Assembly (NCBI RefSeq): GCF_000186265.1
Contig: NC_014934.1
Location: forward strand, 4,278,001 to 4,342,000
Direction of reading: 5' to 3'
Length of the DNA: 64,000 nucleotides
Source of the DNA: Cellulophaga algicola DSM 14237
GTDB lineage: Bacteria; Bacteroidota; Bacteroidia; Flavobacteriales; Flavobacteriaceae
Shown: positions 1 through 64,000 of the stretch, one piece after another
How positions within the stretch are numbered: the first letter of the stretch is position 1
Layout: every line of letters begins with the position of its first letter
Notes under the pieces: model-generated
Seen by the model: only the letters and a program-made list of their open reading frames with translations
Told to the model about the DNA's origin: nothing
Database searches by the model: none
Program-made: the position numbers and the translations under genes

Positions 1-900
1 TTGTTTGCCTATGGTTAGCGCTTGTACTAATAGCTTATCTATGGTGTCAAATTCTTTAAAATTAAAAAGCATACCCGCATAAACTGTATGTGCGGTAGCA
101 AACGATGTTTTATTTCCTGTTTTTTGAGTAACTTCTATTCCTTTTTGCCCCCATTGATGCAGCCTGCTTCTATTGTTTTTAGAAACACTGCTTCCCATTT
201 CAAGCATGCACTGTCTAAATTGAATTTCAGGATCATTAGGATCTCCAGTCATCGCAATTTTTTTCATAGCCCCTTCTAAGTCTAATGATACCAACAATGA
301 TTTACAAACATCGTTATACTTTAGTTGAAGTGCTTCAAGATAGTTTTCAGGAGTATAATCAAAAACCATTAATCTGGTTTTGACAGGGAATCCAATTTTT
401 AATAAAGTATCCATCCAGACCTTATAATCTACCGGCGATTGTACCGTATAAGGAAAAAGTGCTAATACTAAATGATTTTCTGGGTTAGGTAATGCTTCTT
501 GGAACGATTTTAAAAGAGCCATAAGCAAGACATCATAATTAACATCTTCTTGCGCTAGTTCTTTCTTAAAATATTGAGCATCCCAAGTAAATTGCAACTG
601 ACCTTTTGTAATTTTGTCTTGTGTATTTTTATCTTTTTCAAAGTTTTCAATCCAATCCTTTAGTAGACTTTTACTATGGATTTTACTATTCTCAAAAGGG
701 GTCAATAAAACTACTGGAATATCAGGAATTGCACCATGTGGTGTTGATTCTAATTTTAAGAAACCTTCATACAAACGGGCTTGGTCAGATTTTATAATCC
801 ACCGTACCCATTGTAAGTGCGGATAAGGACCAACTTCTTTAAGCCACTTTTGTTGTAGATCTGTAACTAATTGTGCAACAGGGTTGTGTTCGTTATTCAT
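1..900 (-). CDS. T6SS-linked protein of unknown function, 3' end outside window
   Basis: An open minus-strand frame starts with ATG at 898-900 and runs without a stop through 300 codons to the left edge, so its C-terminus is not visible. The start lies 6 bases after the vgrG stop, which makes it the next gene of the leftward T6SS operon. It has no signal peptide or membrane segment, and the visible part is a mixed soluble protein (N-terminus MNNEHNPVAQLV, with HLQWVRWIIKSDQ near residue 30). I do not recognise a family. Genes directly after vgrG often encode adaptors, chaperones or cargo for the spike, and a loader or adaptor role is my inference from position only. Confidence 0.75.
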   Translation of the reverse strand, partial: MNNEHNPVAQLVTDLQQKWLKEVGPYPHLQWVRWIIKSDQARLYEGFLKLESTPHGAIPDIPVVLLTPFENSKIHSKSLLKDWIENFEKDKNTQDKITKGQLQFTWDAQYFKKELAQEDVNYDVLLMALLKSFQEALPNPENHLVLALFPYTVQSPVDYKVWMDTLLKIGFPVKTRLMVFDYTPENYLEALQLKYNDVCKSLLVSLDLEGAMKKIAMTGDPNDPEIQFRQCMLEMGSSVSKNNRSRLHQWGQKGIEVTQKTGNKTSFATAHTVYAGMLFNFKEFDTIDKLLVQALTIGKQ

Positions 901-906
901 GGTTTA

Positions 907-2688
907 CTAGCTACAGTTAAGGTTAAGCAGACCGCCTTTTACATTGGTCATCGCTGCTCCATCAACATCAAGAATACCGCCACTGGTTAATTTTAATTCT
1001 GCAGCACCTTCAATATTGGTACTAGGTGCAGTAGCTTCTATTTTTGCATCACTAATCATAGTAATTTTTGCACTGCCTTCCGTATACACTTCCTTAGAAG
1101 TTGTGTTTACATTATTTATGCCTTCTATATTAACTGTTTTAGAAGCCATTATATTAATTTCTTCTGAATTTAAAGTCAGTTTTTTATTAGCACTGATTGT
1201 AATTTCTCCTTTCCCATTCATTACTACGGTATTTCCGTCTGCATCAGAAATGGTAACACTACCATCCTTATCATTCATCAATACTTTATTACCACTTTTA
1301 GTCTGTATCACCTTCATATTATTATCCGGATCTGCAAAACCACTTTTAGCATTGCTATTAAAGCCAGCACTTAAAACATACGGTTTCTCTGGGTTGTTAT
1401 TTTCAAAACCTACGAGTACTTCTTCGTCTAATTCAGGAATAAAATAGAAGCCTTTACCGCTACCACCATACGGCGTATTCATTTTTATCCATGGGGTAGA
1501 GGTACCCATTCTGCGCTGCCAACCAAACTGTACTTTTATACGTCCTAATCCATTAGGATCATTATTATCTAGAACAATACCACGCTGTTCTTCTGCAGTT
1601 GGTGTTGCAAATATGGCACTGTAATGTGGGTGTTCTGTGCCTTCGGGTACGCCCTCAAAATGATTTTCATAATTACCACTATGATCAAAACGATGCGCTA
1701 CTTTGGTAACCATATAGGAACCAAAAGCATCTTTTCGGGTTTTATCAGAAAAACTAGTACCTTCAATAGTTAAATTATCTCCTACGCGCAGACCCACAAT
1801 TTCTGAAGATCCGTTGGCAATAATCATATTCGCCGCTTTAGACAGGGTATCTACTTTTGCTACATGATCTAAACCTTGTTGTCCGCTATATTCGTTTTGG
1901 TTATGATTCCAGGTATAGCTCTCTTTTTTAGCAAAAAGTCCGTCTGATTCTTTCTTAATTTTTGCAGCATACATATGTCCACTTTGTGAATTAAAAGAAG
2001 AAGAAACAGATTCTAAGTCACTATCATTGACCCAATCTTTAGAGGTAAAACCACTATTTTGTGATTGTAATGTAGTCGCTATGCCAAAAGTTTGAATGTC
2101 CTTACCGTATATGCCATTTAATTGCTTGTCTCCTGTGCGACCTACACAAAAGGTTCTCCCATTATCATACATCCACAACCCATAGCGGGCACACATGCGT
2201 TGCAAGAATGAAAAATCTGACTCGTTGTATTGTACGGTGTACGGTAGTTTTAAATTGGTACCCATTCCTAGTTCCAATTTTAATAAATCTGTTGCATGGC
2301 CCTTAACAGTATCACTTACCACTTGGCTAAAAGAAGAACCCTCCTCATAGCTAAAACACTGTATAGAACGAGACAATAATATGCTAGTTCCCTGTCCAGA
2401 AATAACAATAGCACCCGAAGCGCCAATCCCTTTTTGTAAGGTCACCGAAGTAATGATCCCCACATATTCTAATTCGCCATCATTAACGCCTATAGAAATC
2501 TTTTTTCCGGAATAGTTAATGGAATTATTCATTAGGGTTCCGCTATAACCCTCCGTAGCATTGGTTTGAAAAACCACACTAAAAGAACTATGCGTACCCA
2601 TAGCTTGTTCTATAGAAACCTTATAACCAGATTTAGGAAGAAAACGTTCTCCATCGATAATAAGCACTGGGGTAATCATTTTAGGCAT
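907..2688 (-). CDS. vgrG: VgrG/TssI spike protein of T6SSiii
   Basis: This 593-aa protein forms the trimeric spike at the tip of the T6SS tail tube, related to phage gp27/gp5. The N-terminal two thirds is gp27-like. The gp5 OB-fold region begins near residue 360 (DNNDPNGLGRIKVQFGWQ, then STPWIKMNTPYGG and PELDEEVLVGFENNNPEKPYV). The C-terminus is a repetitive beta-helix-like stretch of short hydrophobic/polar strands (VTISDADGNTVVMNGKGEI onward). It stops soon after this needle, so there is no C-terminal effector domain, and cargo must bind separately. A 97-base gap separates it from tssF, wider than the other gaps in this operon. Confidence 0.95.
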   Translation of the reverse strand: MPKMITPVLIIDGERFLPKSGYKVSIEQAMGTHSSFSVVFQTNATEGYSGTLMNNSINYSGKKISIGVNDGELEYVGIITSVTLQKGIGASGAIVISGQGTSILLSRSIQCFSYEEGSSFSQVVSDTVKGHATDLLKLELGMGTNLKLPYTVQYNESDFSFLQRMCARYGLWMYDNGRTFCVGRTGDKQLNGIYGKDIQTFGIATTLQSQNSGFTSKDWVNDSDLESVSSSFNSQSGHMYAAKIKKESDGLFAKKESYTWNHNQNEYSGQQGLDHVAKVDTLSKAANMIIANGSSEIVGLRVGDNLTIEGTSFSDKTRKDAFGSYMVTKVAHRFDHSGNYENHFEGVPEGTEHPHYSAIFATPTAEEQRGIVLDNNDPNGLGRIKVQFGWQRRMGTSTPWIKMNTPYGGSGKGFYFIPELDEEVLVGFENNNPEKPYVLSAGFNSNAKSGFADPDNNMKVIQTKSGNKVLMNDKDGSVTISDADGNTVVMNGKGEITISANKKLTLNSEEINIMASKTVNIEGINNVNTTSKEVYTEGSAKITMISDAKIEATAPSTNIEGAAELKLTSGGILDVDGAAMTNVKGGLLNLNCS

Positions 2689-2785
2689 GGCAGTAGAATT
2701 TTAAAACGTTAATGTAAACACAATCGACGAGCTTAACAAAAAATAGCCTCGCATTTCGATGAAATACCATATATATTATAGATTA

Positions 2786-4648
2786 TTAGCTATAAAAAAT
2801 ACGAAATGGAAGCACATTTGCAGATCGCGATTGGAGTCCGATAAGTACTTCTTTTTTTAGGTGTTCCCAGCTTTCTTCATCGTAAACAGCATCTTCATGT
2901 TTTGTAATGTAAACATCTGTAGTAGGAGTATAGCCAATGCCTTCTTCAAGCGCAACGACAACACCTTTTTCTATAGTTACTTTTTTAATGCTATCTTTAA
3001 AAATACCAAAGCAATGCTGAATGATATCCTGTCTTGTAATAATTTTACCTTTAGAAAGAATGTGCTCTCTATAGGCATAAATTTTTTCACTAGCACTAGG
3101 TTCATCTTTACCACCGATAGTACCGGTAATAAAAGTTAGTGAATTTGGTAAAAATGCAGTACCCGAATATTGAACCAATTGTACATATGGGTTTATTTTA
3201 TTAGCTTTATCTCCTGCTGTGCTCCAATAATTGGTAAAAACAAATTGATCTTTATTTTTGTTAATGCTATTCTTATTGATAACTAGATATGGAATTTTAT
3301 TTTTGGTAAAATCTCTCAATTCTATTTGCTGATCAATTCTAGAAATTATCTGTTTTAGATCTTTTAAGTTGGTATTGATAAAATCATCATTCATTGCATT
3401 AAATGCAATGCTATCTTCTTTAAGTAAATCTATCGTGTAATTTAATAGCTCGGAAGCATCGCGCTCATCAAAACGAGAAACACCGCCAAAACGTAAATAA
3501 GCTTGTGTACTTGTAGATGTATCTTCTTTCTTTCTGTCTTGAATAAAATATGTATTACCACTGTCTCCTATAATATCTTGCACATCAAAGAAGTAATCCC
3601 CGTCTATCTCTAAAGGTAAAATATTAAAATAAGATTTTAAACGTCTGTTGGTTTCATGTCGCTTTTTATTAAGTACAGGAAAACAGTTAATATGGCAATG
3701 AAGGTTGTCTAGCATTTTGCTAGAAACAATAGAAGAAAAAGAAATTTTGATCCATAGCAATGGCGTATTAAATTCTTTTAAATCTTTCTCACTAAGAAAA
3801 TTTTCAAAATCTTCGGGATAATCTTTTAAATTATCTTTTACTGAAATGGTATCTGTGATTGTATAGAAGTGCTCTTGGTAAAACTCCTTCACATAGTTTT
3901 CGTAAAATTTAATCTTACTCTGTATAGATTCGTTTATATAGGTATTTAAATCTTGACCAGCAAATTCTAACTCGTTATAGCCATTAACAACCTCTAGGGG
4001 TGTACCGTTTAATGACCATTTAGAAAGTCCTAATTGGTGGGTTAATACATTTTTTTGCGAAAAATTAAGCAAATCAAAATAACAAAGAAGGTCTTGAATA
4101 GAACTGGTTTCTTCATCTGGTTTAATTCCTAAGTAGATGCTAGAACCGTCTGGAGTACCTACAAAATTATCTTTCGAGATAAAAGGTATATTCCGGTGTG
4201 CCTTATGTGACGCTATTTTTTCTGGATAAGCAATGTAATCTAAAGAGCAATTACTCAGTTTAAAAGCTCCTGCAGGAGCGAAGAAAAAATCTTCAAAATC
4301 GTTTTTACCATTCTCCCTAAAAATTGGCATTCTTTTACGGTGGTAAAACTCTGAACGTTCATTAATATTTAAATTACTATCTATAGGTAAGGCATGCATC
4401 ACAGCATGTGCTGGTCTTGCAGTTACCGATACTTGCGGTGTTAGCAAATCTACTAAACGCTCCGTAATTCTGGTTCTACTAGATTTTATAGTATCAGAAA
4501 TACGTTCAAACTCATGTGAGCAAGCGTCAAAAAGAATACTAATAATAGGGTCTAAGGAATATTCAATTTCCATTTCATCCATTCCCCAGGTATCCGCAGC
4601 CCTTCTAATTAACCGTTCTTTTATTTCTTCTTTACTTAATGATTTCAT
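2786..4648 (-). CDS. tssF: T6SS baseplate protein TssF
   Basis: TssF is a baseplate wedge subunit that works with TssE, TssG and TssK around the VgrG hub. The 620-aa length is typical. The N-terminus (RRAADTWGMDEMEIEYSLDP) and the segment ERLVDLLTPQVSVTARPAHA near residues 65-85 are characteristic of the family, including its Bacteroidota branch. There is no signal peptide. It follows tssE after 14 bases in the leftward operon and precedes vgrG, the usual grouping of baseplate genes. Confidence 0.93.
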   Translation of the reverse strand: MKSLSKEEIKERLIRRAADTWGMDEMEIEYSLDPIISILFDACSHEFERISDTIKSSRTRITERLVDLLTPQVSVTARPAHAVMHALPIDSNLNINERSEFYHRKRMPIFRENGKNDFEDFFFAPAGAFKLSNCSLDYIAYPEKIASHKAHRNIPFISKDNFVGTPDGSSIYLGIKPDEETSSIQDLLCYFDLLNFSQKNVLTHQLGLSKWSLNGTPLEVVNGYNELEFAGQDLNTYINESIQSKIKFYENYVKEFYQEHFYTITDTISVKDNLKDYPEDFENFLSEKDLKEFNTPLLWIKISFSSIVSSKMLDNLHCHINCFPVLNKKRHETNRRLKSYFNILPLEIDGDYFFDVQDIIGDSGNTYFIQDRKKEDTSTSTQAYLRFGGVSRFDERDASELLNYTIDLLKEDSIAFNAMNDDFINTNLKDLKQIISRIDQQIELRDFTKNKIPYLVINKNSINKNKDQFVFTNYWSTAGDKANKINPYVQLVQYSGTAFLPNSLTFITGTIGGKDEPSASEKIYAYREHILSKGKIITRQDIIQHCFGIFKDSIKKVTIEKGVVVALEEGIGYTPTTDVYITKHEDAVYDEESWEHLKKEVLIGLQSRSANVLPFRIFYS

Positions 4649-4662
4649 TCTGGAGTATGTGT

Positions 4663-5094
4663 TTACTTATAAGATAATGGTGCTAGATAATAATCACCAC
4701 TAAAATAATACGGTTCGTTAGTTTTTAAAAGGGTACCTGTAACTGTAATATTTAGATATTTTTTCAATCTAACTTTATTCGAATTTTCAGATACACTTTC
4801 TTGCAAATTAATAGTCAAAGTGGTATTCCCTAAGCGCTTTTCATAGGTTTCTATTTGATTGGTAAGCGATCTTTTAATTTGCTCTTTTAATACATTGGCA
4901 TTCACCAACAGATCAAAATCTGTTTCCCATATTTCACTACCAAAACCTTCATCAAAAACATATTCTTCAAAATATGTTGTGATGATGATGCTTATAAATT
5001 GTGATATAGATTCTTGTAGCGATATTTTCCGAAGTTCTTTCTTCTCAAAAAACCGCTTAAAATCAAAAGGAGCTTCGTAGTATGGTTTTGCCAT
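4663..5094 (-). CDS. tssE: T6SS baseplate protein TssE (gp25-like)
   Basis: This 143-aa protein belongs to the GPW/gp25 family, the baseplate subunit that nucleates sheath assembly. The conserved core is visible as SISQFISIIITTYFEEYVFDEGFGSEIWE around residues 28-57, where the acidic FDEGFGSEIWE stretch stands in for the family's usual Arg-containing initiation motif. A C-terminal beta segment (LNITVTGTL) follows. It lies 11 bases after tssH and 14 before tssF. The family call also rests on size and operon position. Confidence 0.88.
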   Translation of the reverse strand: MAKPYYEAPFDFKRFFEKKELRKISLQESISQFISIIITTYFEEYVFDEGFGSEIWETDFDLLVNANVLKEQIKRSLTNQIETYEKRLGNTTLTINLQESVSENSNKVRLKKYLNITVTGTLLKTNEPYYFSGDYYLAPLSYK

Positions 5095-5105
5095 TTAGCC
5101 TAGTT

Positions 5106-7571
5106 TTAATCTGTTACCTCAAAAACAACAATAGTGTCTTTTAGTCGAATTCTTACCGTTTGTGGCGCTGTTATTTTACCTGAAATAATCATGCGAGACA
5201 AAGGTCTTTTTAATTTATTACGGATGACCGCTTTTAAAGGGCGTACACCATAGGTTGATGAAAAGCCATCTAGCGATAAAAAGTCTTTAGTTTCTTTATC
5301 TATATCTAAGGTAATTCCTAATTTGTTTGCTAAAACAAGCAGCTCTTTTTTAAGATGTAAATCGAAAATAAGGGGTGCATTTTCTTTCGAGATTGGTGCA
5401 AATGGAATAATTTCTGTGATTCTACCTAAGAATTCAGGCCTAAAATAAGGAGACATAATTTCTAGAATCTGATCTGATGATGGTGTGGTGCCATCAGAGA
5501 TTTTTTCTGCAATAAACTCTGATCCAATATTTGAGGTAAAAAGAATTACAGCATTGGAAAAATCACCCATTTTACCCAAACGATCGCTAAGTTTACCTTC
5601 ATCTAAAATTTGAAGAAAAACATCAAAAACCGACTGGTGTGCTTTTTCAATTTCATCAAAAAGTACAATAGAATAGGGTTTTTGTCTAATTTTATTTACT
5701 AACATTCCGCCTTCTTCATATCCTATGTATCCCGGAGGTGCTCCGTATAAAAGTGCTGCTGAATGTTCCTCTTTAAACTCAGACATATCAAAACGAATAA
5801 TAGCACTTTCATCATTAAATAAAAACTCTGCTAATGATTTTGCTAATTCTGTTTTACCTGTTCCTGTTGGTCCAGAGAAAAAGAAAGACCCAATAGGTTG
5901 CCCTGCTTTAGAAAGTCCAGATCTAGATTCAATAATTGCCTCCGTAATAGTTTTTACAGCATGGTCTTGCCCAATAACACGTTTCTTAAGCGTAGCTTCC
6001 ATCTCCATAAGACGTTCGCGCTCTTGTGTCTGTACTTTTCCCGCAGGAATTCCTGTAATACTAGAGACCACTGCCGCTAAATCTTCATCAAAAATTTCTG
6101 TCAATTCTTTTGTAGAATGTTCTTCTATAGCCGTAAGAATAGCCGTTAAATAAGCTAATTTCTCTTTATAAGATGGAAAAGATAAGAGATCTTCGGTATC
6201 ATATTTTCCAATAACAATAGGGCCTAGTTTATTTTTTAGTTCGATATAAATCCAATCTATCTCTTCTTTACGTTGTTCTTCTGATAAAGAGGCCGATTTT
6301 TTCTCTAAAAAGTCTAATTTGGTCGTTAACTCTTCAACATCCGCAGGTAAAGATTGTTGTGATACTTTTGCAGCAGCCATGGTTCTGTCCACTAAATCTA
6401 AAGCCGAATCTGGTAAATTTTTTTCTTTTAAATACCGTTTAGAAAATAAAATAGATTCTTTTAACGTAGCATCAGATATTTCTAATTGGTGGTGTTCTTT
6501 AAAAGTTTCCCCAACATTTTTTAATATTCTAAATGCGGTTTCTGTATCTGGTTCCTCTAAACTAACCGATTCAAAACGTCTATTTAAGGCATCATCCGAA
6601 GCAATATGCTTGCGGAAATATTCCGGAGACGTTACTCCAATTAAAACAATTTCGCCCTTATTTAATTCAGACTTAATCACATTTAAAATCCCTTGACTCA
6701 TAGCACTATCTTGTAATAGCGCATGAAAATCATCCATCACCAAAATAGGTAAGCTATACGATTTTGCTTGTTCAAAAATTTGTTGCAATCTATCTTCTAC
6801 TTCCCCTTTATAGGAAGCTCCAGATAGTAGGAGGGTAGTGTGTATTTCTAACAATGTAGCTTGTTGTAACACATCTACAATTTTTTTCTCTGCAATAAGT
6901 ACAGCTAAATTTTTAATTAAAATAGATTTTCCAACACCAGATTCTCCTTGGATAATTACATTAGGTTTAGATTTTCTACTTAAAATTTCAGTAATACTTT
7001 TTAGCTCCTTATCTCTGTTTATGATATGTGAGAATTCTCCAGTACTAGCTAATTTTACTAGGTCTGAAGTATATTTAGTTAGTATACTCGTATCTTTTGT
7101 TTCTGTAGTTGCTGCAGCATAACTAATCTTAGGATTAATTTTACCTTCAGCATTTCCAGAACCTTTCTGAGTTTCTAAAAGTTGGTTATGATTTACTGGC
7201 AGCGATTTTAATTGATCAAAACTAAAGCCAACACCAGGTGTTATTGCAGCAATAAACAAAACCAATAGATCTACTTCATCTTTGCCTAATTTGTTTTTGA
7301 TGTCTTCTGCTTCAATAAAAACTAATTGTACACCGGGATTTGCTTCAATTTCTGTATTTCTAGAAGATCTTTTAGGAGTTTGTTCCATATTTACTTCTGC
7401 CCATTCTTCTACAAAATAGACATCTACGCCTAAATTGTGAAGTTTGCGTAAAAGTGATAAATCTCTATTTAATGCTGCTTTGATAATGTGTGCAGGAGTA
7501 TAGTTTTGATGCTGATTTTCTTCTGCAATTTGAGATGCTATATAAACAGCCTTTTCAACTTCGTTATTCAT
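5106..7571 (-). CDS. tssH: T6SS sheath-recycling AAA+ ATPase TssH (ClpV)
   Basis: This 821-aa class 2 AAA+ unfoldase disassembles the contracted TssB/C sheath so the machine can fire again. It has a Clp N-domain (residues 1-75), AAA1 with Walker A GESGVGKS (about residue 209) and pore loop GASYKGEVEDRL, and a reduced middle domain. AAA2 carries Walker A GPTGTGKT, Walker B VLFDEIEKAH and pore loop GAPPGYIGYEEGG. The AAA1 Walker B reads ILVMDDF, so the usual catalytic Glu is Asp, whereas AAA2 is canonical. It starts 2 bases after the tssO stop. It could be confused with housekeeping ClpB, but the operon and short middle domain favour TssH. Confidence 0.95.
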   Translation of the reverse strand: MNNEVEKAVYIASQIAEENQHQNYTPAHIIKAALNRDLSLLRKLHNLGVDVYFVEEWAEVNMEQTPKRSSRNTEIEANPGVQLVFIEAEDIKNKLGKDEVDLLVLFIAAITPGVGFSFDQLKSLPVNHNQLLETQKGSGNAEGKINPKISYAAATTETKDTSILTKYTSDLVKLASTGEFSHIINRDKELKSITEILSRKSKPNVIIQGESGVGKSILIKNLAVLIAEKKIVDVLQQATLLEIHTTLLLSGASYKGEVEDRLQQIFEQAKSYSLPILVMDDFHALLQDSAMSQGILNVIKSELNKGEIVLIGVTSPEYFRKHIASDDALNRRFESVSLEEPDTETAFRILKNVGETFKEHHQLEISDATLKESILFSKRYLKEKNLPDSALDLVDRTMAAAKVSQQSLPADVEELTTKLDFLEKKSASLSEEQRKEEIDWIYIELKNKLGPIVIGKYDTEDLLSFPSYKEKLAYLTAILTAIEEHSTKELTEIFDEDLAAVVSSITGIPAGKVQTQERERLMEMEATLKKRVIGQDHAVKTITEAIIESRSGLSKAGQPIGSFFFSGPTGTGKTELAKSLAEFLFNDESAIIRFDMSEFKEEHSAALLYGAPPGYIGYEEGGMLVNKIRQKPYSIVLFDEIEKAHQSVFDVFLQILDEGKLSDRLGKMGDFSNAVILFTSNIGSEFIAEKISDGTTPSSDQILEIMSPYFRPEFLGRITEIIPFAPISKENAPLIFDLHLKKELLVLANKLGITLDIDKETKDFLSLDGFSSTYGVRPLKAVIRNKLKRPLSRMIISGKITAPQTVRIRLKDTIVVFEVTD

Positions 7572-7573
7572 AT

Positions 7574-8086
7574 TTAATGGGAGTTGTTTATGCGCCTTGC
7601 TAATTCTAATGCCGTTTCTAAATTTCGTATTTGATCCTCGTAATCATCTAACTGACTATCTAGTTCTTCTATTTCGGCTTTAGCATTAGAAACTTGTTTT
7701 AAATCTCTCTTGGCATCTAACAATTTTTTATAGGTAAGAATTAAATTCTCATACATATTTCTATTCTCCAGAGAATCTTTAGGAATATCATCCTTAATAT
7801 GCACTAAGTCTGAATTTATAGATTGTTCTAAAAATATATTTCCTTGTTTTGTCTTATCTAAAGAATCTATCAAAACATCAACACGTTTTAATTCCTTGAT
7901 AAACTGTTTCTGATACATAAATTCATATTGAATTTTCTTGTTCTCAGCTCTAAGCACTTCATTCTCTTTCCAAGGTAACTTGTAGCTAAAGAATACTGCC
8001 ACAAAAAGCAATATAATTGTAACTAAAAACATGAGCAAAAAGAGTAGAAAAGCAGATATCCTTTCTTTTTTATTTAATATTTCCAT
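7574..8086 (-). CDS. tssO: T6SSiii membrane-anchored coiled-coil protein TssO
   Basis: The 170-aa product has a short cytoplasmic N-terminus, one strong transmembrane helix at about residues 11-33 (AFLLFLLMFLVTIILLFVAV), and a charged, coiled-coil-rich remainder (for example AEIEELDSQLDDYEDQIRNL). This architecture and its place between tssK and tssH fit TssO of Bacteroidota T6SSiii. That subtype lacks TssJLM and uses TssN/O/P/Q/R as its envelope complex. TssO is expected to sit in the inner membrane with the coiled coil in the periplasm. The call relies on architecture and context more than on individual motifs. Confidence 0.8.
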   Translation of the reverse strand: MEILNKKERISAFLLFLLMFLVTIILLFVAVFFSYKLPWKENEVLRAENKKIQYEFMYQKQFIKELKRVDVLIDSLDKTKQGNIFLEQSINSDLVHIKDDIPKDSLENRNMYENLILTYKKLLDAKRDLKQVSNAKAEIEELDSQLDDYEDQIRNLETALELARRINNSH

Positions 8087-8097
8087 AGTCTATTTTT

Positions 8098-9240
8098 TTA
8101 TTCAGCTAAAAATGAAGGTCCTCCAGATTTTCCAAATTTATCTTGTACGATATTTTCATTAACAAATATGCCCATATCTCTACGTTTACCAATATAATCT
8201 ACCTGAGTAAGTATCGTAAACAAACGTTCGATAACATTCATGAAAGAATTTATGATAAATAAGTTTTGATTGACATCATTATGGTTGTAATCAATATTGA
8301 TAATATTTGTAAATATTTTTTCATAATCACCACCTTTTAAATCAGTCCACTCCCCAAAATAGTTGAATAACTGTTCTTTATTTTCAGGAGATGATACATC
8401 TACAGCGCTTTTGAAAAGTCTTGAAAAGCTAACAATAATTTCAATTAGTTTTTTAGGGTGCATTTCATATTCTTCCCATTTTACATAGGTAATCTGTTGT
8501 GATAAATAGGCATATAATTTATCTACCACAGTATGCATAGAATCTGCAATAGGATTATCGCTCTGTTTTGTATTTATTTTTTGCACAATTAAGATAGAAC
8601 TACGTTCTGCCATCTTTAAGAAAGCTTCTGCTACATTATAAAAATCTATTAAAGCCTCACTAGTACCTAAAGTAATAGAAGGAGCAATATAATCTGTAGC
8701 TGCTGCTAAAGCATTATTTTCTCTAATAATTTTAGCAATAGGAAGTTGGTTTCCTGCAAGACCCGACTTTTCTAAATCATTTGCGGTTACAAAAGTGAAA
8801 AAATACCTATTGGTAGTATATGGATATCTTGGCGGCATTTCTTTTGGGTTTTGTTCTCCAAAAGCAACCGTATCTTCTTGATCTACATTTAATAAAACAA
8901 AACCTTCCTCTAACTTATTATCTGCAAATTGTTCTACAACAACATCTTCTTTAACGGCAGGCGTAAGGTTGGTAATTTCTACGCGAGTACCATTTGGGGT
9001 AATAGCGCGTAATTTTTTAATTGATATTTTTAAACTTTTATGTACATCAATGGTAACGGTATATTCATTATGATCACTCAAATGTGATGCTAATAAACCA
9101 AAACCATCTTTTCCTACCCTAATGCTAGTAAGATCTTTTACAGTGTTTTCTGCATAGTCTTGGAGGTTTTGAAAATGCTCTTTTGAGATTTTCATACCAT
9201 CGATCCAATTTGTTTTAAAATGTTTTATGTCCTCTATCAT
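8098..9240 (-). CDS. tssK: T6SS baseplate protein TssK
   Basis: TssK links the baseplate to the envelope complex. I chose the ATG at 9238-9240 (protein start MIEDIKHFKTNWIDGMKISK), giving 380 aa. The longer frame from 9264 would overlap the tssN coding end, and its extra residues do not look conserved. The N-terminal WIDGMKISKEHFQNLQDY matches the start of Bacteroidota TssK proteins, where the family's W-x-x-G-M-x-L-x-x-x-H-F pattern is recognisable. It begins 8 bases after the tssN stop and ends 11 bases before tssO. No membrane segments are present. Confidence 0.9.
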   Translation of the reverse strand: MIEDIKHFKTNWIDGMKISKEHFQNLQDYAENTVKDLTSIRVGKDGFGLLASHLSDHNEYTVTIDVHKSLKISIKKLRAITPNGTRVEITNLTPAVKEDVVVEQFADNKLEEGFVLLNVDQEDTVAFGEQNPKEMPPRYPYTTNRYFFTFVTANDLEKSGLAGNQLPIAKIIRENNALAAATDYIAPSITLGTSEALIDFYNVAEAFLKMAERSSILIVQKINTKQSDNPIADSMHTVVDKLYAYLSQQITYVKWEEYEMHPKKLIEIIVSFSRLFKSAVDVSSPENKEQLFNYFGEWTDLKGGDYEKIFTNIINIDYNHNDVNQNLFIINSFMNVIERLFTILTQVDYIGKRRDMGIFVNENIVQDKFGKSGGPSFLAE

Positions 9241-9248
9241 AATAAATA

Positions 9249-10115
9249 TTATATACGTTGGCACACTACGGTGTCGCCATCATTTAGATTGTTTTGTTCT
9301 ACGGTTAGTGATGAATTTATATGTTTTGATGCTCCAAACCATTTAGGTTTTGTCTGAAAATACCATCCAAATGGATCACCAGAATCTTCTAAAAGTTCTA
9401 TTTTAGTAGTTGTTTTTTTACTGTTGTAATCATTAATAAAGAAGAAAAATAACCTCCCAAAATCCATATCTTTTGGAGCTTTAGCTTTAAAACTTGTTAA
9501 GTGTGTTTCCTTGGTATTTTTATAAAACATAAAGTTTAAAACAATCATATTGTTTAACTCGTAATGTTTAGGCGATTCATATTTATTTCCTAATGGATAA
9601 TACCATTTAGAGTACAGTTTTACAGGAACGCTAATGGAGTAGTTAAACAACGCATAAAAAGCAGAAGGAACTACAAAAGTTGTTATGATTAAAAAATAAT
9701 ACCCTAAATATTTTAGATCCTGAAAATAAGAAGCAATCATAATAATAGGTACGACCATGACCAAGCCTGTAACAACTGCAACGAGTAATTCTTTAAATTT
9801 GTTTTCAATTTCAAATTTATCAAAGAAATAACGAATAAAATAGACATGTAAGCCTCCTAGAAAGAAAGAGAAACTAAGCATGGAGAAAAATCGCAATAAT
9901 ACCCCTGTTTGTTTTAAGTTATAAACAATACAGGTGAAAATACCCATAACGACAATCCCTGATAACAAATAGAGGTAAAACTTCTTCCGTTGTTTTTTAA
10001 ATCCAGGTGTTTTTGAAGCAAATAAGGTAAGTATGAGTACTGTGATGACCACAATAATCATAAAAGGCATCAATGCCTCAAAGCTTATTAATGTTTTTAA
10101 ATAACGTTTTATCAT
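9249..10115 (-). CDS. tssN: T6SSiii inner-membrane protein TssN
   Basis: This 288-aa protein has about five hydrophobic helices in the first 160 residues (near 12-31, 46-64, 75-95, 108-130 and 138-160) followed by a soluble C-terminal domain ending DGDTVVCQRI. Position between tssG and tssK, size and topology fit TssN, the polytopic inner-membrane component that replaces TssL/TssM in T6SSiii. The soluble tail is predicted to face the cytoplasm and contact the baseplate. That contact is inference from family knowledge. It starts 5 bases after tssG. Confidence 0.85.
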   Translation of the reverse strand: MIKRYLKTLISFEALMPFMIIVVITVLILTLFASKTPGFKKQRKKFYLYLLSGIVVMGIFTCIVYNLKQTGVLLRFFSMLSFSFFLGGLHVYFIRYFFDKFEIENKFKELLVAVVTGLVMVVPIIMIASYFQDLKYLGYYFLIITTFVVPSAFYALFNYSISVPVKLYSKWYYPLGNKYESPKHYELNNMIVLNFMFYKNTKETHLTSFKAKAPKDMDFGRLFFFFINDYNSKKTTTKIELLEDSGDPFGWYFQTKPKWFGASKHINSSLTVEQNNLNDGDTVVCQRI

Positions 10116-10120
10116 GAAAA

Positions 10121-11032
10121 TTATATTGTAGAAGATATTCCGAGACGTCCCGCAAAGATGGAATCACTCAGTGTAAAATTTTGTTTTTTCTGAGGCAAAG
10201 TAAAATCAATTTCAAAATCACTTTCAAAAGGCATGGTGTGATCTAAAAAATAATTCATTACTAAAATAATTTTTCCTTGTGGTAAATAGTCATATATATT
10301 TTCGGGTTTTTTAATATTATTAATCGTAAAAGTATACTTAGGTAAATAAGACGCACCACTAGTTGCAGTGGCCAAATTTACACCTAATTGTAGGGTGTCA
10401 TTATGTTCATGAGTGTTCGGGATGGTGGTATATGTTTTAGTTATGGTTAAATTCTCTTGTGTAATGGTTTCTAGTACTTGCTGTATTAACGTTAAATTTC
10501 CTGCAATCTTATGCATGAAAGGAATTGATTTTAAAATTTTTCCTGCCATCTCATGCGGAATATTAGCATTTATTTCCCATAAGTCTGACAAGAAATAAAC
10601 TAACTCAGAATTTCCTAACGATTCAAAAATACGATCTTCTTCTCGTTCTACTTCTACTCTGTGTAGAAAAAATTCTTCCTCTAGCGGACTAAAAAAGGAT
10701 TGTGCCTTTTCTTGTTCTACTTTTCTGTTTTTATAGGCATTCACCATTTCATTCACAAACCCAGTACTACCAACGGTTTTATGGAAAAAACGCTCCGGAA
10801 AAATATTATAAAAGCCACGACGACTTAGGTGAACAACTACATTCTCCTTATAAACATCGTCTTCTCTGATGCCAGAAACATCTGGACTATATCTCCTTTG
10901 AAAATAGTCGGAATAGCTATAGGTAACTTCTGAAAATTCTGTAATGCCTGCCGCAAAAGTTTCCGCTTTAATGTCAAAGTTTAAATCATTAAAATGATCT
11001 TGAACTTCTTTTAGTATATTTTTTTCCATCAA
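10121..11032 (-). CDS. tssG: T6SS baseplate protein TssG
   Basis: The 303-aa product fits TssG, which pairs with TssF in the baseplate wedge. Supporting signs are its length, an N-terminal helical part with FYNIFPERFFHKTVGS near residue 95, where the GxF/PER-type motif of the family lies, and a following acidic helical region (FFSPLEEEFFLHRVEVEREEDR, split here as FFSPLEEEFF and EVEREEDR). The ATG is 1 base beyond the stop of the NlpC/P60 gene, so the two are translationally close. Sequence similarity to proteobacterial TssG is low, as is usual for this subtype, so context carries weight. Confidence 0.8.
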   Translation of the reverse strand: MMEKNILKEVQDHFNDLNFDIKAETFAAGITEFSEVTYSYSDYFQRRYSPDVSGIREDDVYKENVVVHLSRRGFYNIFPERFFHKTVGSTGFVNEMVNAYKNRKVEQEKAQSFFSPLEEEFFLHRVEVEREEDRIFESLGNSELVYFLSDLWEINANIPHEMAGKILKSIPFMHKIAGNLTLIQQVLETITQENLTITKTYTTIPNTHEHNDTLQLGVNLATATSGASYLPKYTFTINNIKKPENIYDYLPQGKIILVMNYFLDHTMPFESDFEIDFTLPQKKQNFTLSDSIFAGRLGISSTI

Positions 11033-11033
11033 A

Positions 11034-11657
11034 TTATTTTAATAAAGCTCTAGCTGAAGAAACATACTTATCTTGCCAATACGCATCTTTTAAATTAGCA
11101 ATTTCTACTCCTCGAGGGGAGTTAGAACCTAAAAACATTCCGTTTTGCAAATAAATACCTACATGAGATATTACTTTTTCTTTATGACGAAGTCTAAAAA
11201 AGATTAGATCTCCATTTTTTAAAATCCCCTGACTTTTAAAGGCAACATCTAAATTAGCATCAAATTGTTGTTGAGAAGTTCTAGGCAATTCTTTATCATA
11301 AACAACTTCATACACATGTTGTACAAAAGCAGAACAATCTACACCTCTTTTTGTAGTACCACCCCATAAATAAGGAACTCCAAACCAATCTTTTATTTTT
11401 CCATATAATTTTTCATTTTCTAGTTCTTCTACAGGAATCTTTAAAGCTTTAGCAAATTCTTCTTTTTCTTCATAAGTAAGGTATTGTGTAGTAGCAACTT
11501 TTTCAGGAACTTTAACAACAAGAGCTTCTTTTTCTTTTAACCTTCGTGCTTCATCTATTTGATTTTTATAGTACATTTGATCAACACCTTTGTAGGTGTT
11601 TTTGCAACCATTTGTATATTGCACAATAAGAATTAAAAACATCAGTTTTAGTTTCAT
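11034..11657 (-). CDS. NlpC/P60 peptidoglycan endopeptidase lipoprotein in T6SS operon
   Basis: This 207-aa protein opens the leftward T6SS operon. It has a lipoprotein signal (MKLKLMFLILIVQYTNGC, lipid-carrying Cys at 18) and a C-terminal NlpC/P60 fold. That fold has the catalytic Cys in RGVDCSAFVQHVYE (about residue 108), the catalytic His in VISHVGIYL (about 165) and the preceding VPYLWGGTT motif. Such enzymes cut peptide bonds of peptidoglycan stems. Its place one base from tssG suggests it opens the wall for the T6SS envelope complex, or occupies the outer-membrane lipoprotein role of TssQ. The enzyme class is clear, the T6SS role is inferred. Confidence 0.88.
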   Translation of the reverse strand: MKLKLMFLILIVQYTNGCKNTYKGVDQMYYKNQIDEARRLKEKEALVVKVPEKVATTQYLTYEEKEEFAKALKIPVEELENEKLYGKIKDWFGVPYLWGGTTKRGVDCSAFVQHVYEVVYDKELPRTSQQQFDANLDVAFKSQGILKNGDLIFFRLRHKEKVISHVGIYLQNGMFLGSNSPRGVEIANLKDAYWQDKYVSSARALLK

Positions 11658-11721
11658 AGTAAAAAAATGTTATTTTAAAGGATAAATATAAGCGTTTAAT
11701 AATTTCTATACCCTATTCAAA

Positions 11722-12747
11722 ATGAAAAGTAATAATATAAAAACCCACTTTGACCGAAACGTATTTCTAACTTTTTTAGTATTATTTCTTGTAGGATTAA
11801 TAATGGTATCTTTTAAAATCAACAGTAAAGTAGACTGTGGGAATCCAGATTTTAAGATTATATCTAACTCATTTACTACAGAAGATTTGATTGAATTTAA
11901 TAGCATTGACGATTCTGGTGTTGAATGGGAGTGGGATTTTGGCGACAAAACTAGTACTAAATATCAATCTAATGTTGCACATCAATTTAAAATTCCAGGT
12001 ACTTATAAAATTGCACTTAAAGTAAATGGCCAATGTAATGTGGTTAAGGAAATTAAAATCTCCAAGAAAAAAGAATTAATTTCTCCGGAATTAATTCCGA
12101 ATATAAATTTACCTATCAATGTAAAAGTAGGTGAGGAGGTTGTTTTTTCAAGTGATGCAACATTTGCAGAATCATGGCAATGGAGTTTTGGAGAATCGTT
12201 ATATATTGATGGAACAGATAAAGAAGTTAAATATACTTTTAAATCTCCGGGAGAAAAAACAATTTTATTGGTCGTAAATGGAGATAGGTTACATGAATCT
12301 AGAAGAAAAATAACGGTTTTAGATAAAAGAGGGCAGCGTACTGTTATAAAGTCGCATATAAAGGAAGATCCTATACAAAAAACTATAGATGCTCTTATTC
12401 CAGATTCATTAAAAACAAATTCAAAAATTACAGTACCAGCCGTAGAAGCTCCTCCTGCAGTTAAAAAAATAAATGTTTCTTCAGATGAAATTCTACAAAT
12501 GTTAGTTGGGTATTCTGAACGAAGAATTGATGATAGAGCAATTCGTGAATATTTTACGTACAACAGTATTCCGGTTTTTAACGAATCAGGAAAAAGACGC
12601 GAAGTTAGTGAGCTATTTAAATTTATTAGAGATCAGAAAATGGATGTTAAATCTTTGAAACTTAAAAAAGATCAGAAAACTGGAAAAATAAACAGTATGA
12701 CTATTGAAATGAAAATTAAAAAAGGACTGTTTTCTAAGAATTTTTAA
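11722..12747 (+). CDS. tssP: T6SSiii envelope protein with PKD-like domains, TssP-like
   Basis: This 341-aa protein begins the rightward T6SS unit, 64 bases from the divergent NlpC gene. It has one transmembrane helix at about residues 14-33 (NVFLTFLVLFLVGLIMVSF). Two PKD-like domains follow: one with VEWEWDFGDK and GTYKIALKVNG (about 38-112), one with WQWSFGES and GEKTILLVVNG (about 130-200). A charged C-terminal domain ends KKGLFSKNF. A single-pass protein with a periplasmic Ig/PKD region at the head of the tssD-tssB-tssC unit fits TssP of the TssNOPQR envelope complex. The symbol is given on architecture and position, and naming of these subunits is less secure than for baseplate genes. 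Confidence 0.65.
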   Translation: MKSNNIKTHFDRNVFLTFLVLFLVGLIMVSFKINSKVDCGNPDFKIISNSFTTEDLIEFNSIDDSGVEWEWDFGDKTSTKYQSNVAHQFKIPGTYKIALKVNGQCNVVKEIKISKKKELISPELIPNINLPINVKVGEEVVFSSDATFAESWQWSFGESLYIDGTDKEVKYTFKSPGEKTILLVVNGDRLHESRRKITVLDKRGQRTVIKSHIKEDPIQKTIDALIPDSLKTNSKITVPAVEAPPAVKKINVSSDEILQMLVGYSERRIDDRAIREYFTYNSIPVFNESGKRREVSELFKFIRDQKMDVKSLKLKKDQKTGKINSMTIEMKIKKGLFSKNF

Positions 12748-12903
12748 GATGTATCTATATAATAAGGTAAGAAGTTATTTTTTAAGCCATTGCAGTGCAG
12801 TTCATCGAGTTTATTTTCTACTTTGAGAAATAGTTTTTATATTTACGATGTCCTTATGTGACGTTATATAAACTAGGCAGTATTTGCCACAAAACAAATT
12901 ATT

Positions 12904-13290
12904 ATGGCTTTCAAAGCAAGATTAAAAGTAGCAGGAAAAGAATTTAACATCTTACATTGTTCTTACGATTTAAATCAAGAAGTAGATCCAACAGGAAGAC
13001 CTTCTTCTGTAACAAGAGGTGGTCGTATCAACTTAACAGTTGAGTCTAACGGAGAAACAGGTTTTTTCGAATGGATGACAAATAATTTCGAGAGAAAAGA
13101 TGGAACTATTGTTTTCGTAAAAAGAGACAATGATGCTACCTTAAAAGAAGTAAACTTCAAAGAAGGTTACTTAATCAAGTACAGAGAGAACTTCGAGTCT
13201 TCTGGTCAAAATCCTTTAACAGAAACTTTTACTATTTCTGCAAAAGAATTATCAGCTGGTGGCGGTGAGCACATCAACGAGTGGGTATAA
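12904..13290 (+). CDS. tssD: T6SS tube protein TssD (Hcp), first copy
   Basis: This 128-aa protein is the Bacteroidota form of Hcp, which stacks as hexamers into the inner tube. Diagnostic features are the start FKARLKVAGKEFNILHCSYD, the motif VDPTGRPSSVTRGGRI at residues 30-45, and the C-terminal strand TFTISAKELS. It lies between tssP and tssB and is followed at once by a strong hairpin terminator. This suits high-level expression as the main tube subunit. It is similar to the second copy at 15401, and is the likely structural Hcp because it is adjacent to the sheath genes. Confidence 0.95.
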   Translation: MAFKARLKVAGKEFNILHCSYDLNQEVDPTGRPSSVTRGGRINLTVESNGETGFFEWMTNNFERKDGTIVFVKRDNDATLKEVNFKEGYLIKYRENFESSGQNPLTETFTISAKELSAGGGEHINEWV

Positions 13291-13314
13291 TCTCATAAAA
13301 ATTACATAATTTCT

Positions 13315-13345
13315 AAAAGGAGGCATACTTAAATGCCTCCTTTTT
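13315..13345 (+). terminator. Intrinsic terminator after tssD1
   Basis: An inverted repeat with arms GGAGGCAT (13319-13326) and ATGCCTCC (13333-13340), a 6-base loop, flanking A/T pairing and a T-tract starting at 13341 forms a classic hairpin terminator 25 bases after the tssD1 stop. It should limit read-through into tssB. Confidence 0.85.
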
Positions 13346-13418
13346 ACGTTTATCTTCTATATAACTATTGTAAATAACTTTTTTTGATTAAATTTAACCA
13401 ACTTAAAAAATATATAAT

Positions 13419-13868
13419 ATGGCTAGTAATTTTGGAATAGGTGCTAATGATGTTAAAGGCGATGCAAGTGAAGCTCTAAATGAAATTCCACAAAACAGAA
13501 CTTTAATTGCAGGTAAATTAACTCCGAACACACCAATTAAGCCAGAAGTAATAGAAGGTTTGAGAACTGTAGAAGATATTTTTGAACATTTTAGACCAGA
13601 ATTAAAAGTTCCTTTTGAAGATAAAAATGGTGGAACGATTAACGAGACTATAAAATTCAAAAATTTAGGCGATTTCGGAAAAAAAGGAATTACCAATAAT
13701 AGTGTTTTCTTAAAAGAATTAGAAATTGAAAGTGATCAATATAAAAAAATCATTAAGCAATTAAAGACTAATAAAATTCTAAAATCTGCATTACAAGATC
13801 CTGAAGCTAAAGGAGCGTTAATAGATACTATTGATGCATTGATTAATGAAATTAAAAACACTAAATAA
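13419..13868 (+). CDS. tssB: T6SS sheath small subunit TssB
   Basis: The 149-aa product fits TssB (VipA), which pairs with TssC to build the contractile sheath. The TssB-type core is seen as KPEVIEGLRTVEDIFEHFRP followed by ELKVPFEDKNGG, then FKNLGDFGKKGI (residues about 45-90) and a long C-terminal helical part. It is 15 bases upstream of tssC, the normal order. The start ATG follows an AT-rich leader after the tssD1 terminator, so tssBC may have a separate promoter. Confidence 0.93.
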   Translation: MASNFGIGANDVKGDASEALNEIPQNRTLIAGKLTPNTPIKPEVIEGLRTVEDIFEHFRPELKVPFEDKNGGTINETIKFKNLGDFGKKGITNNSVFLKELEIESDQYKKIIKQLKTNKILKSALQDPEAKGALIDTIDALINEIKNTK

Positions 13869-13883
13869 TTACGAAAAGCAATT

Positions 13884-15242
13884 ATGGCGAATACTTCACA
13901 AAACAATCAAGAGTCACACTTAAGTGATAAACCTTTTATAGATCAAATTAAAGAAAAATCAGACGGGTTAGCCAAGTTTGGTGGATTTGATTTATTAGAA
14001 TCAGCTATAGATGATGTACAGAATCTAAACCCTGAACGTAAGGCTAGAAGAAAAATGTTCTTAACAGAAAATGGGAAGAAAACAGAGCGATTAGCATTAC
14101 AAAAAATTCTTGAGCTTTGGTCTGAAACATTAAAATCTGGTGATGATATCTTAGATCAAGTACAATCTGCAGATGATAAGTCTAAACAATCTTTAGAACT
14201 TTTAAATAAAAATATTAAACAAGCACTTCATGAGTCTGAAGAATTAGAATCTTCTTACCGTTCAGTAGCGCTTTTCTATAAAAATACAGACTTACCTTCG
14301 TTAAAAAATGTCTCTATAGTTAATGCAGAATTAGATCAGTTAACAGATTTAGACAACACGCGTTTCTTTGATCATATTAGAGAAGAATTAGTTTCTAAAT
14401 ACGATAGATTAGATTTAAGAGAAAATTATTCTTTAATGGTGCTTCCAGGGTATTTAGGGTCAAAATCTGTAGTTGATAAATGGGCAAAATTAGCACATGA
14501 AAACAAAGTTACCTTGGTAACAGATTTTGCACATTTAGATGAGCCAGATGATGTTATGGAAATGTTTGAAAGTGCCAACCTAGCTAGTGGTGATATGTAT
14601 TTGTCTAATACAATAATGACTTGTAATTGGTTAGTAGGTAGAGGTAAACATGCTGAAGTAGGAGAGGAAGAAGATCTACACGTAGCCCCTTCAGGAGCAT
14701 TAGCCGGTAAAATATACAGAACATTAATGTCTCAAGTAACCGCTGGTAAAAAACACGGTGGACTTAGCGAGGTAGATGGGGTAGCTTTTGATCTTAGGAA
14801 AGGTGAAATTGCCAATTTAGAAAACCTTGGACTTGTTCCTATGGTAAATGAATATGGTAAAGTAATGGCTTTCTCTGCTAAGACATTATTTAATGGTGAT
14901 AACTTAGGATTACAAACTTATTCTGTAGTACGTGTTTTTGATTATGTAACAAAAGTATTGATGGATTTTCTTAACCGTAGAGCTTTTGAAAATTTCAATG
15001 CTAAAACTAGAAATGAAATTCACAAACAAATAGTACAATTCTTAGACGGAATTACGGGTCCTGATAAATTGATCGAGAATTTTGAAATTAAAAAATTCGA
15101 ACAAGATCCAAATCAATTAGACCGTATATTACTAGATGTACGTCTTAAGCCTTATTTTCCTGCTAAAAACTTTTTGATTAAAATGGATGGTCAAAAAGGA
15201 GATGAAGGATCTGAATGGGATACAGATTACGAACAACAATAA
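13884..15242 (+). CDS. tssC: T6SS sheath large subunit TssC
   Basis: The 452-aa product is the large sheath subunit TssC (VipB). Visible family features are a helical N-terminal region, the central LPGYLGSKSVVDKWAKLAHE with VTLVTDFAH (about residues 188-216), and the NEYGKVMAFSAKTLFNGD and RVFDYVTKVLMDFLNRRAFE segments in the C-terminal half. It ends in an acidic tail (KGDEGSEWDTDYEQQ). It is coupled to tssB by a 15-base gap and followed by a hairpin terminator. Confidence 0.95.
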   Translation: MANTSQNNQESHLSDKPFIDQIKEKSDGLAKFGGFDLLESAIDDVQNLNPERKARRKMFLTENGKKTERLALQKILELWSETLKSGDDILDQVQSADDKSKQSLELLNKNIKQALHESEELESSYRSVALFYKNTDLPSLKNVSIVNAELDQLTDLDNTRFFDHIREELVSKYDRLDLRENYSLMVLPGYLGSKSVVDKWAKLAHENKVTLVTDFAHLDEPDDVMEMFESANLASGDMYLSNTIMTCNWLVGRGKHAEVGEEEDLHVAPSGALAGKIYRTLMSQVTAGKKHGGLSEVDGVAFDLRKGEIANLENLGLVPMVNEYGKVMAFSAKTLFNGDNLGLQTYSVVRVFDYVTKVLMDFLNRRAFENFNAKTRNEIHKQIVQFLDGITGPDKLIENFEIKKFEQDPNQLDRILLDVRLKPYFPAKNFLIKMDGQKGDEGSEWDTDYEQQ

Positions 15243-15264
15243 AATGCAATTTTAGTACGTATAC

Positions 15265-15306
15265 CAACACCTCTAAGGCATTCTTGTTTTAGAGGTGTTG
15301 TCTTTT
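15265..15306 (+). terminator. Intrinsic terminator after tssC
   Basis: A perfect 12-bp stem pairs CAACACCTCTAA (15265-15276) with TTAGAGGTGTTG (15289-15300) around a 12-base loop, and is followed by a T-rich stretch (TCTTTTG). It closes the tssB-tssC unit 22 bases after the stop. Confidence 0.8.
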
Positions 15307-15400
15307 GAGAAATAAATCGATGTAATTTATCGACTTTTTTTTGATACTACTATATTAGAACGTACATTAACCTTTGATAATTATATTAATAACATAACCT

Positions 15401-15790
15401 ATGTCTTTTTTAGCAAAATTAATTGTAGATGGTCAAGAATACAATGTATTACATTGTAACTATAATTTTGAACAACCCATGGATCATACCGGTAAACCTT
15501 CGGGAAAACCAAGAGGTGGTCAAATAATGATTACTATAGAATCTCAAGGAAAATCTGATCTTTTTCATTGGATGATGGAACCAGAACAAACCAAAGATGG
15601 GGCTATCATATTTTATAAGCGCGATGCATTATCACGTTTACAAGAAGTAACCTTTACCCAAGCATTTTGTGTAAGTCTTGAGGAAGAATTTGACGCTATA
15701 GATGATGTGCCTATGCAGAAAACGATTGTAATCTCTGCTACTACCATTACAATTGGTGACATGACATTTGAAAATAGTTGGGGAGAGTAA
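15401..15790 (+). CDS. tssD: Second T6SS tube protein TssD (Hcp)
   Basis: This 129-aa TssD/Hcp paralogue shares the pattern of tssD1: LIVDGQEYNVLHCNYNFEQ, then DHTGKPSGKPRGGQIMITIE. Many positions differ, and it ends TFENSWGE. It stands alone downstream of the tssC terminator and 50 bases before the candidate effector gene. In T6SS biology small Hcp proteins bind and stabilise cargo in the tube lumen, so a divergent Hcp next to an effector suggests a cargo-dedicated tube subunit. That link is inferred from position. Confidence 0.93.
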   Translation: MSFLAKLIVDGQEYNVLHCNYNFEQPMDHTGKPSGKPRGGQIMITIESQGKSDLFHWMMEPEQTKDGAIIFYKRDALSRLQEVTFTQAFCVSLEEEFDAIDDVPMQKTIVISATTITIGDMTFENSWGE

Positions 15791-15840
15791 ATAAATTACA
15801 TGTTTTTTATAATTTAAAAAATTAATTTAATATTTTTTCC

Positions 15841-16719
15841 ATGTCAAATTTGGAACAAGCAAAAAGACGTCTGAAGTTAAAAAGAATCTTAAGAAAGGAT
15901 AATACAACTGCGACTTCTATTGATAATGACGAAGCCAAAGCGCTGAGAAATAAGGTTGCAAATGGATTGAATAAAAGTTTGAAAAAGCAAGAATTCAAGT
16001 TAAAGCAAAATTCAAATCCAAGTAATCCTTGGCGAACTGATCGTTATAATAGGTTAGATGGATACACTGGTCATGGCATTGATAAATCAAAGAAAAATAA
16101 GCTAAATTCAAATTTAGACAATACTGGGAGTTGGTGGACTAAACCTATCGATGTAAGCTTTAAAAACCCATGGCCTGAGGCGAGGTGGGATTGGTTTGAT
16201 AGGATACAGAGTGGTGATTACGTTTATGGACCCAAGAGAAATGGTAACGAAGGACGGCATAGAGGAGTTAATGGAAAAATTTACACTTCTTATCAAGGAG
16301 ATGAAGTAGCTGGTTGGTGGAATGGTGGTGGTACAAGTTTAAAGTCTTGGGCTCATGAACTCAATTTACTCAATCAAATAATAAAGGGAGTTCAAACAAC
16401 TACTGGGACCATCGAAAGAGTTGATAAAATAACCAAAATGCATAAAAACAAAAACCACAACTCACGAATTATAAACAAAGAGATAGCTAGAGATAGTATT
16501 TTTAATTCAAGCACTGATAATGGTCAGTTATTAGAAACGCAAGATAGTATAATTAGAGATACAATATTTAGAGTGCAATATTGGAAAGATAACACACCTT
16601 ATGGTGGTCCCGCTTATGATCCTCACGGAATGAATGCTGTAAAATTTGAAATTAATTTAGCAAAAGAACTTTATCCCGAATTAGATTCTGTATCCGTCAA
16701 ATTAGTTAAAATTCAATAA
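15841..16719 (+). CDS. Candidate T6SS effector, unknown family
   Basis: The 292-aa protein has no signal peptide, no membrane segment and no cysteine. Its first 60 residues are strongly basic (QAKRRLKLKRILRKDN). The centre is tryptophan-rich (GSWWTKPIDVSF, PWPEARWDWFDRI, VAGWWNGGGTSLKSWAHEL), and the last 60 residues form a second conserved-looking block (QYWKDNTPYGGPAYDPHG). I do not recognise a fold or catalytic motif. It sits between a dedicated Hcp and a lipoprotein gene with which it overlaps by one base (TAATG), the layout of effector-immunity pairs. If the lipoprotein is the immunity factor, the effector probably acts in the periplasm of the target cell. That function is inference. Confidence 0.6.
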   Translation: MSNLEQAKRRLKLKRILRKDNTTATSIDNDEAKALRNKVANGLNKSLKKQEFKLKQNSNPSNPWRTDRYNRLDGYTGHGIDKSKKNKLNSNLDNTGSWWTKPIDVSFKNPWPEARWDWFDRIQSGDYVYGPKRNGNEGRHRGVNGKIYTSYQGDEVAGWWNGGGTSLKSWAHELNLLNQIIKGVQTTTGTIERVDKITKMHKNKNHNSRIINKEIARDSIFNSSTDNGQLLETQDSIIRDTIFRVQYWKDNTPYGGPAYDPHGMNAVKFEINLAKELYPELDSVSVKLVKIQ

Positions 16720-17102
16720 TGAAAAATTTAAATATTTATTCTCTATGTGTACTTACTATTTTAATTTTAGGTTGCAATAGAAGTTTAAAACAGCCGGCGG
16801 AAGTATATTCTTTTAATCAAAAAGACAAATCTGTAGAACTAAAACTTGAAAACGATAAGATGTACTTCATAGAAGGGGAAACTACTAAGGTTACTTTTAT
16901 GATTAAAAATATAGAATTAGAAAATTTTAGTGTAATAGGCCTTGGTTTAGAAAAAATTGATGCCTTAAGTAATCAAGTAACCTACAAAATAACACCTATC
17001 AAAAAAAAAAAAGAAAATAATATTTCAATTACAGTAGTTGAACATAATGACACCAAAATTGTTTTAAAGAATAAATTTTTAATCCCAGTTCAAAGGAAAT
17101 AG
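16719..17102 (+). CDS. Candidate immunity lipoprotein for adjacent effector
   Basis: The 127-aa product has a lipoprotein signal (MKNLNIYSLCVLTILILGC, lipid Cys at 19) and a single small beta-rich domain (TTKVTFMIKNIEL, VIGLGLEKIDAL). Its ATG overlaps the stop of the candidate effector (TAATG), implying coupled translation. Small lipoproteins translated with an effector are typical periplasmic immunity proteins in T6SS loci. I do not recognise a named immunity family, and a general periplasmic lipoprotein is the alternative. Confidence 0.6.
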   Translation: MKNLNIYSLCVLTILILGCNRSLKQPAEVYSFNQKDKSVELKLENDKMYFIEGETTKVTFMIKNIELENFSVIGLGLEKIDALSNQVTYKITPIKKKKENNISITVVEHNDTKIVLKNKFLIPVQRK

Positions 17103-17172
17103 GGCTATTTAAAACAGAGCTTCGGCTTATGACACATTAAAGCAGTGCGATTATTAATTTAATACTAATAAT

Positions 17173-17622
17173 ATGAACATTAAGTTGTTCAGAAAAAAAA
17201 GAATAAAATAACGAAAACATTTGGCATACTAGATACTAAGACTTTTGAAGTGTTGGGCGAATCAAGTAATATGCATTATAAATTCCTGACAAGTTAAATC
17301 TAAAAGATACTCTAAAAGGATATTTGATTTATAAATCAAAATTTGATACTATTAATATAAATGAATCACATTTCATAAATTTCTATTTTCAAGAACGGAT
17401 TCGATTTCACAAAATTATCAAGAATTTCTTAGATAACGTTTTGATACATTTGTACGAATATATGACAGTATAATTCAGGTATATGACATTACTTTTAATA
17501 AGAAAGGAAGTCAATTATTTGAAGAGTATGTAGTTGACTATTTTTATAAAGACCATACAAACGATAGCATTCAACTAAAAATTAGAAAGCAACATATTAT
17601 GTATCGTGCTTTTATTAAATAG
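17173..17622 (+). pseudogene. Frameshifted remnant of a small protein gene
   Basis: No intact gene covers this stretch, but three consecutive frames each give protein-like sequence. An ATG at 17173 leads into an 8-base A-run, after which the next frame reads ITKTFGILDTKTFEVLGESS. A second frame, across 17295-17473, gives LKDTLKGYLIYKSKFDTINI. A third, ending at the TAG at 17620-17622, gives DSIIQVYDITFNKKGSQLFE. The shifts fit an old gene broken by at least two indels. Location next to a T6SS effector pair suggests a former orphan immunity or effector gene. Only the coding-like composition, not the function, is visible. Confidence 0.5.
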
Positions 17623-17680
17623 ATTCATATAGGCCGATTATAATAAAAATTTTATTCCCACGACATAAACTCATCCGCTA

Positions 17681-17947
17681 ATGACCGAAGATAATTTTTA
17701 TGTGACATTTGTTCTTATTGCTGTGTTATTCTTAATTCTATTGACTAAAGAGTGTAATCGAAAATTCTGTATTATAAATTTTATTTTATTAATTGTATAT
17801 AGTAGCATCATACTAATTTTGAGAAACTATAATTCTGAGTATGGAAAAGGCTTGGCATGGTTATTTTTTTTATTTTCAATTATTCTGTCATCAATCTTAA
17901 TCTGTTATATTTTTTTAAAATTTAAAAACAAGAGTGCAAAATTTTAA
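17681..17947 (+). CDS. Small three-helix membrane protein, unknown
   Basis: The 88-aa product has three closely spaced hydrophobic helices (about residues 7-22, 29-47 and 55-77), basic residues near the ends, and no recognised domain. Very high A+T and isolation from other genes make it either a genuine small membrane protein or part of the decayed margin of the T6SS locus. Small polytopic proteins at such margins can be immunity proteins against membrane-targeting toxins, but nothing in the sequence shows this. Confidence 0.45.
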   Translation: MTEDNFYVTFVLIAVLFLILLTKECNRKFCIINFILLIVYSSIILILRNYNSEYGKGLAWLFFLFSIILSSILICYIFLKFKNKSAKF

Positions 17948-18263
17948 GCATTCTAAATGTAAATGGTAGTTTACTATTTACAGAAAAGCCTTACTAAAAT
18001 TAATAAGGTATTTTTGCTATTCTTAAAAAACTGTCTTTTGCAAGAGTTTGCCCATCTTAATCACAGCAGTTAATGCAGGGTTTTTGACATATTATTTGTA
18101 TTTGGGCTAATATATTTCGACCATTATATTCATTTAATTATCTTTACGTTTTTGATTTTTGAGAAAATAGCCAATATTTTTAATCAAAACTGTACTTTTG
18201 TATATTAAATCTTGTAATAAACCGTTAGTTAGAAGGCATTGTTGTTTTACGAAAATCCTACTT
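17948..18263 (+). promoter_or_regulatory. Non-coding leader of the TraN-O-Q-like operon with a -7-type box
   Basis: This 316-base gap contains no supported gene. It holds a perfect TAnnTTTG box, TACTTTTG, at 18193-18200, about 63 bases before the traN-like ATG. That is the -7 consensus of Bacteroidota primary sigma factors. No convincing TTG lies at the expected -33 spacing, so the promoter call is tentative. This is the only evident start for transcription of the genes at 18264-35256. Confidence 0.4.
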
Positions 18264-19256
18264 ATGAAGAAAAACTACTTTTTTTTAATAGTATTTTTAA
18301 TTATGTGCAGCATTTCTGCTCAGGATACTGCTAAGACATTAACTATAGAAGCTAATGAGTTTACCACAGTTACGCTATTTTTTCCTTTAAGTATTGACAA
18401 AGTTATTCCTCCTGCAAGTAATTATAAATTTGAGATGGATCAAGGCAAAATGCTAGGTACCTTAAAAGCTAGAAAAGGACCAGCTAGTAACATGACTGTT
18501 ATTACTACCGACGGAAAAATATTTTCAATACTCGTTAATTATTCAGAAAAACTAGATAAGTATAACTATATTATAAATGAAAATCAAGCGCTTGGTAGTA
18601 AAATACCTAAAGCTGTTGAAAATCCTATAACACAAACACCTTCTGGTGACAAAATTATGCCACCGAAAGTAACTACAACACCAGGTCCTATAGAATCACC
18701 TATTACAACTTTAGTAAATACTGCCCCAGATAAGATTGATCCAATTCCAGATGTTTCAAATAGCCTTTTAAATAAACCAAAAGAAGATCCTATTGAATAC
18801 GCTAATTCTGAAAGTGATTTGTATAATTCTGATAGAGAAGAATATTACCGCATTTTTTGTGAAAACAATTACCTTCAAAAAAGTATTTTAAAAAGAAGTT
18901 TTCGTCAGAATAAAAAAATTATCGTTCGATTGAATAATATTCTAGTAGATCGTGATGAAATATATTTTATGCTTTCTTTAGAGAATACTTCTAAGAAAGA
19001 TTACAATGTTAACGATCTTAGTTTTTTCATAAAAGAAAGTCAGCGGGATAACAATCCTCTAATTTTGGAACCCGTTCATACCTTTAATTTGCAAAAAATT
19101 ATTGATAGAGAAAGTGACAATGAAATTGTATACGTTTTTAAAAAATTCTCTTTAGAAACAAATCAAATTTTAGAAATTGTTCTAGACGAAATTGATAGTT
19201 CTAGATTCGTACTTCTTCCCTTAGATTACAAATATTTAAACTTATTATCTAAATGA
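18264..19256 (+). CDS. traN: TraN-like protein (DUF4138), outside any conjugative element
   Basis: I start at ATG 18264 (330 aa) because this gives a clean signal peptide (MKKNYFFLIVFLIMCSISAQ), while an earlier TTG at 18198 would add an unlikely leader. The N-terminal domain (about 22-115) has the TraN pattern TTVTLFFPLSIDKV, then NMTVITTDGKIFSILVNY. A Pro/Thr-rich linker (about 125-185) leads to a C-terminal domain with IIVRLNNILVDRDEIYFMLS and a FKKFSLETNQILEIVLDE segment, both typical of Bacteroidota conjugative-transposon TraN. TraN is a periplasmic/outer-membrane part of the mating apparatus. Here it overlaps the traO-like gene by 4 bases, and no other transfer genes except TraQ-like ones are present. 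Confidence 0.8.
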   Translation: MKKNYFFLIVFLIMCSISAQDTAKTLTIEANEFTTVTLFFPLSIDKVIPPASNYKFEMDQGKMLGTLKARKGPASNMTVITTDGKIFSILVNYSEKLDKYNYIINENQALGSKIPKAVENPITQTPSGDKIMPPKVTTTPGPIESPITTLVNTAPDKIDPIPDVSNSLLNKPKEDPIEYANSESDLYNSDREEYYRIFCENNYLQKSILKRSFRQNKKIIVRLNNILVDRDEIYFMLSLENTSKKDYNVNDLSFFIKESQRDNNPLILEPVHTFNLQKIIDRESDNEIVYVFKKFSLETNQILEIVLDEIDSSRFVLLPLDYKYLNLLSK

Positions 19257-19789
19257 AATATTTTTTATTGCTAGTTATATTATTAGTATCAAATTTTATT
19301 CACGCACAGGCTTTTTCTAATTCCGTAATGGGTACAATCGGGAAGTTTGGAGAAGGATATGGAGGCGAAATGACCTTTAATACAAATTTAGATGAATACT
19401 CCTTTACGCAGATAGCATTAGATGTTTCGTTATCAAGTTATACGTCAGGAGAGGTCTCTATTCCGTATTCAAGTTATACCGTTTCCTATTCGTATTTTAC
19501 AACACTTTATGCTACTGCAAGAAGATATAAAGTACTAAGCATTGGTGCGGGATTATTAACTGGTTATGAATTAGTTAATGGAGGAAATAATGCGTTTTCA
19601 AATATTGTTTTTTTAGATGGACAAAGTAAGTTAATCTACGGAGCAACAGTAGGAGCAGAAATAGATGTTATTATTAGCAACCGATTGTCTGTGGTAGCTA
19701 AAACTTCAGAGTTCTACCATATGAATAGTGATTTTGGTCAGTTTACAAACTTTACCGGAATAGGAATCCGTTACTACTTTTTTAGGTAA
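19253..19789 (+). CDS. traO: TraO-like outer-membrane beta-barrel protein
   Basis: The 178-aa product has a signal peptide ending near FIHAQA and a series of alternating amphipathic strands closing with GIGIRYYFFR, the terminal aromatic strand of a small outer-membrane beta-barrel. Length, signature and direct linkage to a TraN homologue (ATGA overlap) fit TraO of Bacteroides-type conjugative transposons. It is followed after 9 bases by the first TraQ-like lipoprotein, so the order N-O-Q of conjugative elements is kept, with the usual TraP primase missing. A generic porin-like barrel is the alternative. Confidence 0.68.
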   Translation: MKYFLLLVILLVSNFIHAQAFSNSVMGTIGKFGEGYGGEMTFNTNLDEYSFTQIALDVSLSSYTSGEVSIPYSSYTVSYSYFTTLYATARRYKVLSIGAGLLTGYELVNGGNNAFSNIVFLDGQSKLIYGATVGAEIDVIISNRLSVVAKTSEFYHMNSDFGQFTNFTGIGIRYYFFR

Positions 19790-19798
19790 ATCCAATTT

Positions 19799-22141
19799 AT
19801 GAAGTTAAACTACAGGTATATTTTTACATTTTTAGTATCATTAGCAGTCATCATTGCATGTACAAAAGAAGTGGGACTCTATACAGAAGTAGAATTTGAA
19901 ATTAGCGAAACGCACGAAGCAGACGGATTCATAAATACACCTTTAGCGACTTCAATAACCGTTACGCCAGAAGAACTGGTAGAAGGATATTCCTATTCGT
20001 ATTCCTATAAAATTAATTCAGGCGAAGGATATTTTCAAGATGAAGCGGGAACTACTATTCCCGAAGGAGATAAGATTGGTTTGAGTCCATTATCAACGGC
20101 ATTAAACTATATAGCCACAAAAATAGGAGATCACTCCATCACTTTTACGGCTGAAGATACTTTTGGTTTTCAGGAGCAGGTTACTGCATCTTACACTATC
20201 AGTGATGTTCCTGTAACTTGGACGGCCACAGGACCTTCAGGACAAGTACTTTTAGGTAGCTCACAAGATATTACAGTTATTTTAGGTGAAACTACAGCTA
20301 CAGGAGTTACCTATGAACGTAATTATTCCTTTACACGGGGAACAGGTACTATAACTTCTTCTCCAAGTGAACCAAGTGAGACTTTAAATGAATTTGTTAG
20401 CATTACTCCAGGTACGTTTACACTAACCTATGTAGCTACCGAAATAGGACAAACAACTTTAGAATTTTTGTTAAGAGATTCAAACGGACAAGAAATTGTC
20501 CAAACGGTAAGCTTTGAGGTGGTTGATGAACTTGATACTACTGCTCCAGTAATTACTTTAATTGGAGGTGATATTTCTTTAGCGGTAGGTGAAACATATA
20601 CCGATCAAGGAGCTACAGCTACGGACAATTTGGATGGTGATATTACCAATAATATTGTTATTGTTAACCCTGTAGATACAAGTGTTCCTGACACCTATAT
20701 CCTAACGTATAATGTAACAGATGCAGCTGGGAACGATGCCGTACCAGTGACTAGAACAGTGACAATTACTAGTCAAGAAGAAGATAGTACTAAACCTGTA
20801 ATTATTTTAATAGGCGATGATATTACCATAACAGTTGGAGATACGTATACCGATCAAGGAGCTACCGCAAATGATGATGTTGATGGAGATATCACAAGTG
20901 ATATTTCAATTGTTGATCTAGTAGATACTAATGTAGCTGGCACTTATACAGTTACTTATAATGTAACGGATGCAGCAGGTAATGAAGCTACGGAAGTTAC
21001 GAGAACAGTTATAGTTTCTGATGCTCCAGACACAACCGCTCCAATAATTACCAGAAACGGACCTGCGTCTATTTCCTTGACAGTCGGAGATACATACAGT
21101 GATGCAGGTGCTACTGCTTTAGATGATATAGATGGCGATATCACAGGTGACATCTCAAGTGTTGATCTTGTAGATCCTAATATAGCAGGCACTTATACAG
21201 TAACTTATAATGTTTCTGATGCAGCAGGTAATGATGCTACAGAAGTGACAAGAACAGTTATTGTTTCTCCTGCTCCAGACACAACCGCTCCTGTAATTAC
21301 CAGAAACGGACCTGCGTCTATTTCCTTGACAGTCGGAGATACATACAGTGATGCAGGTGCTACTGCTTTAGATGATATAGATGGCGATATTACCAGTGGA
21401 ATCAATGTTATTGATCCTGTCGACCCTAATGTTGCAGGTACTTATACAGTTACTTACAATGTTACAGATGCGGCAGGTAATGATGCTACGGAAGTAACAA
21501 GAACAGTTATTGTTTCTCCTCAGTCAATAATTTTACCAACAGTTAATGCTGGTGCTAATCAAATAATTACGTTACCAGCAAACTCAGTGATATTGGCAGG
21601 ATCTGCTACTGATGCAGACGGAATATCAAATTATTCTTGGACTAAAACAAGTGGAGGTGCAGCTACAATTGTTACACCAACTGCAGCGACAACTTCTGTA
21701 AACGATTTATTGGAAGGCACTTACACCTTTAGGCTTACGGCAACTGATAATTTAGGTAGCGAAAACTTCGCTGAAGTGGAAGTGATTGTCAATCCACAAC
21801 CCATAACTTCAGTCACGTTTGATCTTGCCACAGGAGAATATACTGCTCCTGCAGGTTCTATAGTTACTGTTATTTTATATTCGGAAGGTTCGGAAAAGGG
21901 TAACGCTAGTGTAGACGTACATACTTTATCTCTTAATACAGCTTGGAACGAAAACGAAGGTGAGGCTTTTGTTGAAATTGAGGAAGGAGATTTTATTATG
22001 CCCTTATCGGGTGTTGTTTTTTTTACTGGTAATCATTTAGAGATATTAGGTAGTTCAGAATCATATGTAACTATTAATAATAATGAAGGACCTACGATGT
22101 ATTTCTCTCTGGCAATGGGCCTTTCGATGCCACAAGATTAA
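19799..22141 (+). CDS. TraQ-anchored repeat lipoprotein 1 (DUF5011 stalk)
   Basis: This 780-aa lipoprotein (lipobox VIIAC, Cys 21) is first of five paralogues. Residues about 25-138 and 139-243 are two related TraQ/DUF3872-like domains. The first shows YKINSGEGYFQDE and the motif ITFTAEDTFGFQEQ, the second LEFLLRDSNGQEIVQTVSFE. The stalk is four DUF5011 Ig-like repeats (about 247-575, each with GDTYTDQGATA and TYTVTYNVTDAAGN-type cores), then one REJ/PKD-like unit (about 579-668). The last 110 residues form a tip like that of the fourth paralogue (GEYTAPAGS, ending GLSMPQD). It is probably a surface fibre anchored through TraO/TraN. There is no T9SS C-terminal domain. Confidence 0.82.
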   Translation: MKLNYRYIFTFLVSLAVIIACTKEVGLYTEVEFEISETHEADGFINTPLATSITVTPEELVEGYSYSYSYKINSGEGYFQDEAGTTIPEGDKIGLSPLSTALNYIATKIGDHSITFTAEDTFGFQEQVTASYTISDVPVTWTATGPSGQVLLGSSQDITVILGETTATGVTYERNYSFTRGTGTITSSPSEPSETLNEFVSITPGTFTLTYVATEIGQTTLEFLLRDSNGQEIVQTVSFEVVDELDTTAPVITLIGGDISLAVGETYTDQGATATDNLDGDITNNIVIVNPVDTSVPDTYILTYNVTDAAGNDAVPVTRTVTITSQEEDSTKPVIILIGDDITITVGDTYTDQGATANDDVDGDITSDISIVDLVDTNVAGTYTVTYNVTDAAGNEATEVTRTVIVSDAPDTTAPIITRNGPASISLTVGDTYSDAGATALDDIDGDITGDISSVDLVDPNIAGTYTVTYNVSDAAGNDATEVTRTVIVSPAPDTTAPVITRNGPASISLTVGDTYSDAGATALDDIDGDITSGINVIDPVDPNVAGTYTVTYNVTDAAGNDATEVTRTVIVSPQSIILPTVNAGANQIITLPANSVILAGSATDADGISNYSWTKTSGGAATIVTPTAATTSVNDLLEGTYTFRLTATDNLGSENFAEVEVIVNPQPITSVTFDLATGEYTAPAGSIVTVILYSEGSEKGNASVDVHTLSLNTAWNENEGEAFVEIEEGDFIMPLSGVVFFTGNHLEILGSSESYVTINNNEGPTMYFSLAMGLSMPQD
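21029..21526 (+). repeat. Tandem 249-bp direct repeat in DUF5011 region
   Basis: Two adjacent 249-bp units starting at 21029 and 21278 are nearly identical over their first 120 bases (both begin GACACAACCGCTCC) and diverge later. They encode the third and fourth DUF5011 domains of lipoprotein 1. Near identity at DNA level indicates a recent in-frame duplication. Confidence 0.8.
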
Positions 22142-22149
22142 AAAAAAAA

Positions 22150-24813
22150 ATGAAAATCACAACTAAATATATATTAGGTTTAATTGCTATTTTAGCAGTC
22201 ATCATTGCGTGTACCAAAGAAGTGGGACTATACACTGAAGTAGAATTTGAAATTTCAGAAACTCATGTGGCAAATGGTTTTATCAATACACCGCTAGCGA
22301 CTTCTATTACCGTTACACCAGAAGAACTAGTGGAAGGATATTCGTATTCCTTTTCGTATAAGATTAATACAGGCGAGGGATATTTTCAAGATGAAACGGG
22401 AAATACTATTCCCGAAGGAGATAAGATTGGTTTGAATCCATTATCAGCGACATTAAATTATATTGCTACAAAAATAGGAGATCACTCCATCACTTTTACC
22501 GCAGAAGATACTTTTGGTTTTCAGGAGCAGGTTACTGCATCTTACACTATCAGTGATGTTCCTGTTTCTTGGACTGCTACAGGACCTACGGGACAAGTTT
22601 TATTAGGTACATCACAAGATATCTCTGTTACTTTAGGGAATGAAACTACTGCAACAGGAGTTACGTATGAACGGAATTATTCCTTTACAGAAGGAACAGG
22701 TACAATAACTTCTTCTCCAAGAGGAACAAGCGAAACTTTAAATGAATTTGTTAGTATTACACCAGGGGCATATGCTTTAGAATATGTATCTACCGAATTA
22801 GGGCAGACCACGCTAGAGTTTTTATTGAAAGATTCAAACGGACAAGAAATAGTCCAAACCGTAAGTTTTGAAGTTGTAGATGAACTTTCTACAGAAAAAG
22901 AAATTACTTCCTTTATAGTAAACGGAGTAGTAGGTACTATTAGTGGAACTACCATCGATGTTGTTCTTCCAGAAGGAACAGATGTAACAGCCTTAGCACC
23001 AGTAATTACACACACAGGAGCAAGTATTTCGCCAGAATCAGAAACAAGTCAAGATTTTTCGAATCCTGTAATCTATACCGTTGCTGCTCAAGATCAAACG
23101 ATACAAGAATATACCGTTACTTTAACTGTCGAAGGAAATGAAGCCAAAGATATCACTGATTTTGCAATTGATGGTGTTGATGGAATTATTACAGGAACCA
23201 ATATTTCCGTAACCTTACCAGCAGGAACAGATGTTACCTCATTAAGTTCTACGGTAACTCATACTGGTGCTTCTGTAAACCCTACTTCTGGAGTAGCGCA
23301 AGACTTTACAAGCCCTGTGGAGTATACCGTTACCGCAGCAGATGGAACTACTAAAGTGTATACTGTTACGGTGAGTTTAGCCCCAGCTCTTAGTAGTGAT
23401 AATAACATTACATCATTTAGTATTGATGGAGTTGCTGGCGTCATTTCAGGAACAACAATTACCGTAACACTTCCTGCAGGAACAGATGTAAGTAGTCTAA
23501 CGCCTGCTATAATTCATACTGGTAATACGGTAAATCCAGATACTGGAATAGCTCAAGATTTTACAAACCCGATTACTTATACGGTGACAGCTGCTAACTT
23601 AGATACTCAAGAATACTCGGTAACGGTTATTATGCCTACCCTTAGTGATACGAAGGATATTACATCATTTAGTATTGATGGAGTTGCTGGTGTTATTTCC
23701 GGAACAACAATTACGGTGACACTTCCTGCAGGAACAGATGTAAGCAGTTTAACGCCTGCTATAAATGATAATGGAAATACAGTAAATCCAAATACAGGAG
23801 TAGCTCAAGATTTTACAAATCCTGTAGAATACACTGTTACCGCAGCAGATACTACGACTAAAACATATACTGTTACGGCTATTATTTCAGCTGCTGTTAA
23901 CATAGATCCTGTAGCTATTGATGACAACTTTACAGTAATAGAAAATTCTCCAAATAACACATTAGATGTTCTTGATAATGATAGTGATCCTGATGGAACT
24001 GTTTTAACTATTGTAGCTCTAGAAACACCTATAAATGGTAGCGCAACGATTGCACCTGGAGGACAATCAATATTATATACGGCTACCACAGGAAATGATA
24101 GATTTGACTATACCATTGAAGATGAAGATGGAGCTACTACTATGGGTACCATTGATGTTAATGTAGTTCCAAATGAAAATCCTACAGTAGAAATTGACGA
24201 TTTAATTTTAATACCTAATGGGAATTTTCCTAAAACGATAAGTTTTGCGGTGGCTAATTCAAATGACACTGATGGAACCATTGAAAATTATGAATGGAAT
24301 TTTGGTGATCCTAGTTCTACAGGAAATATAATAAACAATACAGATTCAAACGCTACCTCACATACTTTCAATAGTGCTGGCACCTATAATATCGTTTTAA
24401 CAGTCACTGATAATCTCGGAGCTACAGGGTCTGATACTGTTCGAATTACTCTAGAAGAACCATTAGCGCCAGATTTTACTTTTACAGCTAACACTTACCA
24501 ACCACAACCTATAGATGGTCATACAAAAGGAGGTCCAATTGAATTATATTTTAGTATAAATCCTAATGCTGCTTTAGATGGAGGAAATTATATTATGACC
24601 ATGGAAACAGGAAAAGCAACCTTAAAGATAAATGGATCAACCTATAGAGAAGTTATTAATATTCCTATGACTACGACTCCTGTTATAGGACCCTTTACAG
24701 ATTTATTATTTAACAATGAAGTTACTGTTACATTTAGGGTTATTGAAATGATTAGCGGAATTGAAAAAACTAGAACTTTATTTTTCACCTATTGTGATGG
24801 TTTGTGTCCATAA
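22150..24813 (+). CDS. TraQ-anchored repeat lipoprotein 2 (DUF5018 stalk)
   Basis: This 887-aa paralogue begins 8 bases after the first. It has the same lipobox (VIIAC, Cys 21) and the same two TraQ-like domains (25-245), with DNA stretches identical to paralogue 1 (for example around 22500-22560). The stalk differs: four DUF5018 repeats (246-581, core VTLPAGTDVTSL and VEYTVTAADGTTK), one cadherin-like repeat (582-676, LDVLDNDSDPDGT) and one PKD domain (676-770, YEWNFGDPSS). The C-terminal tip of about 110 residues ends FTYCDGLCP and resembles the tip of paralogue 3. It is a likely alternative surface fibre sharing the same anchor. Confidence 0.82.
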   Translation: MKITTKYILGLIAILAVIIACTKEVGLYTEVEFEISETHVANGFINTPLATSITVTPEELVEGYSYSFSYKINTGEGYFQDETGNTIPEGDKIGLNPLSATLNYIATKIGDHSITFTAEDTFGFQEQVTASYTISDVPVSWTATGPTGQVLLGTSQDISVTLGNETTATGVTYERNYSFTEGTGTITSSPRGTSETLNEFVSITPGAYALEYVSTELGQTTLEFLLKDSNGQEIVQTVSFEVVDELSTEKEITSFIVNGVVGTISGTTIDVVLPEGTDVTALAPVITHTGASISPESETSQDFSNPVIYTVAAQDQTIQEYTVTLTVEGNEAKDITDFAIDGVDGIITGTNISVTLPAGTDVTSLSSTVTHTGASVNPTSGVAQDFTSPVEYTVTAADGTTKVYTVTVSLAPALSSDNNITSFSIDGVAGVISGTTITVTLPAGTDVSSLTPAIIHTGNTVNPDTGIAQDFTNPITYTVTAANLDTQEYSVTVIMPTLSDTKDITSFSIDGVAGVISGTTITVTLPAGTDVSSLTPAINDNGNTVNPNTGVAQDFTNPVEYTVTAADTTTKTYTVTAIISAAVNIDPVAIDDNFTVIENSPNNTLDVLDNDSDPDGTVLTIVALETPINGSATIAPGGQSILYTATTGNDRFDYTIEDEDGATTMGTIDVNVVPNENPTVEIDDLILIPNGNFPKTISFAVANSNDTDGTIENYEWNFGDPSSTGNIINNTDSNATSHTFNSAGTYNIVLTVTDNLGATGSDTVRITLEEPLAPDFTFTANTYQPQPIDGHTKGGPIELYFSINPNAALDGGNYIMTMETGKATLKINGSTYREVINIPMTTTPVIGPFTDLLFNNEVTVTFRVIEMISGIEKTRTLFFTYCDGLCP

Positions 24814-24888
24814 TTATTTTACAGCGTATCAACCTAAATATAAACCATCCTTTTCAATAATTTAAATATTGAAATAATATAAACACCC

Positions 24889-27825
24889 ATGAAAAAAACC
24901 TACAAATATACATTCGGATTTTTAGCAATACTAGCTTTAATCATAGCCTGTACCAAAGACGTTGGACTTTATACTGAAGTGGAATTTGAAATTTCAGAAA
25001 CTCATGTGGCAGATGGCTTTATTAATACACCGCTAGCTACTTCTATTACGGTTACGCCAGAGGAACTCGTGGAAGGGTATTCTTATTCCTATTCTTATAA
25101 AATTAATACAGGTGAAGGGTATTTTCAAGATGAATCCGGGGCTACTATTGCACAAGGAGATAAAATAGGTTTGAATCCATTATCAGCCTCACTAAATTAT
25201 ATTGCCACAAAAATAGGCGATCACTCAATTACTTTTACCGCTGAAGATACTTTTGGCTTTCAGGAGCAGGTTACTGCATCTTATGTTATTAGTGATGTTC
25301 CTGTTTCTTGGACGGCCACAGGACCCACAGGCCAAGTACTTTTAGGTAGCTCACAAGATATTACGGTTACTTTAGGAAGTGAAACTACAGGCGCAGGAGT
25401 TACGTATGAACGAAATTATTCTTTTACTCAAGGAACAGGTACAATAACATCTTCTCCTAGTGGAACGAGTGAAATTTTGAATGAATTTGTTAGTATTACA
25501 CCTGGAACGTATGCCTTAACCTATGTAGCTACAGAATTAGGACAAACAACTTTAGAGTTTTTATTGAAAGATTCAAACGGACAAGAAATAGTTCAAACCA
25601 TAAGTTTTGAAGTGGTTAATGAGCTTTCTACCGTAAAAGAAATTACTTCATTTATAGTAAATGGAGTAGAAGGTACCATAGTTGGAACGGATATTACTAT
25701 AGAACTTCCTGAAGGAACTGACTTAACTACATTGTCACCAGTTATTATTCATACAGGAGCAAGTATCTCACCAGAATCAGAAACAAGTCAAGACTTTACG
25801 AATCCAGTAAGTTATACTGTTACGGCTCAAGATCAAACGATACAAGAATATACTGTTACGTTAACTGTCGAAGGAAATGAAGCCAAAGATATCACTGATT
25901 TTGCAATTGATGGAGTTGATGGAATTATTACAGGAACCAATATTTCCGTAACCTTACCAGCAGGAACAGATGTTACCGCATTAAGTCCCACTATAGTGCA
26001 TGAAGGGATCTCAATCAATCCTGCATCAGGTGTAGCCAAAGATTTTACAAGTCCTGTTGAGTATACGGTTACCGCTGCTGATGGAACTACTCAAGTGTAT
26101 ACCGTTACAGTAAGTTTAGCTCCAACTCTTAGTAGTGATAAAGATATCACCACATTTACTATTGACGGAGTAGTGGTGAACAATCCTGTAACAGCATTTA
26201 CAATTACCCTCCCTGCAGGAACAGATGTTACCACATTAAGTCCTACTATAATGCATGAAGGAAGCTCAATCAATCCCGATTCGGGAGTAATCCAAAATTT
26301 TACAAGTCCTGTTGAGTATACGGTTACTGCTGCTGATGGCACTACACAAGTGTATACAGTTACAGTCAGTTTAGCCCTAGCCCTTAGTGATGAGAAAAAC
26401 ATTACTACTTTTACAATTGATGGAGAAGTCGTGAATAATCCTGTATCAGCATTTACGATTACGCTTCCCGCAGGAACGGATGTTACAGCATTAAGCCCTA
26501 CTTTAACCCATACTGGTGCTTCTGTAAATCCTGCTTCGGCTGTAGCACAAAACTTTACAAGTCCTGTAGAATATACTGTTACCGCAGCAGATGGGACTAC
26601 TAAAACGTATACCGTTACGGTGAGTTTAGCACCAGCTCTTAGCAGTGATAAAGACATTACCTCATTTACTATGGATGGAGAAACGGTGAACGATCCTGCA
26701 ACAGCATTTACCATTACACTTCCTGCAGGAACAGATGTTACCGCATTAAGTCCTAATATAGTGCATGAAGGGAACACAATCGATCCTGCTTCTGGAGTAG
26801 CACAAGACTTTTCTAGTTCTGTGGGTTATACGGTTACTGCTGCTGATGGAAGTACTCAAGTCTATACGGTTACGGTGAATTTAGCAGCTCCTGTTAACGA
26901 AGCGCCAATAGCCCAGGCGGATATATTTACAGTAATTGAAAATTCCTCAAATAATACATTAGATGTTCTTAATAATGATAGTGATGCTGATGGAACCGTT
27001 TTAACTATTATAGCGGTAGATACACCTATAAATGGTAGCGCAACAATTGCTCCTGGAGGGCAATCTATACTTTATAACGCGACTACTGGGAATGATAGAT
27101 TTGACTATACGATTGAAGATGAAGATGGAGCTACTACAATGGCTACCATAGATATTAATGTAGTGCCAAATCAAAACCCTACTGTAGAAATAACAGATAG
27201 AATTTTGATTCCAACAACAGATTACCCTAGAACGGTAACTTTTAATGTAGCAAGTTCTAATGATACTGACGGAACCATTGAAAATTATGAATGGAATTTT
27301 GGTGATATTGGATCGACAGGAAATATAATAAATAATACAAGTCCAACTGCTACATCACATACTTTTGATGATCCAGGGCCATATGATGTTGTATTAACTG
27401 TTACAGATGACCTAGGAGGTACTGGATTTGATACCGTAGAAATAGTTTTGGAACCGGTTCAAGAGCCTGGCTATACATTTAGTATTGACCCAATTCCTGA
27501 TCCAGTAACGACTTTTACGCAAGATATAACTTTTAGAATAATACCAAATGCCGCGGCAATAGCACAGGGAATAGAATTTACTATGCGTTATGAAGATAGA
27601 TCTGGTCTCGCTAATATTACTTTTATTGAGTATGATAATCAAGATCATATTGTCGGCAGTAGTTTTATTGTTAATTCGGGAACTACATCTGGTATACTTC
27701 AGGGACCTTTTACTGAATGTAACGATATAGAATTTGAATTTATAGTCTCTACAAACCTTGTATTACCAGATCAAACGAAAACAGTTAGTTTTTTAATTAA
27801 TACTGGATTTGCAGCTTGTCCATAA
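24889..27825 (+). CDS. TraQ-anchored repeat lipoprotein 3 (longer DUF5018 stalk)
   Basis: The 978-aa product has lipobox LIIAC (Cys 21), the TraQ-like pair (25-245), five DUF5018 repeats (246-667), one cadherin-like repeat (LDVLNNDSDADGT, 667-762), one PKD domain (762-855, YEWNFGDIGS) and a tip ending FLINTGFAACP. It is organised like paralogue 2 with one extra DUF5018 unit. Three of its DUF5018 repeats carry a variant loop (VVNNPVTAF, VVNNPVSAF, TVNDPATAF) not seen in paralogue 2, so the array grew independently. A 75-base gap separates it from paralogue 2, with no clear terminator. The two Cys in the tip and lipobox are the only cysteines noticed. Confidence 0.82.
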   Translation: MKKTYKYTFGFLAILALIIACTKDVGLYTEVEFEISETHVADGFINTPLATSITVTPEELVEGYSYSYSYKINTGEGYFQDESGATIAQGDKIGLNPLSASLNYIATKIGDHSITFTAEDTFGFQEQVTASYVISDVPVSWTATGPTGQVLLGSSQDITVTLGSETTGAGVTYERNYSFTQGTGTITSSPSGTSEILNEFVSITPGTYALTYVATELGQTTLEFLLKDSNGQEIVQTISFEVVNELSTVKEITSFIVNGVEGTIVGTDITIELPEGTDLTTLSPVIIHTGASISPESETSQDFTNPVSYTVTAQDQTIQEYTVTLTVEGNEAKDITDFAIDGVDGIITGTNISVTLPAGTDVTALSPTIVHEGISINPASGVAKDFTSPVEYTVTAADGTTQVYTVTVSLAPTLSSDKDITTFTIDGVVVNNPVTAFTITLPAGTDVTTLSPTIMHEGSSINPDSGVIQNFTSPVEYTVTAADGTTQVYTVTVSLALALSDEKNITTFTIDGEVVNNPVSAFTITLPAGTDVTALSPTLTHTGASVNPASAVAQNFTSPVEYTVTAADGTTKTYTVTVSLAPALSSDKDITSFTMDGETVNDPATAFTITLPAGTDVTALSPNIVHEGNTIDPASGVAQDFSSSVGYTVTAADGSTQVYTVTVNLAAPVNEAPIAQADIFTVIENSSNNTLDVLNNDSDADGTVLTIIAVDTPINGSATIAPGGQSILYNATTGNDRFDYTIEDEDGATTMATIDINVVPNQNPTVEITDRILIPTTDYPRTVTFNVASSNDTDGTIENYEWNFGDIGSTGNIINNTSPTATSHTFDDPGPYDVVLTVTDDLGGTGFDTVEIVLEPVQEPGYTFSIDPIPDPVTTFTQDITFRIIPNAAAIAQGIEFTMRYEDRSGLANITFIEYDNQDHIVGSSFIVNSGTTSGILQGPFTECNDIEFEFIVSTNLVLPDQTKTVSFLINTGFAACP

Positions 27826-27860
27826 ATTTGAATATTACTATTCCACGATAAGTATATTAT

Positions 27861-30800
27861 ATGAAAATCACAACTAAATATATACTAGCCTCAATTGCTC
27901 TACTAGCTTTAATCATAGCCTGTACCAAAGAGGTAGGCTTATACACAGAAGTAGAATTTGAAATTACAGAGGAACATGAGGTTGATGGATTTATTAATAA
28001 TCCATTAGCGACTTTCTTGACGGTGACTCCTGAGGAATTATTAGAAGATCTTAGTTATTCTTTTTCGTATAAAATAAATTCTGGAGCGGGGTATTTTGAA
28101 GCTGTTGACGGAACTATAATTCAAGAAGGAGAAAAAGTTTCTTTTAATCCACTTTCTGCTTCATTAGATTATATTCCAACTTCGATAGGAGATCATTCGG
28201 TAACTTTTACCGCATCAGATACTTTTGGTTTTACAGAAGAAATTACCCTTACCTATACCATTACGAATATTCCAGTTACGTGGACAGCCGAAGGACCTAC
28301 GGGGCCAGTACTACTAGGAAGTTCTCAAAGTATTACAGTGACCTTAGGAAATGAAGCGGCAATAACAGGAGCAACCTACCAAAGAAATTATTCGTTCTCT
28401 GAAGGCTCAGGGAATTTATATACCGCGGCTCCTGAAAGCAATACTATTGCGGTGAATGATTTTGTAAGCATTGCACCAGGAACCTATCAATTAGAATATA
28501 TCTCTAATGAATTAGGGGTTACAACGATTGAGTTCTTATTAAGAGATAGTAACGAACAAGAATTAATAGCTACCGTTAGTTTTGAAGTGGTTGATAAACT
28601 TTCTACTGAAAAAGAAATTACTTCATTTATAGTAAATGGAATAGCAGGGACTATCACAGGAACTACTATCGATGTGGTACTTCCTGAAGGAACTGATTTA
28701 ACAGCCTTAGCTCCTATAATTATACATACTGGAGCAAGTATTTCGCCTGAATCAGAAATAAATCAAGATTTTTCGAATCCTGTAATTTATACCGTTACCG
28801 CTCAAGATGAAACCATACAAGCTTATACTGTGAATTGTAGTAGTAATATTTCTGTAGCTAGTGTAGCGATAGCTCCAAATCCTGTAACTATTAATATAGG
28901 GGAAACAGAAAATTTAAGTGCTGCAACTACTCCTACAAATGCTACCAATCAAAATGTAACATGGAGCTCTAGTGATGATGCTATCGCATCCGTAAGTGCT
29001 ACGGGTATAGTAACAGGAAATGCAATAGGAACTGCAACTATTACAGTAACTACGGAAGATGGCGGATTTACAGCTACTTCGGCTATAACCGTTCAAGCGG
29101 CAACCTTTGCTGTTACGGGAATAACGGTTGATCCAACAGCGATAACCATCACGAATGGAAGTACCACAACATTAAATGAAACTATTGCTCCTGCTAATGC
29201 AACGAATCAAAATGTAACATGGAGCTCTAGTGATGATGCTATTGCATCCGTAAGTGCTACGGGTGTGGTAACAGGAAATGCCATAGGAACTGCAACTATT
29301 ACAGTAACTTCGGAAGATGGCGACTTTACAGCAACCTCTACCATAACCGTTCAAGCGGCAACTTTTGCTGTAACAGGCATAACGGTTGATCCAACAGCGA
29401 TAACCATTACGAATGGCAGTACCACAACATTAAATGAAACTATCGCTCCTGCTAATGCAACGAATCAAAATGTAACATGGTCTTCTAGTGATGATGCTAT
29501 TGCATCCGTGAGTGCTACGGGTGTAGTAACAGGAAACGCCATAGGAACTGCAACAATCACAGTAGCTACGGAAGATGGAGGATTTACGGCAACCTCTACC
29601 ATAACCGTTCAAGCGGCAACTTTTGCTGTTACGGGAATAACGGTTGATCCAACAGCGATAACCATTACGAATGGAAGTACCACAACATTAAATGAAACTA
29701 TTGCTCCTGCTAATGCTACCAATCAAAATGTGACATGGAGCTCTAGTGATGATGCTATTGCATCCGTGAGTGCTACGGGTGTAGTAACAGGAAATGCAAT
29801 AGGAACTGCAACAATCACAGTAACCACTGAAGATGGAGGATTTACGGCAACCTCTACCATAACCGTTCAAGCGGCAACTTTTGCTGTTACGGGAATAACG
29901 GTTGATCCAACAGCGATCACCATTACCAATGGAAGTACCACAACATTAAATGAAACTATTGCTCCTGCTAATGCAACGAATCAAAATGTAACTTGGAGTT
30001 CTGATAATACTAGTGTGGCTACTGTCAATACTAGTGGATTAGTAACTAGTGTAGGTGTTGGAGAAGCCAAAATTACAGTAACCACGGAAGATGGCGGATT
30101 TACAGCTACTTCGGCTATAACCGTTCAAACGGCAACCTTTGCTGTTACGGGAATAACGGTTGATCCAACAGCGATAACCATTACGAATGGAAGCACCACA
30201 ACATTAACGGAAACTATTGCTCCTGCTAATGCAACGAATCAAAATGTAACATGGAGTTCGGATAATACTAGCGTGGCTACTGTCAATGCTAGTGGATTAG
30301 TAACTAGTGTAGGAGTAGGAGAAGCCAAAATTACAGTAACCACTGAAGATGGTGGATTTACAGCAACTTCTTTAGTAACTGTAGAAGCTGCTGCTATAGC
30401 TGTGACAAGTGTTTCTATTTCTCCAACATCAATCACCATTACAAATGGAAGTACCACAACATTAACAGGAACTATTGCTCCTGCTAATGCAACGAACCAA
30501 AATGTAACTTGGAGTTCTGATAATACTAGTGTGGCTACTGTGAATACTAGCGGAGTAGTTACTAGCGTAGGTGTTGGAGAAGCCAAAATTACGGTAACCA
30601 CTCAAGATGGCGGATTTACAGCTACTTCTTTAGTAACTGTAGAAGATGATTCTATAGCTGTAACTAGTGTTTCTATTTCTCCAACAGCGATAACCATTAC
30701 AAATGGAAGTACCACTACATTAACAGGAACTATTGCTCCTACTAATGCAACGAATCAAAATGTGACTTGGTCTTCTAGTAACACATCCTTAGCAACAGTG

Positions 30801-32348
30801 AATGCCACAGGCCTGGTGACAGGAGTAGGTGTGGGATCCGCTATTATTACAATTACTACTGAAGATGGTAATTTTTTCGCCAATTCTTTAATTACTGTAA
30901 ATACTCCTCCTATTCCCGTAACAAGTGTTAGTGTTGATCCATTATCGATAATGATAACAGAAGGAAATACAACAATGTTAAACGAAATTATTTTACCTGC
31001 AAATGCTACTGATAAAGATGTAACTTGGAGTTCAGATGATATAACTGTAGCAATTGTTGATGCAAGCGGCGTAGTAACTGGAGTTGGAGTTGGAACAGCA
31101 ATTATTACGGTAACTACAGATGATGGAAATAAAACAGCTACGTCAAACATAACCGTGGAGGCTATTACTGTAACATTACCAAATGTTACAGTTGGTATAA
31201 ATCAGATAATTACATTACCTACAAACTCAGTCACGTTAACAGGATCTGCTACCGATTCGGATGGAATAGCTACTTACACATGGACTAAGATAAGTGGAGG
31301 CGGATCTACAATTGTTACGCCAACTGCAGCGTCAACTTTAGTTACAGGTTTGCTGGAAGGGACTTATATCTTTAGACTTACAGCAACCGATAATTTAGGA
31401 AGTGAAAACTTCGCAGAAGTAGAAGTTATTGTTAATCCTGCGCCTATAACTTTACCAACCGTTAATGCTGGTTCAAATCAAACAATTACATTACCAACAA
31501 ACTCAGTGATGTTGGCAGGATCTGCTACTGATGCAGATGGAATATCAACTTACGCTTGGACTAAAATAAATGGAGGTATAGCTACAATTGTAACACCTTC
31601 TGATGCATCAACTTCAATAACGAGTTTGGTTGCAGGTGCTTATATCTTTAGACTTACAGCAACCGATAATTTAGGAAGTGAAAACTTCGCAGAAGTAGAA
31701 GTTATTGTTAATCCTGCACCAATAACTTTACCAACTGTTAATGCTGGTTCAAATCAAACAATTACACTACCAACAAATTCTGTGATGTTGGTAGGATCTG
31801 CTACTGATGCAGACGGAATATCAACTTACGCTTGGACTAAAATAAGTGGAGGTATAGCTACAATTGTAACACCTTCTGCTGAATCAACTTCAATAACGGG
31901 TTTGATTGCAGGCACCTATACATTTAGACTTACAGCAACTGATAATTTAGGTAGTCAAAATTTTGCTGAAGTGGATGTAATTGTTAAACCACAACCGGCA
32001 CCCTCAGTTACATTTGATCCAACAACGGGTGTTTATACTGCACCTGCTGGATCGACGGTTACTGTAAATTTGACAACACAGGGTGTGGGCAAAGGCAATG
32101 CATGGGTTAATATAGTAGAGATTAGTTCAAATATTAATACAAGCTGGAATGGCTTAGAAGATGAAATGTTTCTAGAAAGTGATACAGATTCTTTCATTAT
32201 GCCTGCTTCTGGTGTTGTAACTTTTGAAGGAAATCATTTTGATACATTTAATCTTTCATTTGGTTCTTCCTCTGTTGAAATTTTTAATAATCAAGGAGGA
32301 CCAGCAATTGGTTTCAATATGGACCGCAATATTGCAATGCCTCAATAA
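27861..32348 (+). CDS. TraQ-anchored repeat lipoprotein 4, giant Big_2 stalk
   Basis: At 1495 aa this is the largest paralogue. It has lipobox LIIAC (Cys 21), a TraQ-like pair (25-247) of a second subtype shared with paralogue 5 (EITEEHEVDGFINNPLATF), and one DUF5018 repeat (about 250-328). Nine Big_2 bacterial Ig-like repeats of exactly 86 aa each follow (330-1103, core NATNQNVTWSS and GTATITVTTEDGGFTATS), then three REJ/PKD-like units of 92 aa (1104-1379, ATDNLGSENFAEVEVIV). A tip (1380-1495, ending NIAMPQ) is homologous to that of paralogue 1. Big_2 domains are common in intimin/invasin-like adhesins, so an adhesive fibre is likely. The ligand is unknown. Confidence 0.85.
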   Translation: MKITTKYILASIALLALIIACTKEVGLYTEVEFEITEEHEVDGFINNPLATFLTVTPEELLEDLSYSFSYKINSGAGYFEAVDGTIIQEGEKVSFNPLSASLDYIPTSIGDHSVTFTASDTFGFTEEITLTYTITNIPVTWTAEGPTGPVLLGSSQSITVTLGNEAAITGATYQRNYSFSEGSGNLYTAAPESNTIAVNDFVSIAPGTYQLEYISNELGVTTIEFLLRDSNEQELIATVSFEVVDKLSTEKEITSFIVNGIAGTITGTTIDVVLPEGTDLTALAPIIIHTGASISPESEINQDFSNPVIYTVTAQDETIQAYTVNCSSNISVASVAIAPNPVTINIGETENLSAATTPTNATNQNVTWSSSDDAIASVSATGIVTGNAIGTATITVTTEDGGFTATSAITVQAATFAVTGITVDPTAITITNGSTTTLNETIAPANATNQNVTWSSSDDAIASVSATGVVTGNAIGTATITVTSEDGDFTATSTITVQAATFAVTGITVDPTAITITNGSTTTLNETIAPANATNQNVTWSSSDDAIASVSATGVVTGNAIGTATITVATEDGGFTATSTITVQAATFAVTGITVDPTAITITNGSTTTLNETIAPANATNQNVTWSSSDDAIASVSATGVVTGNAIGTATITVTTEDGGFTATSTITVQAATFAVTGITVDPTAITITNGSTTTLNETIAPANATNQNVTWSSDNTSVATVNTSGLVTSVGVGEAKITVTTEDGGFTATSAITVQTATFAVTGITVDPTAITITNGSTTTLTETIAPANATNQNVTWSSDNTSVATVNASGLVTSVGVGEAKITVTTEDGGFTATSLVTVEAAAIAVTSVSISPTSITITNGSTTTLTGTIAPANATNQNVTWSSDNTSVATVNTSGVVTSVGVGEAKITVTTQDGGFTATSLVTVEDDSIAVTSVSISPTAITITNGSTTTLTGTIAPTNATNQNVTWSSSNTSLATVNATGLVTGVGVGSAIITITTEDGNFFANSLITVNTPPIPVTSVSVDPLSIMITEGNTTMLNEIILPANATDKDVTWSSDDITVAIVDASGVVTGVGVGTAIITVTTDDGNKTATSNITVEAITVTLPNVTVGINQIITLPTNSVTLTGSATDSDGIATYTWTKISGGGSTIVTPTAASTLVTGLLEGTYIFRLTATDNLGSENFAEVEVIVNPAPITLPTVNAGSNQTITLPTNSVMLAGSATDADGISTYAWTKINGGIATIVTPSDASTSITSLVAGAYIFRLTATDNLGSENFAEVEVIVNPAPITLPTVNAGSNQTITLPTNSVMLVGSATDADGISTYAWTKISGGIATIVTPSAESTSITGLIAGTYTFRLTATDNLGSQNFAEVDVIVKPQPAPSVTFDPTTGVYTAPAGSTVTVNLTTQGVGKGNAWVNIVEISSNINTSWNGLEDEMFLESDTDSFIMPASGVVTFEGNHFDTFNLSFGSSSVEIFNNQGGPAIGFNMDRNIAMPQ
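27921..28835 (+). repeat. 915-bp anchor segment, copy A (partner 32638-33552)
   Basis: From the lipobox Cys codon to the end of the DUF5018 unit this segment aligns with 32638-33552 without any insertion or deletion (constant offset of 4717), with only scattered substitutions, mostly synonymous. The similarity ends sharply where the stalks begin (AYTVN followed by different sequence). It is a recent duplication or a gene-conversion tract. Confidence 0.85.
28848..31169 (+). repeat. Nine tandem 258-bp coding repeats (Big_2 array)
   Basis: Nine units begin at 28848, 29106, 29364, 29622, 29880, 30138, 30396, 30654 and 30912. All are exactly 258 bp. Units 2-4 are almost identical at DNA level (each begins with codons for FAVTGITVDPTAITITNGS), and units become more divergent toward both ends. 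This pattern is expected from unequal crossing-over in the centre of the array. Confidence 0.92.
31170..31997 (+). repeat. Three tandem 276-bp coding repeats (REJ/PKD-like)
   Basis: Three 276-bp units starting at 31170, 31446 and 31722 directly follow the Big_2 array. Units 2 and 3 are nearly identical. A homologous single unit occurs in paralogue 1 at about 21535-21800, so the module has moved between genes. Confidence 0.88.
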
Positions 32349-32370
32349 TAATAATAATAATAATAATAAT
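32344..32370 (+). repeat. AAT trinucleotide microsatellite at a stop codon
   Basis: Nine AAT repeats begin inside the last sense codon of lipoprotein 4 and include its TAA stop, followed by more in-frame TAA codons. Length changes would therefore not alter the protein end, and only the spacing to the next gene would change. The remaining gap to 32577 is AT-rich and shows no gene or clear terminator. Confidence 0.85.
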
Positions 32371-32577
32371 ACATTTTTAAAGCTACTATTGATGTTCTAA
32401 TAAAGATATTAAACTCTTAGAATTTCAGTTAGAAACAATAAAATCATTAAGACTGATATTTAAAGTTTATCTGGGAATAATAAACTGGTTAGAATATGAG
32501 GTATTTTTTATATTTATAAAGTGTAAAGAAGAATAATTGAGATTTCGAGCATTAATCTCTAATTTGATAAATTAGGT

Positions 32578-35256
32578 ATGAAAAATTTTAAAACTTTAGG
32601 GATATCTCTCATTTTAATACTGACTATAATAATAGCCTGTACCAAAGAAGTAGGCTTATACACTGAAGTAGAATTTGAAATTACAGAGGAACATGAGGTT
32701 GATGGATTTATTAATAATCCATTAGCGACTTTCTTGATAGTTACTCCTGAGGAACTATTAGAAGATCTTAGTTATTCTTTTTCGTATAAAATAAATTCTG
32801 GAGCGGGGTATTTTGAAGCTGTTGACGGAACTATAATTCAAGAAGGAGAAAAAGCTTCTTTTAATCCACTATCTGCTTCATTAGATTATATTCCAACTTC
32901 GATAGGAGATCATTCGGTAACTTTTACCGCATCAGATACTTTTGGTTTTACAGAAGAAATTACCCTTACCTATACCATTACGAATATTCCAGTTACGTGG
33001 ACAGCCGAAGGACCTACGGGGCCAGTACTACTAGGAAGTTCTCAAAGTATTACGCTGACCTTAGGAAATGAAGCGGCAATAACAGGAGCAACCTATCAAA
33101 GAAATTATTCGTTCTCTGAAGGCTCAGGGAATTTATATACCGCGGCTCCTGAAAGCAATACTATTGCGGTGAATGATTTTGTAAGCATTGTACCAGGAAC
33201 CTATCAATTAGAATATATCTCTAATGAATTAGGCATTACCACTATTGAGTTTTTACTTAGAGATAGTAATGAACAAGAATTAATAGCTACCGTTACTTTT
33301 GAAGTGGTTGATGAACTTTCTACTGAAAAAGAAATTACTTCATTTATAGTAAATGGAATAGCAGGGACTATTACAGGAACTACTATCGATGTGGTACTTC
33401 CTGAAGGAACTGATTTAACAGCTTTAGCACCCGTAATTATACATACAGGAGCAAGTATTTCGCCCGAATCAGAAATAAATCAAGATTTTTCGAATCCTGT
33501 AATTTATACGGTTACCGCTCAAGATGAAACTATACAAGCTTATACGGTAAATGTAACAGTTCCTTCCGCGAATCAAGCTCCAACAGCAATAGCAACTTCA
33601 GATGTAACTTCTGGCGTTCCTTCCTTAGACGTGCAATTTACAGGAGATACTTCTACTGATCCAGATGCTGGAGATGTATTAACGTATGCTTGGAATTTTG
33701 GAGATGGAAGCACAGCAACAACTGCTAATCCTTCTCACACTTTTACAACCGCAGGAACGTACACGGTAACACTTACTGTTACGGATGATAGAACTCCAGC
33801 TCTCAACAGTACGGATACGATCACGATAATAGTAACAGATGCCAATCAAGCACCAACGGCAATAGCGACTTCTGATGTCACTTCTGGAGAAGTTTCTTTA
33901 GACGTACAATTTACAGGAGATACTTCTACTGACCCAGATACAGGAGATACATTAACCTATGCTTGGAATTTTGGAGATGGAACCACAGCAACAACTGCTA
34001 ATCCTTCTCATACCTTTACAACCGCAGGAACGTACACGGTAACACTTACCGTTACCGATGATGGAACACCGGCTTTGTCTAGTTCAGAGGTTACAATAAC
34101 AATAACCGTAAATGCTCCTGCCAATCAAACACCAACCGCTATAGCCACTTCAGATGTAACTTCTGGCGTTCCTTCCTTAGACGTGCAATTTACAGGAGAT
34201 ACTTCTTCTGATCCAGACACTGGAGATACATTAACATATGCTTGGAATTTTGGAGACGGAACCACAGCAACAACTGCTAATCCTTCTCATACCTTTACTA
34301 CAGTTGGAACGTATACTGTTACACTTACCGTTACCGATAATGGAACACCGGCTTTATCAAGTTCGGAGGTTACAATAACAATAACCGTAAATGCTCCTGC
34401 CAATCAAGCACCAACAGCCGTGGCAGATAATTATTCAGTCATAAAAGGAACTAATAACAATCTATTTAATGTTATTGCAAACGACTCTGACCCAGATGGG
34501 GATACGCTTACGGTTACTCTTGAACTCTTTCCTCTTAACGGTACAGCAACGATGTCAGGTAATCAGGTAAGTTATAGCCCAAATATAAATTTTGTTGGAA
34601 CGGATCAAATTGGATACCAAATAAGTGATGGTAATGGTGGAATGGCTAGCGGATCAATTACTGTAACCGTAACAGGTCCTACTAACCAGGCACCAACAGC
34701 AGTTGCCACAGGGCCAACAGCCACAATTACAGGAGTTGTTGAAAATTTTTATGCAGATTCATCATCAGATCCTGACGGGGACAATTTAACTTATTTGTGG
34801 GATTTTGGAGATACAACCACTTCAAATTTAATAAATCCAACACATAGTTATACAACGGTAGGAACCTATACGGTTACCTTAACTGTTACCGATAATGGTT
34901 CTCCCGTTCTTAGTGATTCTGAAGTAATTTTGATTAATGTTACGGGAGCTACACCAACAGCCACATTTAGTAATTCACAAATAGTCACCGATGCAAATCC
35001 ATCAACACAAGGAATACTAACTATTAATAATGGAAATATATCTTTTACTATTAATATTTTTGGTGGCACAGGATCGGGAGGAGTTAGTTTAATATTTACA
35101 ATTCTGGGTGTTGATACATGGAATGTATATGCTGATCAAGGAGATGTAAATAATTCAATTACAGATTTGATACCACCAGGTACTTACAATTACTATATTG
35201 ACATATTTACAGTAGCTGGAGGAAGTGATAGTTCTGGATCAGTAATAGCTAACTAA
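32578..35256 (+). CDS. TraQ-anchored repeat lipoprotein 5 (PKD stalk)
   Basis: This 892-aa paralogue has lipobox IIIAC (Cys 21) and an anchor (25-247) plus one DUF5018 repeat almost identical to paralogue 4. It then switches to three PKD domains (332-608, YAWNFGDGTTAT and TYTVTLTVTD cores), a cadherin-like unit (about 609-700, NVIANDSDPDGD), a fourth PKD (about 703-795, YLWDFGDTT) and a unique tip ending GSVIAN. A 229-base gap separates it from paralogue 4, wider than other gaps in the operon, so it may have its own promoter. Its last 8 bases overlap the end of recG on the other strand. Confidence 0.82.
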   Translation: MKNFKTLGISLILILTIIIACTKEVGLYTEVEFEITEEHEVDGFINNPLATFLIVTPEELLEDLSYSFSYKINSGAGYFEAVDGTIIQEGEKASFNPLSASLDYIPTSIGDHSVTFTASDTFGFTEEITLTYTITNIPVTWTAEGPTGPVLLGSSQSITLTLGNEAAITGATYQRNYSFSEGSGNLYTAAPESNTIAVNDFVSIVPGTYQLEYISNELGITTIEFLLRDSNEQELIATVTFEVVDELSTEKEITSFIVNGIAGTITGTTIDVVLPEGTDLTALAPVIIHTGASISPESEINQDFSNPVIYTVTAQDETIQAYTVNVTVPSANQAPTAIATSDVTSGVPSLDVQFTGDTSTDPDAGDVLTYAWNFGDGSTATTANPSHTFTTAGTYTVTLTVTDDRTPALNSTDTITIIVTDANQAPTAIATSDVTSGEVSLDVQFTGDTSTDPDTGDTLTYAWNFGDGTTATTANPSHTFTTAGTYTVTLTVTDDGTPALSSSEVTITITVNAPANQTPTAIATSDVTSGVPSLDVQFTGDTSSDPDTGDTLTYAWNFGDGTTATTANPSHTFTTVGTYTVTLTVTDNGTPALSSSEVTITITVNAPANQAPTAVADNYSVIKGTNNNLFNVIANDSDPDGDTLTVTLELFPLNGTATMSGNQVSYSPNINFVGTDQIGYQISDGNGGMASGSITVTVTGPTNQAPTAVATGPTATITGVVENFYADSSSDPDGDNLTYLWDFGDTTTSNLINPTHSYTTVGTYTVTLTVTDNGSPVLSDSEVILINVTGATPTATFSNSQIVTDANPSTQGILTINNGNISFTINIFGGTGSGGVSLIFTILGVDTWNVYADQGDVNNSITDLIPPGTYNYYIDIFTVAGGSDSSGSVIAN
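32638..33552 (+). repeat. 915-bp anchor segment, copy B (partner 27921-28835)
   Basis: This is the second copy of the anchor segment, aligned without gaps to 27921-28835. Differences seen include a few codons in the first 150 bases (LTVTPEE versus LIVTPEE) and isolated changes after that. Confidence 0.85.
33571..34401 (+). repeat. Three tandem PKD-coding repeats, about 273-279 bp
   Basis: Units start at 33571, 33844 and 34123, each beginning with codons for NQxPTAIATSDVTSG. Long stretches are identical between units 1 and 3, for example the codons for GVPSLDVQFTGDTS, consistent with recent duplication or conversion. Confidence 0.85.
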
Positions 35257-37354
35257 TATACTTCCAAATATTCTTATGCCTAACTAATTGTGCATACGTA
35301 TAATTAATTACTGCATTCTCATCTTTAGCAAGGGTAGGGTCGTCTTTTAGAAGTTGTAGCGCATAGTAACGGGCTGTTTTTAAAATATCATTGTCTCTAA
35401 CGATATCTGCTATCTTTAAATTTAACATACCACTTTGTTGGGTTCCCATTAAATCTCCTGGGCCACGGAGTTTTAAATCGACCTCGGCGATTTCAAAACC
35501 ATCATTGGTACGGACCATTGTTTCTAATCGTGTTTTTGCTTCTGTAGATAGTTTAAAACTCGTCATCAAAATACAAAAACTCTGATCTGCACCACGGCCA
35601 ACACGACCGCGTAATTGGTGTAGTTGTGACAATCCAAAGCGTTCCGCACTTTCTATAATCATTACCGAAGCATTGGGTACATTAACGCCCACTTCTATAA
35701 CCGTAGTGGCTACCATAATTTGTGTTTCCCCCTTCACAAAACGCTGCATTTCATATTCTTTATCTACAGGTTTCATTTGGCCGTGAACAATAGAAATCTG
35801 ATATTCAGGCTGAGGAAAATCACGGACAATACTTTCATAACCATCCATTAAATCTTTATAATCTAATACCTCAGATTCTTGAATTAGTGGATATACCACA
35901 TAAATTTGCCTTCCTTTTTTAATTTCCTCTCGGATAAACTGAAATACTTTTAAGCGGTTAGAATCATACCGATGTACCGTTTTTATAGGTTTTCGTCCTG
36001 GAGGTAATTCATCAATCACAGAGATATCTAAATCGCCATACAAACTCATCGCCAAAGTTCTCGGTATTGGGGTGGCTGTCATCACTAAAACATGTGGTGG
36101 TATCGTATTTTTATGCCATAATTTAGAACGCTGTGCAACACCGAATCGGTGCTGCTCATCTACAATGGCTAATCCTAAGTTTTTATACTGTACTTTATCC
36201 TCCAACAGGGCATGAGTGCCTATCAAAATTTGAAGCTCCCCACTTTCTAACTGTTCGTGTATGACTTTCCGAGCAGATTTTTTTACAGAACCTGTTAATA
36301 GTGATACCGTAATGCCAACACCTTCTAGTAGCTCTTGAATGCCTACAAAATGCTGATTCGCTAAAATCTCTGTAGGTGCCATCAAGCAGGCTTGAAATCC
36401 ATTGTCAATCGCTAGCAACATCGCCATTAAAGCAACGATTGTTTTTCCAGAACCAACATCACCCTGCAATAAGCGATTCATTTGGGCATTGCTCCCTAGG
36501 TCTGATCTAATTTCTTTCAGTACCCGTTTTTGTGCGTTGGTAAGTTCAAAAGGTAAGTGATTGTTGTAAAAATCAGTAAATATGGTGCCTACTTTATCAA
36601 AAGGGAAGCCTTTGATACGCTTTTTATGCAACATATTCTTAGCGATGAGTTGCAGTTGAATATAAAAAAGCTCTTCAAATTTTAGTCTAAATTGTGCTTT
36701 GGCTAATAATTCTTGATTCTTAGGGAAGTGAATATTAAACATCGCTTCACTCTTAGAAATTAAATGTAGTTCTTCTATAATTTTAGGCGAAAGGGCTTCC
36801 GTAAATTTCCCATTCAGTTCTACAAAAATCTGCTGAATTAATTTACTTAGCACTCTATTCGTAATCCCCTTATTACTCAGTTTCTCCGTGGACGGATATA
36901 CCGGCTGCATGTAAATTTTTAAGCCCTTTTCATGGTCCACAAGCAATTCCATTTCAGGATGCGGCATGGAGAAGGTACCGTTGTAAAAATTGGTTTTTCC
37001 AAAAACCACATAGGGTACATTGAGCTTTAAATTCTCACGAATCCATTTTTGCCCCCTAAACCATACCAATTCCATTTTACCGGTATCATCTAGAAAGGTA
37101 GCTACGAGTCGATTCCCTTTTTTTTGTGCTACCGATTTTATATGGGTGATTTTTCCAACTACCTGAACTTCAGAAGTATTTTGTTGTAAAAGATTAATCT
37201 TATAATACTGTGTCTTATCTATGTACCGGTGGGGAAACAGATTTATAAGATCTTGATAGGTTTGAATGCCAAGCTCAGATTGCAAGGTGCTAGCCCTATT
37301 AGGACCAACACCTTTTAAGTAAGCAATGGGAGTTTGTAAAAAATTTGCATTCAT
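35249..37354 (-). CDS. recG: ATP-dependent DNA helicase RecG
   Basis: The 701-aa RecG remodels stalled replication forks and Holliday junctions. The N-terminal wedge/OB part includes VVGKITHIKSV. The helicase core has Walker A GDVGSGKT (about residue 301), the DEQH box VDEQHRFG (about 398), motif TATPIPRTLAMS and the C-terminal motif QLRGRVGRG. Length and all motifs are complete. It is convergent with the last TraQ-like lipoprotein gene, overlapping its final 8 bases, and divergent from the M1 peptidase gene. Confidence 0.97.
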   Translation of the reverse strand: MNANFLQTPIAYLKGVGPNRASTLQSELGIQTYQDLINLFPHRYIDKTQYYKINLLQQNTSEVQVVGKITHIKSVAQKKGNRLVATFLDDTGKMELVWFRGQKWIRENLKLNVPYVVFGKTNFYNGTFSMPHPEMELLVDHEKGLKIYMQPVYPSTEKLSNKGITNRVLSKLIQQIFVELNGKFTEALSPKIIEELHLISKSEAMFNIHFPKNQELLAKAQFRLKFEELFYIQLQLIAKNMLHKKRIKGFPFDKVGTIFTDFYNNHLPFELTNAQKRVLKEIRSDLGSNAQMNRLLQGDVGSGKTIVALMAMLLAIDNGFQACLMAPTEILANQHFVGIQELLEGVGITVSLLTGSVKKSARKVIHEQLESGELQILIGTHALLEDKVQYKNLGLAIVDEQHRFGVAQRSKLWHKNTIPPHVLVMTATPIPRTLAMSLYGDLDISVIDELPPGRKPIKTVHRYDSNRLKVFQFIREEIKKGRQIYVVYPLIQESEVLDYKDLMDGYESIVRDFPQPEYQISIVHGQMKPVDKEYEMQRFVKGETQIMVATTVIEVGVNVPNASVMIIESAERFGLSQLHQLRGRVGRGADQSFCILMTSFKLSTEAKTRLETMVRTNDGFEIAEVDLKLRGPGDLMGTQQSGMLNLKIADIVRDNDILKTARYYALQLLKDDPTLAKDENAVINYTYAQLVRHKNIWKYIS

Positions 37355-37434
37355 AGGACTAAAATACTTCTTAGAAACAAAGGAACAAAAACCAAATTGC
37401 TTATTTTGGTATTGATTTTGAATTTTATTAAAAT

Positions 37435-39525
37435 ATGCGGTATTTATTTTTAAGTTTTATCTGTTTATTCTCTATTTCTTTAAGTGCTCAAGAGCAGAAA
37501 TCTGTCGATTTTATTTCTGGCACAGCCTCACTTTCTATTCTTCCTAAGGAGAAGAAAATCATAGGGACGGTAACCTATGCTTTTGAGGTTTTAAAAGATG
37601 TTGATAGTATTTTTTTAGACGCAAAAAATATCAAATTTACAACCATAAACCTTAATGGTAAAAAAGTAAAGTATGTTAATGACGAAAAACATGTTATTAT
37701 CAAAAAGCGATTCAAAAAAGGAAAATCACAAATACTGAATCTTTCTTATGAAACGCAACCTAAGCAAACTGTTTATTTTATTGGATGGGAGGACGATACA
37801 AGTACAAATAATCAAGTTTGGACACAAGGTCAAGGGAAATATACGAGTCATTGGCTTCCAAGTTTTGATGATATGAATGAAAAGGTTGTCTTTGACTTAA
37901 CTATCAGCTTTGATTCAGCATATGAAGTGGTGGCCAACGGAAAGTTAATTGATTCCAAAAAGGATAAAGATAATACGACCACTTGGTATTATGATATGGA
38001 TAAGCCTATGAGTAGTTATCTTTTAGCTTTTTCTATAGCGAATTATGATAAAAACGTACTAAAAAGCGCTACGGGTATACCTCTAGAACTATATTACTAT
38101 CCTGAAGATGAGGCTAAAGTAGAGCCTACCTACCGATATACAAAAGAAATTTTTGATTTTTTAGAAGGTGAGATTGGCGTAGATTTCCCTTGGCAAAATT
38201 ACAAACAAGTACCGGTAAAAGATTTTCTATATGCAGGAATGGAAAATACCACGACTACTATTTTTTCTGATGCCTACATGATAGATTCTACTGCTTTTAT
38301 AGATAAAAATTATGTAAATATAAACGCCCATGAATTAGCGCATCAATGGTTTGGAGATCTTGTTACGGAGGTTGATGGTCATCACCATTGGTTGCAGGAA
38401 GGCTTTGCAACCTACTACGCTTTATTATCTGAAAAAGAACTTTTTGGAGATGAGGAATTCTATTGGAAATTATTTGATACCGCTGAAATGTTACATAAAA
38501 GCACTATAGATGGCAAAGGAGAATCACTTAAAGATCCAAAAGCTAGTAGCTTAACGTTTTACGAAAAAGGGGCTTGGGCTTTAGTATTTCTTAGAAATGA
38601 AATAGGAGCAAAGGCTTTCAAAAAAGGGATTCAGAACTATTTAGAAAAATACAAATTTAAGAATGTAACGATTAAAGAATTCCTACAGGAAATGGAAACA
38701 GCAAGTGGTACATCTTTAGTCAGTTTTGAAACGGTATGGCTAGAAGAAAAAGAATTCTCTAATGAAGCTGCTTTAACCTATTTAAAAGAAAATTCTTCAA
38801 GTATTGCTGATTTTATAAAACTTCAATATGCAGTGAATGCTTTATTACCGCAAAAAGAACAATTAGCCTTAATTGAAAATGCGTATGCGACATCTACCTC
38901 TATTGCATTTAAGAAAAGAATTGTTTTAAACTATTCTGAATTATTTTCAGAAGATTTAATTGAGGAAATACTGGCTTCAAACGTATTAGAATTGCGACAA
39001 GCATTACTATTAAAAACTGTTCAAATTCCTTTAGGGTTGCAGGCAAATTTTGAATCATTGTTAGAAGACCAAAGCTATGTGACGGTTGAAAATGCTCTGT
39101 ACCGCCTTTTTTTGAACTTTCCTGATAACAGAAAAGCGTATTTAGACCAAACAAAAGACATTGTAGGTTTCTCTGACAAGAATGTACGCTTGTTATGGTT
39201 AACATTGGCTTTGGTTACTGAAGATTATAACAGTTTAAAGACCAAAGAATATTTTGATGAATTAGGGAGTTATACAAATGCTAAATATGATCCTAAAACA
39301 CGAGAGACAGCTTTTCAATACCTATTTCAGACGTTTGGATTAACAGATATCAATTTAGAAGATTTAGCAGATGCCAGTATGCACCATAGTTGGCAGTTTA
39401 AAAAATTTGCAAGAGCATTATGTGATGAGTTGCTAAAAGATGAAGCCTATAAAAATAGAATTATCGCATTATTGCCTAAATTAAATGAAAAAGAAAAACT
39501 GTATCTTACTAGTAAACTAGAGTAG
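37435..39525 (+). CDS. M1 family zinc aminopeptidase, exported
   Basis: The 696-aa protein has a signal peptide (MRYLFLSFICLFSISLSAQ) and the full M1 catalytic set: a GxMEN-type motif (YAGMENTTT), zinc motif HELAHQWFG at residues about 299-307, and third ligand Glu 322 in WLQEGFATYY. It should release N-terminal amino acids from peptides in the periplasm. The patatin-like gene starts 1 base after its stop, so the two are probably cotranscribed. The C-terminal 200 residues are helical, as in other M1 enzymes. Confidence 0.93.
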   Translation: MRYLFLSFICLFSISLSAQEQKSVDFISGTASLSILPKEKKIIGTVTYAFEVLKDVDSIFLDAKNIKFTTINLNGKKVKYVNDEKHVIIKKRFKKGKSQILNLSYETQPKQTVYFIGWEDDTSTNNQVWTQGQGKYTSHWLPSFDDMNEKVVFDLTISFDSAYEVVANGKLIDSKKDKDNTTTWYYDMDKPMSSYLLAFSIANYDKNVLKSATGIPLELYYYPEDEAKVEPTYRYTKEIFDFLEGEIGVDFPWQNYKQVPVKDFLYAGMENTTTTIFSDAYMIDSTAFIDKNYVNINAHELAHQWFGDLVTEVDGHHHWLQEGFATYYALLSEKELFGDEEFYWKLFDTAEMLHKSTIDGKGESLKDPKASSLTFYEKGAWALVFLRNEIGAKAFKKGIQNYLEKYKFKNVTIKEFLQEMETASGTSLVSFETVWLEEKEFSNEAALTYLKENSSSIADFIKLQYAVNALLPQKEQLALIENAYATSTSIAFKKRIVLNYSELFSEDLIEEILASNVLELRQALLLKTVQIPLGLQANFESLLEDQSYVTVENALYRLFLNFPDNRKAYLDQTKDIVGFSDKNVRLLWLTLALVTEDYNSLKTKEYFDELGSYTNAKYDPKTRETAFQYLFQTFGLTDINLEDLADASMHHSWQFKKFARALCDELLKDEAYKNRIIALLPKLNEKEKLYLTSKLE

Positions 39526-39526
39526 T

Positions 39527-40441
39527 ATGAGAGCATTAGTAATTTCTGGAGGTGGGAGTAAAGGGGCTTTTGCTGGTGGCGTTGCCCAATATCTTATTGA
39601 AGAAGCACACCAGGAGTATGATCTATTTTTGGGAACGTCTACTGGGAGTCTTTTAATTTCTCATTTAGGCCTAAAAAAAATAGAAAAAATCAAAGAAATT
39701 TATACGTCTGTAAGTCAACGTGATATCTTTAGCAATTGTCCTTTTTCAATACAAAAAAAACATGGTGTTGAAAGTATTGGTATACATCATTTTAATGTGC
39801 TGAAAAATTTTTACCGCGGAAGCAAAACCTTTGGAGAGAGTCATAATCTATTGCAACTTATAAAAAACACCATTACCCTAGAAGAGTTCAATATCCTTAA
39901 AAACGGTCCAAAAGATATTGTAGTAACCGTATCTAATTTATCACTTAATCAAGTGGAGTACAAATCTATTAATGATTTTTCATACGATGAGTTTTGTGAA
40001 TGGGTATGGATTTCTTGTAACTATACGCCATTTATGAGCTTAGTAAAGAAAAATGGATGTGAATATGCTGATGGTGGGTTAGGAACCATGGTGCCTATTG
40101 AAGAAGCCATAAAAAGAGGGGCAACTACTGTAGATGCTATTATTTTGCAAACAGAAGTGACACATTTAAACCGGATGCCATCTAAAAATGTGTTCTCATT
40201 GTTGACCAATATGTTTGCTTTTATGTTAGATCGTATCGAGCATCAAAATATTAGAATCGGAAAGTATGTAGCTAAGCATAATAATGCAATCATCAACTTT
40301 TATTATACTCCCACTGTTTTAACTACAAATTCACTTATTTTTGACGAAACTAAAATGGCAGCTTGGTGGAAAAGCGGATTTAATTACGCGAAATTTAAAA
40401 GTTCAGAAAGTAGTCCGTTAAAACCAGAAGTAACCAACTAA
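39527..40441 (+). CDS. Patatin-like phospholipase, copy 1
   Basis: The 304-aa protein carries the patatin signature: oxyanion motif GGGSKGAFAGG at residues 8-18, nucleophile Ser in GTSTGS (about 38-43), and the catalytic Asp in DGGLG (about 182). It is a predicted cytoplasmic lipid acyl hydrolase because no signal peptide is present. It starts 1 base after the M1 peptidase and is followed by a close paralogue. The substrate cannot be told from sequence. Confidence 0.92.
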   Translation: MRALVISGGGSKGAFAGGVAQYLIEEAHQEYDLFLGTSTGSLLISHLGLKKIEKIKEIYTSVSQRDIFSNCPFSIQKKHGVESIGIHHFNVLKNFYRGSKTFGESHNLLQLIKNTITLEEFNILKNGPKDIVVTVSNLSLNQVEYKSINDFSYDEFCEWVWISCNYTPFMSLVKKNGCEYADGGLGTMVPIEEAIKRGATTVDAIILQTEVTHLNRMPSKNVFSLLTNMFAFMLDRIEHQNIRIGKYVAKHNNAIINFYYTPTVLTTNSLIFDETKMAAWWKSGFNYAKFKSSESSPLKPEVTN

Positions 40442-40455
40442 TAAAATATTAAAAT

Positions 40456-41343
40456 TTGAAAGCATTAGTAATAAGTGGAGGTGGGAGTAAAGGTGCTTTT
40501 GCTGGTGGAGTTGCCCAATACCTAATGGAGATTAAAAAAAAGGAGTATGATCTATTTCTTGGCACCTCTACAGGGAGTCTATTAATTCCGCAATTATCGC
40601 TAAATAATGTTGGTAAACTTTATGATATTTATACCAATGTGAACCAACTTTCTATTTTTAGCTTAAATCCGTTTATTGTAAAGAAAAAAGATGGTCGTGA
40701 ATTTGTAACAATTAACTATTTTACCACATTTTTACAGTTTTTAAAACGTAAAAGAACTTTTGGAGAAAGCGGTGCCTTACGTAGAACCATCAAAAAGAAT
40801 TTTTCTCTAGAAGAATTTAATCAAATAAAAAATTCAAACAAAAAAGTAATTGTTACCGTTTCAAATTTATCTAAAAATAGAGTAGAGTATAAGGAGCTAA
40901 GTGAATTTAGCTACGAGGAGTTTTGTGATTGGATTTGGATTTCTTGTAATTACATCCCGTTTATGTCTTTAGTAAAACGCGATGGGTATGAATATGGCGA
41001 TGGTGGTTTAGGATGTGTTGTTCCTATCCGAGAAGCCATCAGAAGAGGCGCTACAGAAGTAGACGCGATAATCTTAGAATCAGAAAACTTAAATCAGAAT
41101 AAAGTATTGGGTAAGAATCCGTTCTCTCTTATGCTAAGTATTTATGGCTTTGTTTTAGATCAAATAGAATACCACGATGTTTCTGAAGGGGTGTTAGCTG
41201 CCAAACACAACGGCGTGAAATTAAATTTATATTACACGCCAACCAGGCTTACCGAAAACTCGCTTGTTTTTAATAAAAAACTAATGCGAGAATGGTGGTT
41301 GCAAGGATTTAGTTATGCCGAAGAAAAATTTAAAGAAAAATAA
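40456..41343 (+). CDS. Patatin-like phospholipase, copy 2 (TTG start)
   Basis: This 295-aa paralogue of the preceding gene has the same catalytic motifs (GGGSKGAFAGG, GTSTGS, DGGLG). The start must be the TTG at 40456, because the protein from there aligns residue for residue with copy 1 (KALVISGGGSKGAF), and the first in-frame ATG lies after the oxyanion motif. Copy 1 ends 14 bases upstream. Divergence is spread over the protein, so the duplication is not recent. Confidence 0.9.
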   Translation: MKALVISGGGSKGAFAGGVAQYLMEIKKKEYDLFLGTSTGSLLIPQLSLNNVGKLYDIYTNVNQLSIFSLNPFIVKKKDGREFVTINYFTTFLQFLKRKRTFGESGALRRTIKKNFSLEEFNQIKNSNKKVIVTVSNLSKNRVEYKELSEFSYEEFCDWIWISCNYIPFMSLVKRDGYEYGDGGLGCVVPIREAIRRGATEVDAIILESENLNQNKVLGKNPFSLMLSIYGFVLDQIEYHDVSEGVLAAKHNGVKLNLYYTPTRLTENSLVFNKKLMREWWLQGFSYAEEKFKEK

Positions 41344-41358
41344 AAATAGATGTAAAGC

Positions 41359-41874
41359 TTACCAAAGATTGCTTATTTCTTTCTTTACAAAGGATAAGGC
41401 TGTTGCCGATGGCGATGCTTTGTCCATCGTATCACTCAATACATCTTCTCTAAATTTATCTGCATTTTCTGCACTCAAAGCTGCTTTTCTAATAGATTGA
41501 ATGGTAGCACTTTTTGCAGCTTTTATAATATTCCAGCAATCATCAGTAAGATATATTTGTTGCGATAAATTATGATCAAATTCGGTTTCAATAGTACGTA
41601 TCAAAAGCAATTCATAATCATTTTTATTAGATGTTAACGGAGCAACTCTCACTACTAAACTAGGTATAGAAATACGTTCTAAAAATAAGGACATACGCTC
41701 ATACGCCTGTAAGCGAATAGGCAATGTATGTTTTTGAGTATCTTTTTGTAGCAAATATCTTCTACGGCCTTCTTCATTTTTTGTATGCATTTTAAAAAAG
41801 TAAAAAGCAACAACGCCGGTAACTATTGATGGCAATAAATAAGCGAATGCTTGTAGAATCTGTTCTCCGTTCAT
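41359..41874 (-). CDS. Conserved flavobacterial membrane-anchored protein (DUF7935-like)
   Basis: The 171-aa product has one N-terminal transmembrane helix (AFAYLLPSIVTGVVAFYFF, about 9-27) followed by a soluble helical domain with the recognisable segment HTLPIRLQAYERMSLFLERI (about 49-68). This type of protein is widespread in Flavobacteriia without an assigned function. It is convergent with the second patatin gene at a distance of 15 bases. I have no evidence for a role. Confidence 0.75.
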   Translation of the reverse strand: MNGEQILQAFAYLLPSIVTGVVAFYFFKMHTKNEEGRRRYLLQKDTQKHTLPIRLQAYERMSLFLERISIPSLVVRVAPLTSNKNDYELLLIRTIETEFDHNLSQQIYLTDDCWNIIKAAKSATIQSIRKAALSAENADKFREDVLSDTMDKASPSATALSFVKKEISNLW

Positions 41875-41944
41875 AATACTTGTGGTTTTAATTGGTTATA
41901 GATTTTAAAACGAAGTAATATTTAAAAAAGTATTTTAATGAAAT

Positions 41945-42271
41945 TTATCTCACTAAAAGTTTATTAGAGACCTTATAAGTTGCAGTATATGCCATACCTG
42001 ATTCTCCTTTTTTAAAGTTGAAAAATGTTTTTTTATACCATTTTGGATCTGTAGCTTTTTTGTTGTGTGTTTCATGACTAGAAATACCAAAAGATGCACC
42101 ATTTAATTGCGCTTCTATCGTATAGATACCAATACCGAAATATTCACATTTTTGTAATACAGTTTCAAAATCAGCTTCTGAAAAATAATGAATCCCATCT
42201 GCTTCAAAATTTTCATTTACATTTTTTAAATCGATGAAAACATTTTTCTCTAAAAATTCTTGTTGTTGCAT
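41945..42271 (-). CDS. Small conserved protein of unknown function
   Basis: The 108-aa soluble product (N-terminus MQQQEFLEKNVFIDLKN) has mixed alpha/beta character, with a likely strand pair YFGIGIYTIEAQLNGASFGI, and no signal peptide or recognised motif. It lies in a leftward series of genes but with gaps of 70 and 100 bases on each side, so it may be transcribed alone. Confidence 0.6.
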   Translation of the reverse strand: MQQQEFLEKNVFIDLKNVNENFEADGIHYFSEADFETVLQKCEYFGIGIYTIEAQLNGASFGISSHETHNKKATDPKWYKKTFFNFKKGESGMAYTATYKVSNKLLVR

Positions 42272-42371
42272 AATTGTAAAAACAGTTTATGTATTTCGCG
42301 CGAAAGTAATTAAAAATTTATCTTGAATGATACGTAACGCATTTTATTAATTTGTCTTATCAAATTAATTT

Positions 42372-43151
42372 TTAATTATTCTCTTTAATTTGTTCACGCA
42401 CTAAAAAATAAAATGCATCAAATTTTGGTGAGATGCGAATATTTAGACCCTCTGTAAACCCACCATCTTTTGTTGTTGCTACCAAGCGAGCATTACTAAT
42501 ACTATATTGTTTTTGTAGCTTATTTGCTAGTACTGTTGCTAGATTTAAAGCCACATCAAACTCCCCCGTATTGGTTACCCCTTCTACTGTAATAGTAGCA
42601 TCTTTATATCGTTTTAACACATTAGTGATTTGAGTTAACATACTTTCTGTAGCAGATTTTTCTACTGCACTTTTAGAGGTTAATCCATTTCTTGTTGCTT
42701 CGTTTAAAGAAATGGTAACAGCTCCATTAGCCACATTAATAGTACTGTTTTCTCCTAAACTCTTTTTTAAGTCTGTTAAAATAGCTAATGCTATAGAATC
42801 ATGACTACTAAATTTATCATTAATTACTTTAAGTTTAGCTTCTTTATCTTGTAGACTTTCTAATGTTTTACCAATATTTTCAGATTTTTCAATAGAAGCT
42901 TTGGTAAAATTATTTATATTTTCCATTAATGAATTATTAGTAACTAATAACTCATCTACTTGCGTCTTATAAGAATCTGCTTCTGTTTTACTAACAGTTT
43001 CTCTTTTTTTAGAGACTACATACAAATTATTAATAGAATCTTTAGCTGCTTTTAAATTCTGAATTTCAATTAATAGATCAGATTTTTTTTGAGCCTGCAA
43101 TGTAGTAACGCTAATAAAAAGGATACTTAAAAGTGTAAAATATTTAATCAT
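42372..43151 (-). CDS. OmpA-like coiled-coil protein with degenerate PG-binding motifs
   Basis: The 259-aa exported protein has a signal peptide ending LQAQ, a long coiled coil (about 22-120) and a C-terminal OmpA-like domain. Its organisation parallels the OmpA lipoprotein at 54233. The peptidoglycan-binding signature is lost: the expected EGHTDD region reads EGVTNTG, and the NRRTRI region reads GLNIRI. It therefore probably no longer binds diaminopimelate. It is also not a lipoprotein. It is 30 bases downstream of the polytopic membrane protein gene, which suggests a joint envelope function of unknown kind. Confidence 0.75.
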   Translation of the reverse strand: MIKYFTLLSILFISVTTLQAQKKSDLLIEIQNLKAAKDSINNLYVVSKKRETVSKTEADSYKTQVDELLVTNNSLMENINNFTKASIEKSENIGKTLESLQDKEAKLKVINDKFSSHDSIALAILTDLKKSLGENSTINVANGAVTISLNEATRNGLTSKSAVEKSATESMLTQITNVLKRYKDATITVEGVTNTGEFDVALNLATVLANKLQKQYSISNARLVATTKDGGFTEGLNIRISPKFDAFYFLVREQIKENN

Positions 43152-43181
43152 ATTGTAAAAAGATTTAAGGGCTAAATTAAA

Positions 43182-44900
43182 TTATTCTTCGAGTTTTTCC
43201 GGGTTATTATTTTTTAATTCTCCAATAGTATCAGAATTAGGTGCTCTAGTAATTTCATTAAATTTATTTAAATTAGATATATTCTCAATATCGCTGTTGG
43301 AATTGATTCCCGCAAGTACTTTATTATCATCAATATGTACGCTAATACAACGAACAATATCATTTAAGAAATTATCATCTTTATTCATTTCTAAAATATA
43401 ACGAAGACCTTCTAAGTTATTGGTAGAAACATCCGCAAGGGTAGTGGTTACTATTTCACTGACAAAAATCCACGAGGTAGATTTTGTATGCATAATGGTA
43501 TTCTCACTTCGAGTACTATCGTACACAGACATTCCCGTTGCTATTTTTGATTCATTAAAAGTACCGTTAGACGTAAATTGCACCAAATGTGATGTAAATT
43601 GCATTTCTCCCCAAAATATGTGAGCAATTCTTACCCAATAGTATTGGAAAACGAACAAAATAGAAGCAAAGAAAAAAGTAGTAAAATAGTTTCTAAAAGA
43701 AAAATCGTTAGCAAAACTATTCAGGTTAAAAAAAATGACAACACATCCTAAAACTGCCATTAATCGGCCAACAACTGCGATAATAAAGCGTACTTGCTCC
43801 ATTTTTTTACTTACTGTAACCTCACGGTATATAGGTTGTGTCTCTTGAATAGAATCTCCTTTAAAATTTCCTTTATTTTGTGCTCCTTCAAATTCTAAAA
43901 TAGGATTCATTTCTCTATAAATTCTATTTGGCAATTCTTTGTACCTTTTGTTTGCCATTTCTAAATCGAAAAAGCGAAACAAATCTCTTGGGTGGTGCTG
44001 TAGTTGTAACTCGTTTAAATATTCACTAACTGCTGTATTAGGAACCGTTTCATTTACTCTCGTCTTTGCTAAAAAATAAGCCGCAAAAGTGGTCAATAAT
44101 CCTAAAAATAGTATGGTAAATATACTTCCAAAAATAGGGATATTAAGGGGTATAAAATCAACACTCCTTTCTGATAATTTTGCCATAACCACGGGCAAAA
44201 TAATTGTTAATACTATGGGGATAATAATTGCCTTTACACTAATCCTACGAGGATTTTTTGTACTTAATCTAGCATTTGTAGGTCTATTTCTATACCAAAC
44301 CACTAAAAGATATAGCGATAATAGTAAGGCATACCATTCCAAAATGGTACTTGCATTATGTACATCCAACATCCCTGTTTTAATAGTAAAAAGGCCTAAT
44401 AAAAATAGGAGAACAGACACGATTGATTTAATAACCGCTACGGAAACACCATCTACCATAGCTCTATACGCTGGTGGTAAAAATAAAAAGTTAGGAATAA
44501 GTGTAATCACAAATCTAGAGAAAAAGTTATCTTTCTCTTGAAAAGTAAAATTCAATCGTTTTTTAAGCATTTCAGCAAGTCCACTTGGCTTGTAAGCCAT
44601 ATTTCTCCGATCATCTTTTTCATTGCTTAAATTACCTGGTACATTTCTACCGACCAGAAAACGAAACACATAAAAACTACCACGTATTAAGGAATAAACA
44701 CCCCATGATAAAAAAGACAAAGCAACCCCAAGTTTTAACCATGCGGTAGATTTTAATCCAGAATTTAAATCTGATGAGATATTAAAAACTAATATAATTC
44801 CAATTATTAGGATAAGGAGTCCTCGTGCTAATTCTAAAAAACCTTCTAATTTAAAAGGGTTTTTTATGCCTAATGTGTCTTTACCGTAATCAAATGCCAT
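43182..44900 (-). CDS. Polytopic inner-membrane protein, unknown
   Basis: The 572-aa product has about eight transmembrane helices (near 20-43, 52-82, 155-180, 186-206, 222-243, 258-282, 388-410 and 418-443). There is a cytoplasmic or periplasmic loop of about 100 residues between the sixth and seventh helices, and a soluble C-terminal domain (445-572). I recognise no transporter or enzyme motif. It starts 10 bases after the glutamate-synthase-like gene and precedes the degenerate OmpA-like gene, forming a likely three-gene operon. Confidence 0.75.
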   Translation of the reverse strand: MAFDYGKDTLGIKNPFKLEGFLELARGLLILIIGIILVFNISSDLNSGLKSTAWLKLGVALSFLSWGVYSLIRGSFYVFRFLVGRNVPGNLSNEKDDRRNMAYKPSGLAEMLKKRLNFTFQEKDNFFSRFVITLIPNFLFLPPAYRAMVDGVSVAVIKSIVSVLLFLLGLFTIKTGMLDVHNASTILEWYALLLSLYLLVVWYRNRPTNARLSTKNPRRISVKAIIIPIVLTIILPVVMAKLSERSVDFIPLNIPIFGSIFTILFLGLLTTFAAYFLAKTRVNETVPNTAVSEYLNELQLQHHPRDLFRFFDLEMANKRYKELPNRIYREMNPILEFEGAQNKGNFKGDSIQETQPIYREVTVSKKMEQVRFIIAVVGRLMAVLGCVVIFFNLNSFANDFSFRNYFTTFFFASILFVFQYYWVRIAHIFWGEMQFTSHLVQFTSNGTFNESKIATGMSVYDSTRSENTIMHTKSTSWIFVSEIVTTTLADVSTNNLEGLRYILEMNKDDNFLNDIVRCISVHIDDNKVLAGINSNSDIENISNLNKFNEITRAPNSDTIGELKNNNPEKLEE

Positions 44901-44910
44901 AGAAAAATTA

Positions 44911-46464
44911 TTACTTTATTTTTTTTCCTCCTAGATGAATGCAATCATATAATTCTTGTACACCATTAAAAGGAACAGGATTTTTCTGATATTTATAGGT
45001 AGATCTTAAATCTCTATTCAAATCAATGTCATCTACATTCACTTGAATATCTTCCATATGAAACTGACATGGATGTTCATACCCAGCAGCATGGGTAATT
45101 TCTAAAAATTCTTTTCTAAAAGATTTAAAATACTGAGCCAAACGTTCTGATTTTAACGGAATATCTATACCGTTTTGCAACCATTTATTTTGTGTTGCTA
45201 TACCTGTAGGGCAACGATTGGTATGGCATACCTGCGCTTGAATACACCCAATGCTCATCATGGCTTCACGGGCAACATTAATACAATCTGCTCCCATAGC
45301 AAAAGCCATAGCGGCCTTAGCAGGAAAACCTAATTTACCGCTTCCTATAAATACAATCCTATCTGTTAATTCTCTATTTAAAAATACTTTATAGACACTA
45401 GAAAATCCATATACCCATGGTAAGGAAACATGATCTGCAAAACTAGGAGGAGCAGCACCAGTACCACCTTCACCACCATCAACCGTAATAAAATCTGGGC
45501 CTTTACCCGTTTTTTTCATGATATCTGCCAATTGTTCCCATTGGTCTAATTTTCCAATAGCTCCTTTTATACCTACAGGTAAACCTGTTTCTTCTGCAAT
45601 TTTTTCAATTAATTGTAATAACTCAGGTACATTTTTAAAGGCTTTGTGTGTCGCAGGAGACAATACATCTTTACCCACTTCTACACCTCTAATTTCTGCT
45701 AATTCAGGGGTTATTTTAGCACCTGGTAAAACACCTCCTTTTCCTGGTTTAGCTCCTTGAGATAATTTAATTTCAATAGCTTTTATACATGGATTGTCCT
45801 CAACTAATTTTTTTAGCTTTTCTATAGATAAGCTTCCTTCATCACTGCGGACACCAAAATATCCTGTTCCAAAATGAAAAACTACATCTCCTCCTTGTTT
45901 GTGGTAAGGAGAAAGTCCACCTTCACCCGTATTGTGATAAGCATCTGCTAAACCAACACCTTTATTCATTGCTGATACAGCTGCAGCAGAAAGTGAGCCA
46001 AAACTCATCGCTGATACATTAATAACAGAAGCGGGTCTGTATGGTTTTCTACGTTTATTATAAGCACCAATTACTTTAGCACAAGGAACAAAACTTGAAT
46101 CTTCTAAATTAGGATGGTTTTTTGGAACTTCATATGCCATCATCTGATTTTTCACAAAGATATATTGGTGTGCATAAATATCTCTATCGGTACCAAAACC
46201 TTCGTAATTATTTTCTTTTTTTGCAGAGGCATAAATCCACCCACGTTCAATACGATTAAAGGGTAATTCTTCTCTATTATTTGAAACAAAATATTGACGC
46301 ATTTCTGGTCCAATACTTTCTAACCAATATCTAATATGACCAACTAAAGGAAAGTTATGCGAAATAGTATGCGCTTTTTGGAAAAAAACGTCTCGAATAG
46401 CTATAATTAAAATAACTAATAGAACCCAACCATACCAAGGAATCTTTACAATAAAATCAATCAT
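44911..46464 (-). CDS. FMN-binding glutamate synthase family protein
   Basis: The 517-aa protein has an N-terminal transmembrane helix (about 8-25) and a GltB-like FMN-binding barrel. Visible features are VSAMSFGSLSAAAVSAMNKG, IEIKLSQGAKPGKGG, FITVDGGEGGTGAAP and the Cys cluster CIQAQVCHTNRCPTGIA, typical of glutamate synthase central/FMN domains with an iron-sulphur site. It lacks the amidotransferase domain, so it is a stand-alone ferredoxin-dependent-type oxidoreductase whose real substrate is uncertain. A TAnnTTTG box lies 36 bases upstream. Confidence 0.9.
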   Translation of the reverse strand: MIDFIVKIPWYGWVLLVILIIAIRDVFFQKAHTISHNFPLVGHIRYWLESIGPEMRQYFVSNNREELPFNRIERGWIYASAKKENNYEGFGTDRDIYAHQYIFVKNQMMAYEVPKNHPNLEDSSFVPCAKVIGAYNKRRKPYRPASVINVSAMSFGSLSAAAVSAMNKGVGLADAYHNTGEGGLSPYHKQGGDVVFHFGTGYFGVRSDEGSLSIEKLKKLVEDNPCIKAIEIKLSQGAKPGKGGVLPGAKITPELAEIRGVEVGKDVLSPATHKAFKNVPELLQLIEKIAEETGLPVGIKGAIGKLDQWEQLADIMKKTGKGPDFITVDGGEGGTGAAPPSFADHVSLPWVYGFSSVYKVFLNRELTDRIVFIGSGKLGFPAKAAMAFAMGADCINVAREAMMSIGCIQAQVCHTNRCPTGIATQNKWLQNGIDIPLKSERLAQYFKSFRKEFLEITHAAGYEHPCQFHMEDIQVNVDDIDLNRDLRSTYKYQKNPVPFNGVQELYDCIHLGGKKIK

Positions 46465-46499
46465 AAACGGAAATTTTCAAATAAAATTATTAAGAATAG

Positions 46500-46507
46500 C
46501 AAACCTA
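46500..46507 (-). promoter_or_regulatory. -7-type promoter box before glutamate-synthase-like gene
   Basis: On the minus strand this reads TAGGTTTG, a perfect TAnnTTTG, with a TTG 16 bases upstream within the preceding terminator. The implied start is about 30 bases before the ATG at 46464. Confidence 0.4.
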
Positions 46508-46508
46508 T

Positions 46509-46554
46509 AAAAAAAATCGAGTTCAAAATTAATTTTTATCAAAAGAGAACTCGA
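46509..46554 (-). terminator. Intrinsic terminator after M20 amidohydrolase
   Basis: On the minus strand an 8-bp stem (TCGAGTTC with GAACTCGA, 46547-46554 and 46517-46524) around a 22-base AT-rich loop is followed by eight T, 20 bases after the M20 stop codon. Confidence 0.75.
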
Positions 46555-46573
46555 AAAATTTACAGTAGGGTTC

Positions 46574-47851
46574 CTATTTTTTATTTAGATAATCTAAACT
46601 CAATGTTGTAAGTGCTTTAACCCCTAAAAACATACCACTATCATCTATTTTAAAATCTGGAGTATGATGAGGAAATGCTTCTGTATTTCCTGGAGTCATA
46701 CCTCCTAAAAAGAAATAAAATCCAGGTACTTTTTCTTGAAAAAAGCTAAAATCCTCACCACCAGTAGTTGCTTTTATTAAACGTACTTGTGCTACACCTG
46801 CTACTTTTTGTAATGTAGGTACCATTGCTTCAGTTAGTTGTTCATCATTGTAAGTAATGGCCGTATTGTTTTGAAATTCTATAGTTGCAGATCCGCCATA
46901 GGCTTTAGCAAGGCCCTCAGTCATTTCTGTCATGCGACGAACAATTAGAGTTTTCATATCGGGATCTAACGTACGAACAGTTCCAATCATTTCTGCACTT
47001 TCTGGAATTATATTAAAGCGCACTCCCGAGGTTATTTTCCCAACAGTAATTACAGCAGGTTCTACAAGCAAATTAGATTCTCTACTGATGATTGATTGAT
47101 ACCCATCAATAATTTTTGCTGAAATGTAAATTGGATCTACACCTCCCCAAGGTTGTGACCCATGTGTTTGTTTTCCTTTTACATGAACAACAAAACGCTC
47201 TACAGCTGCCATAGTACCTCCGGGTTTATAACCAATTACTCCTACCGGGGTAGCACTATTAATATGCAGACCAAAAATGGCATCTACATCAGGATTAGTT
47301 AACACTCCTTCTTTAATCATTAATGCAGCTCCTCCTTCTTCTCCTGGAGGCGGACCTTCTTCTGCTGGTTGAAAAATAAATTTTATGGTACCGTTAATCT
47401 TGTCTTTATTTTTTGATAAAACTTCTGCCACGCCCATTAGTATTGCAATATGCGTATCATGACCACAAGCATGCATCACTCCAATTTCGGCTCCTAGAAA
47501 CTCACCAGTTTCTTTAGATTTAAAAGGTAAATCACCACGTTCTGTAACAGGTAAACCATCAATATCTGCTCTTAAAGCAACAACTTTTCCTGGCTTATTT
47601 CCTTTTAAAACACCAACAACACCAGTTTTTGCTACTCCTGTTTGCACTTCTATCCCTAGGGAAATTAAGTGTTTAGCAATTTTTTCTGCAGTTTTAAACT
47701 CCCGATTAGAGAGCTCTGGATATTGATGAAAATCTCTACGCCAATCTATTACTTTCTGTTCTACTGATTTAAAATCTTTCTCCGATACTGCGTTTTGAGC
47801 AAATGCACAAAACCCAAAAAGCAGAAAACCTTTGAGTACAAGTTTGTTCAT
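46574..47851 (-). CDS. Exported M20 family amidohydrolase
   Basis: The 425-aa protein has a signal peptide (LLFGFCAFAQ) and the M20D amidohydrolase pattern: ALRADIDGLPV, VMHACGHDTHIA (metal ligands), EEGPPPGEEGG and the late ligand region PHHTPDF. Members hydrolyse N-acyl or peptide amide bonds of amino acids with a bimetal centre. It lies 3 bases after the DsrE gene and is clearly cotranscribed. The substrate is not evident. Confidence 0.92.
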   Translation of the reverse strand: MNKLVLKGFLLFGFCAFAQNAVSEKDFKSVEQKVIDWRRDFHQYPELSNREFKTAEKIAKHLISLGIEVQTGVAKTGVVGVLKGNKPGKVVALRADIDGLPVTERGDLPFKSKETGEFLGAEIGVMHACGHDTHIAILMGVAEVLSKNKDKINGTIKFIFQPAEEGPPPGEEGGAALMIKEGVLTNPDVDAIFGLHINSATPVGVIGYKPGGTMAAVERFVVHVKGKQTHGSQPWGGVDPIYISAKIIDGYQSIISRESNLLVEPAVITVGKITSGVRFNIIPESAEMIGTVRTLDPDMKTLIVRRMTEMTEGLAKAYGGSATIEFQNNTAITYNDEQLTEAMVPTLQKVAGVAQVRLIKATTGGEDFSFFQEKVPGFYFFLGGMTPGNTEAFPHHTPDFKIDDSGMFLGVKALTTLSLDYLNKK

Positions 47852-47854
47852 ATA

Positions 47855-48394
47855 TTAAAATTTAATTAATCTATAATCATCATTTTGCAATAACACAAGA
47901 GCAGTCATTGCTGATAGAGAAAGTTGAACTCCATTTATCATTTCAGTCTTTTCTATTTTCCATGAATTTGCAGACTGTCCGCATAAAATAACTTGCACAT
48001 CTGCAGTAAGTAAGGCTTTGATTAATTCTAGATTGGGATTTTTAGTCCCATATTTTTTTTTATAAGCAGCATCTGTTAATACATCCTTTGTAGCAGCACC
48101 ATGAATAACTAAGGCCGCTTTGAGCTGATTTACAGGAACTCCCGCTTGAGCATGCATATTTAAAAATCGAGCTCCAGTTTCTATATAGGGGTTAATCTTA
48201 GTATGTTCTTTAGGGCTATTACCCACATCAAAAACAGCCTTAAATTCTTGAGTAGTTGCTACTTTAAAGTCAGGCTTTTCTACTTTAAAAACTTCTCCAA
48301 AATCTTTAATAATTGGTCCTGAAGCTTTTTCTTGTCCAAAACTTAAGTTTAATAGAATAATAGATAGAATTAAAGAATTACGTATAGATTTCAT
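47855..48394 (-). CDS. Exported DsrE family protein
   Basis: The 179-aa product has a signal peptide (LILSIILLNLSFGQ) and a DsrE/DsrF-like Rossmann-type domain with KAALVIHGAATKDVL and VQVILCGQSANSW, where the Cys occupies the position of the family's redox or sulphur-handling Cys. It precedes the M20 amidohydrolase by 3 bases. Its biochemical role is not established by sequence. Confidence 0.82.
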   Translation of the reverse strand: MKSIRNSLILSIILLNLSFGQEKASGPIIKDFGEVFKVEKPDFKVATTQEFKAVFDVGNSPKEHTKINPYIETGARFLNMHAQAGVPVNQLKAALVIHGAATKDVLTDAAYKKKYGTKNPNLELIKALLTADVQVILCGQSANSWKIEKTEMINGVQLSLSAMTALVLLQNDDYRLIKF

Positions 48395-48445
48395 TGTAAA
48401 TTAAATAAAGTGTTGCATATTATGAGAATAATACCCCTTTCTTTT

Positions 48446-48453
48446 CAAATATA
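48446..48453 (-). promoter_or_regulatory. -7-type promoter box before DsrE-M20 operon
   Basis: On the minus strand this reads TATATTTG, a perfect TAnnTTTG, about 50 bases upstream of the DsrE ATG. No clear TTG lies at -33, so confidence is limited. Confidence 0.35.
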
Positions 48454-48513
48454 TTCAAAATGATTTTATCGTTTACGTTTTTTGTTTATAATTATTAGAA
48501 GCATCATTTTAGT

Positions 48514-50898
48514 ATGCTGGCAATTATGGTTAAATTCACGGTTCCAAAAAATTCAAATAAAAAACAGTTGGAAAAATATATAAATCAATTAAATGATGCT
48601 CAACGAGCACCAGTTTTACATAAAGATGGACCGTTAATTGTTATTGCTGGTGCAGGATCGGGAAAAACACGTGTATTAACGTACCGAATTGCTTATTTAA
48701 TGAGTTTAGGAATAGACTCATTCAATATTCTGGCATTGACATTCACCAACAAGGCTGCTCGAGAAATGAAAGCTAGGATTGCTGCTATTGTAGGTAATGC
48801 TGAAGCAAAGAACTTAATGATGGGAACTTTCCACTCGGTTTTTGCTAGAATATTACGTTATGATGGTGATAAATTAGGGTATCCCAGCAATTTTACAATT
48901 TATGATACGCAAGATTCTCAACGTTTAATAGCTTCTATCATCAAAGAAATGGGACTTGATAAGGATGTATACAAATACAAACAAGTTCAAAATAGAATAT
49001 CCTCCTATAAGAATAGCCTTATTACGGTAAGAGCCTATTTTAATGATGCTGAATTACAAGAGGCAGATGCAATGGCTAAACGCCCAAGAATGGGAGATAT
49101 CTATCAAAATTACGTAGATAGATGTTTTAAAGCAGGAGCAATGGATTTTGATGATTTATTGTTGAGAACTAATGAGTTACTAAACAAATTTCCAGAAGTT
49201 CTAGCCAAATATCAAGACCGTTTTAGGTATATTTTGGTAGATGAGTACCAAGATACAAATCATTCTCAGTATCTAATTATTAAAGCATTATCAGATAAGT
49301 TTCAGAATATTTGTGTGGTAGGAGATGATGCTCAAAGTATTTATTCATTTCGTGGCGCCAACATTAGTAATATTTTAAATTTTCAGAAAGATTATGATAA
49401 TGTAGTTATGTACCGTTTGGAACAAAATTATCGTTCTACACGAAATATTGTAAATGCGGCCAATTCTATCATTGCAAAAAATACAAATCAGCTAGAAAAA
49501 GTTGTTTGGACAGATAATGATGATGGTCCTGCTATAAAAGTTCACAGAAGTACTACAGATGCCGAAGAAGGTAGGTTTGTTGCAGGTTCTATTTTTGAAA
49601 ACCGCATGCAACACCAAATGTCTAACGGAAGTTTTGCGGTACTTTATCGTACCAATTCACAATCAAGAGCCATAGAAGATGCTTTGCGTAAACGCGATAT
49701 TCCTTACCGTATCTATGGCGGATTATCATTCTATCAAAGAAAAGAAATTAAAGATGTACTTTATTATTTGCGATTAGTAATTAATCCTAAAGATGAAGAA
49801 GCATTAAAACGGGTCATAAATTTTCCTGCACGCGGAATAGGTATGAGCACCTTAGATAAACTGACTGTAGCGGCTAATCATTATGGACGATCTATTTTTG
49901 AAGTAATTGAAAATTTAGACCGAATAAACTTAAAAATAAATGCCGGTACCAAAAGAAAGTTAGTAGATTTCACCAACATGATTAAGGGTTTTCAAATCAT
50001 GAATGAAACTGTTAATGCTTTTGAAATATCGGAACACGTTACTAAAAAAACTGGAATTCTCTTAGAGTTTAAAAAAGATGGTACCCCCGAAGGTATTGCC
50101 CGAATGGACAATATAGAGGAGCTTTTAAATGGTATAAAAGATTTTGTTGAAGGACAAAAAGAAGTAGTAGATGCTACCGGAAATATTAGTGAATTCCTTG
50201 AGGATGTAGCCCTAGCTACAGATTTAGATAATGATACTGGTGATGATGACCGGGTGGCATTAATGACAATTCACTTGGCAAAAGGACTAGAATTTCCCCA
50301 TGTATATATTGTTGGGATGGAAGAAGATTTATTCCCTTCTGGTATGAGTATGAGCACTCGTAGTGAGTTAGAAGAGGAGCGAAGGTTGTTCTATGTTGCC
50401 ATTACCAGAGCAGAAAAACAAGCTTATTTAACGTATACACAGAATAGGTACCGTTGGGGTAAATTAATTGATGCTGAACCTAGTCGCTTTTTAGAAGAAA
50501 TTGATGAGAAATATATTGAAAATTTAACCCCTATAGATAATCCTGGATACCGTTATAAATCTATGATTGATACGGATATATTTGGAGAGGTAGATAAAAG
50601 TAGACTTCGTCAAATTAAACCTACCAGTGGTATTCCACCAAGTACGGCTAAACCAAATGAAAATCAGCTTAGAAAATTAAGAAAATTAAAACCAGAATTA
50701 GCACAACCTATTGGTAATACAAATACTGTAGATCCTAATTTAGCAGAGGGGAGCTTAATTAATCATACTCGTTTTGGTCGTGGTACCGTTGTAAAAATAG
50801 AAGGTGTTGGTAATGACCGTAAAGCAGAAATTCAATTTGATGGTGCAGGGATTAAAAAACTGCTTCTCCGTTTTGCTAAACTAGAAATAATTGGTTAA
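48514..50898 (+). CDS. uvrD: UvrD/PcrA-type superfamily 1 DNA helicase
   Basis: The 794-aa protein is a 3'-5' DNA helicase for repair and replication. Motifs are complete: GAGSGKTR (about residue 46), TFTNKAAREMK, VDEYQDTN (about 242), GDDAQSIYSFRGA, RLEQNYRST, MTIHLAKGLEFPHVY and VAITRAEKQAY. A C-terminal tail carries a Tudor-like segment (GRGTVVKIEGVGNDRKAEIQF). The start is uncertain: related proteins begin near EKYINQLNDAQRAP, which would favour a TTG at 48568 over the ATGs at 48514 or 48526. Confidence 0.95.
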   Translation: MLAIMVKFTVPKNSNKKQLEKYINQLNDAQRAPVLHKDGPLIVIAGAGSGKTRVLTYRIAYLMSLGIDSFNILALTFTNKAAREMKARIAAIVGNAEAKNLMMGTFHSVFARILRYDGDKLGYPSNFTIYDTQDSQRLIASIIKEMGLDKDVYKYKQVQNRISSYKNSLITVRAYFNDAELQEADAMAKRPRMGDIYQNYVDRCFKAGAMDFDDLLLRTNELLNKFPEVLAKYQDRFRYILVDEYQDTNHSQYLIIKALSDKFQNICVVGDDAQSIYSFRGANISNILNFQKDYDNVVMYRLEQNYRSTRNIVNAANSIIAKNTNQLEKVVWTDNDDGPAIKVHRSTTDAEEGRFVAGSIFENRMQHQMSNGSFAVLYRTNSQSRAIEDALRKRDIPYRIYGGLSFYQRKEIKDVLYYLRLVINPKDEEALKRVINFPARGIGMSTLDKLTVAANHYGRSIFEVIENLDRINLKINAGTKRKLVDFTNMIKGFQIMNETVNAFEISEHVTKKTGILLEFKKDGTPEGIARMDNIEELLNGIKDFVEGQKEVVDATGNISEFLEDVALATDLDNDTGDDDRVALMTIHLAKGLEFPHVYIVGMEEDLFPSGMSMSTRSELEEERRLFYVAITRAEKQAYLTYTQNRYRWGKLIDAEPSRFLEEIDEKYIENLTPIDNPGYRYKSMIDTDIFGEVDKSRLRQIKPTSGIPPSTAKPNENQLRKLRKLKPELAQPIGNTNTVDPNLAEGSLINHTRFGRGTVVKIEGVGNDRKAEIQFDGAGIKKLLLRFAKLEIIG

Positions 50899-50918
50899 AA
50901 GTACGCTAATAAACTGTT

Positions 50919-51206
50919 ATGGAAATATACTTAAGTGTTCATATTAAAAGTAAACCTGAACATCAGGAAAATGTAAAAGCTATTCTACAAAATTTAGTGG
51001 TGCAAACCTTGAAGGAAGATGGTTGTATAAGGTATGATTTACATCAAGGTATTGATGATGAAAGTACCTTTGTTTTTTATGAAATCTGGAAAGATCAAAA
51101 AGCATTGGATTTCCATAATCAAACATCCTATATAAAAGCACTAGGTAACTCATTGGAAAATAAGTTAGTATCTGAAGCTGTATTGGTAAAAACAACCAAA
51201 CTCTAA
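50919..51206 (+). CDS. ABM-domain monooxygenase
   Basis: The 95-aa product is a single antibiotic-biosynthesis-monooxygenase fold (dimeric alpha/beta barrel) of the YgiN type. It shows CIRYDLHQGIDDESTFVFYE and DFHNQTSYIKALGN. Such proteins oxidise quinones or other small molecules without cofactors. It lies 20 bases after the helicase and 5 before the VOC gene. Confidence 0.85.
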   Translation: MEIYLSVHIKSKPEHQENVKAILQNLVVQTLKEDGCIRYDLHQGIDDESTFVFYEIWKDQKALDFHNQTSYIKALGNSLENKLVSEAVLVKTTKL

Positions 51207-51211
51207 ATAAG

Positions 51212-51595
51212 ATGTTTAAAGGAATTCATCATATTGCTATTATCTGTTCTGATTATCAAAAATCTAAACACTTCTACTCCGAAATTCTAGGGTTACAAAT
51301 TCTTCAGGAAGTGTACCGAGAAGAAAGAGATTCTTATAAATTAGATCTTGCTATTAATGGAAATTATTGTGTTGAGTTGTTTTCTTTTCCTAAAGCGCCA
51401 TCTAGGCCTTCTTATCCTGAGGCCTCTGGTTTGCGGCATTTAGCCTTTGAAGTTTACGATATTGAAGGTACCGTAAAAGAACTAAATATAAAAGGTGTAC
51501 CAACAGAAGCAATAAAAATAGATGAACATACTGGAAAGAAATTTACCTTCTTTGCAGACCCAGATAATTTGCCCTTAGAACTGTACCAAAATTAG
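51212..51595 (+). CDS. VOC family protein, glyoxalase I-like (GloA2/YaeR type)
   Basis: The 127-aa protein starts FKGIHHIAIICSDYQKSKHF and ends FADPDNLPLELYQN, the typical ends of small vicinal-oxygen-chelate proteins. Metal ligands are predicted at His in HHIAI, Glu in YCVELFSF, His in GLRHLAFEV and Glu in PLELYQ. It may detoxify electrophiles such as methylglyoxal, and the exact substrate is unknown. It is cotranscribed with the ABM gene. Confidence 0.88.
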   Translation: MFKGIHHIAIICSDYQKSKHFYSEILGLQILQEVYREERDSYKLDLAINGNYCVELFSFPKAPSRPSYPEASGLRHLAFEVYDIEGTVKELNIKGVPTEAIKIDEHTGKKFTFFADPDNLPLELYQN

Positions 51596-51712
51596 CTTCA
51601 ACAAATCTCTTTTTTCTATTTTTTCTTTAAACAGTACGATAACAATTACGTAAAGTTTAACTAACCATAGAGTGAGATAATAGTATCATTTTTGATGAAA
51701 ATTTTACTATTT

Positions 51713-53410
51713 ATGTCAACCAAGAACACTACGAGAAGAAAATTTATCGAAAGGACCTTATTAGCTTCGGGAGCTATTATTTTAGCTCCTAATTTTATAA
51801 GCTGTAAAAAAGATGAAGACCTTACGGTATCAGAATTAGATACCACACAACTTACAATCAAAAATTTTAATGAAGGAGTCGCTAGTTTTGATCCAAGTAG
51901 TTCTTCTGTATTGTTATGGACCCGCTATGCTTCCGCCGATGCAGAAATTATTTGGGAAGTAGCTATAGACCCAAGTTTTTCTTCAATTTTACGGAGCGGA
52001 AAAATTACAACAGAAACCTCAAGAGACCATACAATTGCTATTGAATTAACAGCGTTAAATGAAAATTTAAAGCTTTACTACAGGTTTGCTAATATCGCAG
52101 ACAATGCACTATCTGCTACTGGAGAAACAATCACACTTCCTGAAGAAGCTTCTTCTGTAAAACTGGCCGTATGTTCTTGTTCTAATTACCAAGCTGGTCT
52201 ATTTAATACTTATGATGCTATGGCCAATTCAAATGCTGATATCATTGTGCATTTAGGTGATTATTTTTATGAATACGGTGCGGGTGGTTATGGTTCAACA
52301 GCAGAAAATGCATCTTTAAACCGCCAACATAAACCTGCAAATGAAATTATTACATTAGAGGATTATAGAACCAGGTATAAACAATATCGTTCTGATACCG
52401 ATCTACAATTAGCCCATCAGAAAAAACCTTTTATATGTGTTTGGGATGATCATGAAATAGCCAATGACACCTATAAAAATGGTGCTAAAAACCATGATGA
52501 AACAACAGAGGGAAGTTTTGAAATTAGAAAACAAAATGCCTTACAATCATATAGTGAATACTTACCTTTTTCAAGACAAGATAAAGACAATAACAGTATA
52601 ATTTACAGAACTATAAATATTGGGAATCTTGTAAATATGATTATGTTAGATACCCGTCTTATAGGTCGAGATAAACAGTTAAGTCTAGCTAATTACTTTG
52701 ATGCTACTGGCTTAAATACAGTAGCTTTAGAGAACGATTTAAATGATCCTTCAAGAAGTATTTTAGGTACTACACAAAAAGAGTGGTTGCTTAGTGAGTT
52801 AACGAGTAACACCAACCAATGGCAAGTATTAGGCCAACAAGTTTTAATGGGGCAAATGGATATTCCTATTGCGATGCTTACCGCTTTTGGTTCTGAAAAT
52901 TTTGCTGAAATACTCACTGAACTTGTAACTATAAAAGTAAGAATGCAAAACAATGATCCTACCCTAACAGATGCAGAAAAAACAAAGGTTTTAACAACTG
53001 TTCCTTATAATTTAGATGCTTGGGATGGATACCCAGTAGACAGAGAACAAATATATCAGGCATTAAATGGCAAAAAGATAGTTACTTTAGCGGGGGATAC
53101 CCATAATGCTTGGAACAACACATTATACGCAGCAGATGGAACAGAAGTAGGCATAGAGCTTGCTACTTCTAGTATTAGTTCTCCTGGTTTTGAAACTTAT
53201 TTAGGCACAACAGATGCCGCTTTCATTACTGGGTTTCAACAAGCATTAACTACATTAATAGATGGTTTGCGCTATTTTGACGCTTCTAAAAGAGGGTATA
53301 TGATGACTACTTTTACAAAAACTGAAATTACCTCAGAGTGGATTTATGTAGATACTATTTTATCGTCTTCCTATGAAACAAGTATTGGTCATACCATAAC
53401 ATATTCATAA
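51713..53410 (+). CDS. PhoD-like alkaline phosphatase/phosphodiesterase
   Basis: I chose ATG 51713 (565 aa) because it gives a Tat-type leader (TTRRKFIERTLLASG) with a lipobox-like FISC. Earlier TTG/ATG codons would bury the twin-arginine motif. The PhoD metallophosphatase domain shows GDYFYEYG, WDDHEIAND, MLDTRLIGRDKQ and LAGDTHNAW as metal and substrate motifs. It should act outside the cytoplasm to release phosphate from phosphodiesters or monoesters. A strong terminator follows. Confidence 0.92.
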   Translation: MSTKNTTRRKFIERTLLASGAIILAPNFISCKKDEDLTVSELDTTQLTIKNFNEGVASFDPSSSSVLLWTRYASADAEIIWEVAIDPSFSSILRSGKITTETSRDHTIAIELTALNENLKLYYRFANIADNALSATGETITLPEEASSVKLAVCSCSNYQAGLFNTYDAMANSNADIIVHLGDYFYEYGAGGYGSTAENASLNRQHKPANEIITLEDYRTRYKQYRSDTDLQLAHQKKPFICVWDDHEIANDTYKNGAKNHDETTEGSFEIRKQNALQSYSEYLPFSRQDKDNNSIIYRTINIGNLVNMIMLDTRLIGRDKQLSLANYFDATGLNTVALENDLNDPSRSILGTTQKEWLLSELTSNTNQWQVLGQQVLMGQMDIPIAMLTAFGSENFAEILTELVTIKVRMQNNDPTLTDAEKTKVLTTVPYNLDAWDGYPVDREQIYQALNGKKIVTLAGDTHNAWNNTLYAADGTEVGIELATSSISSPGFETYLGTTDAAFITGFQQALTTLIDGLRYFDASKRGYMMTTFTKTEITSEWIYVDTILSSSYETSIGHTITYS

Positions 53411-53426
53411 TATATTTTAGAATTTA

Positions 53427-53457
53427 AAAAACCCATTAGTAGTAACTAATGGGTTTT
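53427..53457 (+). terminator. Intrinsic terminator after PhoD
   Basis: Arms AAAACCCATTAGT and ACTAATGGGTTTT pair perfectly around a 4-base loop, 16 bases after the stop, and the following sequence is T-rich. Confidence 0.85.
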
Positions 53458-53539
53458 CTCTTTGTTTCATAATTACAGAAGCCTTAATTATACACCACTT
53501 GAATAAAAAATAGTACCTTTAAAAGATCATTTTAAAACT

Positions 53540-54160
53540 ATGTCTGAGTTCATTAAAATATATCCGGAAAATCCGAATCCGAAAGAAATAAAAAAGGTAA
53601 TAAACGTTCTTAAAAAAGGCGGACTAATAATTTACCCGACGGATACTGTATACGGTTTAGGTTGTGATATTACCAATACAAAAGCGCTAGAAAAAATTGC
53701 TAGAATTAAAGGTATAAAACTAGATAAGGCAAATTGGTCTTTTATATGTGCCGATTTAAGTAATTTATCTGATTATGTACGCCAGATAGATACACCAACC
53801 TTTAAAATTTTAAAACGAGCTTTACCAGGTCCTTATACATTTATCTTACCAGGGAACAATAACCTTCCTAAAGAGTTTAAAAAGAAAAAGACCGTAGGTA
53901 TTCGTGTGCCAGACAATTCTATAGCTAAGGCAATTGTAGAGGCCCTAGGGAATCCTATTGTATCTACGTCTATACGTGATGAAGATGAAGTTTTAGAGTA
54001 TACCACAGATCCTGAGTTAATTTTTGAAAAATGGCAAAATCTTGTAGATATTGTTATTGATGGTGGTTATGGTGATAATAAAGCATCTACAGTAATTGAT
54101 CTATCGGAGGGAGAACCTATCGTAATTAGAGAAGGTAAAGGTCCTATTGATATTTTCTAA
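53540..54160 (+). CDS. Sua5/YciO/YrdC family protein
   Basis: The 206-aa protein has the YrdC-type fold signature GGLIIYPTDTVYGLGCDITN (residues about 29-48) and the TVGIRVPDN segment. This family includes threonylcarbamoyl-AMP synthases that start t6A tRNA modification. The segment KANWSFICADLSNLSDYV resembles the YciO subgroup, for which the t6A role is less certain than for TsaC/Sua5. It is monocistronic, bounded by terminators. Confidence 0.9.
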   Translation: MSEFIKIYPENPNPKEIKKVINVLKKGGLIIYPTDTVYGLGCDITNTKALEKIARIKGIKLDKANWSFICADLSNLSDYVRQIDTPTFKILKRALPGPYTFILPGNNNLPKEFKKKKTVGIRVPDNSIAKAIVEALGNPIVSTSIRDEDEVLEYTTDPELIFEKWQNLVDIVIDGGYGDNKASTVIDLSEGEPIVIREGKGPIDIF

Positions 54161-54186
54161 CAAATAAGAATTAAAATGTAAGTATA

Positions 54187-54214
54187 AAAAAAGGCGACCA
54201 ATTGGTCGCCTTTT
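54187..54214. terminator. Bidirectional terminator between convergent genes
   Basis: A near-perfect palindrome with arms AAAAGGCGACCA and TGGTCGCCTTTT serves both the Sua5/YciO gene (+) and the OmpA lipoprotein gene (-), with A and T tracts on the two sides. Confidence 0.85.
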
Positions 54215-54232
54215 ATATGATATATCAATTTA

Positions 54233-55084
54233 TTATTTATTGATAGCAGGATCTTTCATTCCTTCTTCAATCATTTCATAGAATTGATCAATTTTTGGAA
54301 GTACAACAATACGAGTTCTTCTGTTTTTAGCTTTATCTGTAGTAGATACAGGAACATAAGAAGATCTTGCCGCAGCAGTCATACGCTTTGGGTCTACATT
54401 GTAATCGTTTTGTAAAATACGAACAATAGCAGTAGCTCTTTTAGCACTTAAATCCCAGTTGTCTAATAAAATTCCACCATTGTAAGGTACATCATCAGTA
54501 TGACCTTCTACCATGAAATCAAAATCAGGTTTGTTATTTACAACTTTTGCAACTTTTCCTAAAACTTCTTTAGCTCTATTCGTTACATTGTAACTTCCAC
54601 TACTAAATAATAATTTATCAGAAATAGAAACAAAAACAACTCCTTTTTCAACGCTAATTTGAATATCCTCATCATCAAGATTTCCTAGAACACCTTTTAA
54701 GCTTTGCACTAAAGATAAGTTTACAGAATCTCTACGCGTAATTGCATCGTTTAATTTTCTGATCGTTAAATCTTTTTCTTGTAAGCTTTCTAAAGACTTC
54801 TCAAGGTTTTGAGCTCCTTTAGAAGATAGGGTAGTTAAATTACCCATGTTGTTGATTAATTCTTGATTATTGCTTTTCAAAAATGCATTTTGATCTTCTA
54901 AAGTTTTTAACCTTGATGAAGCAGATGCTTTTTCTTCTAAGCAAGTGTTTAATTTTACAGTCGCAGAGTTTAATAAATCTTGAGTCTCTTTACTTTTTGC
55001 CTCTAAATCGGCATATTTTTTTTGTGACACACAAGAGGATAATAATAAAGTAACCCCTAAACAGCCTAAAATGATTTTGTTCAT
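54233..55084 (-). CDS. OmpA family lipoprotein with coiled coil
   Basis: The 283-aa protein has a lipobox (LLSSC, Cys 18), a coiled-coil region (about 25-120) and an intact OmpA-like peptidoglycan-binding domain with EGHTDDVPY (about 192-200), LSAKRATAIVRIL and NRRTRIVVL. It should tether the outer membrane to the cell wall. It is the canonical counterpart of the degenerate copy at 42372. A perfect TAnnTTTG box lies 37 bases upstream. Confidence 0.93.
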   Translation of the reverse strand: MNKIILGCLGVTLLLSSCVSQKKYADLEAKSKETQDLLNSATVKLNTCLEEKASASSRLKTLEDQNAFLKSNNQELINNMGNLTTLSSKGAQNLEKSLESLQEKDLTIRKLNDAITRRDSVNLSLVQSLKGVLGNLDDEDIQISVEKGVVFVSISDKLLFSSGSYNVTNRAKEVLGKVAKVVNNKPDFDFMVEGHTDDVPYNGGILLDNWDLSAKRATAIVRILQNDYNVDPKRMTAAARSSYVPVSTTDKAKNRRTRIVVLPKIDQFYEMIEEGMKDPAINK

Positions 55085-55120
55085 AATTATTAATGCTTAA
55101 ATTAATTTGTTAATTCCTAG

Positions 55121-55128
55121 CAAAATTA
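55121..55128 (-). promoter_or_regulatory. -7-type promoter box before OmpA lipoprotein
   Basis: On the minus strand this reads TAATTTTG, a perfect TAnnTTTG, placed about 37 bases before the ATG at 55084. The -33 region is weak (TTA at 17-base spacing). Confidence 0.4.
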
Positions 55129-55161
55129 TACAAAAAGCGATACGTTAACATTTCGCTTTCG

Positions 55162-56166
55162 TTAATGTTTTACTAAATTCTTAAACTTTCTATTATGATA
55201 TACGAAATGAGACCAGACTATAGACTTTACAGTATAATAATTTGGCATATATTTAGTCTTTTCACGCTTTTTAAATATTTTGAAAAAGTTGATGTAAAAG
55301 CTTAAATGTGCTTTTAAAATAGCAAAACAGTGACTAAACTTGCCTTGTAAAATAAATCGGAGTCCTGCTACACCATCTAAAAGTAAGCGAAAAAATATAA
55401 TTGGAAATGCTTTTTTTCTAGGTAAATTTTTAGTGATAGAATAGAGCGAATTTCTAAAATTCAAAAAAGTTTTTTTAGGATTCATATTACTTAAAGTAGA
55501 CCCTCCTAAATGATAAATTTTAGAAGTTCCTACATAAAATATTTTATACCCATGATTATGAGCACGCCAACATAAATCTACTTCTTCCTGGTGCGCAAAA
55601 TAATCCTCATCAAACCCTTTTAATTCTCTAAAAACATTACTCTTTATAAATAAGCAAGCTCCTGTAGCCCAAAATATTTCTTTAACATCATCATATTGAC
55701 CTTTATCTTTCTCTAAGGCTTGAAATATTCTTCCTCTACAAAAAGGATAGCCCAATTGATCTATAAAACCACCTGCTGCTCCCGCATATTCAAAATATTC
55801 CTTACGCTTATAATCTAAAATTTTAGGTTGGATTATAGCGACTTCCGGATGTTCATTAAAGTGATTTTGAATTGGCATTAACCAATTTTCTGTTACTTCT
55901 ACGTCAGAATTTAAAAGGCAAAAAATATCAGCATCCACATATTGAAGTGCATCATTATACCCTTTTGCATACCCACCATTACTTGTGTTTTGTATAATTT
56001 TTATTTCAGGATAATTTGTCCTAATAAATGAAATAGAATTATCGGTAGAAGCATTATCAGCAACATATATCGCTGCTCCTTTAGAAAAATTCTGAACAGA
56101 AGGTAAAAATTGTTCGAGTAATTCTTCTCCATTCCAATTAAGTATAACAACTGCAATTTTCGACAT
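55162..56166 (-). CDS. GT2 family glycosyltransferase
   Basis: The 334-aa protein has the GT-A fold of family 2: AVVILNWNGEELLEQFLPS at the N-terminus, ADNASTDNS, the NSDVEV metal-binding site (about 97-102) and a FDEDYFAHQEEVDLCWR motif. It resembles rhamnosyltransferase-type enzymes that build surface polysaccharide. The membrane-proximal C-terminal part is basic. No polysaccharide cluster surrounds it, so the acceptor is unknown. Confidence 0.92.
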   Translation of the reverse strand: MSKIAVVILNWNGEELLEQFLPSVQNFSKGAAIYVADNASTDNSISFIRTNYPEIKIIQNTSNGGYAKGYNDALQYVDADIFCLLNSDVEVTENWLMPIQNHFNEHPEVAIIQPKILDYKRKEYFEYAGAAGGFIDQLGYPFCRGRIFQALEKDKGQYDDVKEIFWATGACLFIKSNVFRELKGFDEDYFAHQEEVDLCWRAHNHGYKIFYVGTSKIYHLGGSTLSNMNPKKTFLNFRNSLYSITKNLPRKKAFPIIFFRLLLDGVAGLRFILQGKFSHCFAILKAHLSFYINFFKIFKKREKTKYMPNYYTVKSIVWSHFVYHNRKFKNLVKH

Positions 56167-56266
56167 TAACTAAGGTCCAAACTAATTTGCTGGATATTTT
56201 TCATTTAATAACAGCTACAACTAAAAAAAGTATACTAGTGTTAAGATTATTTTTGAAGTTCACAAA

Positions 56267-56713
56267 TTAACGGCTAAATTCAGGAATATCAACCAAAAAA
56301 GAATACTTTTCTTCCTGAAAATCCATTTCGCAGTAAAAATGAGACAACCCATTGCTCACCATTAAATACTCCGCTTTAAGTTGCATGTTATATCTGGCAA
56401 TTTGATCAAAAACAGTTTGTGTAATGTTAATTTCTGGAGCTTTACATTCTATTAAAACCTTTATAGTACCATCAGAATTAAAAATAACAACATCGTATCG
56501 TTTTACTAAACCATTAACTTTCAGTTGTTTTTCAACATTAACAAGGCTTAAAGGGTATTTTTTTTCTGATATTATATAATGTACAATGTGTTGTCTAACC
56601 CATTCTTCGGGCTGAAGAACCACAAATTTTTTACGGACAACATCAAAAATATAGACTTTATTTTCGCTATTTTTGAACCGGAAGTCATAAGCAGGAAAAT
56701 TTAATACTTGCAT
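56267..56713 (-). CDS. HSDR_N-type small nuclease-fold protein
   Basis: The 148-aa protein matches the type I restriction enzyme R protein N-terminal (HSDR_N) fold, with the nuclease-like pattern KRYDVVIFNSDGTIKVLIECK (here YDVVIFNSDG then IECKAPE). It lies divergently 26 bases from holA, a conserved arrangement in Flavobacteriia. No methylase or specificity subunit is nearby, so it is unlikely to be a restriction system and its cellular role is unknown. Confidence 0.85.
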   Translation of the reverse strand: MQVLNFPAYDFRFKNSENKVYIFDVVRKKFVVLQPEEWVRQHIVHYIISEKKYPLSLVNVEKQLKVNGLVKRYDVVIFNSDGTIKVLIECKAPEINITQTVFDQIARYNMQLKAEYLMVSNGLSHFYCEMDFQEEKYSFLVDIPEFSR

Positions 56714-56739
56714 GGCACAAATTTGATGATTATTTCTGA

Positions 56740-57738
56740 ATGGATGAAGTAAAAAAGATTGTTAGCGATATAAAAGCAAGGAATATAAAACCTATTTATT
56801 TTTTAATGGGTGAAGAAGCTTACTATATTGATAAGCTTTCTGAATACATTGAGAATAATGTTCTTGCTGAGGAAGAACGTGGGTTTAATCAAATGACCTT
56901 ATATGGTAAAGATGTAACGATTGATGATATTATAAGCAATGCTAAGCGCTATCCAATGATGGCAGAACATCAAGTTATTATTGTTAAAGAAGCACAACAT
57001 TTATCTAGATCTATAGATAATCTAGCCGCTTATGCAGAAAACCCACAGCCAACCACAGTTTTAGTTATTTGCTATAAATACGCAAAACTTGATAAACGAA
57101 AAAAAGTATATAAAGCGGTTCAAAAAGCAGGGGTACTTTTTGAAAGTAAGAAATTATATGAAAATCAAGTAGCTGACTGGATACGTAAAGTTTTAGCAGG
57201 TAGTGGCTATGGAATAACCCCTAAAGCGGCAATTCTTTTAGTAGAATTTTTAGGTACAGATTTAAGTAAAATCAATAATGAATTAGAAAAACTTAAATTA
57301 GTTATTCCTAAAACGGAAGAAATTACACCCCAGGCAATAGAAGAAAATATAGGAATTAGTAAAGATTATAATAATTTTGAACTTAAAAAGGCATTAGGAG
57401 AACGTAATGTAATGAAAGCGACACGCATTTTAAATTATTTTGCTCAAAACCCTAAAGACAACCCTTTTATTTTAACTATTACTTTATTGAATAGTTTCTT
57501 TACTCAGTTATTACAATATCATGGTCTGAAAGACCATAATCCAAAAACAGTGGCTAGTGTTTTAGGCGTAAGTCCTTATTTTGTAGGAGAATATAAGATT
57601 GCAGCTAAGAACTACCCAATGAAAAAAGTAAGTATGATCATTTCGCATTTGCGAGAATTAGATGTAAAAGGTAAAGGGGTAGGCGCAAATTTATCACAAG
57701 AAGATCTACTGAAAGAACTTCTTGTGAAAATCATGTAA
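56740..57738 (+). CDS. holA: DNA polymerase III delta subunit
   Basis: The 332-aa protein is HolA, the clamp-loader delta subunit that opens the beta clamp. The N-terminal FLMGEEAYYIDKLSEYIENN and TLYGKDVTIDDIISNAKRYP segments, then LVICYKYAKLDKRKKVYKA and the central FLGTDLSKINNELEKL, are family features. Its stop codon directly abuts the stop of the convergent DoxX gene with no base between. Confidence 0.94.
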   Translation: MDEVKKIVSDIKARNIKPIYFLMGEEAYYIDKLSEYIENNVLAEEERGFNQMTLYGKDVTIDDIISNAKRYPMMAEHQVIIVKEAQHLSRSIDNLAAYAENPQPTTVLVICYKYAKLDKRKKVYKAVQKAGVLFESKKLYENQVADWIRKVLAGSGYGITPKAAILLVEFLGTDLSKINNELEKLKLVIPKTEEITPQAIEENIGISKDYNNFELKKALGERNVMKATRILNYFAQNPKDNPFILTITLLNSFFTQLLQYHGLKDHNPKTVASVLGVSPYFVGEYKIAAKNYPMKKVSMIISHLRELDVKGKGVGANLSQEDLLKELLVKIM

Positions 57739-58116
57739 TTATTTTTTATCGATACTGTATTTTCCTGGACCAACTAGCATAATAACCACAAAGAACGTAA
57801 GGTAGAGTAGTGCTAATTCTTTTTCTTTTAGTGCATCTGAACCGTGGGATATAAAAGCAGCAACGCCCATAGTAATTGCTGTTGGTAGTGCTGCCCATCT
57901 TGTTTTAAAACCTATAATTATGAGTATAGGACAAACTAGCTCTGCAATTACAGCCAAGAATAAAGATGGTGCTTCTCCTATGCCAATAGGATCTTGAAAT
58001 TTTAGATTCCCTGAAATTAATTTTTGGAATTTGGGAATACCGTGTGTTATCATTATAACCGAAGGAACTATGCGAAGTAGCGCAAGTCCTATTTCATTAA
58101 ATAGTTTTTTTTGCAT
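57739..58116 (-). CDS. DoxX family membrane protein
   Basis: The 125-aa product has four hydrophobic helices and the DoxX features LLRIVPSVIMITHGIPKF near the start and PILIIIGFKTRWAALPTA in the middle. Family members are small inner-membrane proteins linked to redox or thiosulphate metabolism, but the function here is not defined. Confidence 0.88.
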   Translation of the reverse strand: MQKKLFNEIGLALLRIVPSVIMITHGIPKFQKLISGNLKFQDPIGIGEAPSLFLAVIAELVCPILIIIGFKTRWAALPTAITMGVAAFISHGSDALKEKELALLYLTFFVVIMLVGPGKYSIDKK

Positions 58117-58207
58117 TGTAATATTGGGGATAATTTGAATTAAAAGTAATACTAATTTATCATTATTATAAAGAGTTGTTTGTGTATTTCACTAAAAAGA
58201 CACTATA

Positions 58208-58245
58208 ATTTTGAATTTATTTACAATTGTAAATAAATTCAAAAT
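58208..58245. repeat. Perfect 38-bp AT-rich palindrome
   Basis: The sequence reads identically on both strands from 58208 to 58245, with arms of 19 bases (each arm begins ATTTTGAATTTATTT) and no spacer. It lies between the DoxX and 2-oxoacid dehydrogenase genes, 35 bases beyond the end of the latter. It may act as a weak terminator, an operator for a dimeric regulator of DoxX, or a cruciform. There is no GC-rich stem. Confidence 0.85.
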
Positions 58246-58280
58246 CTATGTAAGAGAATACCAATAAAATCAATAAAACT

Positions 58281-60692
58281 CTATTTTAATTTTAGAAATT
58301 TCCTAGGTTGAGCTTCATGCATAATGCCATATATTTTTTCAAATATGTCTTCTGCATTTGGTTTAGAAAAATAATCCCCATCTGTTGAGTATGCTGGTCT
58401 ATGTGCTTTTGCCGTTATTGTCTGTGGAGCACTATCTAAATACTCATAAGCTCCTTGATTCTCAACAATTTCTTGAATTAAATATGCAGAACAACCTCCT
58501 GGCATATCTTCATCTACTACCAGTAATCTATTTGTTTTTTTAACACTTTCTACAACGTCTTTTCTAATATCAAAAGGAAGCAGCGTTTGCGCATCAATCA
58601 CTTCAATATCAATACCTACTTCTTTAAGCTCTTGAGCAACTTGTAGTACAATTCTAAGGGTAGAACCATAAGAAACTACGGTAAGATCATTACCTTCCTT
58701 TACTGTTTCTACAACACCTATAGGGGTGCAAATTTCACCTAGGTTATTAGGTAAGTCTTCTTTTAAGCGATACCCATTTAAACTTTCAATAACAATTGCA
58801 GGCTCATCACTCTTCAATAAAGTATTATAAAAACCTGCTGCTTTCACCATGTTACGAGGTACAAGAATATACATTCCTCTTAAAAGATTAATAATACCTC
58901 CCATCTGTGAGCCGGAATGCCAAATACCTTCCAAACGGTGTCCACGAGTTCTGATGATTAATGGTGCTTTTTGCTTTCCAACAGTTCTGTAAAGCAGGGT
59001 TGCTAAATCATCACTTAACGTTTGTAAACCATACAATAAATAATCTAAATATTGTATTTCAGCAATAGGACGTAAACCTCTTAATGCCAACCCGATACCT
59101 TGCCCTACAATTGTTGCTTCACGAATTCCTGTGTCTGCAATTCTTAATTCACCAAATTTCTTTTGGAGTCCTTCTAATCCTTGATTTACATCACCAATAG
59201 CTCCCGTATCTTCCCCAAAGATTAATGCTTCAGGGTAATTCGTAAACAGCTTATCAAAATTTTCTTTTAATATAATTCTACCATCTACTTTTTCGGCTTC
59301 CGAATCATAAACAGCTTTAACCTCTTCAATACTTAAGGCATTGTTAGGTAATTCACTATATAAATGTGAACTAAATTTTGGTTGAACCTCTTTATAATAG
59401 GTGTCAATAAAAGCAATTAGTTCATTTTTAGCACTCGTATCTTCCCCAATAAGGTAGCGCAGTGCTCTTCGAGCTTTAGAAGCTATATCCTTTTTAATTG
59501 GTTCGTCTATAGCAATTAAATCATTTTTTATTCGCGTGATAAATACTTTATTAGGACTACCTGCAGAAACATTATCTAACAGTACCAATAAATCTAACTT
59601 AGCTTGTCTGTGAGAATCTAAAAACTCATTCCAAGCTTCTTTCTTTGCGACTCTAACATTTTTACGAATCTCCTTTTCTATTACTTTTAACTCGTCGTCT
59701 GTAGCAATACCTATCTCAAGAATCCATTCTCTAAAACGTTTGTTGCAATCATTTTGGCGTTCCCACTCTAAACGTTCTTCGCTCTTATATCTTTCATGAG
59801 AACCTGAAGTAGAGTGCCCTTGAGGCTGTGTTAATTCTTTTACATGGATTAAAACAGGAACATGTTCTTCTCTTGCAATATCTGCGGCATTCTCATAAGC
59901 ATGAATTAATGCGGTATAATCCCAACCATTAACCTTAAATATCTCGTAACCTTTATCTTTTTCTGTTCTTTGAAAACCTTTTAAAATTTCAGAAATATCT
60001 TCTTTGGTTGTTTGATGTCTAGCATGAACAGATATCCCGTAATTATCATCCCAAACACTAATCACCATTGGTACTTGTAGTACCCCCGCTGCATTAATAG
60101 TTTCAAAGAAATGTCCTTCACTAGTACTGGCATTCCCTATTGTTCCCCAAGCTACTTCATTTCCGTTTTTGGAAAACTTAGTAGCATCAATACCTTTTAC
60201 GTGTCTATATATTTTTGATGCTTGCGCTAATCCTAATAATCTAGGCATTTGACCAGCTGTGGGTGAAATATCTGCACTACTATTTGTTTGTGCCGTTAAA
60301 TCTTTCCAAGTACCATCTTCATTTAAACTTGGCGTAACAAAATGCCCTCCCATTTGGCGACCAGCGCTCATAGGTTCTTTCTTTATATCTGTAGTAGCAT
60401 ATAAAGCATGGAAAAATTGTTTTGCATTTAAATGACCAAGAGCCATCATAAATGTTTGATCCCTATAATAGCCACTTCTAAAATCGCCATTCTTAAAGGA
60501 ACGAGCCATTGCTAATTGTGGTAATTCTTTTCCATCTCCGAAAATTCCAAATTTGGCTTTCCCCGTTAGTACTTCTCGGCGTCCTAATAAACTACACTCC
60601 CTGCTTAATACAGCGATTTCATAATCATTAAGAATTTGTTCCTTAAAGTCTTCAAAAGAAATGTCGTTATTGTCTTGCAGATTTACTTTCAT
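58281..60692 (-). CDS. Branched-chain 2-oxoacid dehydrogenase E1, alpha-beta fusion
   Basis: The 803-aa protein fuses E1 alpha (about 1-400) and E1 beta (about 440-803). The alpha half has the thiamine diphosphate region GNASTSEGHFFETINAAGV with WDDNYGISV and the phosphorylation-loop-like HSTSGSHERY. The beta half has FGEDTGAIGDVNQGLEGL, EIQYLDYLL and GIWHSGSQMGG. It decarboxylates branched-chain 2-oxoacids and passes the acyl group to E2. Fusion of the two subunits is normal in Bacteroidota. E2 and E3 are not in this window. Confidence 0.95.
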   Translation of the reverse strand: MKVNLQDNNDISFEDFKEQILNDYEIAVLSRECSLLGRREVLTGKAKFGIFGDGKELPQLAMARSFKNGDFRSGYYRDQTFMMALGHLNAKQFFHALYATTDIKKEPMSAGRQMGGHFVTPSLNEDGTWKDLTAQTNSSADISPTAGQMPRLLGLAQASKIYRHVKGIDATKFSKNGNEVAWGTIGNASTSEGHFFETINAAGVLQVPMVISVWDDNYGISVHARHQTTKEDISEILKGFQRTEKDKGYEIFKVNGWDYTALIHAYENAADIAREEHVPVLIHVKELTQPQGHSTSGSHERYKSEERLEWERQNDCNKRFREWILEIGIATDDELKVIEKEIRKNVRVAKKEAWNEFLDSHRQAKLDLLVLLDNVSAGSPNKVFITRIKNDLIAIDEPIKKDIASKARRALRYLIGEDTSAKNELIAFIDTYYKEVQPKFSSHLYSELPNNALSIEEVKAVYDSEAEKVDGRIILKENFDKLFTNYPEALIFGEDTGAIGDVNQGLEGLQKKFGELRIADTGIREATIVGQGIGLALRGLRPIAEIQYLDYLLYGLQTLSDDLATLLYRTVGKQKAPLIIRTRGHRLEGIWHSGSQMGGIINLLRGMYILVPRNMVKAAGFYNTLLKSDEPAIVIESLNGYRLKEDLPNNLGEICTPIGVVETVKEGNDLTVVSYGSTLRIVLQVAQELKEVGIDIEVIDAQTLLPFDIRKDVVESVKKTNRLLVVDEDMPGGCSAYLIQEIVENQGAYEYLDSAPQTITAKAHRPAYSTDGDYFSKPNAEDIFEKIYGIMHEAQPRKFLKLK

Positions 60693-60711
60693 CGTTAGGA
60701 TTTCATTTTCG

Positions 60712-60742
60712 CAAAAATATCAAAACAGATTGAATTTTGCAA
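60712..60742 (-). promoter_or_regulatory. Bacteroidota-type promoter of 2-oxoacid dehydrogenase gene
   Basis: On the minus strand TTG (60740-60742) is followed after 20 bases by TATTTTTG (60712-60719), matching TTG / TAnnTTTG with normal spacing. The predicted start is about 13 bases before the ATG at 60692. It is the best promoter match in the window. Confidence 0.55.
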
Positions 60743-60852
60743 TCAATAATTCATTACAAATACTAAAGAATTTTTAAATTTTAGTACTATTTGAATATTT
60801 GATTTATCAAATTCGTAATTTAAATATCTTATTTTAAGAATTTAATAAAGAA

Positions 60853-63693
60853 TTAGAACCATTTTCTAGTAATAAGTCGTGTAAGTGTTCTCGGACTTAA
60901 CGTTACTATAAATCGTATTTTCTGACTATAATCTGGTTGAGCAACTTCCCATCCATTATTGGAATATAATGGGAAATAAAGTTCAAAATAGTCTGTAACT
61001 AAATTTAAACGTACACCAGAATCATATACAAAGCGGGTATTTTCGTTTTTATTTTTAGTGAAACCTAGATCTCCATACAGTTCTATCCAACGCCATACAC
61101 TAATACTTGTATTGGTGGTAACTAGAAAATCATTTGCGAAAGGGTTGTCTATTTTAGACTTAAAACCTCCTTCTGCAATTACAATTTGCTGACTATACAA
61201 TCCAGAAGATTCTGATCTCCCTAAATAATTATAATCAAATAAATAATCTGTAGGTCGGTCTAATGCAAAACTATAAAAGTCTGTATCACTAGTGTTTGAA
61301 ATAAATTTACCTGCAAAAAAACGCGTATTTAACTGCATATTATTGGCAAAAAGCTTTCTGTACTCAAAATTGAAGGCTATTTTACTAAAATTACCTGCAT
61401 ATTGTGCGTCAGCAAACCAGGAATAATAATCAATAATTCCGCTTTTAGAACTCCCATATCGTGCATTTAAAACACTATAATCTGGCGGGGTTTCTAGTTC
61501 TTCTAACCCTTCAGCTATAGATCTATATATATTTATATATCTAATATTTAAGTAATCTCTTTTATTAGACCTGAAGTCATCCGGACGCCAACCAAAACTA
61601 ATGGAAGGTGTTACGGATATATAGCGAGAATTCTCTTGAAAATGATAGGTAGATCCATTCAATGAATAATTAGAAAGATAGAATCCTGTTTTGTTATGGT
61701 ATTTTCTATATTTAAAACCCGCTGAACCTACTAGTGATTTTTCTTTAAAAGCATATGCAGGAGATATATCGAATAAGAAAGGGCGTTCTAAAAAGGTTTT
61801 ATTATAAATACGCATGGCCGGAGTAATACCATCATAAATATTAAAACTTACCGTAGGAACATAGAAAATCTGATTATAGAATGGATCCTCAGTATCTTTA
61901 AAAAATTGGAATTTTAATTTTTTATTACTTGATAAAAACCCACCTAAAGATTTCCAGTTATCTCTTTGATTAAATTCCGGAATTTTTTGATCGTAATTGA
62001 GGACCAACTTATCCTCACCGTTTTGCGGTATATGAAATGTTTTTGTACTATCTATTCCTGTGAACCAATATTTAGATACTATAGAATCTTTTTGCAGCCC
62101 AAACATTGAAATTGGCACATTAGTGCCACTCTTATTTTTTAAGGTTACACTCAGAGAGTCTCCAACTTTGAGTACTTTTTTAATTTTAAAATCAATACGT
62201 TCATTTGTTGTTACATATTCATCTAAAAACCAAGAAATATCTTTATCTACATTATTAGCGAGAATACGCTCAAAATCTTGAGAAGAAACCGGTCTAAGCT
62301 TGTAGTTTGCATAGAAATCTTTAATGCTTTCATCTACTTTTTCTTTTCCTACATAGTTAGCAAGAAATGATAAACCGGCTCCAGCTTTATACCTGTTACC
62401 AATTTTCTGATTGTATTTTAATAAAGAATCATTAGAGGTTATTAAAGGTTGATCAATATTTTTTCTTGCAGCATACATATACAAAATCGGATACTGTTCC
62501 GCAAATTCCATCTTAGCAAGATTGAAATTTTTAAAACCCCATATATTGGATAACTTTCCTAATAAAGTTTGATTTGGATAATTCTCTTCAACATAAGAAA
62601 TCATCATATAATTTATCAAAGCATCTGTAACCCAACGCTCTTTTCTAGGATCTAAAAATAATGTTTCATTAAAGAAATTACTTAATGCCGTCTTTAGATA
62701 TTTCAATTCAAATTGAAATTGGTTATCGTAAGGCCTAATAAATGATGGAAGCTGATTTAAGCCGTATAATGGATCTTTATTATAATCTATAGTGCTAACA
62801 ACCAATTCTGTATGCGGATAACTCCCCAGATGTTTGTATATATATTCTGAAACTTTATCAATGGCGATCGTTCTCGATATTTCGTCAAACTTAGATACAT
62901 TGATATCTGTAACAACAGTTGCGTAATCTGTAATATGCTTAGTAAAATAGGAGATAGGAGATAGAATTAAACTACAGCTTTTTCTATAATCGCCCCTTAA
63001 ATTAACCTCCTTTAAACTATCTTTTCTAATTTCGTTCTCTTTTTCAAAATTAGAAATCACAAGTAGGTTACTAGGAAGCGTAAGCATTATATCTGTATTT
63101 GTAATCCCAGTATATAAATCTTCTAAATCTTTATTAGAGTATAAATGCCAAGAACCATCATAAACCGCAGGTGTTAAATACCAATCCTTAAGATAATATT
63201 CACCTTTATTATTATAACCAAATAATGTAAACTTATTTTGAGGAAGTTTTACTTGATAAGTCAATGAAAAAGTAGCATAATCATCTGGTGCAATTGGCTT
63301 ATTTAATTCAAGTTTTAAAATATCATGCTCTGGAGTGCGTTCCCAGTTGACTATTGAAAATTTTTCGTCTATAATACTATAAATCTTAGTATGACCTCGT
63401 TCTTCATCCTTAGCTAGATGAAAATTTTTCTTAAACTCTTCTTCAAAACGTTTTGCCAGCGGAGTATCTTTATTGCTATAGGCATTGGCCCAATCATTGA
63501 AATATAAGACACTCAAAGTGTCTTTAGAGCTGTTGTGGAATTTAAATTCTTGAATGATGTTTAGCGTTTTATGCGCTTCATTTAGTTTTGCGGTAATTTT
63601 ATTATAATGCTGACATGAAACTTTACTGCATGCTAAAAAGCACACAGTAAAATTTAACATCGCAATTAAGAAATTAGATTTCTTCACCCGCAT
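60853..63693 (-). CDS. M1-peptidase-like protein fused to outer-membrane beta-barrel, catalytic motif lost
   Basis: The 946-aa exported protein has an N-terminal beta domain and an M1-aminopeptidase-like middle (to about 470), then a linker and a C-terminal region (about 600-946) rich in alternating aromatic strands that ends TLTRLITRKWF, typical of an outer-membrane barrel. The expected zinc motif HExxH is absent. The segment LSNFFNETLF stands where HELAHQWF would be, and WVTDALINYM replaces WLNEGFATY. It is therefore probably a non-catalytic surface or binding protein. The next gene upstream (LOG family) ends 8 bases away, so the two form an operon. Confidence 0.8.
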   Translation of the reverse strand: MRVKKSNFLIAMLNFTVCFLACSKVSCQHYNKITAKLNEAHKTLNIIQEFKFHNSSKDTLSVLYFNDWANAYSNKDTPLAKRFEEEFKKNFHLAKDEERGHTKIYSIIDEKFSIVNWERTPEHDILKLELNKPIAPDDYATFSLTYQVKLPQNKFTLFGYNNKGEYYLKDWYLTPAVYDGSWHLYSNKDLEDLYTGITNTDIMLTLPSNLLVISNFEKENEIRKDSLKEVNLRGDYRKSCSLILSPISYFTKHITDYATVVTDINVSKFDEISRTIAIDKVSEYIYKHLGSYPHTELVVSTIDYNKDPLYGLNQLPSFIRPYDNQFQFELKYLKTALSNFFNETLFLDPRKERWVTDALINYMMISYVEENYPNQTLLGKLSNIWGFKNFNLAKMEFAEQYPILYMYAARKNIDQPLITSNDSLLKYNQKIGNRYKAGAGLSFLANYVGKEKVDESIKDFYANYKLRPVSSQDFERILANNVDKDISWFLDEYVTTNERIDFKIKKVLKVGDSLSVTLKNKSGTNVPISMFGLQKDSIVSKYWFTGIDSTKTFHIPQNGEDKLVLNYDQKIPEFNQRDNWKSLGGFLSSNKKLKFQFFKDTEDPFYNQIFYVPTVSFNIYDGITPAMRIYNKTFLERPFLFDISPAYAFKEKSLVGSAGFKYRKYHNKTGFYLSNYSLNGSTYHFQENSRYISVTPSISFGWRPDDFRSNKRDYLNIRYINIYRSIAEGLEELETPPDYSVLNARYGSSKSGIIDYYSWFADAQYAGNFSKIAFNFEYRKLFANNMQLNTRFFAGKFISNTSDTDFYSFALDRPTDYLFDYNYLGRSESSGLYSQQIVIAEGGFKSKIDNPFANDFLVTTNTSISVWRWIELYGDLGFTKNKNENTRFVYDSGVRLNLVTDYFELYFPLYSNNGWEVAQPDYSQKIRFIVTLSPRTLTRLITRKWF

Positions 63694-63701
63694 ATATTCA
63701 A

Positions 63702-64000
63702 TTAAAAATTTGGACTGTGAAGATGTCCTTTGTAGAAAGAGTCGATAATATCAACCACTTCTTCTTTAGTATCTACAATTTTAATTAAATCTAAATCTTT
63801 CGCACTTATCGTACCCATGGTAAGCATAGTACCTTTTATCCAATCCATTAAACCGGTCCAAAATTCGGTACCGACTAATATAATTGGAAATTTTTCAATT
63901 TTGTTAGTCTGAATCAATGTTATTGCTTCAAAAAGTTCATCTAATGTTCCAAAACCTCCTGGCATAACCACGAAACCTTGACTGTACTTTACGAACATTA
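63702..64000 (-). CDS. LOG/TIGR00730 family protein, 5' end outside window
   Basis: Only the C-terminal part of about 99 residues is visible, and the frame continues past the right edge. The diagnostic PGGFGTLDE motif followed by LFEAITLIQT identifies a LOG-family Rossmann protein, a cytokinin-riboside-monophosphate phosphoribohydrolase-type enzyme that cleaves nucleoside monophosphates. It ends 8 bases before the M1-like gene. Confidence 0.9.
   Translation of the reverse strand, partial: MFVKYSQGFVVMPGGFGTLDELFEAITLIQTNKIEKFPIILVGTEFWTGLMDWIKGTMLTMGTISAKDLDLIKIVDTKEEVVDIIDSFYKGHLHSPNF

What the first reader, a model, noticed from the sequence alone, without database searches (positions are those of the whole stretch)
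18264..35256. Orphan TraN-TraO-TraQ module with an expanded set of TraQ-anchored lipoproteins
Homologues of three conjugative-transposon proteins occur in their native order (N, O, Q) as one tight rightward operon (overlap 4, gap 9, gap 8 bases). The coupling protein, relaxase, TraG/J/K/M, primase and integrase are all absent, and TraQ is multiplied to five genes with huge repeat extensions. This suggests that an outer-membrane mating-pair subcomplex was adapted into a stand-alone surface-display or adhesion machine. I know of no described system with this make-up.
Basis: partly seen in the sequence, partly recalled or inferred. Interest (0 to 1): 0.86.

Follow-up and report, generated by a model that had tools for sequence, protein, structure and literature searches.

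The report
Conjugation outer-membrane module beside type VI secretion
Some marine bacteria carry, right beside the genes for a contact-killing weapon (type VI secretion), genes related to the outer-membrane part of a DNA-transfer machine plus long repeat-rich surface proteins, which may help the weapon reach or hold its victims.

Summary
In detail: TraN/DUF4138 (18264-19256), TraO (19253-19789) and five lipoproteins with a TraQ N-terminus and Ig/PKD/Big arrays; no TraG in the complete genome. It is not stand-alone: it lies just downstream of a Bacteroidota type VI secretion cluster, T6SSiii, at 907-15790. The long TraN occurs in 11 of 397 sampled Flavobacteriaceae genomes, all among the 44 with T6SSiii TssC. 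Of 22 genomes seen with it, 19 have a T6SS gene within 0.3-7.3 kb. The TraN tree largely agrees with the TssN tree, and dN/dS indicates purifying selection. The TraN model's best structural matches are T4SS outer-membrane-core chains, at moderate confidence; TraO models as an OmpA-like barrel. Best reading: a conjugation-derived outer-membrane module taken up by one T6SSiii lineage, holding TraQ-anchored fibres that dock prey, or forming the outer part of a membrane complex in which TssR was not found. The T6SS association is well supported; the docking role is inferred. The papers seen do not describe it.

The parts
18264..19256 (+). TraN1: TraN/DUF4138-like protein with N-terminal hydrophobic helix, two predicted beta domains and a disordered linker; predicted fold nearest T4SS outer-membrane-core chains
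   Evidence: Pfam DUF4138 1.8e-15; NCBIfam TraN below cut-off; AF2 model, pLDDT 69.6; Foldseek
19253..19789 (+). TraO: predicted small 8-stranded outer-membrane beta-barrel
   Evidence: Pfam TraO 1.3e-16; AF2 model with 8 strands, pLDDT 77.7; OmpA-like in Foldseek
19799..22141 (+). TraQ-anchored lipoprotein Q1 (780 aa): TraQ N-terminus, surface-Ig repeats, PKD, C-terminal tip
22150..24813 (+). TraQ-anchored lipoprotein Q2 (887 aa): DUF5018, Big_9, PKD repeats and tip
24889..27825 (+). TraQ-anchored lipoprotein Q3 (978 aa): DUF5018, Big_9, PKD
27861..32348 (+). TraQ-anchored lipoprotein Q4 (1495 aa): nine Big_2 and three PKD-like stretches
32578..35256 (+). TraQ-anchored lipoprotein Q5 (892 aa): PKD and Big_9 array
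15401..15790 (+). Hcp/TssD, last recognised T6SS gene before the module
   Evidence: Pfam TssD 3.7e-50
13884..15242 (+). TssC sheath protein of T6SSiii
   Evidence: Pfam TssC 9.8e-232
13419..13868 (+). probable TssB
   Evidence: position beside tssC and conserved order; not scanned with a family model
12904..13290 (+). second Hcp/TssD
   Evidence: Pfam TssD 3.5e-50
11722..12747 (+). probable TssP: N-terminal hydrophobic stretch plus two PKD stretches
   Evidence: Pfam PKD_4 5.1e-17; sequence; architecture as published for TssP
11034..11657 (-). NlpC/P60 lipoprotein of the T6SS cluster, likely peptidoglycan hydrolase
   Evidence: Pfam NLPC_P60 7.6e-28
10121..11032 (-). probable TssG (by position beside tssN)
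   Evidence: no family match; conserved order; published tssK-tssN-tssG order
9249..10115 (-). TssN
   Evidence: Pfam 1.7e-79
8098..9264 (-). probable TssK
   Evidence: NCBIfam TIGR03353 1.4e-10 and Pfam T6SS_VasE 0.00048, both below cut-off; conserved order
7574..8086 (-). TssO
   Evidence: Pfam 4.7e-38
5106..7571 (-). TssH/ClpV-type ATPase
   Evidence: Pfam AAA_2 1.1e-56, ClpB_D2-small 2.2e-13
4663..5094 (-). TssE (gp25-like)
   Evidence: Pfam GPW_gp25 1.4e-10
2786..4648 (-). probable TssF
   Evidence: Pfam T6SS_TssF 0.00062, below cut-off; conserved order
907..2688 (-). VgrG/TssI
   Evidence: Pfam Phage_base_V 4e-21, Phage_GPD 1.2e-14

Best explanation
The operon is an accessory envelope module of the adjacent T6SSiii, derived from the outer-membrane part of a Bacteroidota conjugation system. 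TraN (VirB9-like, periplasmic) and TraO (8-stranded barrel) form an outer-membrane platform at or near the T6SS exit. The TraQ N-terminal domain of each lipoprotein docks on that platform. The Ig/PKD/Big array lifts a variable C-terminal tip off the surface, so the lipoproteins act as prey-docking fibres, as mating-pair stabilisers would in conjugation. Shown here: family identities, T6SS linkage, largely shared descent, purifying selection, modular make-up of the lipoproteins. Predicted: the folds of TraN and TraO. Inferred: physical contact with the T6SS, surface display, prey binding.
For: Family matches. T6SSiii cluster adjacent. T6SS genes followed by TraN-TraO-TraQ in Cellulophaga, Zobellia, Pricia and unnamed Flavobacteriaceae; nearest T6SS gene 0.3-7.3 kb from TraN in 19 of 22 genomes. 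Long TraN in 11 of 397 family genomes, all 11 with T6SSiii TssC, 0 of 353 without (Fisher 9e-12, inflated by relatedness). In G156 and G364, where the T6SS is split, TraN-TraO-TraQ stays 0.3 kb from tssC although tssN is 141 kb away or on another contig. TraN1 and TssN trees share their supported groups. dN/dS within Cellulophaga: TraN1 0.09-0.23, TraO 0-0.17. Foldseek's four best hits for TraN are T4SS outer-membrane-core chains; TraO is OmpA-like. All 40 TraQ lipoproteins share the mature start CTK[EDQ], and their C-terminal stretches fall into 10 clusters, the two largest shared across genera. Adhesin-type repeats in 7 of 7 lipoproteins tested from other genomes. Published analogue: TasL, a T6SS-associated FnIII lipoprotein needed for prey contact.
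Against: 33 of 48 T6SSiii+ genomes examined lack T6-type TraN, so the module is not needed for T6SSiii as such. In G470 it lies 185 kb from tssC, and in L156 no T6SS gene is within 10 kb. No experiment shows interaction, surface display or prey binding. The TraN model is of middling confidence (pLDDT 69.6, pTM 0.42), whole-chain TM-scores are low, and many of the further Foldseek hits are clathrin-adaptor ear domains of the same general fold. The TssC tree places G470, G156 and G364 differently from the TraN1 tree, and supports the module-bearing group only weakly. Many dS values exceed 1, near saturation.
Confidence: 0.5

Rival explanations
1. Structural rival: TraN-TraO(-TraQ) is an essential outer part of the T6SSiii membrane complex in this lineage, taking the place of the TssR lipoprotein; without it the weapon does not fire. 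It may be true together with the docking role.
For: TssR (PF17643) is not found in any of 15 genomes with the module, and none of the 4 TssR+ genomes has it. In the window cluster TssN, TssO and a TssP-like protein are present; TssN is present in 15 of 15 module genomes. tssR is often next to tssD, and the module sits just after Hcp/tssD here. TssR and TssQ are reported missing or unidentified in 31% and 23% of T6SSiii.
Against: 29 of 48 T6SSiii+ genomes have neither by these models, so absence of TssR does not demand TraN; 0 of 15 against 4 of 33 is not significant (two-sided p 0.29); PF17643 may miss divergent TssR.
Confidence: 0.25
2. Remnant rival: the T6SS once rode on an integrative conjugative element and the tra genes are left-overs without function.
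For: In gut Bacteroidales, GA1 and GA2 T6SS loci lie on ICEs with tra genes beside them, TraO and TraN being listed first among those of GA2. Conjugative-type operons ending in TraN-TraO-TraQ exist in four of the T6SS+ genomes read (one of the four checked with NCBIfam).
Against: Intact reading frames with dN/dS well below 1; kept with TssC where the T6SS is split; up to six TraQ genes; no other tra family among the 43 window proteins scanned; the island lies beside recG and leu genes in several genomes (Pfam-checked in G000 and G290; elsewhere by similarity or gene size).
Confidence: 0.06
3. One reading: a stand-alone surface-display or adhesion machine whose closeness to the T6SS is incidental.
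For: G470 and L156 carry the module away from T6SS genes. TraO-TraQ pairs without TraN beside them occur elsewhere, as in G214 and G253.
Against: No long TraN in 353 family genomes without TssC; adjacency in 19 of 22 genomes and largely shared descent.
Confidence: 0.1
4. Self-protection rival: the lipoproteins act as a shield, decoy or exclusion coat on the bearer against incoming T6SS attack or conjugation, not as docking fibres.
For: Multiplied, variable lipoproteins next to T6SS genes would also fit a shield; no direct test here.
Against: That TraN and TraO are kept with the fibres points to a machine-bound role (inference); the published precedent is for contact.
Confidence: 0.09

Closest known systems
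Bacteroidota T6SSiii with TssNQOPR membrane complex (Bongiovanni 2024, PMC10781749; abstract, introduction, first results sections, evolution section, first part of the discussion and T6SS-identification methods read)
   Same: TssC, Hcp, TssN, TssO, TssP-like, ClpV-type, VgrG, TssE in one cluster
   Different: TssR (PF17643) not found, TssQ not recognised; TraN-TraO-TraQ beside Hcp; the parts read do not mention Tra proteins
Conjugative-transposon transfer region of Bacteroidota
   Same: TraN, TraO, TraQ families in the order N, O, Q
   Different: No TraG in the genome; no other tra family among the window proteins scanned; TraN on a separate branch from 14 conjugative-type TraN; lipoproteins carry long adhesin-type arrays
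T4SS outer-membrane core complex (VirB7-VirB9-VirB10)
   Same: TraN's best Foldseek hits are chains of such complexes; a paralogue of TraN matches Pfam TraK_N just over cut-off. That these chains are the VirB9-type subunits is partly recalled
   Different: No VirB10/TraM-like gene recognised in the module; no PDB match by sequence profile
TasL, Vibrio fischeri T6SS-associated lipoprotein adhesin (PMC9040878, abstract and passages read)
   Same: Large repeat-bearing lipoprotein encoded at a T6SS locus
   Different: TasL is a single gene with FnIII repeats, not in an operon; here several lipoproteins share a TraQ-type anchor encoded with TraN and TraO. No sequence comparison with TasL was made
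T6SS on ICEs in gut Bacteroidales (GA1/GA2, PMC4714493, abstract and passages read)
   Same: tra genes close to T6SS
   Different: There several tra genes including TraG, TraK and TraM are listed; here only TraN-TraO-TraQ were found beside the T6SS

Membership tests
T6SSiii | Bacteroidota-type TssC, Hcp, TssN, TssO beside the module | tested here: met
T6SSiii membrane complex TssNQOPR | TssR present | tested here: not met
   PF17643 absent in G000 and in all 15 module genomes; the model rings in 4 of 48 T6SS+ genomes. A divergent TssR is not excluded
T6SSiii membrane complex TssNQOPR | TssQ present | not tested
   no TssQ model was run; no gene of that kind was recognised in the cluster
Conjugative transfer system (Bacteroidota) | TraG/VirB4 ATPase | tested here: not met
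   TIGR03783 absent from the genome; the same model matches a conjugative locus of G290 over its cut-off
Conjugative transfer system (Bacteroidota) | TraN, TraO, TraQ families | tested here: met
   Pfam over cut-offs
Conjugative TraN equivalog (TIGR03780) | score over curated cut-off | tested here: not met
   50.9 against 164.1 bits; but the conjugative-operon TraN of L196 is also below it, 61.1 bits
VirB9-like outer-membrane-core protein | two beta domains of VirB9 fold | tested here: inconclusive
   Foldseek ranks 1-4 and 8 are T4SS core chains, E 7.8e-7 to 4e-4, but most of the other 16 hits with E up to 0.001 are adaptor ear domains, the model is of middling confidence, and whole-chain TM-scores are low
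TasL-type T6SS-associated adhesin lipoprotein | large lipoprotein with repeat array at a T6SS locus | tested here: met
TasL-type T6SS-associated adhesin lipoprotein | mediates prey contact | not testable with these tools
   needs mutants and co-culture

The most novel reading that the evidence does not exclude
A contact-killing T6SS has taken over the outer-membrane core of a conjugation machine: TraN-TraO form a T4SS-derived outer-membrane collar at the T6SS exit in a lineage where TssR was not found, and TraQ has become a set of exchangeable tail fibres fixed to the weapon itself, so that prey binding and firing happen at the same spot.
Probability: 0.33. Interest if true: 0.86.

Novelty: new variant of a known kind. 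Interest (0 to 1): 0.72.

Why it matters
It links two secretion machines thought separate: relatives of the outer-membrane part of conjugation appear as lasting companions of one T6SS lineage. It offers candidates for the outer-membrane part in T6SSiii systems reported to lack TssR. It also makes testable the question raised for TasL, whether prey-binding lipoproteins sit at the weapon or anywhere on the surface, because here a shared anchor is encoded beside the weapon.

Tried and rejected
Orphan adhesion machine: rejected as the main reading because of T6SS linkage.

ICE remnant: considered seriously after reading the GA1/GA2 passages; disfavoured by selection, TraQ number and shared descent.

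Strict replacement of TssR: kept only as a rival, because 29 of 48 T6SSiii+ genomes have neither TssR nor T6-type TraN by these models and the exclusion is not significant (p 0.29).

Led nowhere: PDB sequence searches with the TraN and TraO profiles gave no match. The pdb_via library was not available. The first TraN literature search was swamped by words beginning 'tran' and was redone with whole words. Two Flavobacterium columnare papers that name T6SS and tra genes only tabulate them as separate T4SS and T6SS components in the passages seen.

Not counted as T6SS modules: TraO hits in 30 of 70 T6SS+ genomes are a mixture. In the loci read, those of G302, G456, G156 (second copy) and G290 (second copy) sit behind conjugative-type genes, and that of G036 behind a MobC-like gene. 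NCBIfam was run on only one of those operons (L196 = G290), where TraG is over its cut-off while TraJ, TraK, TraM and TraN matches are below theirs, and on the G036 gene; the other operons are judged by gene order and size. G293 (TssO-TraO-TraQ), G299 (fusion) and G387 (TraN variant) rest on one genome each; the first two stand at or near contig ends.

Rows dropped or weak: pairs with dS of 2 or more were not printed in the first part (TraN1: 14 of 15 pairs of six Cellulophaga shown), and the G005-G016 pair gives dN of zero for several genes. Three TraQ rows cut at the end of a stretch (G004_000, G028a_021, G470n_000) remain in the 40, so their 'tips' are not true tips; five of the ten tip clusters are single rows. 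G364 has no TssN row (14 of 15 genomes compared). My notebook says 41 TraQ lipoproteins; searches give 40. The label 'conjugative' for 14 TraN, and for the 97 genomes that match only at low score in short frames (109 with a match, minus 11 with long TraN, minus G387, whose relative lies in a T6SS operon), is mine by score and length, not by reading each locus; G299, also among these 97, carries a TraN-TraO fusion near an Hcp gene. The genome-contig scan started from two peptide patterns only, and may leave out genomes close to the window's. The genus name Cellulophaga for the window is inferred: the contig of same-genus handle G016 has the same length as that of C. baltica DSM 24729.
Full report
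1. The observation. The five lipoproteins and the two genes before them are as described. Pfam, all over gathering cut-off: DUF4138 1.8e-15 for 18264-19256, TraO 1.3e-16 for 19253-19789, TraQ_transposon 8.4e-12 to 4e-7 for the five lipoproteins. NCBIfam's curated TraN model is matched only at 50.9 bits against a cut-off of 164.1. The genome is one contig of 4,888,353 bases rated 100% complete; TraG (TIGR03783) is absent from it. The whole-genome TraQ search reports five stretches: four in Q1-Q3 of the operon and one copy at C1:65173 with an internal stop.

2. What the finding left out. The window from 907 to 15790 is a Bacteroidota-type T6SS: VgrG, TssF, TssE, a ClpV-type ATPase, TssO, TssK, TssN, a probable TssG, an NlpC/P60 lipoprotein, a PKD-bearing TssP-like protein, two Hcp, TssB by position, TssC. 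TssF and TssK score below their cut-offs and are named also by conserved order. TraN begins 2.5 kb after Hcp on the same strand; between them lie a gene and small-lipoprotein pair (15841-17102) that I take for effector and immunity, and a stretch with only short frames.

3. Is the linkage more than chance? In 149 related genomes a match over most of this TraN is found in nine (six of the window's genus and three others), and each of the nine carries a second long paralogue, TraN2, 22-85 kb away in the seven genomes where both lie on one contig. I examined 48 T6SSiii-bearing genomes: the 44 of 397 sampled Flavobacteriaceae with TssC, plus four of the window's genus found and shown to carry the cluster. 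A T6-type TraN (E < 1e-110) is in 15 of 48. Each of the 15 has TraO within 5 bases of TraN, and one to six TraQ lipoproteins after TraO in the stretch fetched, two of the loci being cut there by contig ends. In the 397 genomes the long TraN is in 11, all among the 44 with TssC, and in 0 of 353 without (Fisher p 9e-12; relatedness makes this too small). The profile was built from nine T6SS-linked genomes, but the six hits outside the training set (G156, G290, G311, G364, G462, G470) are all T6SS+, and five of the six lie beside T6SS genes. A scan of one genome for each of 84,980 species, started from two peptide patterns, gave 15 TraN1 loci and one TraN2 locus, from Cellulophaga, Maribacter luteus, Pricia, Zobellia, Pseudozobellia and unnamed Flavobacteriaceae. 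A T6SS gene lies within 10 kb in 13 of the 15. Eight of the 15 repeat genomes already seen (judged from contig lengths), so 22 different genomes were seen, with a T6SS gene 0.3-7.3 kb away in 19. The exceptions are G028 = L161 (contig end, TssC on another contig), G470 (185 kb from TssC) and L156.

4. Descent and selection. The TraN1 and TssN trees of 14 genomes share their well-supported groups; the place of the long-branched G156 is resolved only in the TraN1 tree. The TssC tree makes the module-bearing systems one side of a branch, but with weak support (62/89); it places G470 and the pair G156-G364 differently from the TraN1 tree, and puts G160 and G366, in whose fetched stretches no TraN was found, next to the group. 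G387, whose T6SS operon holds a TraN variant, joins this wider group with support 98/93 but on a long branch. T6-type TraN1 and TraN2 together split from 14 TraN that I label conjugative with support 96/98, consistent with one capture and an early duplication. Within Cellulophaga dN/dS is 0.09-0.23 for TraN1 and 0.03-0.17 for TraO (0 for one near-identical pair), comparable to the TssP-like gene (0.08-0.19, 0 for the same pair) and higher than TssN and TssC (0.01-0.04); many dS values exceed 1 and are near saturation. In G156 and G364 tssC stays with TraN-TraO-TraQ (gap 258 and 288 bases) although tssN is 141 kb away or on another contig. The island lies beside recG and leu genes in G000 and G290 (Pfam), and by similarity or gene size in several relatives.

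5. Parts and likely mechanism. TraO is predicted as an 8-stranded barrel (pLDDT 77.7) whose best matches include OmpA, NspA and OmpX: an outer-membrane anchor too narrow to be the T6SS pore (inference). TraN is predicted as two beta domains (about residues 26-110 and 185-326) with a disordered linker (pLDDT 69.6, pTM 0.42). Foldseek's four best hits, E 7.8e-7 to 1.5e-4, are chains of T4SS outer-membrane-core complexes: F plasmid, another conjugative T4SS, R388 and Xanthomonas citri. Against this, most of the remaining hits with E up to 0.001 are clathrin-adaptor ear domains, so a generic beta-sandwich match is part of the signal. The paralogue TraN2 of this genome matches Pfam TraK_N just over its cut-off (25.0 against 24.8 bits); that F-type TraK is the VirB9 counterpart is recalled. 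All 40 TraQ lipoproteins of the 15 genomes begin CTK[EDQ] and continue to TEVEF. They share an anchor of about 245 residues, then differ in length; their last 115 residues form ten clusters, the two largest with 12 members each and found in several genera, five being single rows. Seven lipoproteins from other genomes all carry Ig, PKD, Big or cadherin-like arrays, six of them with TraQ at E below 1e-5. I read this as anchor, stalk and tip. That the tips bind prey is inference, by analogy with TasL, which is needed for T6SS killing in viscous liquid but not on surfaces, and whose authors ask whether it sits at the weapon.

6. The membrane complex. The published T6SSiii complex is TssNQOPR, with TssR as a possible outer-membrane lipoprotein; TssR was missing or unidentified in 31% of systems, incomplete systems were concentrated in Spirosoma, Hymenobacter and Flavobacterium, and tssR is often next to tssD. 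PF17643 finds TssR in 4 of 48 genomes here and in none of the 15 with the module. That agrees with replacement but does not show it: 29 of 48 have neither, and the exclusion is not significant (p 0.29).

7. Variants. G387: a 607-residue TraN relative with a coiled-coil insert (my reading of the sequence) lies between ClpV and TssE. G299: the N-terminal domain of TraN is joined to a TraO barrel in one frame, next to a lipoprotein and an extended Hcp on a 6.3 kb contig. G293, in another part of the TssC tree: TssK-TssO-TraO-TraQ at a contig end (TraO confirmed). These single cases hint that TraO/TraN parts were recruited more than once. Conversely, a 1118-residue TraQ also exists in a conjugative-type operon of G290, with three TraQ domains and without strong adhesin-repeat matches.

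8. Literature. In the searches I saw no report of TraN, TraO or TraQ as companions of a T6SS outside ICE-borne loci. The limits are real: the library holds open-licence papers, and of long result lists only part was shown (for example 25 of 120, 20 of 296, 12 of 30). DUF3872 is named in two papers, DUF4138 in none (listings only). Two Flavobacterium columnare papers were checked by passage and list tra genes and T6SS separately.

9. Verdict. Observation confirmed, interpretation partly right. It is a T6SSiii variant with a conjugation-derived outer-membrane and fibre module. Association with the T6SS I hold at about 0.85, the prey-docking mechanism at about 0.5.

Noticed in passing
G000 C1:4230874-4231926 (L036:12874-13926), outside the window: Second long TraN paralogue (TraN2) at the far end of the VgrG-effector island, without TraO or TraQ beside it; a TraN2 was found in 13 of the 15 module genomes, not in G156 or G364.
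   Followed up: partly
L001 (G000 C1:63673-67044): A lone TraQ-type lipoprotein gene far from the operon with a stop codon inside it, followed by an open frame with more repeats.
   Followed up: no
L196:5473-16178; similar layout in L187, L188, L195: Conjugative-type operon (TraG over cut-off; TraJ, TraK, TraM, TraN matches below theirs, checked for L196 only) ending in TraO and a 1118-aa TraQ with three TraQ domains; a long TraQ therefore also exists beside transfer genes.
   Followed up: partly
L146:2902-4320: One frame joining a TraN N-terminal domain with a TraO barrel through a charged, probably coiled-coil stretch, next to an Hcp with an extension.
   Followed up: partly
L194:9287-10077: TraO and TraQ genes directly behind TssK-TssO in a different T6SSiii lineage; the contig ends there.
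   Followed up: partly
window 15841-17102: Gene pair between Hcp and TraN: a 292-aa protein, only partly alike in relatives, followed by a small lipoprotein; looks like a T6SS effector and immunity pair, no family match over cut-off.
   Followed up: no
G010 C1:4302783-4310292 (L056-L057): Seven lipoprotein-like genes of 332-338 aa in a row downstream of TraN2, perhaps immunity-type paralogues (guess).
   Followed up: no
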